NCBI GenBank assembly: GCA_018650445.1 | Contig: JABIFX010000005.1 | Span: forward strand, 1-44,517 | From: Fidelibacterota bacterium | GTDB taxonomy: Bacteria > Fidelibacterota > UBA8477 > JABMPR01 | Direction of reading: 5' to 3' | Length of the DNA stretch: 44,517 nucleotides | Shown here: positions 1 to 44,517 of the stretch, piece after piece | Layout of the letters: every line of letters starts with the position of its first letter | Position numbering within the stretch: the first letter of the stretch is position 1 | Notes under the pieces: generated by a model | What the model saw: only the letters and a program-made list of their open reading frames with translations | Told to the model about the DNA's origin: nothing | The model's database searches: none | Position numbers and translations under genes: made by a program

Positions 1-2130
1 TACTGCCTCAGCCAGCGTATGCATGGTATCTCCATCCAATTCATTTGAAATCCCAAATATGTTAAGATCTGCCACCGGTGCTTTGGGCAATACTTCCTTA
101 AAATTACCCACAAGCACTACTGCTTCCGAAGAAATCGGTAGTCTGGCCCGATCGAAAAGTCTTTCCTGGGCAGCCTTGGCGCGTTCAACATCCTCTGCAC
201 TGGCCACAGCAGTAATGAACCTGAGTTGCCCATTCCAGTTGCGGTTCAGTTGAATTGACATGAGAATCGCCAGATCCTTGTTGGGACTGGAACGCCTCAG
301 CCAGACATTCAAGGTCTCTTTATCTCCCAGCGCGTTTTTTGCATGTTGCGAGTAGACGGCAATCCCCATCTTTTCTCTGACAGCTACTGCGATCATATCT
401 TCCAATCTCTCATCCTTGGACCGATCATTACTCATACTTAAAAACATGATGTTAGGTGCAAAATACATGCTCCGCATGACTTGAGCAGTAATACTGATAC
501 CCTCAAGAAAATGGCGACATTCAATGAGAGAGCTGGTGACCAGCAAGTCTTCGGCTTTAAGCGGCTCCGCCAGCTCAATTAATTGGCGCTCCTTGGTACT
601 GTGTTCTTCCGAATCTACCTTTACCTCAGGACCTTTTCTGAAAATTCGATTGCTGAGAGAACGGATTATCGAATTCATGCTCTCTTCGGCAATTTTTACT
701 GAGAATAGACGCAGGGTACCAGAAGGGAAAACGATATCCCTGAGAAATCCCATGCGATGTTTCCAGGCCAGGGGATCTTCAACAGGTACCATGATATTCG
801 GTTTCCAGGTTTTCGGATGAGACTTCAATTTTTCAGATTGACGTGCAGACCACTCAGCCATCGCCATAAACATTCCAGCGCGAACATCACCCCAGGGAGC
901 CTGCAAACCGCGCTTGACCTGCACCAGATAAGCCGTGATGATGAGGAGCCAGGCAACTGTAGCGAAGATGGGATTGACCATAAACATTACAATTACTGCC
1001 CATAGGAATCCAATAATGGGTATGCTGATGTGGACCCGGAAAAGGGGTCTAAATGAGGGGATACCTATCCCAAGTTGAAGCGCAACTGCAATATTGATGG
1101 TGGCGTAAGTAATCAGGAAAAACATGGTGAGGAGTGGGGCGATGGTATTGAGGTCACCAAGTAAAAGACTCACCATTATGGCTATTGCTGTGAAGATGAT
1201 TGAGTAAACCGGTTCTCCTGCCTTACTACGTGTGGCGAAAAATCTAAAAAAGGGAACCACTTTGTCTGAGCCCATGGCCATAAGTGTACGGGGAGCCCCT
1301 ACTACTGAGCCCAGGGCTGAAGAAAGGGTGGCGCCCAGGACACCAGCCGCCACAGCTAATTTCCAGCGTGATATATCCATCATAATGGTGTTATTTGAGA
1401 CCAATGCAGCTGAATCAGCGAGATGATCCAGATAGTAGGCCACCACCACATAAACAACAAAGGAGACTGCGATGGCTGATAGCATTCCCAGGGGTAAAGA
1501 TTTCTTCGAATCCTTTAAATCACCGGACATGGCTGCACCGGCTTCTATTCCAGTTACGGCTGGGAAAAAGATGGCAAATACAACCCAGAATGAGGCTTGG
1601 GGGAAATCACCCCAGACGATGATTTGAGGAGTGGCTTCTCCAGATGCAGCAAAAAAGGAGATGAGAGAAATAACAATAACAAACATGATCAGGTATTGGG
1701 TCCGCATGGCGAACTGGGCTCCCAGGAGACTCACAATCAGCACCAGAACCAGCACCGAGACACCTATTAGAATGGGATCGTGGGCAGGGAAAAGTGCAAT
1801 CCAGGCTTCCGTGAAACCTGAGATATACATGGCGCCGCCCAATGTCTGTGACAAGTATAGGGGAATACCTACGGCACTGCCTGCCTCCAGACCCAGCGAT
1901 CTGGAGATCAGGGCATAGGAACCACCTGCTCCAACACGGGTATTTGTGGCAATAGCTGCTATGGAAAGACCCGTGGTCACAGTAATCATTTTGGCCAGCA
2001 GGATGATGACCAGCGCACCACCAAACCCAGCATTTCCCACTACCCAACCCAGGCGCAGGTACATGATGACGCCAAGAATGGTTAAAATAGTGGGGGTGAA
2101 GACACCGGCAAATGTCCCTAATTTTTTCAT
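1..2130 (-). CDS. Cation-chloride cotransporter-like (SLC12/APC superfamily) permease, C-terminus cut by window start
   Basis: Inner-membrane secondary transporter, probably coupling cation and chloride movement or carrying amino acids. The minus-strand frame is open from an ATG at 2130 to base 1 (710 codons), so the C-terminus is missing. About 12 hydrophobic segments occupy residues 5-430. Seen: GVIMYLRLGWVVGNAG at residues 20-35, FFPAVTGIEAGAAMSGDLKD at 188-207 and SALGSVVGAPRTLMAMGSDK at 271-290. These match the conserved first helix, the 'GDLKDP' region and the 'GAPR' region of the SLC12 family. A long soluble tail (about residues 430-710) follows, as in eukaryotic and prokaryotic cation-chloride cotransporters. 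The start is the first ATG after the divergent TonB receptor, and only 62 bases separate the two genes. The exact substrate cannot be read from sequence. Confidence 0.85.
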   Translation of the reverse strand, partial: MKKLGTFAGVFTPTILTILGVIMYLRLGWVVGNAGFGGALVIILLAKMITVTTGLSIAAIATNTRVGAGGSYALISRSLGLEAGSAVGIPLYLSQTLGGAMYISGFTEAWIALFPAHDPILIGVSVLVLVLIVSLLGAQFAMRTQYLIMFVIVISLISFFAASGEATPQIIVWGDFPQASFWVVFAIFFPAVTGIEAGAAMSGDLKDSKKSLPLGMLSAIAVSFVVYVVVAYYLDHLADSAALVSNNTIMMDISRWKLAVAAGVLGATLSSALGSVVGAPRTLMAMGSDKVVPFFRFFATRSKAGEPVYSIIFTAIAIMVSLLLGDLNTIAPLLTMFFLITYATINIAVALQLGIGIPSFRPLFRVHISIPIIGFLWAVIVMFMVNPIFATVAWLLIITAYLVQVKRGLQAPWGDVRAGMFMAMAEWSARQSEKLKSHPKTWKPNIMVPVEDPLAWKHRMGFLRDIVFPSGTLRLFSVKIAEESMNSIIRSLSNRIFRKGPEVKVDSEEHSTKERQLIELAEPLKAEDLLVTSSLIECRHFLEGISITAQVMRSMYFAPNIMFLSMSNDRSKDERLEDMIAVAVREKMGIAVYSQHAKNALGDKETLNVWLRRSSPNKDLAILMSIQLNRNWNGQLRFITAVASAEDVERAKAAQERLFDRARLPISSEAVVLVGNFKEVLPKAPVADLNIFGISNELDGDTMHTLAEAV

Positions 2131-2192
2131 TTATTCAGACCTCATGATGAGAAAATGGATGTTATGTTCAGTAATATCACGGTTTCATATTA

Positions 2193-4616
2193 ATGAATAA
2201 ATATATAATCTCACTAAATATTCCATTGTTAATCAGTTTGAAAATCTCAAATTTTCTCATTGTGATAAAAACATTGTTGATCGCACTACTCTTTTTGGTG
2301 ATTACGAACTTTTCAACAGCCCAAGCTGTGGGTACTGGTGAGGTCTCTGGAAGAATAATGGATTCAAAAACCCTGGAATCACTTCCTGGTGTTAATGTTG
2401 TCATTGATGGTACGCGTCTGGGAGCAGCTGCAGATAATGATGGCTATTTTTTTATTGAGGAAGTTCCTGCTGGTGAATATCGCCTACACATCAGAATGGT
2501 TGGTTATAAGGCTAAGATCCTTAGACAAGTCCAAGTTGCCGCTAATCAGCAAACCGAATTGCAGATTGAACTGGAAGCTATTTCCATTGAGATGGGTGCT
2601 GTCACTGTAACCCGTGGAAAGCGGGAGGGAGCAGGGGAACGCCTGAATCCCAGTCAAAGAGAACTGGAACCCCGGGAAATCTTAACCCTGGCCGGTGGCG
2701 GTGAAGATATTTTTCGAGGGATTACTACCATGCCCGGTGTCATTGCCCGTTCAGATGCTTCAGCCCAATTTTATGTCCGCGGGGGAACTCCAGACCAGAA
2801 TTTGATCATCGTGGATGATGTTCCAGTGTTTAACCCATACCGACTTAAGGCTCTGGGGGGTCCCATCAGCATGTTTAATCCTGATGTAGTTGAATATGTG
2901 GAGCTTTTACCGGGAGGGTTTTCGGCCCAATATGGTGATAAGCTTTCCTCAGTGCTCATCGCCCGAAATAGAGAGGGTAGTCGTTTTGAAAACCTGGGGA
3001 AAGCCAGTATGAGTCTTATTGATGTACGCGTTCTGGCTGAAGGTCCCCTGCCAGGATCAGGCGAAGAGGGCTCCTGGCTATTATCGGGTCGTCGCACCTA
3101 CTACGATGTACTCCTGGATCGATTGGCTGACGTCCCCACGGGTACGGTTTTCCCAAATTTCAAAGACATTCAAGGCAAAGTTGTCTATGATCTTTCCCCA
3201 GAGCAGAAGATCCGAATCAACTTTTCTGATTCCCGGGAAGAGATGATATTGACCGAGCTTGAGATCGACGGGGAAGGTGAAGATCTCGATCTATTTGAGG
3301 ATGAAGACTTCTTTACCTTAAGCAACAATATTGATAGTCGTTTGACCAGTGTAGGCTGGATGAATGCTTTTAGTGATGTCTCCTTATCAAACCTGACCTT
3401 ATCTCGTTTTAATGATACTTGGACCATGAATCTCAAAGCAGGTGATTACCACTACTCGCCTGTAATAGATATGCGAAAATTGGAGATTAGAGAAGATCTC
3501 ACTCATATTCTGACGCCCAGGCATACCTTGAAAACCGGAATAACTGTTGCTGATCTTATCACCGATATTGGTATCTCCATGACCATGGACTCCAGCTCTT
3601 ATTATGAGCAAAATCCTGAAGATCGTCGTAACGATGATGGCGCTATACTGGACCGGGATCTCCGGCTTCAAAATGCCAGCTCTATGAGTGGAATGTACAT
3701 TCAGGATCAGTGGATTCTGATTCCACCGATTCTCACTGTGTTAGCAGGTTTCCGAGGGGACTATTCCACCTATACACAAGAATGGGTGTACAGCCCGCGT
3801 TTATCCGCAACCTACAATTTGAATTACCAGACCTCCCTGCATTTGGGGTGGGGACATTATTATCAAGCGCCCAATTTTGTTTCATTATTTGAACGGTTTG
3901 AGAGATCCATAGAGTGGAATTTGTTTGAGACCATTCGTCTGGGTACGGAAAAGGCTGAGCACAGTTTGTTTGGCATCGAGTATCGTCCTTCTGAAAAGTA
4001 TGTGACCAAACTTGAAGGTTATTACAAGGATCTAAAGAGCCTGGTAGTTCAACGTGACTCGACTTTCAATTTTATTCCCGATAATTCTGGAGAAGGATTT
4101 GCATACGGGGCAGAATTATTTTTGCAGAAACGTGACCTGCCCAACTCGCGCTTATCTGGGTGGCTCAGTTATTCATATAGTATTTCCATGGAAAAGGGTG
4201 AAAAGCCCTACTACTATTATCGTGAATTTGATCAACGTCATACTTTCTCGCTGGTAGGCCGATATAATCTCTACAATAACATGTATCTGGATATCCAATA
4301 TAGCTATGGCAGCGGTTTCCCCTGGACTCCTCCCCGATATGATAGCCAGGGTCATGTCCTAAGAGATGCCGATGGAGAATTACGCTTTGAAGAGAAAAAC
4401 ACGGCGCGATATCCCATCTACGAACGATTGGATCTCCGGATGTCCATGCTAGGGAATCTATTTGGGGATTACAAGATTGAGTGGTATCTGGAGTTGGTCA
4501 ATGCTCTGGACCACAAAAATATATATGAGTATTACTGGTCTGATGACTATGAGACCCGCTTCACCTCATACATGCTCCCATTGCTACCCTTTTTCGGAGC
4601 GAGAGTAAGTTTTTAA
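2193..4616 (+). CDS. TonB-dependent outer-membrane receptor with CarboxypepD_reg-like N-terminal domain
   Basis: Outer-membrane beta-barrel for energised uptake; the substrate is unknown. After a hydrophobic signal segment (LLIALLFLVITNFSTAQA) comes a carboxypeptidase-regulatory-like domain (about residues 50-130: GEVSGRIMDSKTLESLPGVN), a possible TonB box (AVTVTRGK), a plug domain (about 155-260, with VRGGTPDQNLIIVDDVPVF and GFSAQYGDKLSSVL) and a barrel ending in an aromatic C-terminus (FFGARVSF). At 807 residues it is shorter than the two other receptors here (about 1,054 and 1,095) and has no exported-protein partner next to it. No Shine-Dalgarno precedes the ATG at 2193. An in-frame GTG at 2262 would give a cleaner signal peptide (M-IKTLLIALLFLVITNFSTAQA), so the true start is unsure. 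It is convergent with metH. Confidence 0.9.
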   Translation: MNKYIISLNIPLLISLKISNFLIVIKTLLIALLFLVITNFSTAQAVGTGEVSGRIMDSKTLESLPGVNVVIDGTRLGAAADNDGYFFIEEVPAGEYRLHIRMVGYKAKILRQVQVAANQQTELQIELEAISIEMGAVTVTRGKREGAGERLNPSQRELEPREILTLAGGGEDIFRGITTMPGVIARSDASAQFYVRGGTPDQNLIIVDDVPVFNPYRLKALGGPISMFNPDVVEYVELLPGGFSAQYGDKLSSVLIARNREGSRFENLGKASMSLIDVRVLAEGPLPGSGEEGSWLLSGRRTYYDVLLDRLADVPTGTVFPNFKDIQGKVVYDLSPEQKIRINFSDSREEMILTELEIDGEGEDLDLFEDEDFFTLSNNIDSRLTSVGWMNAFSDVSLSNLTLSRFNDTWTMNLKAGDYHYSPVIDMRKLEIREDLTHILTPRHTLKTGITVADLITDIGISMTMDSSSYYEQNPEDRRNDDGAILDRDLRLQNASSMSGMYIQDQWILIPPILTVLAGFRGDYSTYTQEWVYSPRLSATYNLNYQTSLHLGWGHYYQAPNFVSLFERFERSIEWNLFETIRLGTEKAEHSLFGIEYRPSEKYVTKLEGYYKDLKSLVVQRDSTFNFIPDNSGEGFAYGAELFLQKRDLPNSRLSGWLSYSYSISMEKGEKPYYYYREFDQRHTFSLVGRYNLYNNMYLDIQYSYGSGFPWTPPRYDSQGHVLRDADGELRFEEKNTARYPIYERLDLRMSMLGNLFGDYKIEWYLELVNALDHKNIYEYYWSDDYETRFTSYMLPLLPFFGARVSF

Positions 4617-4634
4617 GTTTGTCTGTGCATTTAA

Positions 4635-4659
4635 GGACATAAAGATTGTCAAAATGTCC
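4635..4659. repeat. Inverted repeat between convergent genes
   Basis: A 6-bp perfect inverted repeat (GGACAT ... ATGTCC, 13-base loop) lies in the 61-base gap between the convergent receptor and metH. It could act as a weak bidirectional terminator, but there is no clear T tract, so the function is uncertain. Confidence 0.3.
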
Positions 4660-4677
4660 AGATATAGCTCAATGCGT

Positions 4678-7600
4678 TTAGACTGAAAAATACTTGGCCC
4701 TGGGATGATGTACGACAATGGCTGAGGTACTCTGTTCTGGCACAATCTGATATTCTTCAGTTAGTGAAATCCCTTCTGACTCAGCATCCAGTAATTCGAA
4801 AATAAGTTCTTGATCTTTCAAGTCTGGACAAGCTGGGTAACCAAATGAATAACGACTACCCTGATACTTCTGTCTGAATAGTTCTTTCGCACCATCACCG
4901 TCATCGCCTGCTATGCCTAATTCAATACGGACCTGTTTATGCCAGTATTCTGCCAGAGCTTCAGCAGTCTCAACGGCAAATCCATGAAAGTACAGATAGT
5001 CGGTATAGGCATTGTCACTATACAATTTCTGAGCATACTCTGTTGCCGTGGCTCCCACCGTCACCAGTTGGAAAGCCAGCACATCACGTTTTCCTGATTC
5101 AACACTGGAGTAATAATCTGGTATGGATATACCTGGAGCTTCACTCTGTCGAGGGAAGTCAATAAAGTGTTTGGGTTTTTTGTCATCAGGATGCGCATAT
5201 ATCCAGAGTCTGTCACCTTCTGACTGACAGGCGTAATACCCATAGATGACTTTTGGAAATAGCAATTTCTCTGCGATTACCTGTTCCGACAACTTATCAA
5301 AAGTCGGAAAAATGGTTTCCCGTTCAAGTCTGGAGTATTCTTCAGCGCTCACCTTGCCCCTTTTGAATCCCCACTGTCCACGGAAAAGGGCGGACTGATT
5401 GATATAGGGGAAAATGGTCTCAAGACTCACATCATCAACCACTTTGCGTCCCCAAAAGGGTGGCTCAGGGATTCGTTCGGCAGGCTGCAGTATCTCAATA
5501 TCTTTTAATGCAGCTTTCCTGGTCTTGCTCGTTTTTACAGTCTGAGCGCTTGCGATATCCTGCTCCAGGGTACCCGCTTCGATCTGCTGCATGAACTTTA
5601 ATCCATCAAACGCATCACGGGCATAAGCCAGCGATCCAGCATAGTTTTTGCGTAGATCCTGTTCCACATATGCACGTGTGAGTGCTGCTCCCCCCAGGAT
5701 AATCGGAGGGGTGACACCATGCTCCATAAGAACTTCAAGATTGTCCTTCATGATAATGGTGGACTTCACGAGGAGACCACTCATACCAATGGCATCGGCT
5801 TGCTCGTCCTGGAAACTTTTTAACATGGCTTCCACCGACACTTTGATTCCCAGATTGACTACATTGAAGCCATTGTTGCTGAGTATGATGTCTACCAGGT
5901 TCTTCCCAATATCATGGACATCACCCTTCACAGTGGCCAGGATGATCTTGCCCTTGGCCGAGGCATCAGTTTTTTCCATAAAGGGTTCGAGATAACTCAC
6001 TGCTGACTTCATGGTTTCAGCAGATTGGAGCACAAAGGGGAGCTGCATCTTTCCTGCTCCGAAGAGTTCGCCGACTTTCTTCATCCCATCCAACAGAATA
6101 TTATTTACGATATCCAGCGCTGAATATTCCTTCAGACCAGCTTCAAGATCTGCCTCGAGACCAGACCTATTCCCATCGATGATGCGAGCAATCAGACGCT
6201 CTTTTAGAGGTAGGGAAGAGAGATCGACCTTGTTCTTGGCTGCAGCAACCAGATCGGTGTGCAACTCCAAAAGACTCACCAGTGGATCGTAATCACCTAC
6301 TCGTTTATCAAGAATAAGATCTTCACAGACTTTTCGATCCTGCTCTTTGATCTGGAAAAAGGGTTGAATGCGCCCGGCATGCAGAATGGCGGCATCCAGA
6401 CCAGCCTCGATAGCCATGTTCAAGAAGACCGAGTTTAGTAAATGTCGTGTGGCAGGTTTAAGACCGAAGGAAACGTTGGATACACCCAGGCTGGTAAAAG
6501 CTTGTGGAAATGCTTTTTTGATGAGCCGGATACCCTCGAGGGTAGCAATGGCTGATTTACGGAACTCTTCATCACCTGAAGCCAGTGTGAATGTGAGAGG
6601 ATCAAAAAAGAGATCGCTCTCTCGGAGACCATGTTTGGTCACAGCTAAATCATATATGCGTTGAGCGATTTCAAGTTTTTTCTCAGCACTTTTGGCCATA
6701 CCATCTTCATCGATGGTGAGACAGACCAGACCGGCACCAAACTCACGGCAAAGTTTGATGACTTCCTCGGCTTTGGCATCACCGTCTTCCAGGTTAATTG
6801 AATTTACAATGGCACGACCTGTGATACGCTCCAGAGCGGTACGGATCGAGGGCACTTCTGTGGAGTCAATCATGATGGGTATGGATATCTGACTGTTCAG
6901 TCTATTGATATATTCATCCATGTCAGCAGCTTCATCGCGACCTACATAGGCGACACAGACATCTAATACATGAGCACCTTCAGCAACCTGATCACGAGCC
7001 ATGCTCACCATACCATCCAGATCTCCAGCCAGGAGCATTTCCCGGAATTTCTTTGATCCGTTGGCGTTGGTGCGTTCCCCGATTATCAGGGGAGCAGGTT
7101 CCTGCTTAAATGAGGAAACTGAGTAGAGTGATGTGGCGCCGGCTGTAAAGGCTGGTTCCCTTTTGGCCGGGTTGAGCCGACCTGCCTGTTCTACTACTTC
7201 CTTTAGATGTTCACTGGTGGTTCCGCAACAACCACCGACGACGCTGACACCCATGCCTGTAATAAAATGGCTGAGATCATGAGCCAATTCAGGGCCAGTT
7301 AGATCATAAACCATTTCACCATCAATATTGTGAGGCAGTCCTGCATTAGGAATCACAGATATGGGGAAAGGTGAGTGGGCAGCAAGTGAGTGAAGGTGTT
7401 CACTCATGGCTTTGGGACCTGTTCCGCAATTTAGACCGACTACATCCAGGGGATAGGGTTCCAGTGTTGTGAGTGCTCCCAGCATATCTGTACCCAACAG
7501 CATGGTTCCCATGGTTTCCATGGTAACTGAGGCCATAACGGGTAGATCAATGTGCTTTTCTCTGAGTGTATGGAATACAGCATTCAAGGCAGCCTTCGCC

Positions 7601-8091
7601 TGCAATGGATCCTGAACCGTCTCCACCTGGAGGACATGGACACCACCATCAATAAGACCGGCAGCTTGTTCCCGATAGGCCTGGTAAAGTTCTTGATAGG
7701 AGATGTGTCCCAGAGAGGGAAGTCGAGTCCCTGGACCCATAGAACCTGAGACATATCTGGGATGTGCCGGTGTTGTAAACTCATCAGCCACAGAGCGGGC
7801 GAGCTGAGCCGCTTTTAAATTTATTTCATACACCTTTTCAGAGAGATCATAATCTCCCAGAACAACATGAGTGCCGCCAAAGGTATTGGTCTCGATAACA
7901 TCACAACCCACATCCAGAAATCCGGCATGAATGGACTTAATTGCGTCTGGCTTTGATAAAACCAGCAGCTCATTACAGCCTTCTTTACCCCAGAAATCTT
8001 CGTTTGTGAGATTCAAACGCTGAATGCTGGTCCCCATAGCTCCATCAAAAACAAGGACTTTATCTACTAGGCTTTGACGAAAGTTTTTCAA
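4678..8091 (-). CDS. metH: Cobalamin-dependent methionine synthase
   Basis: Transfers a methyl group from methyltetrahydrofolate to homocysteine through cob(I)alamin; cytosolic. All four modules are present in order. The homocysteine domain has zinc ligands Cys222 (LNCGTGP) and Cys288/Cys289 (GGCCGT). The pterin domain spans about 330-600. The B12 cap and Rossmann module carry DVHDIGKN at 724-731, with His726 as the lower cobalt ligand. The AdoMet reactivation domain spans about 860-1137 and includes GYPACPD. At 1,137 residues it is about 90 shorter than E. coli MetH and stops just after KYFSV, so it lacks the last C-terminal helix region seen in E. coli. The start is TTG at 8091, supported by AGGAG at 8099-8103 with a 7-base spacer. 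No cobalamin or SAM riboswitch is recognisable in the 111-base upstream gap shared with lptC. Confidence 0.97.
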   Translation of the reverse strand: MKNFRQSLVDKVLVFDGAMGTSIQRLNLTNEDFWGKEGCNELLVLSKPDAIKSIHAGFLDVGCDVIETNTFGGTHVVLGDYDLSEKVYEINLKAAQLARSVADEFTTPAHPRYVSGSMGPGTRLPSLGHISYQELYQAYREQAAGLIDGGVHVLQVETVQDPLQAKAALNAVFHTLREKHIDLPVMASVTMETMGTMLLGTDMLGALTTLEPYPLDVVGLNCGTGPKAMSEHLHSLAAHSPFPISVIPNAGLPHNIDGEMVYDLTGPELAHDLSHFITGMGVSVVGGCCGTTSEHLKEVVEQAGRLNPAKREPAFTAGATSLYSVSSFKQEPAPLIIGERTNANGSKKFREMLLAGDLDGMVSMARDQVAEGAHVLDVCVAYVGRDEAADMDEYINRLNSQISIPIMIDSTEVPSIRTALERITGRAIVNSINLEDGDAKAEEVIKLCREFGAGLVCLTIDEDGMAKSAEKKLEIAQRIYDLAVTKHGLRESDLFFDPLTFTLASGDEEFRKSAIATLEGIRLIKKAFPQAFTSLGVSNVSFGLKPATRHLLNSVFLNMAIEAGLDAAILHAGRIQPFFQIKEQDRKVCEDLILDKRVGDYDPLVSLLELHTDLVAAAKNKVDLSSLPLKERLIARIIDGNRSGLEADLEAGLKEYSALDIVNNILLDGMKKVGELFGAGKMQLPFVLQSAETMKSAVSYLEPFMEKTDASAKGKIILATVKGDVHDIGKNLVDIILSNNGFNVVNLGIKVSVEAMLKSFQDEQADAIGMSGLLVKSTIIMKDNLEVLMEHGVTPPIILGGAALTRAYVEQDLRKNYAGSLAYARDAFDGLKFMQQIEAGTLEQDIASAQTVKTSKTRKAALKDIEILQPAERIPEPPFWGRKVVDDVSLETIFPYINQSALFRGQWGFKRGKVSAEEYSRLERETIFPTFDKLSEQVIAEKLLFPKVIYGYYACQSEGDRLWIYAHPDDKKPKHFIDFPRQSEAPGISIPDYYSSVESGKRDVLAFQLVTVGATATEYAQKLYSDNAYTDYLYFHGFAVETAEALAEYWHKQVRIELGIAGDDGDGAKELFRQKYQGSRYSFGYPACPDLKDQELIFELLDAESEGISLTEEYQIVPEQSTSAIVVHHPRAKYFSV

Positions 8092-8202
8092 GCTACTACT
8101 CCTAATGGTGCATTTTTTGCATCTAATCTAAGACTATGCCAAAATAATCGATTTGCCAGCTTTTTTCCTGACATTGTTTCAAGACTTGTTTAGATTGACT
8201 CC

Positions 8203-8748
8203 ATGATGTACAGAATCATTTCGTTGGTTTTTACTGGCATACTTCTTCTGGCTTGTGACCCCGTTGGGCAGTCGCTTGACGAAAGAAAAACGATAGAAGG
8301 CCGTACTCCGACCCAGGAAAGCTGGAACCCTGTTATCAGAATCAATTCTGTTGGCAAAGAAAATGTCCAGGCTCGTGCAGCCTATTCAGCACATTACGAT
8401 AGCCCTCGTGAAATTCTATTCATCGGGAAGGTCAAGTTGGACTTCTTTAATCTGGAGGGTGAGCATAGCTCAATCATGACAGCAGATACTGGCAATATTG
8501 ATGAGCGAAAACATCTGTTTACAGCCAGGGGCAATGTGTTTCTGGAGTCAGATTCAGGTATGACCCTTTCAACGAGCATCTTGTATTGGCATGAGGATGA
8601 TGAATCAATTTATACAGATCAGCCCATCGTTCTCACAACCTTGACCGATACACTTTACGGTGTCGGATTTGAATCTGATGCAAATTTACAAAACTGGACA
8701 ATCAAGCAACCTACTGGTGTGACTTATCGCGAGTTCGGCAATGACTGA
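8203..8748 (+). CDS. lptC: LPS export system periplasmic component LptC-like lipoprotein
   Basis: Probable LptC, which passes lipopolysaccharide from the LptBFG inner-membrane extractor to the periplasmic bridge. The 181-residue protein begins with a short hydrophobic segment ending in LLAC, a lipobox with Cys18, so it is predicted to be a lipoprotein. E. coli LptC is anchored by a transmembrane helix instead. The rest is beta-rich with the repeating pattern of the OstA/LptC fold (ILFIGKVKLDFFN, LFTARGNVFLESDSG). The position directly upstream of lptB, with an 8-base overlap, supports the call. There is no lptA between them, unlike the E. coli order. ATG codons at 8203 and 8206 are both possible starts; neither has a strong ribosome-binding site. 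Confidence 0.85.
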   Translation: MMYRIISLVFTGILLLACDPVGQSLDERKTIEGRTPTQESWNPVIRINSVGKENVQARAAYSAHYDSPREILFIGKVKLDFFNLEGEHSSIMTADTGNIDERKHLFTARGNVFLESDSGMTLSTSILYWHEDDESIYTDQPIVLTTLTDTLYGVGFESDANLQNWTIKQPTGVTYREFGND

Positions 8749-9475
8749 AACCACTCTGAGCGGTAGGAACCTATTCAAACAATATGGCAAGCGCACCGTG
8801 GTGAGCGATGTTTCTGTTGAAGTAAAAACTGGTGAAGTGGTTGGTCTATTGGGTCCTAATGGAGCCGGGAAAACCACAACCTTCTATATGGTGACAGGAA
8901 TGATCAGACCGAATTCAGGATCTGTCTTCCTTGGTGATGAAGAAATCACCCAATCAGCTATGTATAAACGTGCTCGAGCAGGTATCGGTTATTTGCCACA
9001 AGAAGCAAGCATCTTTAGAAAACTGAGTGTTGAGGACAATTTGAGACTGGTTTGCGAAACCCTGGATATTGATAAACAGGCCCAGGAAGAGAAGCTGGAA
9101 CACTTGCTGGATGAATTATCCATTGGCCATGTTCGCAAGAACAAGGGCCACCAATTGAGTGGTGGCGAAAGACGTCGAACGGAAATCGCTCGGGCTCTGG
9201 TAACTGACCCGAATTTTATATTATTGGATGAACCATTTGCCGGTGTTGACCCTATTGCAGTGGAAGACATTCAACAAATTGTGCTGGCTTTAAAAACAAA
9301 AGGCATCGGTGTTTTAATCACCGACCACAATGTGCATGAAACCCTTTCGATAACTGATCGTAGTTATTTGCTATTTCAGGGTAAAATATTATTATCGGGT
9401 AATGCTGAATTTCTAGCGAATGATGAACAGGCAAGAAAACTCTATCTCGGAAGCAATTTCAAACTGGATCGATAA
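8741..9475 (+). CDS. lptB: LPS export ABC transporter ATP-binding protein
   Basis: Cytoplasmic ATPase that powers LPS extraction through LptF/LptG. It has 244 residues, the usual length. The Walker A motif is GPNGAGKT at 38-45, the signature is LSGGERRR, Walker B is FILLDEPFAGVDP, and the H-loop is ITDHNVHET. The sequence continues in LptB style (FLANDEQARKLYLGSNF), which separates it from generic branched-chain amino acid ATPases. It overlaps lptC by 8 bases and is followed after 5 bases by rpoN, the lptB-rpoN order also known from proteobacteria. The permeases lptF and lptG are not in this window. Confidence 0.95.
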   Translation: MTETTLSGRNLFKQYGKRTVVSDVSVEVKTGEVVGLLGPNGAGKTTTFYMVTGMIRPNSGSVFLGDEEITQSAMYKRARAGIGYLPQEASIFRKLSVEDNLRLVCETLDIDKQAQEEKLEHLLDELSIGHVRKNKGHQLSGGERRRTEIARALVTDPNFILLDEPFAGVDPIAVEDIQQIVLALKTKGIGVLITDHNVHETLSITDRSYLLFQGKILLSGNAEFLANDEQARKLYLGSNFKLDR

Positions 9476-9480
9476 GAACT

Positions 9481-10842
9481 TTGGAACTATCACAACATCT
9501 TGAACTAAAACAGACCCTCACGCCGCAGCAGATCTTGCTGTCGACCTTGCTGCAATTGCCATCCATGGCGCTGGAGCTGAGGATTAAGACTGAGCTTGAA
9601 ATTAATTCTCTACTAGAATTGCAGGAAGATATAGAGGAACTGGATAATCCTGAAGAAGAGGCTGAAACAGAAGAACCTGAAATCGATCTTGAAGATTATT
9701 TTTCCAATGATGGGTACGAAGCCAAAGAATATTATGATAAGAGCGCTGAAGAGGTTGAAATTCAAAACCCCTATCTGCCCAGCTTATCAGAAGAACTCCT
9801 CGACCAGATAGCAACACTACTTATTCCAGAGGACGAAAGAGCCATTCTGGAAGAGATGATATGGAGTATCGACGAACGTGGATATCTCATCGTCGAACTT
9901 GAGTTCATGGCTGAAAAATTCGAAGTTGACGTGAGCCTCATGGAGCGATTGCACAAACAGCTCACTCAGCTGGAACCACTGGGAATTGGCTCCCGTTCTC
10001 TCCAGGAATGTTTATTGATTCAAATCCGAAAAATCCATCCCGATACACCGGCTCACCATATCATTAGAGATTATTTTGATGAATTTGCCAACAAACGTTT
10101 TGAGAGAATATTGCGCAAACTTCACCTTACAAAGAGTGATTTAAGGGATGCAGAAGTATTGATTTCGCAATTGAATCCAAAACCTGGTGATGGTTATCTG
10201 GATCCAAAAACAAACTATGTGACCCCGGATTTCTATATCCGCGAGCAAGATGGGGAGTTTGTGGTTACACTAAATGATTCTTTTATCCCCGAATTGCGTA
10301 TTTCTGGCAGCTATAAGAACATGTTGTCCAACCAGAAAAAGCTTGATACTGATACGAAGCTCTTCTTGAAGAAGAAGGTTGAATCAGCCAAGTGGTTTAT
10401 CAACTCCATCCAGATGCGACGCATCACCATGTTAAAAGTGATCAATGCTATTATTGAACGCCAGAAGGGCTTCTTCCTATTTGGTTCAGATCATTTAAAA
10501 CCTATGGTACTCAGAGATATTGCCGAAGATATCAGTATGGATATTTCCACCATCAGTCGTGTGACCAGTGGTAAGTATGCCCAGACCGATTGGGGTACTT
10601 TTGAGCTGAGATATTTCTTCAGCGAAGGAATTGAAGCTGAGGATGGTGAAAATATTTCAACCAGACGCATCAAAGAGCGTCTCAGGGTGATCATTGAGGA
10701 AGAGGATAAGTCGCATCCTATTTCTGATGAAGCCATTTCAAAAGTTTTGCAAGTTGCGGGCTTCCCCATTGCCCGCCGCACGGTAGCCAAATACCGAGAG
10801 CAACTTAGTATTCCTGTCGCCCGTCTTCGCAGAGAGATTTAA
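9481..10842 (+). CDS. rpoN: RNA polymerase sigma-54 factor
   Basis: Alternative sigma factor that recognises -24/-12 promoters and needs an AAA+ activator. The domains are in order: a Gln/Leu-rich region I (LELKQTLTPQQILLSTLLQL, from residue 7), a very acidic region II (about 45-95), the core-binding domain (about 100-290), the DNA-binding helix-turn-helix (RDIAEDISMDISTISRVTSG) and the RpoN box ARRTVAKYRE at 431-440. Length 453 is typical. The start appears to be TTG at 9481, because no ATG lies upstream in frame at a sensible distance and region I must be near the N-terminus; no strong ribosome-binding site is seen, so translation may be coupled to lptB, whose stop is 5 bases away. I found no convincing sigma-54 promoter or activator gene here. 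Confidence 0.96.
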   Translation: MELSQHLELKQTLTPQQILLSTLLQLPSMALELRIKTELEINSLLELQEDIEELDNPEEEAETEEPEIDLEDYFSNDGYEAKEYYDKSAEEVEIQNPYLPSLSEELLDQIATLLIPEDERAILEEMIWSIDERGYLIVELEFMAEKFEVDVSLMERLHKQLTQLEPLGIGSRSLQECLLIQIRKIHPDTPAHHIIRDYFDEFANKRFERILRKLHLTKSDLRDAEVLISQLNPKPGDGYLDPKTNYVTPDFYIREQDGEFVVTLNDSFIPELRISGSYKNMLSNQKKLDTDTKLFLKKKVESAKWFINSIQMRRITMLKVINAIIERQKGFFLFGSDHLKPMVLRDIAEDISMDISTISRVTSGKYAQTDWGTFELRYFFSEGIEAEDGENISTRRIKERLRVIIEEEDKSHPISDEAISKVLQVAGFPIARRTVAKYREQLSIPVARLRREI

Positions 10843-10853
10843 ATTGTGAATAT

Positions 10854-10881
10854 CCAGGTCGGGATATAAATCCTCACCTGG
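10854..10881. repeat. Inverted repeat between convergent rpoN and ABC permease
   Basis: Perfect 6-bp arms CCAGGT/ACCTGG with a 16-base loop sit in the 60-base convergent gap. A possible bidirectional terminator: the right arm is followed by a pyrimidine-rich stretch and, further on, TTTTTTAG. The long loop makes this weak. Confidence 0.35.
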
Positions 10882-10902
10882 TATTTCCCCCAATTCAATT
10901 TT

Positions 10903-11682
10903 TTAGTTATAAAGTCTTTTATGAATGGATCTTAACACAACGTTGGTGTTGATAATGGTGACCACTATTATCCAGGCGAGATGCTCCAGCAATCCCACGT
11001 TCCAAACCTGATTAAAAATTCCTCTGCTTAACTCAACTCCGTGATAAAGCGGTGTAAACCAGGCAATGATTTGCACGGCCTGGGGCAATTCGCTCATAGG
11101 GAAAAAGATCCCTGAGAATAAAAAGAGGGGTGTCAGGAACAGAGTGAAGAAGTAGTTAAATAGCTCGATCTCTTTAATCACTGATGTGAACAAAAGCCCT
11201 ATGGTGGCAAACATGAATCCAATGATGAATATGAGAGGAAAAATGAACAGGATACCCCAGTGGAGTCCCATTCCAAAGATGAAGAGGATGGATAAAAAGG
11301 CACCACCATAAATGGTTCCCCGTGTGGCTCCCCAGAGTAATTCTCCCAGGGCCAGATCCTTGGGGTTGATGGGTGTGGAGAGGATTCCATCATAGATTCG
11401 ATCAAAATTCATTTTAACGAAGACGTTATAGGTCGTCTCCAATGTAGCGCCCCACATGATGCTTGAGATCAATAGCCCGGGAGCAATAAAGTTGATATAG
11501 GGGATGCCTTCCATTTCAGTGATATAGGCGCCTAAACCCAGACCCATACCCAGAAGATAGAGGAAGGGTTCAAAAAAATTGGGAAGAATATTCAATTTCC
11601 AGGTTCTTTTGTATACTGTGGCATTCCTCTGCCAGACCCGGAGCGCTGCCATGACTCTGACCTTAGGGGCTTTAATTCTCAA
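10903..11682 (-). CDS. ABC-2 type transporter permease (NodJ/DrrB-like)
   Basis: Inner-membrane permease of an ABC-2 exporter, 259 residues with about six transmembrane segments. Seen: NFFEPFLYLLGMGLGLGAYI near the N-terminus, the intracellular helix with MNFDRIYDGILSTPINPKDLALGE, and the C-terminal FLFSGIFFPMSELPQAVQ / FTPLYHGVELSRGIF block, typical of NodJ and drug-resistance permeases. It pairs with the ATPase gene immediately upstream; the two overlap by 4 bases (TTGA) if the TTG at 11682 is the start. An ATG at 11655, preceded by AAGG, is an alternative that trims nine residues. The transported molecule is unknown; such pairs export glycolipids, polysaccharides or drugs. Confidence 0.92.
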   Translation of the reverse strand: MRIKAPKVRVMAALRVWQRNATVYKRTWKLNILPNFFEPFLYLLGMGLGLGAYITEMEGIPYINFIAPGLLISSIMWGATLETTYNVFVKMNFDRIYDGILSTPINPKDLALGELLWGATRGTIYGGAFLSILFIFGMGLHWGILFIFPLIFIIGFMFATIGLLFTSVIKEIELFNYFFTLFLTPLFLFSGIFFPMSELPQAVQIIAWFTPLYHGVELSRGIFNQVWNVGLLEHLAWIIVVTIINTNVVLRSIHKRLYN

Positions 11683-12611
11683 TCGATGAGCTCCCTTCCA
11701 GTCAATTTAAGAAAGACATCTTCAAGAGACGAACGACGACTAAGCAGCGTCTTTACCGGGATATTCATATCCTGAATATGAGTATGGAGGGGCGTGGCAT
11801 CCGGTGTATAGAGCAGGAGACGATCAGACAGTGATTCATGAAAATCAATCTGATCAGATACCGCAGCCAGAATCTTTTGGCGGGCTTGTTTTTCACCACG
11901 AATTTCTACCACATAGGGAGACACTTCTGATTTTATCAAATCCCAGGGTGAGGCTTCTGTGATGATCTTACCCCGATCCATGACGGCAATTTGATCACAG
12001 AGTTGTTCTGCTTCATCCATATAGTGGGTGGTAAGCAGCAGGGTAACTCCCTGATCTATCAACTCATGACATTTGGCCCAGACATGATGCCTGGCCTGTG
12101 GATCCAGTCCTGTTGATGGTTCATCTAAAATAAGAATGCTAGGTTTGTTGATAAGCGCTCTGGCTATTTGGAGTCGTCGTTTCATGCCACCGCTCAAGGT
12201 GCGGACATTTACGTTTCGCTTTTCCTCTAATTGGAAAAATTCAATCAGTTCATTGGATCTGCGAACAGCCTGTTCTCGTGTTAGATCATAATAGCGTGCA
12301 TAAACCAGCAGATTGTTGATAACGTTTAAGTCGTAATCGAGGCTATCATCCTGGGTAACCACACCGATGCCCCTTTTGACAGCACTCATATTTTCCATGA
12401 CATTCCAGCCATTCACATTAAGCAAACCGGATGTAAGGGGTGTGACACAATAGATCATGCGCATCACAGTGGTTTTACCAGCACCATTGGGTCCTAGAAA
12501 ACCAAAACAGGTGCCAGGCTCAATTTCAAAATTCACACCATTGACAGCTTTGAGGGTGCCGTATTCCTTTGTGAGATTTTTAGCTTTGATAATGGCAGCA
12601 GGTTTTTCCAT
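11679..12611 (-). CDS. ABC-2 exporter ATP-binding protein (NodI/DrrA-like)
   Basis: Cytoplasmic ATPase partner of the permease that follows. Seen: Walker A GPNGAGKTT, Q-loop region VVTQDDSLD, signature LSGGMKRRLQIARAL, Walker B ILILDEPSTGLDP and H-loop TTHYMDEAEQL. The C-terminal extension ends SLEDVFLKLTGREL, as in NodI/DrrA proteins. I use the ATG at 12611 (MEKPAAIIKAKN), which gives 310 residues. A TTG at 12638 would add nine residues, but that segment is not part of the conserved fold. It is divergent from the trpR-like gene. Confidence 0.93.
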   Translation of the reverse strand: MEKPAAIIKAKNLTKEYGTLKAVNGVNFEIEPGTCFGFLGPNGAGKTTVMRMIYCVTPLTSGLLNVNGWNVMENMSAVKRGIGVVTQDDSLDYDLNVINNLLVYARYYDLTREQAVRRSNELIEFFQLEEKRNVNVRTLSGGMKRRLQIARALINKPSILILDEPSTGLDPQARHHVWAKCHELIDQGVTLLLTTHYMDEAEQLCDQIAVMDRGKIITEASPWDLIKSEVSPYVVEIRGEKQARQKILAAVSDQIDFHESLSDRLLLYTPDATPLHTHIQDMNIPVKTLLSRRSSLEDVFLKLTGRELID

Positions 12612-12674
12612 GATCCAACTTAAACGAAAATTGCACAAGGTGAAAAATTCATTTTAAATCAGAATCAAAAAGAC

Positions 12675-12702
12675 TTGCATAGTGAAAATAATGTTCTAAT
12701 GT
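12675..12702 (+). promoter_or_regulatory. Candidate sigma-70 promoter of the trpR-like gene
   Basis: TTGCAT (12675-12680), a 16-base spacer and TAATGT (12697-12702). Transcription would start near 12709, only a few bases before the ATG at 12712, so the mRNA could be leaderless or nearly so; no Shine-Dalgarno is present. Confidence 0.4.
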
Positions 12703-12711
12703 ATCAGTGCA

Positions 12712-13002
12712 ATGAAACAAGAATTTACTCATACTGAATTGGCGCATATTCTGACCTCCTTAACCGATGAAAAACAGATGGGTAAATTGCTTCAGGCTTT
12801 TCTCACACCTCAGGAACTGGAAGACCTGGTCCTGAGGTGGGAGATTATAAAGCTGCTCCACACAGGCTTACCACAAAGAGAAATTGCCAAAGAACTCGGG
12901 GTTGCCATTGGAACCGTGTCGCGGGGAGCTAGAGAGCTGAAGTATGGGCACCATGGTTTCATGCAACTGCTCAAATCATTAGAAGAGAAAGCAGACCAAT
13001 AA
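12712..13002 (+). CDS. TrpR/YerC-family helix-turn-helix repressor
   Basis: Small all-helical DNA-binding protein, 96 residues, of the TrpR/YerC family (E. coli TrpR is 108). The diagnostic block spans about residues 34-80: LTPQELEDLVLRWEIIKLL, then QREIAKELGVAIGTVSRG and ARELKYG. The HTH (REIAKELGVAIGTVSRG) and the following Arg-Gly match E. coli TrpR Arg84-Gly85 in the corepressor pocket region. The spacing between the first helix block and the HTH is closer to YerC, so tryptophan binding is not certain. The gene lies 115 bases upstream of trpB2 on the same strand, which suggests it controls that gene and perhaps itself. Divergent from the ABC-2 ATPase. Confidence 0.85.
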   Translation: MKQEFTHTELAHILTSLTDEKQMGKLLQAFLTPQELEDLVLRWEIIKLLHTGLPQREIAKELGVAIGTVSRGARELKYGHHGFMQLLKSLEEKADQ

Positions 13003-13051
13003 TGCTCTCTTCAAAACTTTCACTACCCACATTTCATACATTATGGAAGAT

Positions 13052-13096
13052 CTGGCCTAGTAGCCAGGTTCCCTTTCTTTAAAAACTAATTACTAG
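13052..13096 (+). promoter_or_regulatory. Candidate operator region between trpR-like gene and trpB2
   Basis: Two CTAG-containing elements lie within 45 bases: an inverted repeat CTGGC-CTAGTA-GCCAG (13052-13067) and ACTAATTACTAG (13085-13096). The E. coli trp operator is a CTAG-centred palindrome (ACTAGTTAACTAGT), so both are plausible TrpR-type sites. No binding data; inference from motif and position only. Confidence 0.35.
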
Positions 13097-13117
13097 AAAA
13101 GAACTCAAGGAGTTACC

Positions 13118-14476
13118 GTGAAGAAGATTTTTCTTTCAGAAAATGACATGCCCAAAGCCTGGTATAATATTGCTGCAGATTTGAATACAGCCCCTCGGCC
13201 GCCACTGCACCCTGGAACCTTGCAACCCCTGGGACCAGATGATCTCGCGCCCCTTTTTCCCATGGCCCTTATTGAGCAGGAAATGAGCATGGAACGTGAA
13301 ATTGCTATTCCTGATCCAGTCATAGAGGGCTTAAGGATGTACAGACCATCGCCTCTTATCCGAGCAACCGGTCTTGAAGCCGCACTGAAAACACCTGCGA
13401 AAATTTATTTTAAATATGAAGGTGTTAGCCCTGCTGGTAGCCACAAACCAAATACAGCTATTGCACAGGCCTACTATAACAAGCAAGAGGGTGTAGAACG
13501 GATCGCTACAGAAACTGGAGCCGGTCAATGGGGTAGTTCCATGGCTCTGGCCGGACAGATGTTTGGTCTTGAGGTGAAAGTTTATATGGTGAAGGTCAGC
13601 TATACCCAAAAACCTTATCGTCGGTCCATGATGGAAAGTTGGGGCGCGAAAATTGTCTCAAGCCCAAGTATGGACACTCAGTTCGGTCAAAAAATTCTTG
13701 CCGATGATCCAGACAATACGGGATCGCTGGGCATTGCGATTTCCGAAGCTGTGGAAGATGCTGCAACCAAGGACAATACAAAATACGCTCTGGGTTCGGT
13801 GTTGAATCATGTTCTATTGCACCAGACGGTGATTGGGCTGGAAGCGAAAAAACAGATGGAAATTGCAGGAGACAAACCAGACATCATCATCGGTTGTGTT
13901 GGGGGAGGAAGTAATTTTGCCGGGCTGGCTTTTCCTTACCTTCGAGACAAAATCAATGGTGCAGATATCGATTTCAGGGCAATTGAGCCGAGTGCATGCC
14001 CAACTCTCACGAGAGGAAAATTCACATATGATTTTGGTGATATGGCTCAGATGACGCCACTGGTATCCATGCATACGCTTGGTCACACCTTCATGCCTCC
14101 CGGAATTCACGCTGGCGGATTACGCTACCATGGTATGGCGCCCTTGCTATCCCATGTGGTTAAAGAAGGCCTGGTGGATGCTTATGCCTACCAGCAAGTT
14201 GAAGTGTTCGACGCAGCAGCTCTTTTTGCCAGAACAGAAGGGATTATTCCTGCTCCCGAATCCGCACACGCTATCAAGGGTGCGGTTGATGCTGCCATAG
14301 AAGCGCGTGAAGCCGGTCAGGAAAAAACCATCCTCTTTAATCTGAGTGGACATGGACATTTTGATATGTCAGCCTACGATGCATACTTCGCAGGAAACTT
14401 GACCGACTATCGTCCCACCGATGCAGATTTAGCCGCAGGCTTGTCATCCACGGAGGGGCTTCCTAAAGCAGATTAG
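13118..14476 (+). CDS. trpB2: TrpB2-type tryptophan synthase beta-like protein
   Basis: PLP enzyme that condenses indole with serine to make tryptophan. TrpB2 proteins often work without a standard TrpA; no trpA is visible here. The 452 residues match the longer TrpB2 form rather than the ~400-residue TrpB1. Seen: extended N-terminus with PRPPLHPGT, the Schiff-base lysine in AGSHKPNTA (Lys110), catalytic Glu in ETGAGQWG, the phosphate-binding loop GGGSNFAG and the late NLSGHGHFD motif. The start is GTG at 13118 with AAGGAG at 13107-13112 and a 5-base spacer. It sits downstream of the trpR-like gene, with possible operators between, and ends at a strong terminator. A role in indole salvage is inference. 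Confidence 0.95.
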
Positions 14477-14485
14477 CATTCTCAC

Positions 14486-14518
14486 GACCCGGTGATTTGC
14501 AGATTGAATTACCGGGTC
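14486..14518 (+). repeat. Inverted repeat downstream of trpB2
   Basis: Perfect 8-bp arms GACCCGGT (14486-14493) and ACCGGGTC (14511-14518) with a 17-base loop, just after the trpB2 stop and before the main terminator. Possibly a 3'-end stabilising hairpin; no T tract follows. Confidence 0.5.
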
Positions 14519-14531
14519 CTCCTTAATTAAT

Positions 14532-14570
14532 AAAACCCTGGGCTTTCCTCTAAGTCTGGGGTTTTTATTT
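14532..14570 (+). terminator. Rho-independent terminator of trpB2
   Basis: Arms AAAACCCTGGGCTT (14532-14545) and AAGTCTGGGGTTTT (14552-14565) pair over 14 positions, three of them G-U wobbles, around a 6-base loop; T-rich sequence follows. Confidence 0.8.
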
Positions 14571-14711
14571 AATCATAATCACTGCACCCAGATTGGGACG
14601 ATGAATGAGGGATTTATTCGTTTCAACTATGAATTGAACATTTCAATACTATTTTCGTGTCCTTAAAAAAAGTAGACAAGAACCTATAGAAGTAGTTTAG
14701 GAAAAAGGAAA

Positions 14712-15527
14712 ATGAAAAAACGAACAGAAAAATTTTACGACAACCAAGAACATATACACAGCCCAAGGGGTCGCATACTACGTATCATGAGTGAGTATGT
14801 TGGACCAGAGGAAGTGTTTAGAAAAAATAAGATTCAAGATACCATCGTATTTTTTGGGTCAGCAAGAACCCAACCCAAGCATTTGGTATCCCAGGCCATC
14901 GAAAAAGCCAAAGCCGACGGGAGCAATGTTGAAAAGCTGGAGCAGTTGGAACGAGATCTGGGAATGTCTAGATATTATGAAGATGCTCGTGAACTGGCTT
15001 ACAAAATGACTGTATGGTCAAAAAAACTAAAACAGAGTAAAAGGCGCTTTATAGTTGCAACTGGGGGTGGTCCAGGAATTATGGAAGCTGCCAATCGGGG
15101 AGCAGCTGAAGCAAAGGGACTTTCAGTTGGCTTGAACATATCCTTACCTTTTGAACAATCTGGTAATCCATATATCAGTCGCGAACTGGAGATGGAATTC
15201 CATTATTTCTTTATGCGGAAATATTGGTTTGTTTACCTCGCAAAAGCATTGATTGCTTTTCCAGGTGGATTTGGAACCTTTGATGAGTTGTTTGAAACCC
15301 TGACTTTGATTCAAACCAAAAAGATCAGCAAGCAAATGCCCATCATGTTATTTGGAAATCGCTTCTGGGATAAAATGATTGATCTCCAGGGTCTGGCAGA
15401 TTTTGGAACCATTAGCCATGCTGATCTCGATCTATGTTATCGAACAGATAGCGTTGATGATGCCTTTGAGTATCTGACCCAACAGCTTACGGATATGTAT
15501 CTGGAAGAGGTTCCCCCTACAGACTAA
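14712..15527 (+). CDS. LOG-family / TIGR00730 Rossmann-fold protein
   Basis: Member of the 'lysine decarboxylase-like' LOG family. Characterised members are phosphoribohydrolases acting on nucleoside 5'-monophosphates, including cytokinin-activating enzymes. The 271-residue protein has the family motifs GGGPGIMEAANRGA in the middle and PGGFGTFDELFETLT toward the C-terminus; the conserved Arg/Lys and PGGxGTxxE residues are present. It has a longer N-terminal part than minimal LOG proteins, with a charged helix (about residues 55-85). The ATG at 14712 has AAAGG upstream (14703-14708). It is monocistronic, convergent with anmK, and overlaps it by 4 bases. The physiological substrate is not known; hormone synthesis should not be assumed. 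Confidence 0.9.
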   Translation: MKKRTEKFYDNQEHIHSPRGRILRIMSEYVGPEEVFRKNKIQDTIVFFGSARTQPKHLVSQAIEKAKADGSNVEKLEQLERDLGMSRYYEDARELAYKMTVWSKKLKQSKRRFIVATGGGPGIMEAANRGAAEAKGLSVGLNISLPFEQSGNPYISRELEMEFHYFFMRKYWFVYLAKALIAFPGGFGTFDELFETLTLIQTKKISKQMPIMLFGNRFWDKMIDLQGLADFGTISHADLDLCYRTDSVDDAFEYLTQQLTDMYLEEVPPTD

Positions 15528-16660
15528 CTACTTTTTGGCTTACACAGTTTGCCTAGCGTAACTGCTTTTCGCGCGCCAGTTACGCCAGGTAAATTCGCTG
15601 TGAAATCATTGATAAATAGATATCCTAGATAAGCAAATCCAAAAGCCTCTTTGTTACTTTGATTCACTCCCTTCATATTCATATCACTAATATCAATAGA
15701 TGGAAGCTCAGCCTTCAGTAAATTCATAAGCGTTTTATTGAATGCACCACCACCACCAACAAACATCGAAGCAGGTGAGTACTTGAGAGACAATGAATTA
15801 ATACTTTCAGTAATTGTTTTTGCAGTTAAAACTGTTAGAGTATAAATCAAATCTTTAAACTCTTGGTCATTCGCTGGATAAAACTGTTTTAGTATATGTT
15901 GAAAATATGTTTTGCCAAATTGCTCCTGTCCTGCAGAACGTGGGGGAGTGCGTTGATAAAACTCGTGCTCGAGTACTTCACCAAGTAGTTTTGGATTAAG
16001 CTTTCCCTGGGCAGCAAGATTCCCACCTTCATCATAGCTCAGCTTATCATGTGAAAACAATCGTACGGCTTTATCAATTAAGGTATTACCCGGACCTGTA
16101 TCCCAGGCTACCAGAGGGGCGGAATTATGTAACCCGGGTACCATCGTGATATTGGCAATGCCACCTATATTGAGAGCCAGAACATCCGAGTGTTCCCTTT
16201 GCAGTAGATATTGATCCACGATAGGGATCAAAGGAGCTCCTTGTCCTCCCACCTCTACATCAGCGGTTCTAAAGTCATAGATAACCGGACAATTGAATTT
16301 GTCTGCCATGGTAGCTGGGTTGCCAATTTGTAGGGTGAAGTGAGGAGGCTCGTGTTTGATGGTCTGACCATGTGATGCAATGAAATCAAAATCGAACTTG
16401 AGCTGTGCAATCTCGGAAGCAAACCACGCTCCCAACTCAACATCGAGTTGGGCAATGTCTCCATCATTTAATTCCAGTGGATTACTAAAACTATCCTGGA
16501 AGTATTGCGGGTATGGAATCTCGTGGCTAGAGACCACTTCATAAGCTGGGGTACGACCAGAACCCGAGAAACTCACCAGACATAGATCAAGACCGTCTGC
16601 GGAACTACCTGTCATAAGTCCCAGAATATTTACCCTATGCTGAACCGGATTACTGCTCAT
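15524..16660 (-). CDS. anmK: Anhydro-N-acetylmuramic acid kinase
   Basis: Phosphorylates and opens 1,6-anhydro-MurNAc released in cell-wall turnover, feeding it back to amino-sugar metabolism. Hallmarks: LGLMTGSSADGLDL at the N-terminus (phosphate 1), the IASHGQTIKH block, GGQGAPLIPIVDQYLL, LNIGGIANIT, WDTGPGN and FVGGGGAFN, all in the family order. With the ATG at 16660 the protein is 378 residues, close to the usual 370. A GTG at 16687 would add nine residues, and neither start has a strong ribosome-binding site. It overlaps the convergent LOG-family gene by 4 bases and is divergent from tig. No murQ or amidase gene is nearby. Confidence 0.93.
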   Translation of the reverse strand: MSSNPVQHRVNILGLMTGSSADGLDLCLVSFSGSGRTPAYEVVSSHEIPYPQYFQDSFSNPLELNDGDIAQLDVELGAWFASEIAQLKFDFDFIASHGQTIKHEPPHFTLQIGNPATMADKFNCPVIYDFRTADVEVGGQGAPLIPIVDQYLLQREHSDVLALNIGGIANITMVPGLHNSAPLVAWDTGPGNTLIDKAVRLFSHDKLSYDEGGNLAAQGKLNPKLLGEVLEHEFYQRTPPRSAGQEQFGKTYFQHILKQFYPANDQEFKDLIYTLTVLTAKTITESINSLSLKYSPASMFVGGGGAFNKTLMNLLKAELPSIDISDMNMKGVNQSNKEAFGFAYLGYLFINDFTANLPGVTGARKAVTLGKLCKPKSS

Positions 16661-16865
16661 CTCGCAAACTGCAAATATTCCAGGCACAAATCAATATCCC
16701 AAACATGGATTCAGGCAAATCCTGGATGGGGAAAATCCCTGAAAACGAAGCGCGGATTTTCATTCCACTTGCATACGTTCCCAATTATCTTGCCTCGCTA
16801 TTTTAGAATGATGCCAGCAATAAAAAAATGATCTGGCTTGAATATAGATTGAATGGGAGAGATTT

Positions 16866-18158
16866 GTGGATATCAAGATTGAAGTTGGGAAACCTCACGA
16901 AAGAACTTTGAAAGTTCAGGTGGAATGGTCCGAAATGGAGCCCGGTTTCGAGAAGAAATTGACCAAGCTAAATAAACAGGTTAATCGACCAGGATTCAGA
17001 CCAGGGAAAATTCCCAGAAAAATCATGCTGCAGTCCTATGGGCATAGTGTGCTGGCTGAAATTTTGGATGAAACCGTGCAGGCTGCCTACTACAAGGGGA
17101 TCATGGACAATGAATTGTCTCCTATAGATCAAGGTAGTATCGAGGACATGTCTGAATTTGATATTGGTAAAGATCTCAGTTTTTCACTAAAGCTTCAGGT
17201 TGAACCCGATTTTGAGATGTTCAACTATCAGGCTGGATTCAAAATCACTAAGAACGAATACACTGCCACTGATGAAGATATTGCCCATGCTCTAGAACAT
17301 CTGCAAGAGCGTTTTGCTGAAGTTGAAATTCGCGATGATGGTGCTGTGGATGGCGATCTCCTTAAAGGTGATCTCCAATACCTCGATGCTGAGGGCCAAC
17401 TCATTGAAGGCAGTCAAGTCGCCGATCGATACATTAAAATTGGTGATGGCGTTTTTGGTGAAAAGGTGGGTAAAAAACTCATCGGCTCCAAAGTGGGTGA
17501 TGAGGTGAACTTTGATATCCCTGCTCAGACAAAGGATACTGAGGAACTCCATATCCGCATGCAAGTGAAGGCAGTTGAGACTCATATCCTTCCAGAGTTG
17601 AATGATGACTTTGCCAAACAGGTTGATCCTAAATTTGAAACTCTCGATGCTTTAAAAGAAAGCAGTCGCGCAGATATCCAGAAACAATTGGACTATGATG
17701 TCTTGAGAGCCCAGGATCAAAACCTGGCCAACAAGCTGGTTGAGGAAACCAAGTTGGAAGTCCCTGAAGTTATGATTGTGGACTATCTGGATAAATTGGT
17801 TGAACGGGTTCGTAAGGAACGCGGCGCCGATGTGAACGAAGAGGAAGTTCGGGAACAGAATAAAGAGCGAGCTATCTGGGAATTATCCTGGTATCTCATT
17901 CGTAAAAAACTCATCGCCACAGAGAAAATCGAAGTTACAGATGAAGATGTGGAATTAAAACTCGATGAGCTTGTTGCCCAAATGCCTGGTGATGCAGAAA
18001 AGATGAAGACGCTTTATAGAGATAAACAATATCTTCCTCAGATTAAAGATGATATCCTGGAGAAGAAGATATTTGCTCACATCGAGTCTTTTGCGAAGGT
18101 AAAAGTTAAAAAAGCCACCAGCAAAGAAATCGGAGGCTACCATGCACACGCTCACTAA
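16866..18158 (+). CDS. tig: Trigger factor, ribosome-associated chaperone
   Basis: Binds at the ribosome exit and shields nascent chains; it also has prolyl isomerase activity. Domains: N-terminal ribosome-binding domain with GFRPGKIPR at 43-51 (the family's GFRxGKxP signature), a PPIase FKBP-like domain (about 160-245) and a helical C-terminal chaperone domain (about 260-420). The length, 430 residues, is normal. The start is GTG at 16866 with GGGAGA just upstream. The C-terminus ends in a histidine-rich tail (GGYHAHAH). It overlaps clpP by 17 bases, in the widespread tig-clpP-clpX order. Confidence 0.97.
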
Positions 18159-18741
18159 TCAACTTGTACCCATGGTTGTAGAACAGACGGGTCGTTCTGA
18201 ACGAGCCTATGATATATACAGCCGTCTACTCAAAGAACGGATCATTTTCCTCAGTACACCTATTGATGACAATGTTGCGTCATTGATTGTCGCGCAATTA
18301 TTGTTTTTGGAAGCTGAGGACAGCGACAAAGACATCAACCTTTATATAAACTCTCCCGGTGGTATTATTACTTCCGGTATGGCCATTCTAGACACCATGA
18401 ATTTTATCAAACCGGATGTCTCCACCATTGTTGTGGGACAAGCATCCAGCATGGGTGCACTTCTGCTTGGGGCTGGAGCAAAAGGGAAAAGGTATACTCT
18501 ACCCAACTCCAGAATAATGATTCACCAACCTTTAGGTGGAACGGAAGGGCAAGCTTCTGATATTGTGATTGCTGCAGAAGAAATTCAAAAGACAAAACAT
18601 AAACTGAACCAAATGTTAGCAAAGTTTTGTGGGAAGCGTATTTCTCAAATCGAGAAGGATGCTGATCGAAACTATTTCATGTCTGCCCCAGAAGCTGTTG
18701 CTTATGGCATCGTAGACGAAATATTCGAAAAACGGGGTTAA
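18142..18741 (+). CDS. clpP: ATP-dependent Clp protease proteolytic subunit (triad Asp replaced by Asn)
   Basis: Serine protease subunit that forms the two-ring degradation chamber with ClpX. 199 residues. Seen: the oxyanion/handle region INSPGG, catalytic Ser103 in GQASSMGA and His128 in MIHQPLGG. In E. coli the third triad residue is the Asp in ERDRFLSAPEA. Here the aligned segment is [13 protein letters not shown], so that position is Asn177 (codon AAC). The rest of the fold is intact. An Asn at this site is known from Listeria ClpP1. The start at 18142 has a strong CGGAGG (18131-18136) inside the tig 3' end. It is followed after 4 bases by clpX, so its partner is clear. Confidence 0.96.
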
Positions 18742-18745
18742 GTCT

Positions 18746-19978
18746 TTGGCAAAAGTAAAGCAGGGGAAAGTTTGTTCTTTTTGTGGAAGACCCCAGGAAG
18801 AAACTGGCATGCTTATCGCCAGTCCAACGGGTTCAAATATTTGTGGGCGATGTATTGATCAAGCTCAACAGATCGTCAAAGATGAATCTCCTGATATAAA
18901 TAAATCGTTTAAAATGTTTTCCTCGCTAGAGGAAATACCTAAACCGGTTGAAATTAAATCTCATCTCGATGCATATGTCATTGGTCAGGAACATGCAAAA
19001 CGGGCAGTTTCAGTCGCTGTGTACAATCATTACAAACGTATCATGGCTCAAGATGATAATCAGGATATCGAACTCGAGAAAAGTAACATATTACTTATGG
19101 GACCAACAGGTACAGGTAAAACTCTGCTGGCACGTGCACTGGCCAGTTTCCTGGATGTTCCTTTTGCCATTGCTGATGCAACAGTGCTTACCGAGGCCGG
19201 TTATGTGGGTGAGGATGTGGAGAACATCCTGGTCCGTCTACTGCAATCTGCAGATTATGATGTTGAAGCCACAGAAGCTGGGATCATTTATGTAGATGAG
19301 ATTGATAAAATTTCACGTCGATCTGCCAATGCCTCCATCACTCGAGATGTCTCAGGTGAAGGGGTTCAGCAAGCCTTACTAAAAATATTGGAAGGCACGG
19401 TGGCGCAGGTTCCACCAAAGGGAGGTCGTAAACACCCCGAGCAACCGCTGGTTTCAATCAATACGAAAAACATTCTGTTTATTGTAGGAGGGGCATTTGA
19501 GGGCATTGAAGAAATCATTGCTCGTCGACGGAAGAAGACTTTATTGGGTTTTTCCACTTTTGACGAAGAGGAAGCTCGACTCAAAGGTGCTGAACTCCTG
19601 GAGGTCGTAGAACCTGAAGATTTGCTTCAATATGGACTCATCCCCGAGCTTATTGGAAGGCTCCCGGTGGTGGCAGCTCTGGAAGATCTCACCAGAGAAG
19701 CTTTGCATTCTATTTTGCTGGAACCTCGAAATGCCCTGGTCAAACAGTATCAAAAATTGTTTGAACTGGAAGGGGTGGAGTTGGTCTTTGATGAGAAAGC
19801 ACTGGATGCCATTATTGATGACGCACAGAGGGTCGGCACAGGTGCCCGAGCATTGCGTAGGTCCATGGAAAAGGTCATGCAAGACATTATGTTTGATTTG
19901 CCGGACTGGGACTCCATTAAAAAATGCGTTATTACCAAGAAAGTGGTTACTGAGGGGAAGCAACCTCGCCTTAGCTAG
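18746..19978 (+). CDS. clpX: ATP-dependent Clp protease ATP-binding subunit
   Basis: AAA+ unfoldase that selects substrates and feeds ClpP; cytosolic. The N-terminal zinc-binding domain has four cysteines (Cys10, Cys13, Cys33, Cys36: CSFCGR ... CGRC). The AAA+ module has Walker A GPTGTGKT at 119-126, Walker [11 protein letters not shown], the pore-region [30 protein letters not shown] and sensor [12 protein letters not shown]. An IGF-type ClpP-docking loop is expected in the C-terminal half; here I see a loop with LLGFSTF. Length 410 is normal. The start is TTG at 18746, 4 bases after the clpP stop, with only a weak GGGG upstream, suggesting translational coupling. Confidence 0.97.
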
Positions 19979-20417
19979 CCCTTACCTCGCTTAATATTTT
20001 GTCACATTGCAGGCAGTTATAGCGCCGGAGTCCTATCTAGTTTATGCTATCATTTCACCAATAATTCATTAATTGAATGGTCCAAATGCTTGAAAGTGAG
20101 GACTGGAAAGGTCTTTTCTTCGCTTGGGAGTTTGTTTCTTACGATTTACGAAACTATTCCAATTGTCGTGAATTACCCTGATTCCTCACACTATATAATT
20201 ATTACATATATACTCATCTATGAAATTGTCATGATGGAGCTATTTCCCACTATGCTTAGGTTTACAGCGATTGTGGGTTTATTGATAGTGGTAATTATTT
20301 ACAATAACCGTTGATAAATAAGGCTTTCAGCAGTGCCACAAAAAACTTGCAAGGCCATTTATTTTAGAGTATTCTTTGTGTCGATGCGTTAAAGAAACGT
20401 TAGTGGAGGAAATTAGA
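19979..20417. other. Non-coding gap upstream of the first receptor operon
   Basis: A 439-base AT-rich stretch, the longest gap in the window. It contains the candidate promoter at 20347-20375 and the ribosome-binding site of the next gene. A hydrophobic open frame (20090-20314) lacks a convincing start and ribosome-binding site, so I do not call it. I see no tRNA, riboswitch or clear terminator for clpX. Confidence 0.6.
20347..20375 (+). promoter_or_regulatory. Candidate sigma-70 promoter of receptor operon
   Basis: TTGCAA (20347-20352), a 17-base spacer and TATTCT (20370-20375), 42 bases before the ATG of the receptor. The same -35 hexamer occurs before the Asp-box gene, and the same -10 hexamer before the 1,096-residue paralogue. 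Confidence 0.5.
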
Positions 20418-23400
20418 ATGAAATATCGTCACTTGCTGACTGGGCTAGTCATATTCATAATGGCAATACAGCTCGTTTTTGCTGGAACCACTGGAAAAGT
20501 CTCCGGTGTCGTAACTGATGCTGCAACCGGCGAACCCCTTCCCGGTGTGAATGTCATCATACAGGGTACAAATTATGGAACTGCAACGGATCTCTCAGGT
20601 AATTTTTATATCCTGAATGTTCCCCCCGGTATCGTTTCCGTGGATGCTTCATTTATTGGTTACGCCAGAATGACAATCCAGGAAGTTCGTGTTGTTGTTG
20701 ATATGACAACAACCACAAATATTGCCATGCAGATCGAAGCCTTACAGGGGCAGAGTATTGTTGTTGTTGAAACGCGTCCCTTAGTTGATCAGAAATCCAC
20801 TAATGAGCGTCGTACCATTCGTAGTGAAGATATTGATAATCTACCAGTACGTGATGCCGACGAAATTGTTGCGCTCCAGACTGGTGCAGTAAAAGTTGGA
20901 AACAACTTGCATATCCGTGGTGGACGCCTTGAAGAAGTCGCTTACTATGTAGACGGTGTGTATCAAGTAAATGATTACAGTAGAGTGGCTCGGCCAAATG
21001 CAGCTGAAGTCTCAAGCCAGGCTCTGGAAGAGTTATCTTTTCAGGCTGGTGGATTTGATGCAGAATATGGATCAGCTACTGCTGGATTAATTAGCATGTC
21101 CACCAAAACTGGTGGCAGAAAATTGAATATCGCCGGTGAAATTGCTACCGATGAATTTTTAGATCGAAATGATCCCGGGATTCTGAACACGTACTCATAC
21201 GGACAAAATATTTACAATCTCTCAATAAATGGTCCAATTATGAAGGATATCTCATTCTATGCAAATATGGAATACCAATATAATTATGACAGGCGGAGAA
21301 CTTCTGGAGCACACCCTGAAGCCACTTATCTAGGTGATTTGGATTCTAATGGTATCAGATCATATGAAGACTATGAAGTTGTATCCAGGTTTGGACCTCT
21401 TCCATATAATTCTGAGACCAAATTATTGGGTACTGGTAATATTCTTTATGCGAAGAGAAATTTTCGCTTAAAAATTGGTGGAAATATTTCCCAGACCAAC
21501 TGGTATTCTTACGCAACGACGATCGGCTCATATGATAAAGCTGCTTTCGCAGGTGAGGCTATTCCATACTGGGAGAGTTTGACCAAGGCCGGCTATGCAC
21601 GAGCCACCTGGACAATAAATTCGAAAACCTTATGGGATTTTCAAATCTCTAGCTTCAATGATGGTTACAATACTGGTCATAAAAAGCATTGGGATGATTT
21701 TTTCTATTATGGCCTTAAAGAATTTCCTGTTGAGGATCTTGCTGCCCTTGAAGGCTTGAGTGATGCTGATCTTAGACAGATGCTTGGGAATGAATATGAA
21801 CCCATAAAATATATTATGGATAACCAGAGCGAATTTGAGGAAGTAGACGGTAACCTGGTATATCAACCTGAACTTCGTCAGAACGGAACGGATCCAACTA
21901 CTGATGGAGCCTACGCAGACTTTATGGCTCCCGGGACCATCTTTGGCTCTTTCGTAAAGAATCAAACAGGTTATCTGGGTATGAATACTAACCTTAAAAT
22001 GCAGCGTGGCGTACACGAGTTGAAGTTTGGTGGTGAGCTCAGACAATACCTGATTCGCTATTATCGCATAGGTTCCCCAGAACGATTAGCCTCCACCTTT
22101 TTTAACAATACACCACATAATCAGGCAGCCTTTGATACCCTGCTCCAAAGTGGTGATCTTTCTCTGGGCGATTATACTGATTACCAGGGATATATTGATA
22201 ACTATTGGTTCCAGGCTTACAAGAATGCTTATGCAGAAAATATGGGCTATACCATTGATGGAGCTTCATTAGTTGATACTGATTTGGGTGATGATCGCGA
22301 CGGACCTCGTCGTCCCACCGTTGGTGGTATCTATCTGCAGGACAAGATTGAGATGAGTGACCTCGTTATGAATCTTGGTCTGCGCTATGACTACATTGCA
22401 GCCAATAATTATAAATTCCGGGATCAAGCAAATATTGTTTTGGATGAAACAGGAGCAATTGCCGCTCAGGTATATATGGACCAAGATGGTGATTATACTA
22501 GTTATGAGCCAACAACGGATATTGATGGCAACCCAGTTGACAATGCTGGAGTCGCACAGCTTAACCCACGTGATGCTGTTCATCTGATTAGTCCCAGACT
22601 TGGACTGGCCTTTCCAGTAACTGACAGAACTGTTTTCCATGCTCAATATGGAAAATATGTCCAACAACCCCAGTTGAATCGGTTGTTCCTCAGCTATACC
22701 CGTTTTGCGGCGAATCTGAGTCAAGGGAATTATACTACTTCTGGAAACCCAGAACTGGATCCAGTCAAAACGACAGCATATGAAATTGGGTTCCAGCAAG
22801 CTCTTGGAGAAGCTGCCAGTATCGATATGACTGTTTTTTACAAACAGATGACAGGCTATGTTCAGATCAGAAACGTTCAGGACGCTTCACCTGTAGTATA
22901 TGCTAACTATGTCAATGGTGATTATGGAAGTATTAAAGGACTATCAGCTTCCTTCAATCTTAGACGTACAGGATACGTACAGGCAATGGTGAACTATACG
23001 CTTCAATATGCTGGTGGAACCGGATCAACCGGGGCTGGACAGTACAAGATTGCCTGGCAGTCTGGAAACTATCCATCATTTGTTAGCCCGCTGGATTTTG
23101 ATCAACGACATACGGGTTCCGTGAATGTTGATTTTAGAACCAAATCCCAGGATAGAATTCCAGAAGCAGGAGCAAATCTACTGTTTACCTTCGGAAGTGG
23201 TCGCCGTTATACACCGATGGCTGTTGCAAGTGCGGTTTTCCCCGGTACATCAGATACACCTGTCGCTGGGTTGAACTCTGGTGTTATGCCCTGGTATTAT
23301 TCTATGGATATGAAATTTGACAAGAACTTTCATGTTGGCATATTTAAGCTGAATACCTATTTGTGGGTTAAAAACGTCTTGGATCGTTCTAACGTTCGTG

Positions 23401-23582
23401 ACGTTGAGGATGGGACCGGCGAGCCAGATAATGATGGTTGGCTGACTACTGAGGCAGGTCAAATATGGCTAGCTGATGAGAACAATTCCGAGGAATTGTA
23501 CAGGCTGAGGATGGTTCATCCTTTCAATTATGAAAACCCAAGGACTTTCCTTTTGGGTGTCCGTTTCTTTATGGGCAACTAG
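20418..23582 (+). CDS. TonB-dependent receptor (Oar/SusC-like, CarboxypepD_reg domain)
   Basis: Outer-membrane receptor, 1,054 residues. The start is the ATG at 20418 because GGAGGA lies 7 bases upstream; an upstream TTG (20376) falls at the promoter and is unlikely. Order: signal peptide (LTGLVIFIMAIQLVFAG), carboxypeptidase-regulatory-like domain (KVSGVVTDAATGEPLPGVNV), a possible TonB box with SIVVVETRPLVD, plug (LHIRGGRLEEVAYYVDGV, GFDAEYGSATAGLISM), and a long barrel ending FLLGVRFFMGN with a terminal aromatic pattern. It is the first gene of an operon: the giant exported protein starts 14 bases downstream, then a PorV-like barrel and another exported protein. The arrangement suggests a receptor with dedicated surface partners. 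Ligand unknown. Confidence 0.93.
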   Translation: MKYRHLLTGLVIFIMAIQLVFAGTTGKVSGVVTDAATGEPLPGVNVIIQGTNYGTATDLSGNFYILNVPPGIVSVDASFIGYARMTIQEVRVVVDMTTTTNIAMQIEALQGQSIVVVETRPLVDQKSTNERRTIRSEDIDNLPVRDADEIVALQTGAVKVGNNLHIRGGRLEEVAYYVDGVYQVNDYSRVARPNAAEVSSQALEELSFQAGGFDAEYGSATAGLISMSTKTGGRKLNIAGEIATDEFLDRNDPGILNTYSYGQNIYNLSINGPIMKDISFYANMEYQYNYDRRRTSGAHPEATYLGDLDSNGIRSYEDYEVVSRFGPLPYNSETKLLGTGNILYAKRNFRLKIGGNISQTNWYSYATTIGSYDKAAFAGEAIPYWESLTKAGYARATWTINSKTLWDFQISSFNDGYNTGHKKHWDDFFYYGLKEFPVEDLAALEGLSDADLRQMLGNEYEPIKYIMDNQSEFEEVDGNLVYQPELRQNGTDPTTDGAYADFMAPGTIFGSFVKNQTGYLGMNTNLKMQRGVHELKFGGELRQYLIRYYRIGSPERLASTFFNNTPHNQAAFDTLLQSGDLSLGDYTDYQGYIDNYWFQAYKNAYAENMGYTIDGASLVDTDLGDDRDGPRRPTVGGIYLQDKIEMSDLVMNLGLRYDYIAANNYKFRDQANIVLDETGAIAAQVYMDQDGDYTSYEPTTDIDGNPVDNAGVAQLNPRDAVHLISPRLGLAFPVTDRTVFHAQYGKYVQQPQLNRLFLSYTRFAANLSQGNYTTSGNPELDPVKTTAYEIGFQQALGEAASIDMTVFYKQMTGYVQIRNVQDASPVVYANYVNGDYGSIKGLSASFNLRRTGYVQAMVNYTLQYAGGTGSTGAGQYKIAWQSGNYPSFVSPLDFDQRHTGSVNVDFRTKSQDRIPEAGANLLFTFGSGRRYTPMAVASAVFPGTSDTPVAGLNSGVMPWYYSMDMKFDKNFHVGIFKLNTYLWVKNVLDRSNVRDVEDGTGEPDNDGWLTTEAGQIWLADENNSEELYRLRMVHPFNYENPRTFLLGVRFFMGN

Positions 23583-23596
23583 GTAAAGGGGATAAT

Positions 23597-26500
23597 ATGA
23601 ATGCTGAAAGTAGATCTATGAAAAAATACATTGCACTGGTGTTAACAATCCTTTTCTTGGTCACCTCAATGAGTGCTGATGTGAGAAGCTTAGGGAATAG
23701 TTCAGGATTGACAAAAGCTAGCACACTTGAATTTATTCTTTATGATGCCAACCAGATTCGTTCGTGGGTCGGGAATAATGGACACATTGTTAGTCACATC
23801 CCCACTGGTAATTCTGGATTAGAATGGCCCTCCGGCTCTGGAAATGCTGCTGTATTTGCTTCCGGTCTCTGGGTGGCAGGTATGGTTGACGGTGAAATAA
23901 GATCAGCTGCTGCTGAATACACATCTGAATTTCAACCTGGAATTATTATTTATGATGAGGTCAATGGTGTCTCTTCTGGACCTGATTCTCCCAATGATGC
24001 ACGTTTCCAGGTTAGTTCTATCAACAAAACCGATAATTCTGATGATAGTTCTCCCAATTTTAACAGAGAGTTCGCCACCTGGCCATCGGCCGATGGTGCT
24101 CCAGCACACGATGGTGAGTATTTCACAGATGCCAATGATAATGGTGTCTGGGATGTCGGTGAAGAATATCTAGATTTTGATTTTGATGGTATGTACGACG
24201 AGCCCGATGGCGAGATGGTAAGTGGTGAAGATCCTCCACTGATGATTGGAGACCAGATGCATTGGTTTGTGATCAACGATGCCGAACCTAACACTCATAG
24301 CAATTTATGGTCAACCCAACCACTTGGGGTTGAAGTACAAACCACAATTTTTGGTTTTGACCGTAATGACCCTCTGGGGAACGTTATGTTTGTCAAATGG
24401 CTGGTGATCAATAAAAGTGGCGGTGATATCGATGACATGTATCTATCAATTTGGTCAGATGCAGATCTTGGAAACGCATCGGATGATTACGTTGGTTGTG
24501 ATACAGTGCTTTCAGTTGGCTATTACTATAATGGTGGTCAGACTGATCAAAATTATGGTTCAAGACCACCTGCAGTCGGTTATGATTTTTTCCAGGGACC
24601 CATTGTGCCCTCTGTTGGAGATACAGCACTGATCTCTGGAAGACAAATTCCAGATTTTAGGAATCTACCTATGACTTCATTCGTTGGCTACATCAACGGT
24701 GATGCAACTCTTGATGATCCTGAAACTGCTGATGAAGCCTACAATTACATGCAAGGTTTTTCAGCTGATGGCGATCCTTTTCACGAAAGACTTGATGATT
24801 CTCAACCAATTACAAGTTTTGTATGGCCAGGTGACCCCAATACCCGCAGTGGCTGGACAGAGTACGATGATTATCCACCCCGTGACATGCGTAGCTTGAT
24901 GAGCTCAGGACCCTTTAACATGTCCACCTGGATTGACGGTGACGGCGACGGCTTTCCTCAGGTTGGTGAACCTGGTGTACAGGAAATCGTATCTGCTATT
25001 ATCATCGCTGCCGGTACCAACAATACCAATGCCGTTGATGCCATGAAGTTTTTTGACCAATTTGCACAAGGTGCCTACGATGCACAATTTGTACTACCAA
25101 GTCCATTAGCACCTATAGTGGAGGTCAGTGAATTAGATGAACAAATTATACTTTCCTGGGCAGAGGATAGAGAAGAAGTAGAAGCATTCTCTGAGCTAGA
25201 ATACGCCTTTGAAGGTTATAACGTATTTCAGGGTGAATCAGAGAATGGTCCCTGGACACTGGTTGCGACATATGATGTTGTGAATAGTATCACCACCATT
25301 CTGGATAGAAATTTTAATCCAGAAAATGGTTTGATATTGGAAGGACCAGTACAGTTCGGAAATGATACTGGTATTGAAATCCTGATTGATTTACAACGAG
25401 ATTACGTTCGTGGTAATATTGATTTGGTCAACGGTCGCAAGTACTATTATTCCGTTTCATCATACGCATATAGTGAAACGAAAGCACCCAAAACGGTTGA
25501 AAGCTCCAAACGCCCGATAACGGTAAGACCTCATACACCTGCTTTAGGGTTAGTTCTAGAGGCTGCCACTGGAGACAGTATTTTATACAGCCACGTGGGT
25601 ATTGCTGAAGCATCCATTAGCGCTGAGGTATTTGATCCGCTGCAATTAACTGGTGAGACCTACGCTGTAGACTTTCTCATGGATTCCACCACTGAAATGG
25701 GCTATTGGATGTTTGGAAAAACAGATGCCAATGATGAGCTCATTGACTACGATGACCCCATAATCTTTTCTTCTGAGCTGGGATCATATGAATCAGATCT
25801 CATGGATGGATTTGTCCTCTCAGTCGCAGATGTTTCTTTTGACGCTCCAAGTTATAAGACTGCCTGGATGCAAACTGTTAATCAGGTCGGAACCCAATAT
25901 GAGACTTTGGAATTGCTTGCAATCTCACCGGGTGGTGTTGATTCACTAGCCTGGGCCGATGAAACCATGACTGACACCGTCCATCTAGATACGCTTTATG
26001 GAGAAGGTGCCTACTATGATGAGTTCGAAGTCAGGGAAGTGGGTCGACTTACCTATTTTGATCTGATCAGAGCGAACCAGCACGATGTTCTCATCCAGGG
26101 ATTTGCATCCAAATTTGGAGGCCAGGGTGGTGATCGTTTAGCTGATATTCCAGGTATTGGTGGAGGAAATGAAGATATCGAAACCCTTCAAGCTGATCTT
26201 GAAATACGTTTCACTGAAGCAGGTCAAAATGCTTCTCTCTACGCTGCTGCTGCTGGTTACGTACCCACACTCATAAATATCCCATACGAAATATGGGATA
26301 TAGAACGGAATATTCAACTTTGTGTTGGTATAAATGACAACAACAGGAGTGGTGGAAATCAGGATACGACCTTTGAGGATTGGGAAACCACTCTTGATCT
26401 GGACTGGGTTGTTGTTTTCTACCAGGATTATGCTGAGTTTGGAGATTCAACACATGTCCTGTTCAATAATCCCAATTCAGGATGGTGCTGGCAGTTTAAT

Positions 26501-27022
26501 TCTGCTTCCAAGTTTACTGTGGGAGATGCAGTGCAAATTACCTTCCTTAATCCTGTAAACCCTGGCTATGTGATCAGCCCCGCAGGGGAACTTTACGTAC
26601 CAGAAATTACCGGTGATAGATGGTTAATAAGACCAACAGTACTATCCGAAGCCACGGCTGATCAGAAAAAGGATCAGCTGGAAGAGGTAAACGTCTTTCC
26701 AAATCCCTACTTTGCTTTCAATGTTGAAGAGAGACAGCCTCTGGATAGATTTGTGACGTTCACTCATCTGCCTGCAGATGAAACTGTCGCAACAACCATT
26801 CGAATATATTCCTTGGGTGGTCATTTTGTGCGATCCATAGATCATAATGATGGCGTATCAGGATTCTCTGGTACTTCATTTGATCAATGGGATTTGACTA
26901 ATAACTCTGGCATTCCGGTGTCAAGTGGGATGTACATTGCACATATCCAGGTTGAAGGGGTTGGAGATAAAGTTCTAAAACTAGCTATTTTCCAACCTGA
27001 AGAACGCCTTGATGTTTATTAA
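23597..27022 (+). CDS. Giant exported protein with NPY-type C-terminal sorting domain (family A)
   Basis: Function unknown. 1,141 residues with a signal peptide (MKKYIALVLTILFLVTSMSA) and no lipobox cysteine. The start at 23597 has AAAGGGG at 23585-23591. Features: an N-terminal block with GHIVSHIPTGNSGLEWPSGS, Asp-rich calcium-loop-like motifs (DANDNGVWDVGEEYLDFDFD), MSSGPFN at 435, an FN3-like segment with FEGYNVFQGES, a conserved block VLIQGFAS...LADIPGIGGG, and a final ~105-residue domain starting FPNPY (NPY at 1036-1038) and ending KVLKLAIFQP, resembling Por/type IX C-terminal sorting domains. Strongly similar over its length to the protein at 30534-33824 and less so to 40906-44454. Its place between a TonB receptor and a PorV-like gene suggests surface export and partnership with the receptor. 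Confidence 0.88.
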   Translation: MNAESRSMKKYIALVLTILFLVTSMSADVRSLGNSSGLTKASTLEFILYDANQIRSWVGNNGHIVSHIPTGNSGLEWPSGSGNAAVFASGLWVAGMVDGEIRSAAAEYTSEFQPGIIIYDEVNGVSSGPDSPNDARFQVSSINKTDNSDDSSPNFNREFATWPSADGAPAHDGEYFTDANDNGVWDVGEEYLDFDFDGMYDEPDGEMVSGEDPPLMIGDQMHWFVINDAEPNTHSNLWSTQPLGVEVQTTIFGFDRNDPLGNVMFVKWLVINKSGGDIDDMYLSIWSDADLGNASDDYVGCDTVLSVGYYYNGGQTDQNYGSRPPAVGYDFFQGPIVPSVGDTALISGRQIPDFRNLPMTSFVGYINGDATLDDPETADEAYNYMQGFSADGDPFHERLDDSQPITSFVWPGDPNTRSGWTEYDDYPPRDMRSLMSSGPFNMSTWIDGDGDGFPQVGEPGVQEIVSAIIIAAGTNNTNAVDAMKFFDQFAQGAYDAQFVLPSPLAPIVEVSELDEQIILSWAEDREEVEAFSELEYAFEGYNVFQGESENGPWTLVATYDVVNSITTILDRNFNPENGLILEGPVQFGNDTGIEILIDLQRDYVRGNIDLVNGRKYYYSVSSYAYSETKAPKTVESSKRPITVRPHTPALGLVLEAATGDSILYSHVGIAEASISAEVFDPLQLTGETYAVDFLMDSTTEMGYWMFGKTDANDELIDYDDPIIFSSELGSYESDLMDGFVLSVADVSFDAPSYKTAWMQTVNQVGTQYETLELLAISPGGVDSLAWADETMTDTVHLDTLYGEGAYYDEFEVREVGRLTYFDLIRANQHDVLIQGFASKFGGQGGDRLADIPGIGGGNEDIETLQADLEIRFTEAGQNASLYAAAAGYVPTLINIPYEIWDIERNIQLCVGINDNNRSGGNQDTTFEDWETTLDLDWVVVFYQDYAEFGDSTHVLFNNPNSGWCWQFNSASKFTVGDAVQITFLNPVNPGYVISPAGELYVPEITGDRWLIRPTVLSEATADQKKDQLEEVNVFPNPYFAFNVEERQPLDRFVTFTHLPADETVATTIRIYSLGGHFVRSIDHNDGVSGFSGTSFDQWDLTNNSGIPVSSGMYIAHIQVEGVGDKVLKLAIFQPEERLDVY

Positions 27023-27050
27023 GATGAGCGCAGAGCAGAGGATGACTATT

Positions 27051-28112
27051 ATGAATAGAAGAACAAGAATATCAAAAGTACTGATGTTCCTCCTGGTTGC
27101 TACAATCATGATGAGCATTGCATTCGCAGGAAGTGATAAACGCCGGGGTACAGCTGGCGCACAAGAACTATTAATTCCTGTTGGTTCAGTAGGTACGGCT
27201 ATGGGAGGTTCCTATAGTGCCGTAATTTCTGGAATAGAAGCAGCTTACTGGAACCCAGCTGGCGTAGCCCTGCTGGAAGGAAATGGTGAAGCTATTTTTT
27301 CACATATGAATTATATAGCTGATATCAATGTTGAGTATGCTGGTATAGCTAGCCGAGTGGGATCACTGGGTGTTCTGGGTGCGACCTTGAAAACCATCGA
27401 TTTCGGTGAAATACCAGTAACAACAACTGAGCGAACTGATGGGACGGGTGAATTTTATTCACCGCGTTATATGACAATTGGTTTACTGTTTTCCAAAGTT
27501 ATGACAGACCGCATTAATTTCGGTATGAAACTTAATTTAATCTCCGAGCAAATAATGCGTGTAAGCGCTTCAGGTGTTGCCTTAAATGCTGGTGTACAAT
27601 ATCGTACCTCTGCAGATGGCTTCAAGATGGGTGTGGCCCTGAGAAATCTGGGAATAGATATGCTCTTCACTGGTGCAGATCTTGAACAAACCATAACACC
27701 TCCAGGTACAGAGCCTGGAACACGCTCTGAACCCTGGCGTATTCCACTGTCTTCTTTTGAGTTACCCACACAGTTAGAAATTGCCGTTGCCTACGGATTA
27801 TTGAACACTGGCGGGACAAAGGTCACAGTAGGTGGCGCCTTTCTGAATGATAACTTTTCACTTGACCAGTACACTGTTGGTGCTGAAATTGAACTCATGG
27901 ACATGGTCTATATACGAGGATCCTATGCTGTAGCCGAAGATCCTGAGACCCATGAATTCTATTCTGGCAATGAGGAGTTTCTCTGGAGCAGTGGAATAGG
28001 CATGGGCTTGAAACTCAATATGGGTTCAACAAATATTAAAATTGATTATGCCATGAGACCAACTTATTTATTCTCAACCAATTCCTGGCTCAGTTTTAGA
28101 GTAGGATTCTAA
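27051..28112 (+). CDS. PorV/PorQ-family outer-membrane barrel protein
   Basis: Predicted outer-membrane beta-barrel of the PorV/UPF0164 (FadL-like) type, 353 residues from the ATG at 27051 (AGAGGA upstream). Starts at 27009 or 27024 would overlap the previous gene. After a signal peptide (LMFLLVATIMMSIAFAG) the mature start has the family pattern GTAGAQELLIPVGSVGTAMG, then SGIEAAYWNPAGVALLEG, followed by alternating beta strands and an aromatic end (NSWLSFRVGF). In type IX secretion PorV carries cargo with C-terminal sorting domains from the SprA translocon to the surface attachment complex. Lying directly after such a cargo gene and before another fits that job; whether this copy is the general PorV or a dedicated one is not visible. 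Confidence 0.88.
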   Translation: MNRRTRISKVLMFLLVATIMMSIAFAGSDKRRGTAGAQELLIPVGSVGTAMGGSYSAVISGIEAAYWNPAGVALLEGNGEAIFSHMNYIADINVEYAGIASRVGSLGVLGATLKTIDFGEIPVTTTERTDGTGEFYSPRYMTIGLLFSKVMTDRINFGMKLNLISEQIMRVSASGVALNAGVQYRTSADGFKMGVALRNLGIDMLFTGADLEQTITPPGTEPGTRSEPWRIPLSSFELPTQLEIAVAYGLLNTGGTKVTVGGAFLNDNFSLDQYTVGAEIELMDMVYIRGSYAVAEDPETHEFYSGNEEFLWSSGIGMGLKLNMGSTNIKIDYAMRPTYLFSTNSWLSFRVGF

Positions 28113-28154
28113 AAAGATTAATAATACACAAACACAACCAAAAGGAGGACGTGT

Positions 28155-30362
28155 ATGTACCGCGTAAAAACGCTACTAGTAATGGCAACTATATTGGTGT
28201 TGTCAACAAGTCTATTTGCTATTATTGAAGGTAATGGCAATACGGACGCCCTTCCCTATTATGGGAATGTACAACCCCTGGATACCAGGGATACGGATAC
28301 ACGTGATACAGACGCCACACTGACATGGCTGGATGGAATCACACCTAACACCAACTTTGTTGGTTCAACAAATGACTATTTTCTAGAATATTTTGTTGCT
28401 CCTGCAGATGGTTACATTAATTCTATCGATTTTAATTTCTCAAACCTGTTTGAATTTTCAGGTGGTGGAATGTCGATCTGGATTTATGAATCTGCTTATC
28501 CATGGTCTGAGATTAATGCTGAAGCAATTGCTGATATTGCTGGTGATGCCTGGCTAGGTTATTATGATGAGACTTCAGGTTTCGAAACTACTGGATCCAA
28601 CTGGGTCAGAGGTGGTGTTAATGATCTTGATGGTGCCTTGGATGTAGATTATGATCCACTGGGTGCACAGGTATGGCCTGCTTTCGGTTCCGGCTCAATT
28701 TCCTTAGAGCCAAATGCTGATGATGGTGGCGTTGTAAACTTTGATCTGGTTGCCGCCATGGGTACAAACCATCCTTTCCTCGCTGGAGATGAATTCGTTA
28801 TTGTTGTCCGTTTCAATGGTTTTGAAACACAGGGCGACGATGGTGACTATCAGGCTGGTTTCTTGTCAGCAACTCTCCACGTAGACCCACAACCTTCAAT
28901 GAAATTTTATGGTACAATTTCAAGTCCTGATGGCCGCATTGGTGGCGGACTCAATGACTGGGGTTGGTATATCCGTTCCTACGTTTGGGATTGGGGTGTA
29001 AACGTTACTCTAACAAGTGATCGTGCTCCTGTTCTTACCGGTTGGAATTCACTGGGTGTTACTTTAGATCAGACTGCTCGTACTGCTACTTGTATTATCA
29101 CTGATGATAACCCATCTGGTGGAAATGCTGGTGTTGCCAGTGCCGATCTGATGTATTCTTTTGATGGTGGCGATTATGTTGCTGTAGCTATGACAGCTGA
29201 AGTTGACACTTTTAGTGCTGACATTCCTGGCCTAGCCGGTGGCGATATCATGTACTATTTCACCGCAACTGATGTTGAAGGAAATGTTAACAGCACACTT
29301 CCACTATCATATAGTGTGTTCGTTCCATCAGCTCCAACATTGGTAGTGTTTAATGGTGGGTCCATTTCAGGTTATCCATTTACCTATTATTTTGGAATTA
29401 GTGACTTTACTAACTATACCTCTGCCGGATTTCCACATGACTCGTGGGACGGTCCGATTATGGCTGATTTAGCTGCTGCATATACGACTATTTATGAAAT
29501 AGCTCATTATGGCGCTGGACCAGAATTTGACAACCGTGAAGTAATTGCAGCCTGGTTAGAACTTGGCGCTAAAAATTACGGCATGTTTGGTGATGAGTTC
29601 TTTGGTGCCTGGACTGGTTGGGTTGATCAGGATTATGTAGCAGGAGACTTCGAGTATGATGTACTCGGTGTTGCTCATATCTACAATGATATCAGTGGTG
29701 CTCCCTCTGCTGTCAGTCCAGTTGAAGCCGTTGATGGTAATGTGTTAACCGGTGGTCTTTATACTGCCCACACTGCTCTAGGTGACACGCTCCTATATGA
29801 TCCTGTATATGAGATTGGTGGAACTGCAGTAAACTGGCTGGATGGATTTGGCTTAGTCACTGCTGGCGATGCCAATATGATGTCTTTAATACCTGGTTTA
29901 GAATATCCAATTGGTGTGAATAGAATGTCTGATGATGATCATATTGTCATGCTGGGCTTTGATCCTATCAGTATCAATGCATCACCATATACATGGTGGG
30001 GTTTTGCTGAAGAATCACCACAGACTCAGTCATTAAATTGGTTTGGTATTTGGACATCTTCAGTGGACAATGTAACTGTTCCTGAGAATTCATCCTTAAG
30101 CGCAGCTTATCCAAACCCCTTCAATCCTACCACAAGCATCGAATATCAATTATCAAATGCTTCTGATGTAAACATCACTGTTTACAACATGCTAGGACAA
30201 GAAGTCGCTAACCTGGTAGCTGGTTTCCAGACTGCAGGTAGCTACACTGTACAGTGGAACGGTTTAGACGCTGTTGGTCATTCAGTATCATCAGGTCTGT
30301 ACTTCTACACCATGCAGACAGAAGGATTTACCGCAACTCAGAAAATGATGTTGCTCAAATAA
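28155..30362 (+). CDS. Exported protein with PNPFNP-type type IX sorting domain
   Basis: Secreted protein of unknown function, 735 residues. A near-perfect AAAGGAGG ribosome-binding site precedes the ATG. Signal peptide: VKTLLVMATILVLSTSLFA. The mature N-terminus carries a short repeat (DTRDTD twice, near residue 45). The middle is beta-rich, with an FN3/Ig-like stretch (PVLTGWNSLGVTLDQTARTA, YYFTATDVEGNVNSTLPLSY) and a following domain with NREVIAAWLELGAKNYGMFG that resembles a glutamine-amidotransferase-like or unknown alpha/beta fold only loosely. The C-terminal ~85 residues are a classic sorting domain: YPNPFNPTTSIEYQL (Asn654) to KMMLLK. Last gene of the operon, followed by a strong terminator. 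Probably surface-attached or released through type IX secretion. Confidence 0.88.
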   Translation: MYRVKTLLVMATILVLSTSLFAIIEGNGNTDALPYYGNVQPLDTRDTDTRDTDATLTWLDGITPNTNFVGSTNDYFLEYFVAPADGYINSIDFNFSNLFEFSGGGMSIWIYESAYPWSEINAEAIADIAGDAWLGYYDETSGFETTGSNWVRGGVNDLDGALDVDYDPLGAQVWPAFGSGSISLEPNADDGGVVNFDLVAAMGTNHPFLAGDEFVIVVRFNGFETQGDDGDYQAGFLSATLHVDPQPSMKFYGTISSPDGRIGGGLNDWGWYIRSYVWDWGVNVTLTSDRAPVLTGWNSLGVTLDQTARTATCIITDDNPSGGNAGVASADLMYSFDGGDYVAVAMTAEVDTFSADIPGLAGGDIMYYFTATDVEGNVNSTLPLSYSVFVPSAPTLVVFNGGSISGYPFTYYFGISDFTNYTSAGFPHDSWDGPIMADLAAAYTTIYEIAHYGAGPEFDNREVIAAWLELGAKNYGMFGDEFFGAWTGWVDQDYVAGDFEYDVLGVAHIYNDISGAPSAVSPVEAVDGNVLTGGLYTAHTALGDTLLYDPVYEIGGTAVNWLDGFGLVTAGDANMMSLIPGLEYPIGVNRMSDDDHIVMLGFDPISINASPYTWWGFAEESPQTQSLNWFGIWTSSVDNVTVPENSSLSAAYPNPFNPTTSIEYQLSNASDVNITVYNMLGQEVANLVAGFQTAGSYTVQWNGLDAVGHSVSSGLYFYTMQTEGFTATQKMMLLK

Positions 30363-30382
30363 TCCTGGCTTTATAGTGTTAC

Positions 30383-30416
30383 AAAAAAGGCCCCGCCAAT
30401 GGCGGGGCCTTTTTTT
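30383..30416 (+). terminator. Strong rho-independent terminator
   Basis: Arms AAAAAAGGCCCCGCC (30383-30397) and GGCGGGGCCTTTTTT (30401-30415) pair perfectly over 15 bases with a 3-base loop; a T run follows. Ends the receptor operon and separates it from the paralogue downstream. Confidence 0.95.
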
Positions 30417-30444
30417 ATGCTAGAAGTGTATGAATAAGGCGAAC

Positions 30445-30473
30445 TTGACCAAATAATAGACCATTAATATTCT
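30445..30473 (+). promoter_or_regulatory. Candidate sigma-70 promoter of the 1,096-residue gene
   Basis: TTGACC (30445-30450), a 17-base spacer and TATTCT (30468-30473), after the preceding terminator and 60 bases before the start codon. Supports independent expression of this paralogue. Confidence 0.55.
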
Positions 30474-30533
30474 AGTGTAAGCCAACACCAATCATATATT
30501 TAACCTTCATGAGTAATTGAGGGAGGGGAAATA

Positions 30534-33500
30534 TTGCAAATATTTGAAACAACCATTACCCGATATATTGTTGTCATCATTTGTCTGTGCTCAGTCGGTC
30601 TATCTAAAGACGATAATCCTCCCTCCCTGGCAAAACCCAATACGGTTGAGTTTGAGTTGTTCTCGAGTAATAATATTCGTAATTGGATCGGAAATCAGGG
30701 GCACTTAAGCAGTCACATCCCAACCGGTGATGCAGGTGCTGAATGGCCCGCCGGCTCTGGCAAAACAGCTGTATTCGCCTCTGGAATTTGGGTTCTTGGC
30801 CAAGTCAATGGTGAAATCCGAAGCGCATTCGCCATGTATACGTCTGAATGGACTCCTGGTATCATTCCTTACGATACACAAACCAGACTACCCACCAGTG
30901 ATGTTCCACTAAATACAACGGATCATCAAATCTACTATATCCAACAAGAGAATTCATCCGATCCTGCAGTTGAAAACTATAATCGTGAATATGCCTCCTG
31001 GCCAGTTTCAGATGGTGCTCCAGCACATGATGGCGAGTATTTCACGGATCTAAATAGCAATGGTCTCTGGGATACAGGAGAGAGCTTTGAGGATTTCGAC
31101 AGGAATGGTAGCTATGACCCACCAGATGGTCTGCTGGTCACAGGCGAGGATCCGCCTCTTTTCTCAGGGGACACACAGGCCTGGTATGTTATGAACGACT
31201 GGGATACTACTGGGCATAATAACTTGTGGGGCACTACTCCCTTGGGTATTGAAACACAGGTTTTGATATACACTCGCAGTGACGATCCTATTTATGAAAA
31301 TGTACAATTTTATAAAACTATCGTCATAAACAAGGGGGGGGAACAAATCGATGGTTGTTATTATGGCTATTGGTCCGATGTAGATTTGGGTGATGCCAAC
31401 GATGATGCGGGTGGCTGTGATTCCAGTCTCTCACTAGCATATTTATATAATGGAAATTCATCTGATCAAAGATATGGACTACGACCACCGGCTGTGGGTT
31501 ATGATATGCTCCAGGGGCCTTTGGTTTCTTCACCTGGTGAAACCACGGTTTATAACGGTAATACTTATGCAGATAAGAACACAATTGATATGACCGCATT
31601 TATACTGATAACGAAGCATAATCCCTTTCCTGATCCTGAAAATGTTCAAGAAGCATACAATATGGCGCAGGGGCTCCATCTTGCTGGATTGCCAATTATA
31701 GATCCCTGGGGCAATATTACCACTTTTCCTGTCAGTGGTGATCCCGTAACAGACAATGGTTGGACAGCTCTCAACAGTTTTCCGGTGGGGGATAGAAGAA
31801 TGTTTATGAGTTCTGGGCCCTTTGATCTGCCAGCCTGGGATGATATCAATGACAACGGAAGAGCTGATTTCGGTGAGCCAGGTGTTCAGATTATACACTC
31901 AGCCTTGATAATAGTGGATGGTGCCAACAACCTTGATGCAATCACCAATCTGAAATATGTGAGTCGCTACATCCAGGATGACTTCGATAATGGATTTGAG
32001 ACGTATTCCATGGAAAAGCCACCGCTTAGCTCAAGTGCGTACGATCAGGAGATCATCATCAATTGGTATGAAGGGGCCGATGAGTATGAAGCGCTGTATT
32101 TTGGACCTTATGACTTCGAGGGATACAACATTTTTCAAGGGGAATCTGTAATAGGACCCTGGACCAAATTGGCGACTTTCGATCTTGATAATGGTGTGGG
32201 GATCATCGTGGATCAATACATAGATACCCATGGTTTGCTCCAGAGTGGGGCGGTTCAGTTTGGTGATGATACCAGTTTAGAACATATCATATCCATACAG
32301 GAAGATGTGCTCAATGATGGGGAGCCATTGGTCAACAATAAACAATACTATTTTGCCCTGAGTGCTTATGCCTATGGCGAGGATGCTTCACCTAAAACCA
32401 TCAGTAGTGAAAAACATATTATTAGTATACGACCTCATCAGACATTTGAAAGCGCCGGTGTAAGAGATACGCTTGAAGTGGAACACATTGGAAACTCCGA
32501 AGTCAAGCTAACGGTAGATGTCTTGGATCCGAGTCAATTGACCGGACTCAACTATAAGCTGGGGTTTGAATATGATTCAACCCTGGCCTTAGGCCGCTGG
32601 CATGTAACTCGTAGAGCAGTCTCATTTGAGGATACCGCCATCCAGAGTGAGTGGATTGAGGGTTTCAGCTCCAATCGGTATATAAAGCCTCTCGCTTTTC
32701 ATATAGATGGCTTTGAGATGACAATGGATGATATTTCTTTTCAAGCGCCAAAATTTAATCATAGCTGGCTGCAGACCGTTAATCTTATCCAGGATACCAC
32801 CTGGATAGTCAGTTATCCAGCTATCTCACCAGGTGGTGTTGATAGTTTAATGATAGTTGAGGGTGATACGATCTCTTTGAGAGATTTTTTTGGACCTCTT
32901 GAACATCATTGGGATACTTATGCATTTTTTATCCGTGAAGAAGGAACTCAAACCTGGTTTGATATTCCTTTTGAAGAGAATCATAGTGTTCTCATTCAGG
33001 GATTTGCATCCAATTTTGGGGCTCGAGGTAGTGATCGCCTCGCTGACATACCGGGTATCGGAGGCGGCTCCACCAATCTTGAATTCCTACAATCCGATCT
33101 TGAAATAAGATTTACTGAGCAAGGTCAATTAGCTTCTCTCTATGATCATGAAGTTGCTTATGTCCCGACAATCGTTCATGTCCCTTTCGAAGTGTGGGAC
33201 ATAAAACGTAATATTCAGCTGTGTATTGGCATTAATGACAACAATCACAGTGGAGGGATCCAGGATAGAACCACGGCAGATTGGGAGCATACCCTTGACC
33301 TGGATTGGGTGATTCTTTTTGATCGTGACTATGAAATCTATGGGTCAGAAGTGGATTCGCTCTTCAGAAGTCCCTATTCAGGGTGGTGTTGGCAATTTAA
33401 CGCATCCTCCAAATTTTCCATTGGTGATGTTGTGACCATCCACTTTCTGAATCCTGTAAAAGCGGGTGTAGATGTTTACAAGTGGAGCACAGATGTGATA

Positions 33501-33824
33501 GGCACAGCCTATGATGAAGATGCGCTGGATATGATTCGGGTTTTTCCCAATCCTTATTTCGGCTATCAATCTGAACAATCAAGCTTTTCAGAGCCTTTTA
33601 TAACTTTTAGCAATTTGCCCGAGAAGGAATGCACATTGAGGATCTATAATCTGGGTGGTCAACTGGTAAAACGCTTTGATCACGAGATTGGTACCTATGA
33701 ATATTGGGATCTACTCAACCAGCATGGCTGGCCTGTTGCCAGTGGCGTCTATATCGTGCACATCGAAGTACCCGACCTGGGGAATAAAGTTTTAAAGGTG
33801 GCCATTCTTCAACCCAAAAGATAG
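30534..33824 (+). CDS. Giant exported protein with NPY-type C-terminal sorting domain, paralogue (family A)
   Basis: Function unknown. 1,096 residues, a close paralogue of the protein at 23597-27022: shared blocks include SHIPTGDAGAEWPAGSG, DGAPAHDGEYFTD, SDQRYGLRPPAVGYD, MSSGPFD (residue 425), DFEGYNIFQGESVIGPW, VLIQGFASNFG, RLADIPGIGGG and SGWCWQFNASSKFSIGD. The Asp-rich loops (DLNSNGLWDTGESFEDFDRN) could bind calcium. The C-terminal domain starts FPNPYF (NPY at 1006-1008) and ends KVLKVAILQPKR. The start appears to be TTG at 30534, with GGGAGGGG just upstream; the signal peptide is IVVIICLCSVGLS. It stands alone, without an adjacent receptor or PorV gene. A run of eight G (31334-31341) lies inside the coding sequence. 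Confidence 0.87.
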   Translation: MQIFETTITRYIVVIICLCSVGLSKDDNPPSLAKPNTVEFELFSSNNIRNWIGNQGHLSSHIPTGDAGAEWPAGSGKTAVFASGIWVLGQVNGEIRSAFAMYTSEWTPGIIPYDTQTRLPTSDVPLNTTDHQIYYIQQENSSDPAVENYNREYASWPVSDGAPAHDGEYFTDLNSNGLWDTGESFEDFDRNGSYDPPDGLLVTGEDPPLFSGDTQAWYVMNDWDTTGHNNLWGTTPLGIETQVLIYTRSDDPIYENVQFYKTIVINKGGEQIDGCYYGYWSDVDLGDANDDAGGCDSSLSLAYLYNGNSSDQRYGLRPPAVGYDMLQGPLVSSPGETTVYNGNTYADKNTIDMTAFILITKHNPFPDPENVQEAYNMAQGLHLAGLPIIDPWGNITTFPVSGDPVTDNGWTALNSFPVGDRRMFMSSGPFDLPAWDDINDNGRADFGEPGVQIIHSALIIVDGANNLDAITNLKYVSRYIQDDFDNGFETYSMEKPPLSSSAYDQEIIINWYEGADEYEALYFGPYDFEGYNIFQGESVIGPWTKLATFDLDNGVGIIVDQYIDTHGLLQSGAVQFGDDTSLEHIISIQEDVLNDGEPLVNNKQYYFALSAYAYGEDASPKTISSEKHIISIRPHQTFESAGVRDTLEVEHIGNSEVKLTVDVLDPSQLTGLNYKLGFEYDSTLALGRWHVTRRAVSFEDTAIQSEWIEGFSSNRYIKPLAFHIDGFEMTMDDISFQAPKFNHSWLQTVNLIQDTTWIVSYPAISPGGVDSLMIVEGDTISLRDFFGPLEHHWDTYAFFIREEGTQTWFDIPFEENHSVLIQGFASNFGARGSDRLADIPGIGGGSTNLEFLQSDLEIRFTEQGQLASLYDHEVAYVPTIVHVPFEVWDIKRNIQLCIGINDNNHSGGIQDRTTADWEHTLDLDWVILFDRDYEIYGSEVDSLFRSPYSGWCWQFNASSKFSIGDVVTIHFLNPVKAGVDVYKWSTDVIGTAYDEDALDMIRVFPNPYFGYQSEQSSFSEPFITFSNLPEKECTLRIYNLGGQLVKRFDHEIGTYEYWDLLNQHGWPVASGVYIVHIEVPDLGNKVLKVAILQPKR

Positions 33825-33905
33825 TATCCAGCAAATAGGCTCCACAACCCCGCTCCAACTATGGAAACCTGATAGAAATAGTCACAAATCATCAATCGTA
33901 TAATA

Positions 33906-33946
33906 GGGCTTAAGCGCCACTGTGAGTGACTTTCCCAAGCTTTTTT
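33906..33946 (+). terminator. Weak candidate terminator
   Basis: A GCTT/AAGC outer stem with an inner CACT-GTG-AGTG hairpin, followed by six T residues. Internal mismatches make it weak, but the position in the 190-base gap after the 1,096-residue gene is suitable. Confidence 0.3.
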
Positions 33947-34014
33947 ATGTGGATATCATTAACTGATTTTATTCATCCATGATTCAATTAGTTTAACACC
34001 ACTAGGAGACAAAT

Positions 34015-34164
34015 ATGTCACTCGCTGCTGCAATAGGCTATGCCATAGGTATCATGATTTTTGCTATTATTTTTCGTCTACGTCGCAAAAAGATGATGGC
34101 TAAATATATGGAAAAAGCTGAATCAAAATTTTCAAAGTCTGATAAAGGAAATCAAAATGATTAA
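34015..34164 (+). CDS. Small single-pass membrane protein upstream of spmA
   Basis: A 49-residue ORF not matching a family I know. One hydrophobic helix (AAAIGYAIGIMIFAIIF) is followed by a basic patch (RLRRKK) and a hydrophilic, charged tail, giving an N-out/C-in single-pass topology by the positive-inside rule. It has a good ribosome-binding site (TAGGAG at 34003-34008) and overlaps spmA by 8 bases, so translation of the two is probably coupled. That overlap and the clean signal make it a likely real gene. It may be an accessory subunit of the SpmA/SpmB complex, which is inference. Confidence 0.7.
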   Translation: MSLAAAIGYAIGIMIFAIIFRLRRKKMMAKYMEKAESKFSKSDKGNQND

Positions 34165-34828
34165 TACCATCTGGATTGTTTTAATGGCTGGTGGAATTCT
34201 GGTAGCAGGGTTTCAATGTCTGGGACTGGATTATAGTAGTGCCCAGGGGCTGGTAATGACCCCCAGCTTCGTTCCGCTCACAGAGCTGACCAAAGGCCTG
34301 TTCGACTCTGCCAAGGCTGCAGTGAATTTGGCCATGGGTCTCATTGGTATTATGGCCCTCTGGCTGGGTCTCATGAAAATTGCCGAGGAGTCTGGATTGG
34401 TCAACTTATTTGCCCGGGCAGTACGTCCCCTTTTGGTGAGACTATTCCCAGAAGTCCCTCCAGATCATCCCGCCATGGGTGCCATGGTGATGAATATTGC
34501 TGCCAATATGCTGGGCCTGGGGAATGCAGCCACCCCACTTGGACTCAAAGCCATGCAGGAGTTGCAAAAACTCAATAAGGTCAAGGATACGGCCACCAAT
34601 GCCATGGCAACGTTTATGGCCCTCAACACTTCTTCAGTAACATTTATTCCTGCCACGGTGATAGGTATTCGGGCAGCCGCAAATGCTTCAAATCCAGCTG
34701 AAATTATCGGACCGGTTATTCTGGCGACAGGTGTGTCCACTACTGTGGCAATCATTGCCATCAAAACCTTGCAAAAGTTACCCAAATATCGGATGCCTGC
34801 AGTTGCCCAGGAAGGTGAGGAGGTCTAG
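34157..34828 (+). CDS. spmA: SpmA-like membrane protein, nucleoside-recognition (Gate) domain
   Basis: Integral inner-membrane protein of 223 residues, similar to Bacillus SpmA (196 residues). The diagnostic motif NIAANMLGLGNAATPLGLKAM is present (residues about 114-134), as is the AVNLAMGLIGIMALWLGLMKI helix. About five or six transmembrane helices. Bacillus SpmA and SpmB are needed for spore core dehydration, but homologues are common in non-spore-formers, where the role is unknown. The Gate domain is also found in nucleoside transporters. The ATG at 34157 has AAAGGA upstream; the small ORF overlaps its start and spmB begins 1 base after its stop, so all three form an operon. Confidence 0.9.
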   Translation: MINTIWIVLMAGGILVAGFQCLGLDYSSAQGLVMTPSFVPLTELTKGLFDSAKAAVNLAMGLIGIMALWLGLMKIAEESGLVNLFARAVRPLLVRLFPEVPPDHPAMGAMVMNIAANMLGLGNAATPLGLKAMQELQKLNKVKDTATNAMATFMALNTSSVTFIPATVIGIRAAANASNPAEIIGPVILATGVSTTVAIIAIKTLQKLPKYRMPAVAQEGEEV

Positions 34829-34829
34829 C

Positions 34830-35366
34830 ATGTTTCAAGGAGTCATTAATGGCGTCTCTGCCATCGCAATTCCCGTACTCATCCTCGCTATCGTTGGACA
34901 TGGCTGGTACAAGAAGGTAAAAGTTTATGAAGTGTTCACAGAGGGTGCCAAAGAAGGCTTTAATGTAGCCATCAGAATCATTCCCTTTTTGGTAGCTATC
35001 CTGGTCGCTATTGGCTCTTTCAGAGCTTCAGGTGCCCTGGATCTGTTGACCGGATTGCTCAGCCCGCTGACTTCCTGGATTGGAATGCCCGGTGAAGTCA
35101 TTCCCATGGCACTTATGCGTCCCCTGAGTGGGAGCGGAGCCATGGGTATTGTCTCCGAACTGATCAACACCTATGGACCAGATTCAATACCGGCTCGTAT
35201 GGCTGCAATTATGGAAGGTTCCACAGAAACAACCTTCTATATCCTGGCCGTATATTTTGGTTCAGTTGGTGTCAAGAAGACCCGGCATGCACTTCCAGCA
35301 GCCCTTCTGGCTGACCTGGCAGGAATCATTGCCGCAGTGGTTGTTACGCAAATGGTATTTGGCTAA
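34830..35366 (+). CDS. spmB: SpmB-like membrane protein, nucleoside-recognition (Gate) domain
   Basis: 178 residues, the same length as Bacillus SpmB. Start ATG at 34830 with GAGGAGG upstream (inside spmA's last codons); a longer frame upstream is a shadow of spmA. Motifs: RIIPFLVAILVAIGSFRASG near residue 48, MRPLSGSGAMGI, and GSTETTFYILAVYFGSVG, which are SpmB hallmarks. Several transmembrane helices; inner membrane. It begins 1 base after spmA, so the two are probably made together and form a complex. No other sporulation gene is in the window, and a Gram-negative host argues against a sporulation role. Confidence 0.9.
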   Translation: MFQGVINGVSAIAIPVLILAIVGHGWYKKVKVYEVFTEGAKEGFNVAIRIIPFLVAILVAIGSFRASGALDLLTGLLSPLTSWIGMPGEVIPMALMRPLSGSGAMGIVSELINTYGPDSIPARMAAIMEGSTETTFYILAVYFGSVGVKKTRHALPAALLADLAGIIAAVVVTQMVFG

Positions 35367-35415
35367 TGGATGGGAGCTGTGTTATTTTTGTGATCGTTTC
35401 TCCTCCTGATTGATC

Positions 35416-35444
35416 TTGCAATAGGGAGGGGGGGAAATTATGAT
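35416..35444 (+). promoter_or_regulatory. Candidate sigma-70 promoter with a poly-G spacer
   Basis: TTGCAA (35416-35421), a 17-base spacer and TATGAT (35439-35444), 55 bases before the next start codon. The spacer contains GGGA followed by seven G (35428-35434). A change in the G run would move the spacer away from the optimal 17 bases. Confidence 0.5.
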
Positions 35445-35498
35445 TGAAGTCGATGCGATAAATTTGAAATGAGCTAGATGTAAGCGAAAGGAAGCAAC

Positions 35499-37427
35499 AT
35501 GAGAAAGTTAGTTTTAATAGTCCTGATAGGCGCATTTTCCATAGGATTATTTGGTGCCAACCTGTACAGACCAGGTAAGATTTCATCACCAGTATTGTCA
35601 AAATTTTCTGAACCGACAAATGTAGGAATATCCCTTACTCCAGGACAGTCAGGTTCAACAATGGGGTTACGCGAAGGCAATGCCATCCTCATCGACTCTT
35701 CTCAAAATGGTTATGGTATGCTTGCATCGGAAACGAATCCCATTTCAGTGAATCCATATGATCATAATAAAATTATCCTGGCCTATCGTCAATATACCGA
35801 CGGTACTGCTTCAGGCTCCATTGGTATGGCTGTTTCAGATGATGCTGGTGATACCTGGTTAACCTATTCAAATTTGAATGCTAATCTTGCAGACGCCGGT
35901 CGCTATCCTTCTGCACTTGCTACAGAGTATAGTCCTGTGATTCTGTGGAATGAGTACGGTGGTGGTGGTGGTGAACAGGGAGGTCGTCCTTATTACACAT
36001 TCGATTACCTTGGTTATGCTGGAGGATTCTGGTTCCCGGGAACAGATATTCACCCCAGTCCACTATCAAGTGACACCTGGAATTTATCTCCGACTCAAAA
36101 TGTAGATACCGATGGAAACTACATTATGAACATCGTAGCCAGTGACCACACTGGGAACGAAGATCGTATCCTCTTTCGTACCCAATCAAATGGTACCTGG
36201 AGTGGAACAGGTTCATTTCCATTGCATACTGCTACGATTCTTGCAGAAAATTCGCAAGATTTCTTATTTGATGGTGAAAACAACTATACATCAGGTGGAA
36301 ATATAGATATCAATGATGATGGTGTCGGGTACTATGCTTTGACCTCATATTGGAATAATGAAGCTGAAATTGCTAACCATACCCTGTTTATCAAAAAAAC
36401 CAGTGACTTTGGGGCAACCTGGAGTGACTGGTATTATATTGCAGATGAACCACTGCAAACTTACTTCGCGGACATATTCCCTGATAGTGCAGATATAAAT
36501 GAAGATGGTGAGTATTCACAACTCGATTCAGGCTGGACGCCATTTATTGCCTATGACCAAGAAGTAACCACTGATGAGAATGGAGGGCTCCATGTCCTCG
36601 CACCGGTCGCTCCCTCTGTTACTGATGGAATTGCTGGATATTGGCCAAAATGTGGAATTTATCACTTCTATGCTGATGAAGCAGCTTTTTCTCTGTCAAG
36701 TGGACCAGTCGATATGAGTATTAGTTTCATAGATGACATGGTATTGACCTGGGCCGTGATCGGTGGCGATTACAGCTATCAGTATAATGGCATCAGCATG
36801 GCCACGGATCTCAACGATGATTCTAAACTTTATGCAAGCTATTACGCGGTTTCTGATACAATCACTATTGGTGAATCATGGTATGCATACTTTGATGTCT
36901 TTACCACTTACTCCGAGGACAATGGAGCAACCTGGAGTGAAAGTGCAAACCTGACCCAGACCTTTGACCCCAATATGGATGAAATGTATCCCCACTTGAA
37001 TCGCTTTGGTGTGGATGGTGAAGTTTATCTCATGTATCAGATGCCCGATTATAATCAGAACACCAATCCTGACGGTGATCTTGGACATGATTACCTGAAC
37101 AAACTATACTTCGTAAAAACTACGCTTGGTCCAGTATCAGTTGATAGCGAAGTTGCCCAACCTGTCAAATTTGAGTTGAAAGAGAATTATCCAAATCCCT
37201 TTAATCCTTCAACAACTATTGACTTCAGTATTCCTACATCAGGATTGGTTGAGTTGACTGTATATGATATTACCGGTCGTGCAGTAGAGACACTGCATCA
37301 GGGTTTCCTGGCTGCCGGAAATCATCAGTATACCTTTGCTGGAAATGATCTGGCCAGTGGTGCATACTTTTATGTTCTGAAATCTCAGGGATTTCAGGAT
37401 GTTAAAAAGATGTTGCTAATAAAATAA
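35499..37427 (+). CDS. Exported Asp-box (sialidase-like propeller) protein with type IX sorting domain
   Basis: Secreted protein of 642 residues. AAGGA precedes the ATG. The signal peptide is LVLIVLIGAFSIGLFG. Three Asp-box motifs (SxDxGxTW) are seen: SDDAGDTW near residue 115, SDFGATW near 302 and SEDNGATW near 473; these mark beta-propeller blades of BNR/sialidase-like proteins. There is a glycine-rich loop (EYGGGGGEQGG) and an Asp-rich loop (DINDDGVGYY). I cannot see the arginine triad of true sialidases with certainty, so enzyme activity is not claimed. The C-terminal domain begins YPNPFNPSTTIDFSI (Asn566) and ends KKMLLIK, a typical type IX sorting domain. Monocistronic between its own promoter and terminator. 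Confidence 0.88.
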   Translation: MRKLVLIVLIGAFSIGLFGANLYRPGKISSPVLSKFSEPTNVGISLTPGQSGSTMGLREGNAILIDSSQNGYGMLASETNPISVNPYDHNKIILAYRQYTDGTASGSIGMAVSDDAGDTWLTYSNLNANLADAGRYPSALATEYSPVILWNEYGGGGGEQGGRPYYTFDYLGYAGGFWFPGTDIHPSPLSSDTWNLSPTQNVDTDGNYIMNIVASDHTGNEDRILFRTQSNGTWSGTGSFPLHTATILAENSQDFLFDGENNYTSGGNIDINDDGVGYYALTSYWNNEAEIANHTLFIKKTSDFGATWSDWYYIADEPLQTYFADIFPDSADINEDGEYSQLDSGWTPFIAYDQEVTTDENGGLHVLAPVAPSVTDGIAGYWPKCGIYHFYADEAAFSLSSGPVDMSISFIDDMVLTWAVIGGDYSYQYNGISMATDLNDDSKLYASYYAVSDTITIGESWYAYFDVFTTYSEDNGATWSESANLTQTFDPNMDEMYPHLNRFGVDGEVYLMYQMPDYNQNTNPDGDLGHDYLNKLYFVKTTLGPVSVDSEVAQPVKFELKENYPNPFNPSTTIDFSIPTSGLVELTVYDITGRAVETLHQGFLAAGNHQYTFAGNDLASGAYFYVLKSQGFQDVKKMLLIK

Positions 37428-37464
37428 TTACTCTGAACTGATAAAGAGGTCATCTGAGCGTGTG

Positions 37465-37500
37465 AAGGGATGTTTTAAGCAAATTAAAACATCCCTTTTC
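37465..37500 (+). terminator. Rho-independent terminator of the Asp-box gene
   Basis: A perfect 14-bp stem, AAGGGATGTTTTAA (37465-37478) and TTAAAACATCCCTT (37484-37497), with a 5-base loop and a short T tract. Confidence 0.85.
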
Positions 37501-37612
37501 TCCGATCAAGATGAGGTCGCTGCTTAGCTGGCCTCTTTTGGTTTTTGTGGCTCTACCATGCTGAGCCAATAAAATGCATGTAAAGATAGCGTCAATGCTG
37601 CAGGGAGATTCC

Positions 37613-40600
37613 ATGAGAAGTGTTTGGTTAAAATTCAGTCTGGTTTTGTTAAGTGTTACCATGGCCTGGTCCGCTACCGTAGGAACCATCTCAGGACGTA
37701 TTACAGATGGCAATACAGGTGAACCCATTATTGGTGCCCAGGTGATGATTGCGGCATTGGGTTTGGGCGGCTCTACAGACTTCGAAGGTGAATTTTACAT
37801 TCAAAATGTACCAGTGGGTGTTCATAGTGTGCAAGTCTGGATGATTGGGTATGCCAGGGTAACCTATAGTGATGTGGGCGTGGTTATGGATCAGACAACA
37901 CCCCTCAACGTTTCTCTTGATGAAGAAGTCATAGCTGGCCAGGAAGTCACCGTTATTGCGGATCGACCGCTGGTTGAAAAAGATGTGACTGTAAAGAAAC
38001 TTGTTCGCACGGCTGAAGAAATTCAAAATTTGCCTGCTCGTGATTTAACTGAGATGCTCACCCTCCAGAGTGGTGTCATTCAGATTAAGAGCTCCGAAAG
38101 TGGTATTCCTGGTTTTGCTGATCGCGGGATTGAGCAAATTCACGTCCGTGGTGGCCGCTCAGGTGAGATTGGCTACACCATTGATGGTATGTATATTGAA
38201 AATCCTATATACGGTGGAGGCTTTGGTAGAGGCACAAGACTTGGAACCCATGCTGTCCAGGATCTTATTTCTCAAACCGGTGTTTTTAATGCTGAGTATG
38301 GCGATGCCATGTCTCAAATCGTAAATATTATTACTGCCACTGGTGGTGACCATTATGAAGGCACCTTTGAATGGAAGGGCAGCAATCTTGGACCCCTGAG
38401 TTCAGAACAGGATCGTCTCCGAGACTATAAAGAATTTGCCGGATCTTTTTCCGGTCCAGTCATTCCTGGAATGAGCAATCTTACTTTTCATGTAGCCGCT
38501 GATTACTCCAATAGTTCTTACGCTGTATATAACTTTGATGATAAAGTGTATATCGAAGGAGATCCAGGTAATAGAATTAACCAGGCCAATAAAGTGCATT
38601 GGTTAGATCGTTATGCTGGCTGGAGAGCGTTTGGCTATGATAAAACCTACGATATCTTCACCAAGTTGCATTGGAAAATCGACTCATACAAATTTCTGAA
38701 TTTTTCGCACTGGATGGTGGATTCAAAATTCAAGACTTTTGGTCCCTGGAATCAATTCTATGAAGAGAACAAGAATGTGAATCACAAGTTCTCCGAAAGA
38801 TTCCATTTGGAATTTCGTCACCAGCTTAACGAAAAAACTTACTACACCATCAGCGCATCTCGCTTTACTCAGGAGATGGAAATTAATGTTGAAAACGGGG
38901 ATATGGACGGCGATGGCTATCCTGACTGGGTAGAGTTTAAAATCGGTACAGAAGCACGTGGTCTCCACAACGGAGTTGACTACAGGGGAGATTGTGATAT
39001 TCCTTATGAGAATGACCAAAAATTTGGTCCAGGGGTTTCTATTGCCAATGATGAAAATGAAACCATCTATTATGAATCCTGGGGACCAGGTTGCTTGAGA
39101 ACCATGATCACCTATTATTGGCGCGGGCCTGGCCATATTGGTAGTGCCAGCTATGATTCAACCCAATTGCATATCGTCCTGGAACATGGTGAGCAAATCG
39201 CCATTGGACCTTACGATAGGATCAAGATCGAAGATATTTTCCTGGAAGAAAATTTTGATGATAACGGAACTTTGATTTCCTCTCGGAGACTCTCAAATGG
39301 TGATCTAATTGATCCATTGGATTCACTTGAATATTCAGATAAAGATGGAAATATCCATCTCTGGCATCTTGGCGATGAATTAGATGAGCATCTTGCTGAA
39401 GGTCAGTATACACCTTTCCAATACATGTACTATCCTGATTCCACCTATGAGCAATACTCTTCACCAGCAGGTATGAGTGCTGCTGAATTTGCCGCCATGC
39501 GAGATTCACTATACTATATCATGTATTATGAGTATGGTTCTGGTGGGGCAGATCGCTATCGTCATCACACCAAGAGTGTAACTGATGAGGTAAAGTTTGA
39601 TATCACCAGCCGCGTGAATAAGCATCATCAACTGCGAGGGGGTGTAGACCTCAAACGACATCTCATCACCTTTGATGAAACCCAATTACCCTGGTTGAAC
39701 CCACCTTATGGTGAAACCTATGGTTTGCCTGACTCCATCGAGCGTGATGGATTTCTGGATGAATTTATCTATGGGACTGGAGAGAAATCACCGATTGAGA
39801 TCGGAGCCTATATCCAGGATAAAATCGAATATCCCTGGATGACCATTAACGCAGGTATCCGCTTTGATATCCAGAACTCTCTAGATAGTTCCTGGGCAGA
39901 TCCTCGTGAAAAGACATCTGGGTCAGTACCTACAGAATGGAATGTCCTGTGGTCACCTCGATTGAGTATTTCACACGTGATTACTGATAAAGCGACATTT
40001 ACTTTTGGTTATGGTCGTTATTACCAGAATTTGACCTATCGGAATATTTATCTAAATAATGATAATGATTTGACTACGGCACTCCCCATTGTGGGGAATA
40101 GCCATGTTCAAGCCCAAGGTGTAACCGCCTACGAGTTTGGTTTGAACTGGGAGTTTGTGGAATTTTGGAAACTGGGTGTTGTTGGCTGGTCCAAAGACTA
40201 TTCTGATCTTGGATCCACTGAACGTGTTCAAGCCTTCCCTTATAGTTATTCAGTGGTTGTGAATTATGACTATGGTTCAGCACGAGGTTTGGATTTACGT
40301 CTCATAAAACGTGGTGGTTCAGCCTGGTCAACAGACATTCAATACACACTTTCGCGAGCTACTGCCAACCGCGCTGATGCATGGCAGGGTTATCGATCTT
40401 CCGATACGCCTGAATCTATGCCTAAGAAAGAGGTATTGATGGCTTACGACCGTACCCACAACCTGACCATGACAGGTGGCTATCAATTTAATAAGAAGAA
40501 TTCACCTCGGATATTCGGAAGATATCCTTTCAACAAGGCTACAGTACATGTGACCCTGGTGGGGATATCAGGTTCGCCTTACACGCCATTTGATATCAAC

Positions 40601-40900
40601 CTGAATCGTAATGGGGCCACAAATTCTGAGCGTATGCCCTGGTTTATTGAGACAAATATGGCCATCAGGAAAACCATCAATTTTGGTGGGCTAAATTTGT
40701 CTGCTGGTCTCATTATTCGTAATCTGCTAAATCGAGAAAATATCGTCGATATTTATGAGGAAACGGGAAGTCCTACAGATCCTGGTCGTAATGCAACCAG
40801 AGCCATCGAAAACGGAAGCAGTTCCCTGACTTTCTATGATAGGCCTTATTATTATTCAGCACCCCGTCAGATTGATCTGACCGCTAAAGTGAATTTCTAG
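37613..40900 (+). CDS. TonB-dependent receptor (Oar/SusC-like), second cassette
   Basis: Outer-membrane receptor, 1,095 residues from the ATG at 37613, which has AGGGAGA upstream and opens a clean signal peptide (WLKFSLVLLSVTMAWSA). An ATG at 37574 would add 13 non-conserved residues. Order: carboxypeptidase-regulatory-like domain (GTISGRITDGNTGEPIIGAQ), possible TonB box with VTVIADRPLVEK, plug (IHVRGGRSGEIGYTIDGMYI, GVFNAEYGDAMSQIVNII) and barrel ending in QIDLTAKVNF. A calcium-loop-like DMDGDGYPDW and two cysteines (in RGDCDIPY and GPGCLRT) lie in an extracellular-loop region. Same family as the receptor at 20418 and, like it, followed at once (5 bases) by a giant exported protein. Confidence 0.93.
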   Translation: MRSVWLKFSLVLLSVTMAWSATVGTISGRITDGNTGEPIIGAQVMIAALGLGGSTDFEGEFYIQNVPVGVHSVQVWMIGYARVTYSDVGVVMDQTTPLNVSLDEEVIAGQEVTVIADRPLVEKDVTVKKLVRTAEEIQNLPARDLTEMLTLQSGVIQIKSSESGIPGFADRGIEQIHVRGGRSGEIGYTIDGMYIENPIYGGGFGRGTRLGTHAVQDLISQTGVFNAEYGDAMSQIVNIITATGGDHYEGTFEWKGSNLGPLSSEQDRLRDYKEFAGSFSGPVIPGMSNLTFHVAADYSNSSYAVYNFDDKVYIEGDPGNRINQANKVHWLDRYAGWRAFGYDKTYDIFTKLHWKIDSYKFLNFSHWMVDSKFKTFGPWNQFYEENKNVNHKFSERFHLEFRHQLNEKTYYTISASRFTQEMEINVENGDMDGDGYPDWVEFKIGTEARGLHNGVDYRGDCDIPYENDQKFGPGVSIANDENETIYYESWGPGCLRTMITYYWRGPGHIGSASYDSTQLHIVLEHGEQIAIGPYDRIKIEDIFLEENFDDNGTLISSRRLSNGDLIDPLDSLEYSDKDGNIHLWHLGDELDEHLAEGQYTPFQYMYYPDSTYEQYSSPAGMSAAEFAAMRDSLYYIMYYEYGSGGADRYRHHTKSVTDEVKFDITSRVNKHHQLRGGVDLKRHLITFDETQLPWLNPPYGETYGLPDSIERDGFLDEFIYGTGEKSPIEIGAYIQDKIEYPWMTINAGIRFDIQNSLDSSWADPREKTSGSVPTEWNVLWSPRLSISHVITDKATFTFGYGRYYQNLTYRNIYLNNDNDLTTALPIVGNSHVQAQGVTAYEFGLNWEFVEFWKLGVVGWSKDYSDLGSTERVQAFPYSYSVVVNYDYGSARGLDLRLIKRGGSAWSTDIQYTLSRATANRADAWQGYRSSDTPESMPKKEVLMAYDRTHNLTMTGGYQFNKKNSPRIFGRYPFNKATVHVTLVGISGSPYTPFDINLNRNGATNSERMPWFIETNMAIRKTINFGGLNLSAGLIIRNLLNRENIVDIYEETGSPTDPGRNATRAIENGSSSLTFYDRPYYYSAPRQIDLTAKVNF

Positions 40901-40905
40901 GTGAT

Positions 40906-43900
40906 ATGATGAAAAAAGTAATTAATCCATTGTCTCCTTTGTCCTATTTGTTTTCAATATTTGTGTTGTTCGTTTTTCTTCCAATCGGGCTTGATGCAGC
41001 TGAACCAAATATTAGACCCGCTCCTGGTTTGGGCAAGACATCTGCCTTTGACCCGGTTCTCAATCGTGCCCGAGGCTACATGAGCAAGGGAGAACTTCAG
41101 TTTGCCACTCATAATTATGGTAGCTTTATTGAATTTGATGATAAGAGCTCACCTTCAGGACTGTATAAGGGTTATCAGTATATTTCTGATGTATCCTTTA
41201 TTCTCGGTGTTCCGGGTAGAGACTCAACAGGTGCTATAACTCCATGGGCTTTACGCCCACCCTATGTCCCAGGACTTGAACACTTTTCAACTGACACCCT
41301 GGTTTATTGGGGATCAACAGTATCTGAATCCTGGTTTGATCGTGTACAGGATAAAAAACAGGTCGATTGGGAATCTGTAGAATCACATTATGGCTATCTC
41401 CACAGTGGTGATGTTATGGCTGGAGAAATTTATGGTGGCATCTATACTGATAGTGGCGATCCCTATCCATTGTTGGCATCCAGTGATATCCCGGACTCAT
41501 GGCCCATTCGCATCAACGATGATACCGGTCTGGAAGAGCGAACCTGGCCAGGTGATTGGGCCGTAGCGACTGAAGGTCCCACCAAGGGCCAGGAAATTAT
41601 TGGTCGACATATTGGTGACCAGGATATCTATATGGAATTTGATGACAGGTTGGCTACACGTGACGAAGACATGACCCAGGGTTACGCCATGGGGATGCAT
41701 GTCACCGTGAACGCCCACTCCTATGGTCGCTCCTATGCTGAAGATATCGCCTTCTTCACAGTTGAAATCGTGAATGAATCCTACAAAGGGTTTCCCATGG
41801 ACACCAATGGTGATAATATTGCCGATGTGGTTTGGGTACCTACAACCGCAGATGATGGAACTGTCACCTATGAATTAATGGATCGCAACTTTATCGGCGA
41901 CCCTGATATACATGGATTTGATTATGAAGGTGTTTATGGTGGATTCTATTTTGATGTGGATTCATATTCGCGTCTTGAGAACGGCCAATACACAGGTCGT
42001 ACTAATGATGATGATATGATGGCCTTTGATACCACCTATGATATGGCATTTATCTGGGATTGGGATGACCGCAGTTCATCAGCAACCAATCTCGCCTATT
42101 CAGCCCTGAAACTGCTGGACACACCTCTGGCTTCAGAGAATCTTGATATTGATGGAGACGGTTTTATTGATATTCAGCAAGGTCAGGCATTGGGTCTTAC
42201 AGACTGGCATTGGTTTGATTGGTACAAACGTCCTGGCGTATTAAAAGCTGAGGATGGTGGCCCAAGTTGCACCGATGGCTATGCAGGAGCTGGTGGTTGC
42301 CCGGGTTCTATTGACAAAGAAAATATAATGTTTGCCCTGATGGCAGGCGATACCTCCTATGTCGGCCTCGAAAATCGCAATTATAAAGATTGGGAATGGC
42401 GCGGCATCGCCGGTAATACTCCCAATCCTTTGAATAGCTCTTACAGCGACTGGTATTTCCATCCAAGTATTGGGGGAGCACTCAATCCTCATTTTGATTC
42501 CCTGGAAGGCTTACTAAATGAATACCCGGATGGTTTGGACTGTGTGTTTATGATGTCCGCCGGTCCCTTTAATCTGGCAGCAGGTGATACCACCCATTTT
42601 TCATTTGCAGTGATCATGGGTGATCCACCAAGCAATACGGAAACCTTTGATACACCTCCAGATCTTGCCAAGAATGCAGAGATGGCTCAAATCATGTACG
42701 ATTTGAAATATCAAGGCTTTTCACCCCCAGATGCTCCCACAGTTTCTGCTGTAGCAGATGATGGACGAGTCACTCTTTACTGGGATTCAAAAGCTGAAAC
42801 TTCAAAAGATATTGTGACCGGAATTGAAGACTTCGAGGGCTACAAAATTTACCGATCTACAGATGGTGGTTCAACCTGGGGTAACCCTCATAATGATGTT
42901 ATTTATAACACGAATGGACAGGCAGTGGGCTGGACGCCGCTGGCTCAGTTTGATTTGACAGCCGAAGAAGATGAAGATCTGTATGGCCTGGAATATGCCG
43001 GTCCCGACCCAGTAGCACCCTGGTTTAATCTGGGAGAGAATACGGGTTTGGAACATCGTTATGTAGATAATGACGTACTCAATGGGGTGACGTACTCATA
43101 CTCAGTGGTTGCCTATGATATCGGTATGGATACGCTCCAGAATTCTTATACCAATCCAACAGGTGAATGGGATCCACTGGAGTCTCTTGAAAACTTTAGA
43201 GGAAACAGCCCCTTCCTGCCACAATTTGTCAATGTTACTCCTGACGCACGTCCATCCAACGCTCCAGAATCCTGGGGGCTGGATCTGGCACCTTGGACAG
43301 TTGGTACAGGTGAGGTAGAGGTGATTCCTACCAATCCAGCGGAAGTAGAAGTGAACACAAATACCTACTTTATCACGATTGATGCGGAACCGGACTGTTA
43401 TCCTCCGAATACAGATTGTAACAATCCATATTATCACTTGAATCCAACATACACCGTGGTTGATAGTGCAACTGGAGATACTGTTCTCACTGAATTGGAA
43501 ATAGGTACATCCACCATGTTCTCCGAAGTCTGGGGGGGGTTTCAGTTTTATCTGGAAAACTCGCCAGATCCATCCGTAGATACCGTTTACTGGCAGAACA
43601 AAGGCAGCGATGAGGCTCCACAGTACAATATTCAGATGGGTTTCAACACACATCCGTTTGCTTGTGATTATGAGATTCGTTGGGATTGGGAAAATCCAAA
43701 TGATGATATGATTATGTTCCCTAATACAAATATGCCCTTTAGAATAATGAACACCAGCTTTGGTGAAGACTTGAACAATGATGGTCTCCTTGACGAAGGG
43801 GAAGACATAAATAACAACAACGTCTTAGATCCATATCGCGAGGTAATGTTGTTTGTATTTAGTGCGGGAATTCCTGAGACATCTCCTGATCCAAATTATC

Positions 43901-44454
43901 CTAGATTCAGATCAAATGAAAAGATATCCTTTATTGAGAAATATGTAGAGGGTTATGATTCCAGTGCAGTCAATACCCAAACCTGGAATATTATTATGAG
44001 CTGGGATACGACGAGGACCTTCTCTGGCAACCCAACTATCAGGCATGCTGAGACTGGTGATGTGACTCATTTGAGCATAGATAAACCATATGAAGATGGA
44101 GATATGTTCACTTTCCGGGCTGCGTCAGTTACAGAAATGAGTGAAGTAACGCAATCAATCCTGGATAAGGTGATGGTGGTTCCAAATCCATATATCGTAA
44201 CTGCCGACTGGGAAACTGATGTGAACCACAAGAGTCTGCATTTTACACATCTGCCCGATGAATGCGTGATTAAGATATTTACGCTGACAGGGGAGTTGGT
44301 GTATACCATCTTGCACAATGACATTTTCTCAGGTCAGGAGGAATGGAATCTCAGATCAATGAATCGGCAAGAGGTGGCTCCAGGCTTATATGTCTTTGTT
44401 GTTGAAACACCAAACCATGAAAAACAAGTCGGCAAATTTGCCGTGATCAGATAA
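40906..44454 (+). CDS. Giant exported protein with NPY-type C-terminal sorting domain, second cassette (family A, divergent)
   Basis: Function unknown. 1,182 residues with a signal peptide (LFSIFVLFVFLPIGLDA). A more distant relative of the proteins at 23597 and 30534: it shares MMSAGPFN (residue 549 onward), an FN3-like segment with DFEGYKIYRSTDGGSTW, and a C-terminal domain starting VPNPY (NPY at 1094-1096) and ending KQVGKFAVIR. Asp-rich calcium-loop-like motifs occur at DTNGDNIADVV, DIDGDGFIDI and LNNDGLLDEGEDINNNNVLD. Cysteine pairs (SCTDGYAGAGGC, DCYPPNTDC) could form disulfides. Starts at 40906 or 40909, 5 bases after the receptor stop. A run of eight G (43532-43539) is inside the coding sequence. 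Confidence 0.87.
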   Translation: MMKKVINPLSPLSYLFSIFVLFVFLPIGLDAAEPNIRPAPGLGKTSAFDPVLNRARGYMSKGELQFATHNYGSFIEFDDKSSPSGLYKGYQYISDVSFILGVPGRDSTGAITPWALRPPYVPGLEHFSTDTLVYWGSTVSESWFDRVQDKKQVDWESVESHYGYLHSGDVMAGEIYGGIYTDSGDPYPLLASSDIPDSWPIRINDDTGLEERTWPGDWAVATEGPTKGQEIIGRHIGDQDIYMEFDDRLATRDEDMTQGYAMGMHVTVNAHSYGRSYAEDIAFFTVEIVNESYKGFPMDTNGDNIADVVWVPTTADDGTVTYELMDRNFIGDPDIHGFDYEGVYGGFYFDVDSYSRLENGQYTGRTNDDDMMAFDTTYDMAFIWDWDDRSSSATNLAYSALKLLDTPLASENLDIDGDGFIDIQQGQALGLTDWHWFDWYKRPGVLKAEDGGPSCTDGYAGAGGCPGSIDKENIMFALMAGDTSYVGLENRNYKDWEWRGIAGNTPNPLNSSYSDWYFHPSIGGALNPHFDSLEGLLNEYPDGLDCVFMMSAGPFNLAAGDTTHFSFAVIMGDPPSNTETFDTPPDLAKNAEMAQIMYDLKYQGFSPPDAPTVSAVADDGRVTLYWDSKAETSKDIVTGIEDFEGYKIYRSTDGGSTWGNPHNDVIYNTNGQAVGWTPLAQFDLTAEEDEDLYGLEYAGPDPVAPWFNLGENTGLEHRYVDNDVLNGVTYSYSVVAYDIGMDTLQNSYTNPTGEWDPLESLENFRGNSPFLPQFVNVTPDARPSNAPESWGLDLAPWTVGTGEVEVIPTNPAEVEVNTNTYFITIDAEPDCYPPNTDCNNPYYHLNPTYTVVDSATGDTVLTELEIGTSTMFSEVWGGFQFYLENSPDPSVDTVYWQNKGSDEAPQYNIQMGFNTHPFACDYEIRWDWENPNDDMIMFPNTNMPFRIMNTSFGEDLNNDGLLDEGEDINNNNVLDPYREVMLFVFSAGIPETSPDPNYPRFRSNEKISFIEKYVEGYDSSAVNTQTWNIIMSWDTTRTFSGNPTIRHAETGDVTHLSIDKPYEDGDMFTFRAASVTEMSEVTQSILDKVMVVPNPYIVTADWETDVNHKSLHFTHLPDECVIKIFTLTGELVYTILHNDIFSGQEEWNLRSMNRQEVAPGLYVFVVETPNHEKQVGKFAVIR

Positions 44455-44467
44455 GGAGGGTATGATG

Positions 44468-44517
44468 ATGAATTCAAATGTTTTATACGCTCCTGCAAGG
44501 ACTGCAAAAATGAAAAA
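44468..44517 (+). CDS. Start of a further gene, cut by window end (unknown product)
   Basis: A strong AAGGAGGG (44453-44460) precedes three consecutive in-frame ATG codons (44462, 44465, 44468). The last has the best spacing. About 17 codons are visible (MNSNVLYAPARTAKMKK), too few to identify. By analogy with the first cassette the product may be a PorV-like barrel. Confidence 0.55.
   Translation, partial: MNSNVLYAPARTAKMK

What the first reader, a model, noticed from the sequence alone, without database searches (positions are those of the whole stretch)
20418..44517. Repeated module: TonB receptor, giant exported partner, PorV-like barrel
Twice in the window a SusC/Oar-like receptor is followed within 5-14 bases by a >1,100-residue exported protein of one family (MSxGPF, FEGYxxF/Y, C-terminal NPY domain). 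The first copy continues with a PorV-like barrel; the second runs into a new gene with a strong ribosome-binding site at the window end. SusC-SusD pairs use a lipoprotein partner. Here the partner has no lipobox and carries a type IX-like sorting domain, so it may be a SusD analogue delivered by a different route, or a cargo that needs the receptor (Oar-type receptors have been linked to export of such cargo). Seen: gene order, domains, spacing. Inference: the system.
Basis: partly seen in the sequence, partly recalled or inferred. Interest (0 to 1): 0.8.

Follow-up and report, generated by a model that had tools for sequence, protein, structure and literature searches.

The report
TonB receptor with T9SS-docked surface partner
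A repeated three-gene module pairs an outer-membrane importer with a giant surface protein that appears to be exported by the type IX secretion system and held beside the importer by its own dedicated barrel protein, a possible alternative to the well-known SusC-SusD nutrient pairs.

Summary
The window belongs to a Candidatus Neomarinimicrobiota MAG (relatives named). Its contig ends at 44517, but that end overlaps another contig of the same genome by 133 exact bases; the next gene is a 434-aa PorV-family protein, so module 2 is complete.

The order receptor-partner-PorV recurs. In the own genome 13 of 28 receptors found by my HMM and not at a contig edge have the partner next, and 13 of 14 PorV_fam genes over cut-off lie in such neighbourhoods. 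It is complete in 17 of 20 partner-centred loci, 16 of 20 PorV-centred loci and 12 of 12 loci of other FCB MAGs where all three positions are visible.

Partners carry a longer C-terminal domain than ordinary T9SS cargo; its only significant PDB sequence relatives are PorZ and PorU, whose CTDs stay on and which PorQ and PorV anchor. SprA and PorU are encoded; no SusD_RagB match in this genome.

Best reading: T9SS exports the partner, a dedicated PorV/PorQ-like barrel holds its uncleaved CTD, and it serves the neighbouring receptor. These steps are inference, the last one most.

The parts
20418..23582 (+). Module 1 TonB-dependent receptor (CarboxypepD_reg + Plug + barrel)
   Evidence: Pfam PF13715, PF07715, PF00593 over cut-off; start from the ORF translation
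23597..27022 (+). Module 1 partner (1141 aa): signal-like N-terminus, beta-rich body, FEGY central segment, long PorZ/PorU-like CTD
   Evidence: No Pfam family over cut-off; CTD profile; AF2 model pLDDT 82.7; Foldseek first hit PorZ 5m11
27024..28112 (+). Module 1 PorV/PorQ-family barrel (true start may be 27051, by the start of relatives such as L091)
   Evidence: NF033709 127.7 bits; AF2 pLDDT 81.8, Foldseek first hit PorV 8gl6_F, E 6e-13
28155..30362 (+). Ordinary T9SS cargo (short CTD, NPFNP type)
   Evidence: TIGR04183 47.4 bits; motif-to-end length 83
30534..33824 (+). Second module-1-type partner paralog without its own receptor or PorV
   Evidence: 45% identity to the first partner; long CTD, 92
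35499..37427 (+). Ordinary T9SS cargo just before module 2
   Evidence: TIGR04183 38 bits; CTD length 78
37574..40900 (+). Module 2 TonB-dependent receptor
   Evidence: PF13620, PF13715, PF07715 over cut-off
40906..44454 (+). Module 2 partner (1182 aa), distant relative of the module 1 partner
   Evidence: BLASTP to partner 1; CTD matches the PorZ model (30.8 bits)
44462..44517 (+). First 56 bases of the module 2 PorV-family gene (434 aa, continues on contig C271 of the same genome)
   Evidence: 133-base exact overlap with L195; NF033709 150.8 bits; PorV directly after the partner in relatives L093, L094, L096, L097 and L098

Best explanation
Each module encodes one outer-membrane assembly. 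(1) The partner crosses the inner membrane by Sec and the outer membrane by the SprA type IX translocon (inferred from the CTD class and the presence of SprA). (2) Its long CTD is not cleaved by the PorU sortase but stays bound to the PorV/PorQ-like barrel encoded next to it, as PorU does on PorV and PorZ on PorQ in Porphyromonas gingivalis (inferred from CTD homology, length and gene linkage). (3) So held at the surface, the partner body works with the TonB-dependent receptor encoded just upstream, as the ligand-binding or lid subunit that SusD provides for SusC (inferred from conserved gene order and parallel divergence; the weakest step). (4) Different modules carry different bodies and so presumably take different ligands. 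Ligand unknown.
For: Gene order in loci from 19 families of the phylum and in other FCB MAGs. Third gene of module 2 found in the same genome. CTD length 88-107 in 13 of 13 own-genome module partners, one of them on a near-duplicate contig. Receptor directly upstream of 47 of 54 long-CTD and 1 of 40 short-CTD proteins (corrected). A profile of 16 long CTDs finds only PorZ (6e-6) and PorU (6e-5) in the PDB below E 0.05, while a profile of 30 short CTDs ranks FlgD first and PorU sixth. Foldseek on the partner model: PorZ rank 1, PorU rank 4. PorV-like model: PorV ranks 1 and 2, ahead of FadL. The barrels of modules 1 and 2 score best on PorQ among the equivalog models. SprA 723.5 bits, PorU 691 bits, a separate canonical-like PorV at C184. 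No SusD_RagB match in 23 of 23 genomes of the own order. Within one genome (11 modules): CTD-PorV r 0.50 p 0.017, receptor-CTD r 0.56 p 0.002, receptor-PorV r 0.46 p 0.015; over 59 modules r 0.85-0.91, shuffles at most 0.22. In G036, body relatives without a receptor carry the short CTD (L278, L279); by HMM class so does L233.
Against: No physical interaction was tested. Body-PorV correlation within one genome is not significant (r 0.27, p 0.10) and the first 300 receptor residues do not track CTD or PorV. The 59-module correlation includes orthologs, so species history inflates it. The CTD contrast is one of degree: the PorU model matches the short set better (30 of 30, best 6.9e-13) than the long set (12 of 16, best 1.5e-5), the best PorZ E-values of the two sets are alike (9.2e-10 and 1.1e-9), and the short-CTD profile also finds PorU and PorZ. 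Exceptions: L123 has a partner followed by a non-PorV open frame; L129 has a second partner without a receptor before it; 6 of 54 long-CTD proteins have neither neighbour, including the window's own 30534-33824; L193 has receptor-PorV with the partner-like gene three genes upstream; L207 has a receptor followed by a short-CTD protein. PorU is encoded, so cleavage of the partner CTD is not excluded; partners in G045 and G098 marginally pass the ordinary TIGR04183 tail. SusD was tested with one Pfam model only, and 6 of 40 genomes have it.
Confidence: 0.62

Rival explanations
1. The partner is a T9SS-displayed surface enzyme, binding protein or adhesin held by its own PorV-like barrel; the receptor is co-transcribed because it imports a product, with no receptor-partner complex.
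For: Same CTD and PorV evidence as the main reading; tandem partner copies without extra receptors (window 30534-33824; L091/L092 in G012; L129); the body gives weak Foldseek matches to carbohydrate-active enzymes.
Against: A receptor directly upstream of 47 of 54 long-CTD genes and 1 of 40 short-CTD genes; receptor distances correlate with partner body (r 0.45, p 0.012 in one genome).
Confidence: 0.22
2. Oar-type export: the TonB-dependent receptor itself exports the partner, as Oar is required for PopC secretion in Myxococcus xanthus.
For: Receptor adjacency; the Oar-PopC precedent (PMC6434023, abstract and outline seen).
Against: Partners carry a T9SS-class CTD, the genome encodes SprA and PorU, a PorV-family gene accompanies the partner, and short-CTD cargos have a receptor directly upstream in only 1 of 40 cases.
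Confidence: 0.07
3. The PorV-like barrel is a FadL-type channel for hydrophobic compounds and the module takes up hydrophobic substrates with the receptor.
For: FadL, TodX and TbuX are among the next structural matches, TodX and TbuX also weak sequence matches; Pfam gives the module 1 barrel only sub-threshold Toluene_X and UPF0164 matches and no PorV (PF19572) match.
Against: PorV is closer by sequence profile (7e-18 against 2e-4) and fold (6e-13 against 2e-8); NF033709 passes its cut-off; the partner CTD is of the type that PorQ and PorV hold.
Confidence: 0.06

Closest known systems
SusC-SusD nutrient uptake pairs (Bacteroidota)
   Same: TonB-dependent receptor with a CarboxypepD_reg domain, immediately followed by a dedicated exported partner; many paralogous pairs per genome (SusC-SusD side recalled)
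   Different: Receptors fall far below the SusC/RagA cut-off; lipobox-like match in 1 of 46 partners, no SusD_RagB match in the own order, and a third gene, a PorV-family barrel
PorZ-PorQ and PorU-PorV attachment sub-complexes of the P. gingivalis T9SS
   Same: Surface protein with a long CTD anchored by a PorV/PorQ barrel (PMC5562754 passages; CTDs not removed, PMC11285876 passages); partner CTDs find these in the PDB and the barrels of modules 1 and 2 score best on PorQ among equivalogs
   Different: There one set serves the secretion system; here about a dozen sets in one genome, each linked to a TonB receptor; NCBIfam matches partners to PorZ and PorU in the C-terminal part only
Type B CTD proteins with cognate PorP/SprF shuttles (Flavobacterium johnsoniae, P. 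gingivalis PG1035)
   Same: Dedicated barrel often genetically linked to its own T9SS substrate, used for secretion and surface anchoring (PMC12618676 abstract and passages; PMC9143113 abstract and outline)
   Different: PorP/SprF barrels and type B CTDs; PorE-like partner instead of a TonB receptor; 'TonB' occurs 0 times in the main text of PMC12618676
Oar-PopC (Myxococcus xanthus)
   Same: A TonB-dependent transporter functionally tied to an exported protein (PMC6434023 abstract)
   Different: The abstract mentions no T9SS sorting domain or PorV
BamG-BamH in Bacteroidota BAM complexes
   Same: FadL-family barrel holding a surface protein beside another barrel (PMC12611786 and PMC12578637 passages)
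   Different: BamH is a surface lipoprotein and the neighbour is BamA, not a TonB receptor

Membership tests
SusC/RagA receptor family | NCBIfam TIGR04056 over curated cut-off 368.25 | tested here: not met
   54.5 and 54.7 bits, N-terminal match only
SusD family | SusD domain in the partner | tested here: not met
   No SusD model among the Pfam matches of the window partners; PF07980 absent from the own genome; other SusD models not searched genome-wide
SusD family | Lipobox / lipid anchor | tested here: not met
   Regex match in 1 of 46 partners, orthologs included; none in the window's two
TonB-dependent receptors | Plug domain and 22-strand barrel | tested here: met
   Plug over cut-off in both; barrel model over cut-off in the first only
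PorV/PorQ family | NF033709 over cut-off 90 and PorV fold | tested here: met
   127.7 and 150.8 bits; Foldseek PorV first for module 1
Pfam PorV (PF19572) | Match to the Pfam model | tested here: not met
   Module 1 barrel: no PF19572 match up to E 0.1
PorV or PorQ equivalog | NF033710 (250) or NF033711 (220) over cut-off | tested here: not met
   PorQ 84.9 and 75.1, PorV 34.8 and 44.9 bits
T9SS type A cargo | TIGR04183 tail over 23 bits | tested here: not met
   Window partners: 18.0, 17.9 for the paralog and no match for partner 2; marginally reached by partners in G045 and G098
PorU/PorZ-like non-cleaved CTD class | Homology to PorZ/PorU CTD and greater length | tested here: met
   PorZ model matches 16 of 16 CTDs; PDB profile hits PorZ and PorU only; lengths 88-107. 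Difference of degree: short CTDs match these models too
PorU/PorZ-like non-cleaved CTD class | CTD remains attached on the surface protein | not testable with these tools
   Needs proteomics
Type IX secretion system | SprA translocon, PorU, PorV in the genome | tested here: met
   SprA 723.5 bits, PorU 691 bits; canonical-like PorV 204.7 bits, under the 250 cut-off
Type IX secretion system | PorK/L/M/N motor and ring genes | not tested
   Not searched

The most novel reading that the evidence does not exclude
A separate architecture of TonB-dependent uptake: instead of a lipid-anchored SusD lid, the receptor works with a large T9SS-exported protein parked by an uncleaved CTD on a dedicated PorV/PorQ-type barrel. 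It is a main way these FCB bacteria equip their receptors, with module identity written in the CTD-barrel pair and ligand identity in the swappable body.
Probability: 0.5. Interest if true: 0.9.

Novelty: new variant of a known kind. Interest (0 to 1): 0.77.

Why it matters
If right, T9SS is not only a secretion and gliding system but also builds nutrient-uptake complexes, and many annotated 'PorV/PorQ family' genes would be dedicated anchors rather than secretion components. It would explain how FCB lineages with few or no SusD proteins, including the marine SAR406 lineage, equip TonB receptors, and it offers a simple sequence lead (CTD length and class) to separate cargo that stays on its barrel from cargo that is processed.

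Tried and rejected
Oar-type export and a FadL-type channel were considered and disfavoured (see rivals). A SusD-like fold of the partner was looked for: Foldseek against the PDB gave PorZ, PorU and various beta-rich proteins, and no SusD is named in the 50 rows shown of 722 matches; the viral library gave only low-TM matches, of no use. PorZ as a whole-protein homolog was rejected: NCBIfam matches are to the C-terminal part only. The idea that T9SS is kept solely for this module in streamlined genomes was rejected: SprA is kept in 6 of 6 family-f7 genomes, but the module 1 partner had no match in 2 of the 6 (G072, G090). Co-folding of receptor with partner could not be done. The second fold job went to the PorV protein because relatives of partner 2 had come only from the genome search, which the stated rule for fold jobs does not name. 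Literature: ten searches were counted; PorV + Marinimicrobia, type IX + TonB receptor + Ignavibacteri + gene cluster and SprF + type B + T9SS + outer membrane complex gave no paper; (15 of 432 listed) show none that describes the triple in the title or the start of the abstract. Only open-licence papers are held, so this is no proof that it is unpublished.
Full report
WHAT IS THERE. The window is contig C91 (44,517 bases) of a MAG of 3.9 Mb, 273 contigs, 86.75% complete, 4.56% contaminated. Close relatives are named Candidatus Neomarinimicrobiota. Module 1 is a receptor (20418-23582), a partner (23597-27022) and a PorV/PorQ-family barrel (27024-28112); then come an ordinary T9SS cargo and a second partner paralog (30534-33824, 45% identical to the first). 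Module 2 is a receptor (37574-40900) and a partner (40906-44454), then the window ends. Families.

THE MISSING GENE. The last 133 bases of the window are identical to the start of reversed contig C271 (L195) of the same genome, where the next gene reads as a 434-aa protein that scores 150.8 bits on PorV_fam, cut-off 90. In five relatives (L093, L094, L096, L097, L098) the same order is seen.

HOW COMMON: OWN GENOME. ORFs were called mechanically and sorted with home-built profile HMMs seeded with window proteins. The HMM found 31 receptor ORFs in the own-genome loci, fragments and one similar contig pair (C107/C233) included; 3 are at a contig edge. Of the other 28, 13 are directly followed by a partner, 1 (L193) directly by a PorV gene, and 14 by neither. 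Two of the 30 Plug hits of the genome were missed by the HMM: C84 (no partner or PorV beside it, L202) and C234 (L207, followed by a short-CTD protein); counting them, 13 of 30. Of 14 PorV_fam genes over cut-off, 13 lie in receptor neighbourhoods (the C271 one by the overlap); the remaining one (C184) is the closest to canonical PorV among those I scanned (204.7 bits, cut-off 250).

HOW COMMON: ELSEWHERE. Partner-centred sample in the phylum, 20 loci picked by me from the listed hits, 19 families (f7 twice): 17 complete, 2 (L238, L240) cut by a contig end after receptor and partner, 1 without (L233). PorV-centred sample, one locus from each of 20 genomes, picked by me from the listed top part, leaving out hits that looked canonical by score and size, so not random: 16 complete (L263 and L269 with one extra gene before PorV), 2 (L258, L272) with partner and a contig end before the receptor, 1 uninformative (L268), 1 without (L274; the top hit of a reduced genome, likely its canonical PorV, by inference). 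Loci titled Bacteroidota, Bacteroidetes, Ignavibacteriae or Chloroherpetonaceae: 12 of 12 hold a complete triple where all three positions are visible (some receptors cut at their 5' end); in L129 the partner that matched the query is a second one downstream of the triple. L131 (titled Chloroflexi) and L136 show a partner cut at the contig start, then PorV. Exceptions within the phylum: L123 (a non-PorV open frame after the partner) and L132 (short-type CTD, no receptor). PorV_fam occurs 2-23 times per genome in 40 of 40 genomes (E at most 1e-10).

THE SORTING DOMAIN IS NOT THE ORDINARY ONE. From the NP motif to the C-terminus, module partners of the own genome have 88-107 residues (13 of 13), while 30 of the other 36 CTD proteins have 78-84; the six exceptions are partner paralogs (window 30534, L088 6333, L193 310) or proteins beside or near PorV-like genes (L192, L197, L198). 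Over four locus sets (own genome without L191), 96 CTD proteins with both neighbours in view or without a motif were found, 94 with a motif. Long (86 or more, 54): 42 have a receptor directly upstream and PorV directly downstream, 5 receptor only, 1 PorV only, 6 neither. Short (40): 1 PorV only, 39 neither. I then scanned the upstream proteins of the short set with Pfam: 35 lie on the same strand, and 1 of them has a Plug domain (L207), so receptor upstream is 47 of 54 against 1 of 40. Short-CTD cargo often follows the PorV gene of a module, for example window 28155; the count looked for PorV downstream only. Three of the six long 'neither' cases sit within a module cluster (window 30534, L088 6333, L235 12088).

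WHAT THE LONG CTD RESEMBLES. A profile of 16 long CTDs (13 module partners and 3 paralogs) against PDB sequences finds PorZ 5m11 (6.3e-6) and PorU 6za2 (5.6e-5), then nothing below 0.06. A profile of 30 short CTDs finds FlgD proteins first, then among others PorU (2.7e-4), the T9SS tails of 8glk and 8glj, PorZ (1.1e-3) and gingipain. NCBIfam at E up to 0.1: PorZ model in 16 of 16 long and 14 of 30 short CTDs, with similar best values (1.1e-9 and 9.2e-10); PorU model in 12 of 16 long and 30 of 30 short (best 1.5e-5 and 6.9e-13), which goes against a PorU-like label; M36 tail in 29 of 30 short and not listed for the long; TIGR04183 in 30 of 30 short and 15 of 16 long, weaker in the long (best 2.6e-5 against 6e-15). 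So the long CTD is best called PorZ-like, and the contrast is one of degree. Published background: PorU, PorZ and PorA CTDs are not removed, and PorZ and PorU CTDs are longer (96 and 108 residues) than processed ones (67-88) (PMC11285876, passages); PorU and PorZ are anchored by PorV and PorQ (PMC5562754, passages including the abstract). The barrels of modules 1 and 2 score highest on PorQ among the equivalog models, under its cut-off. The body can occur with either tail: receptor-less body relatives in G036 (L278, L279) have 77-residue tails, while the G036 module partners in L276, L277 and L280 have 94-105.

STRUCTURES. Partner 1: AF2 with 31 sequences, mean pLDDT 82.7, pTM 0.63. Foldseek first hit PorZ (E 6.7e-6), rank 4 PorU, but with TM scores of 0.07-0.14, so only a part is shared, presumably the CTD; dextran dextrinase and GH94-type enzymes match with probability 0.99-1.00 and query TM 0.14-0.17, which is a hint only. 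PorV-like protein: AF2 with 22 sequences, pLDDT 81.8, pTM 0.73; first hit PorV in the RemA-CTD-bound translocon (E 6.3e-13, TM 0.65), then PorV 6h3i, then FadL proteins.

SHARED HISTORY. Among 11 modules of the own genome (paralogs, so species history is removed), Mantel tests give receptor-CTD r 0.56 p 0.002, CTD-PorV r 0.50 p 0.017, receptor-PorV r 0.46 p 0.015, receptor-body r 0.45 p 0.012, body-PorV r 0.27 p 0.10; the first 300 residues of the receptor do not track CTD (p 0.17) or PorV (p 0.36). Over 59 modules (of 72 before removal of near-duplicates) r is 0.85-0.91, highest shuffle 0.22, with species history included; partial correlations CTD-PorV given receptor 0.52, CTD-PorV given body 0.42, receptor-CTD given PorV 0.19, receptor-body given CTD 0.64, receptor-body given PorV 0.48, body-PorV given CTD 0.54. 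This fits CTD-barrel and body-receptor contacts but does not prove them, and the body-PorV value shows the split is not clean.

MACHINERY. SprA: 18 of 20 genomes over cut-off, own genome included. PorU: 17 of 20, own 691 bits. SusD_RagB: 0 of 23 in the own order, 6 of 40 overall, with Bacteroides ihuae ringing among the controls; other SusD models were not tried. PorK/L/M/N were not tested.

MECHANISM AND STATUS. Shown: gene order, co-occurrence, CTD class, barrel family, presence of SprA and PorU. Inferred: T9SS export, CTD retention, docking on the adjacent barrel, partnership with the receptor, any ligand. Two known pieces (a surface protein held on a PorQ/PorV-type barrel; a TonB receptor with a surface partner) appear here combined in one repeated module. 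In the searches named I found no description of the triple; the library holds open-licence papers only. I therefore call it a new variant of a known kind, with a fair chance of being a distinct class of uptake system.

Noticed in passing
L091 14782 onward and L092 1-14732 (genome G012): A run of six module-1-type partner paralogs without receptors between module 1 and module 2; the own genome has one in that place (30534-33824). Perhaps interchangeable partners for one receptor.
   Followed up: partly
L081 6678-9827: The module partner carries a CxxCH (haem-type) motif just after its signal-like region; the only one among 59 partners.
   Followed up: partly
L190 4786-11125 and L191 2042-7538: Contigs C107 and C233 carry very similar modules, both with 933-aa partners; strain mixture or a recent duplication in the MAG.
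   Followed up: no
L192 5677-6525, L196 8888-9805, L197 5640-6665, L198 13109-14020: PorV-like genes under the PorV_fam cut-off without a receptor nearby, directly or one gene after a CTD protein; possible receptor-less versions of the anchor.
   Followed up: no
L207 5306-8770: A Plug-domain receptor followed by a short-CTD protein, without PorV; the one such pair seen.
   Followed up: partly
Genomes G027, G045, G051, G072, G090, G098: Reduced genomes (0.8-1.0 Mb) keep SprA in 6 of 6 with only 2-4 TIGR04183 matches each; PorU did not reach the cut-off in G027 (the other five were not tested).
   Followed up: partly
L263 7988-9379, L269 6596-7990, L083 8404-9414: Extra genes of about 463 or 336 aa between partner and PorV; the 336-aa one matches no NCBIfam family up to E 0.01.
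   Followed up: no
L189 2243-9574: Canonical-like PorV next to a protein matching an inactivated M6 T9SS-dependent metalloprotease model (under its cut-off) and one with a TolB-propeller match; genes of similar size and order appear in G036 (L281 1837-9125).
   Followed up: no
window 16866-19978: Module 1 follows genes that look like trigger factor, clpP and clpX (by eye, not searched); genes of similar sizes precede it in L091, L104 and L105.
   Followed up: no
window 34157-35366: Two overlapping genes with Gate (nucleoside recognition) domains lie between the modules; gene pairs of similar sizes recur there in relatives.
   Followed up: no
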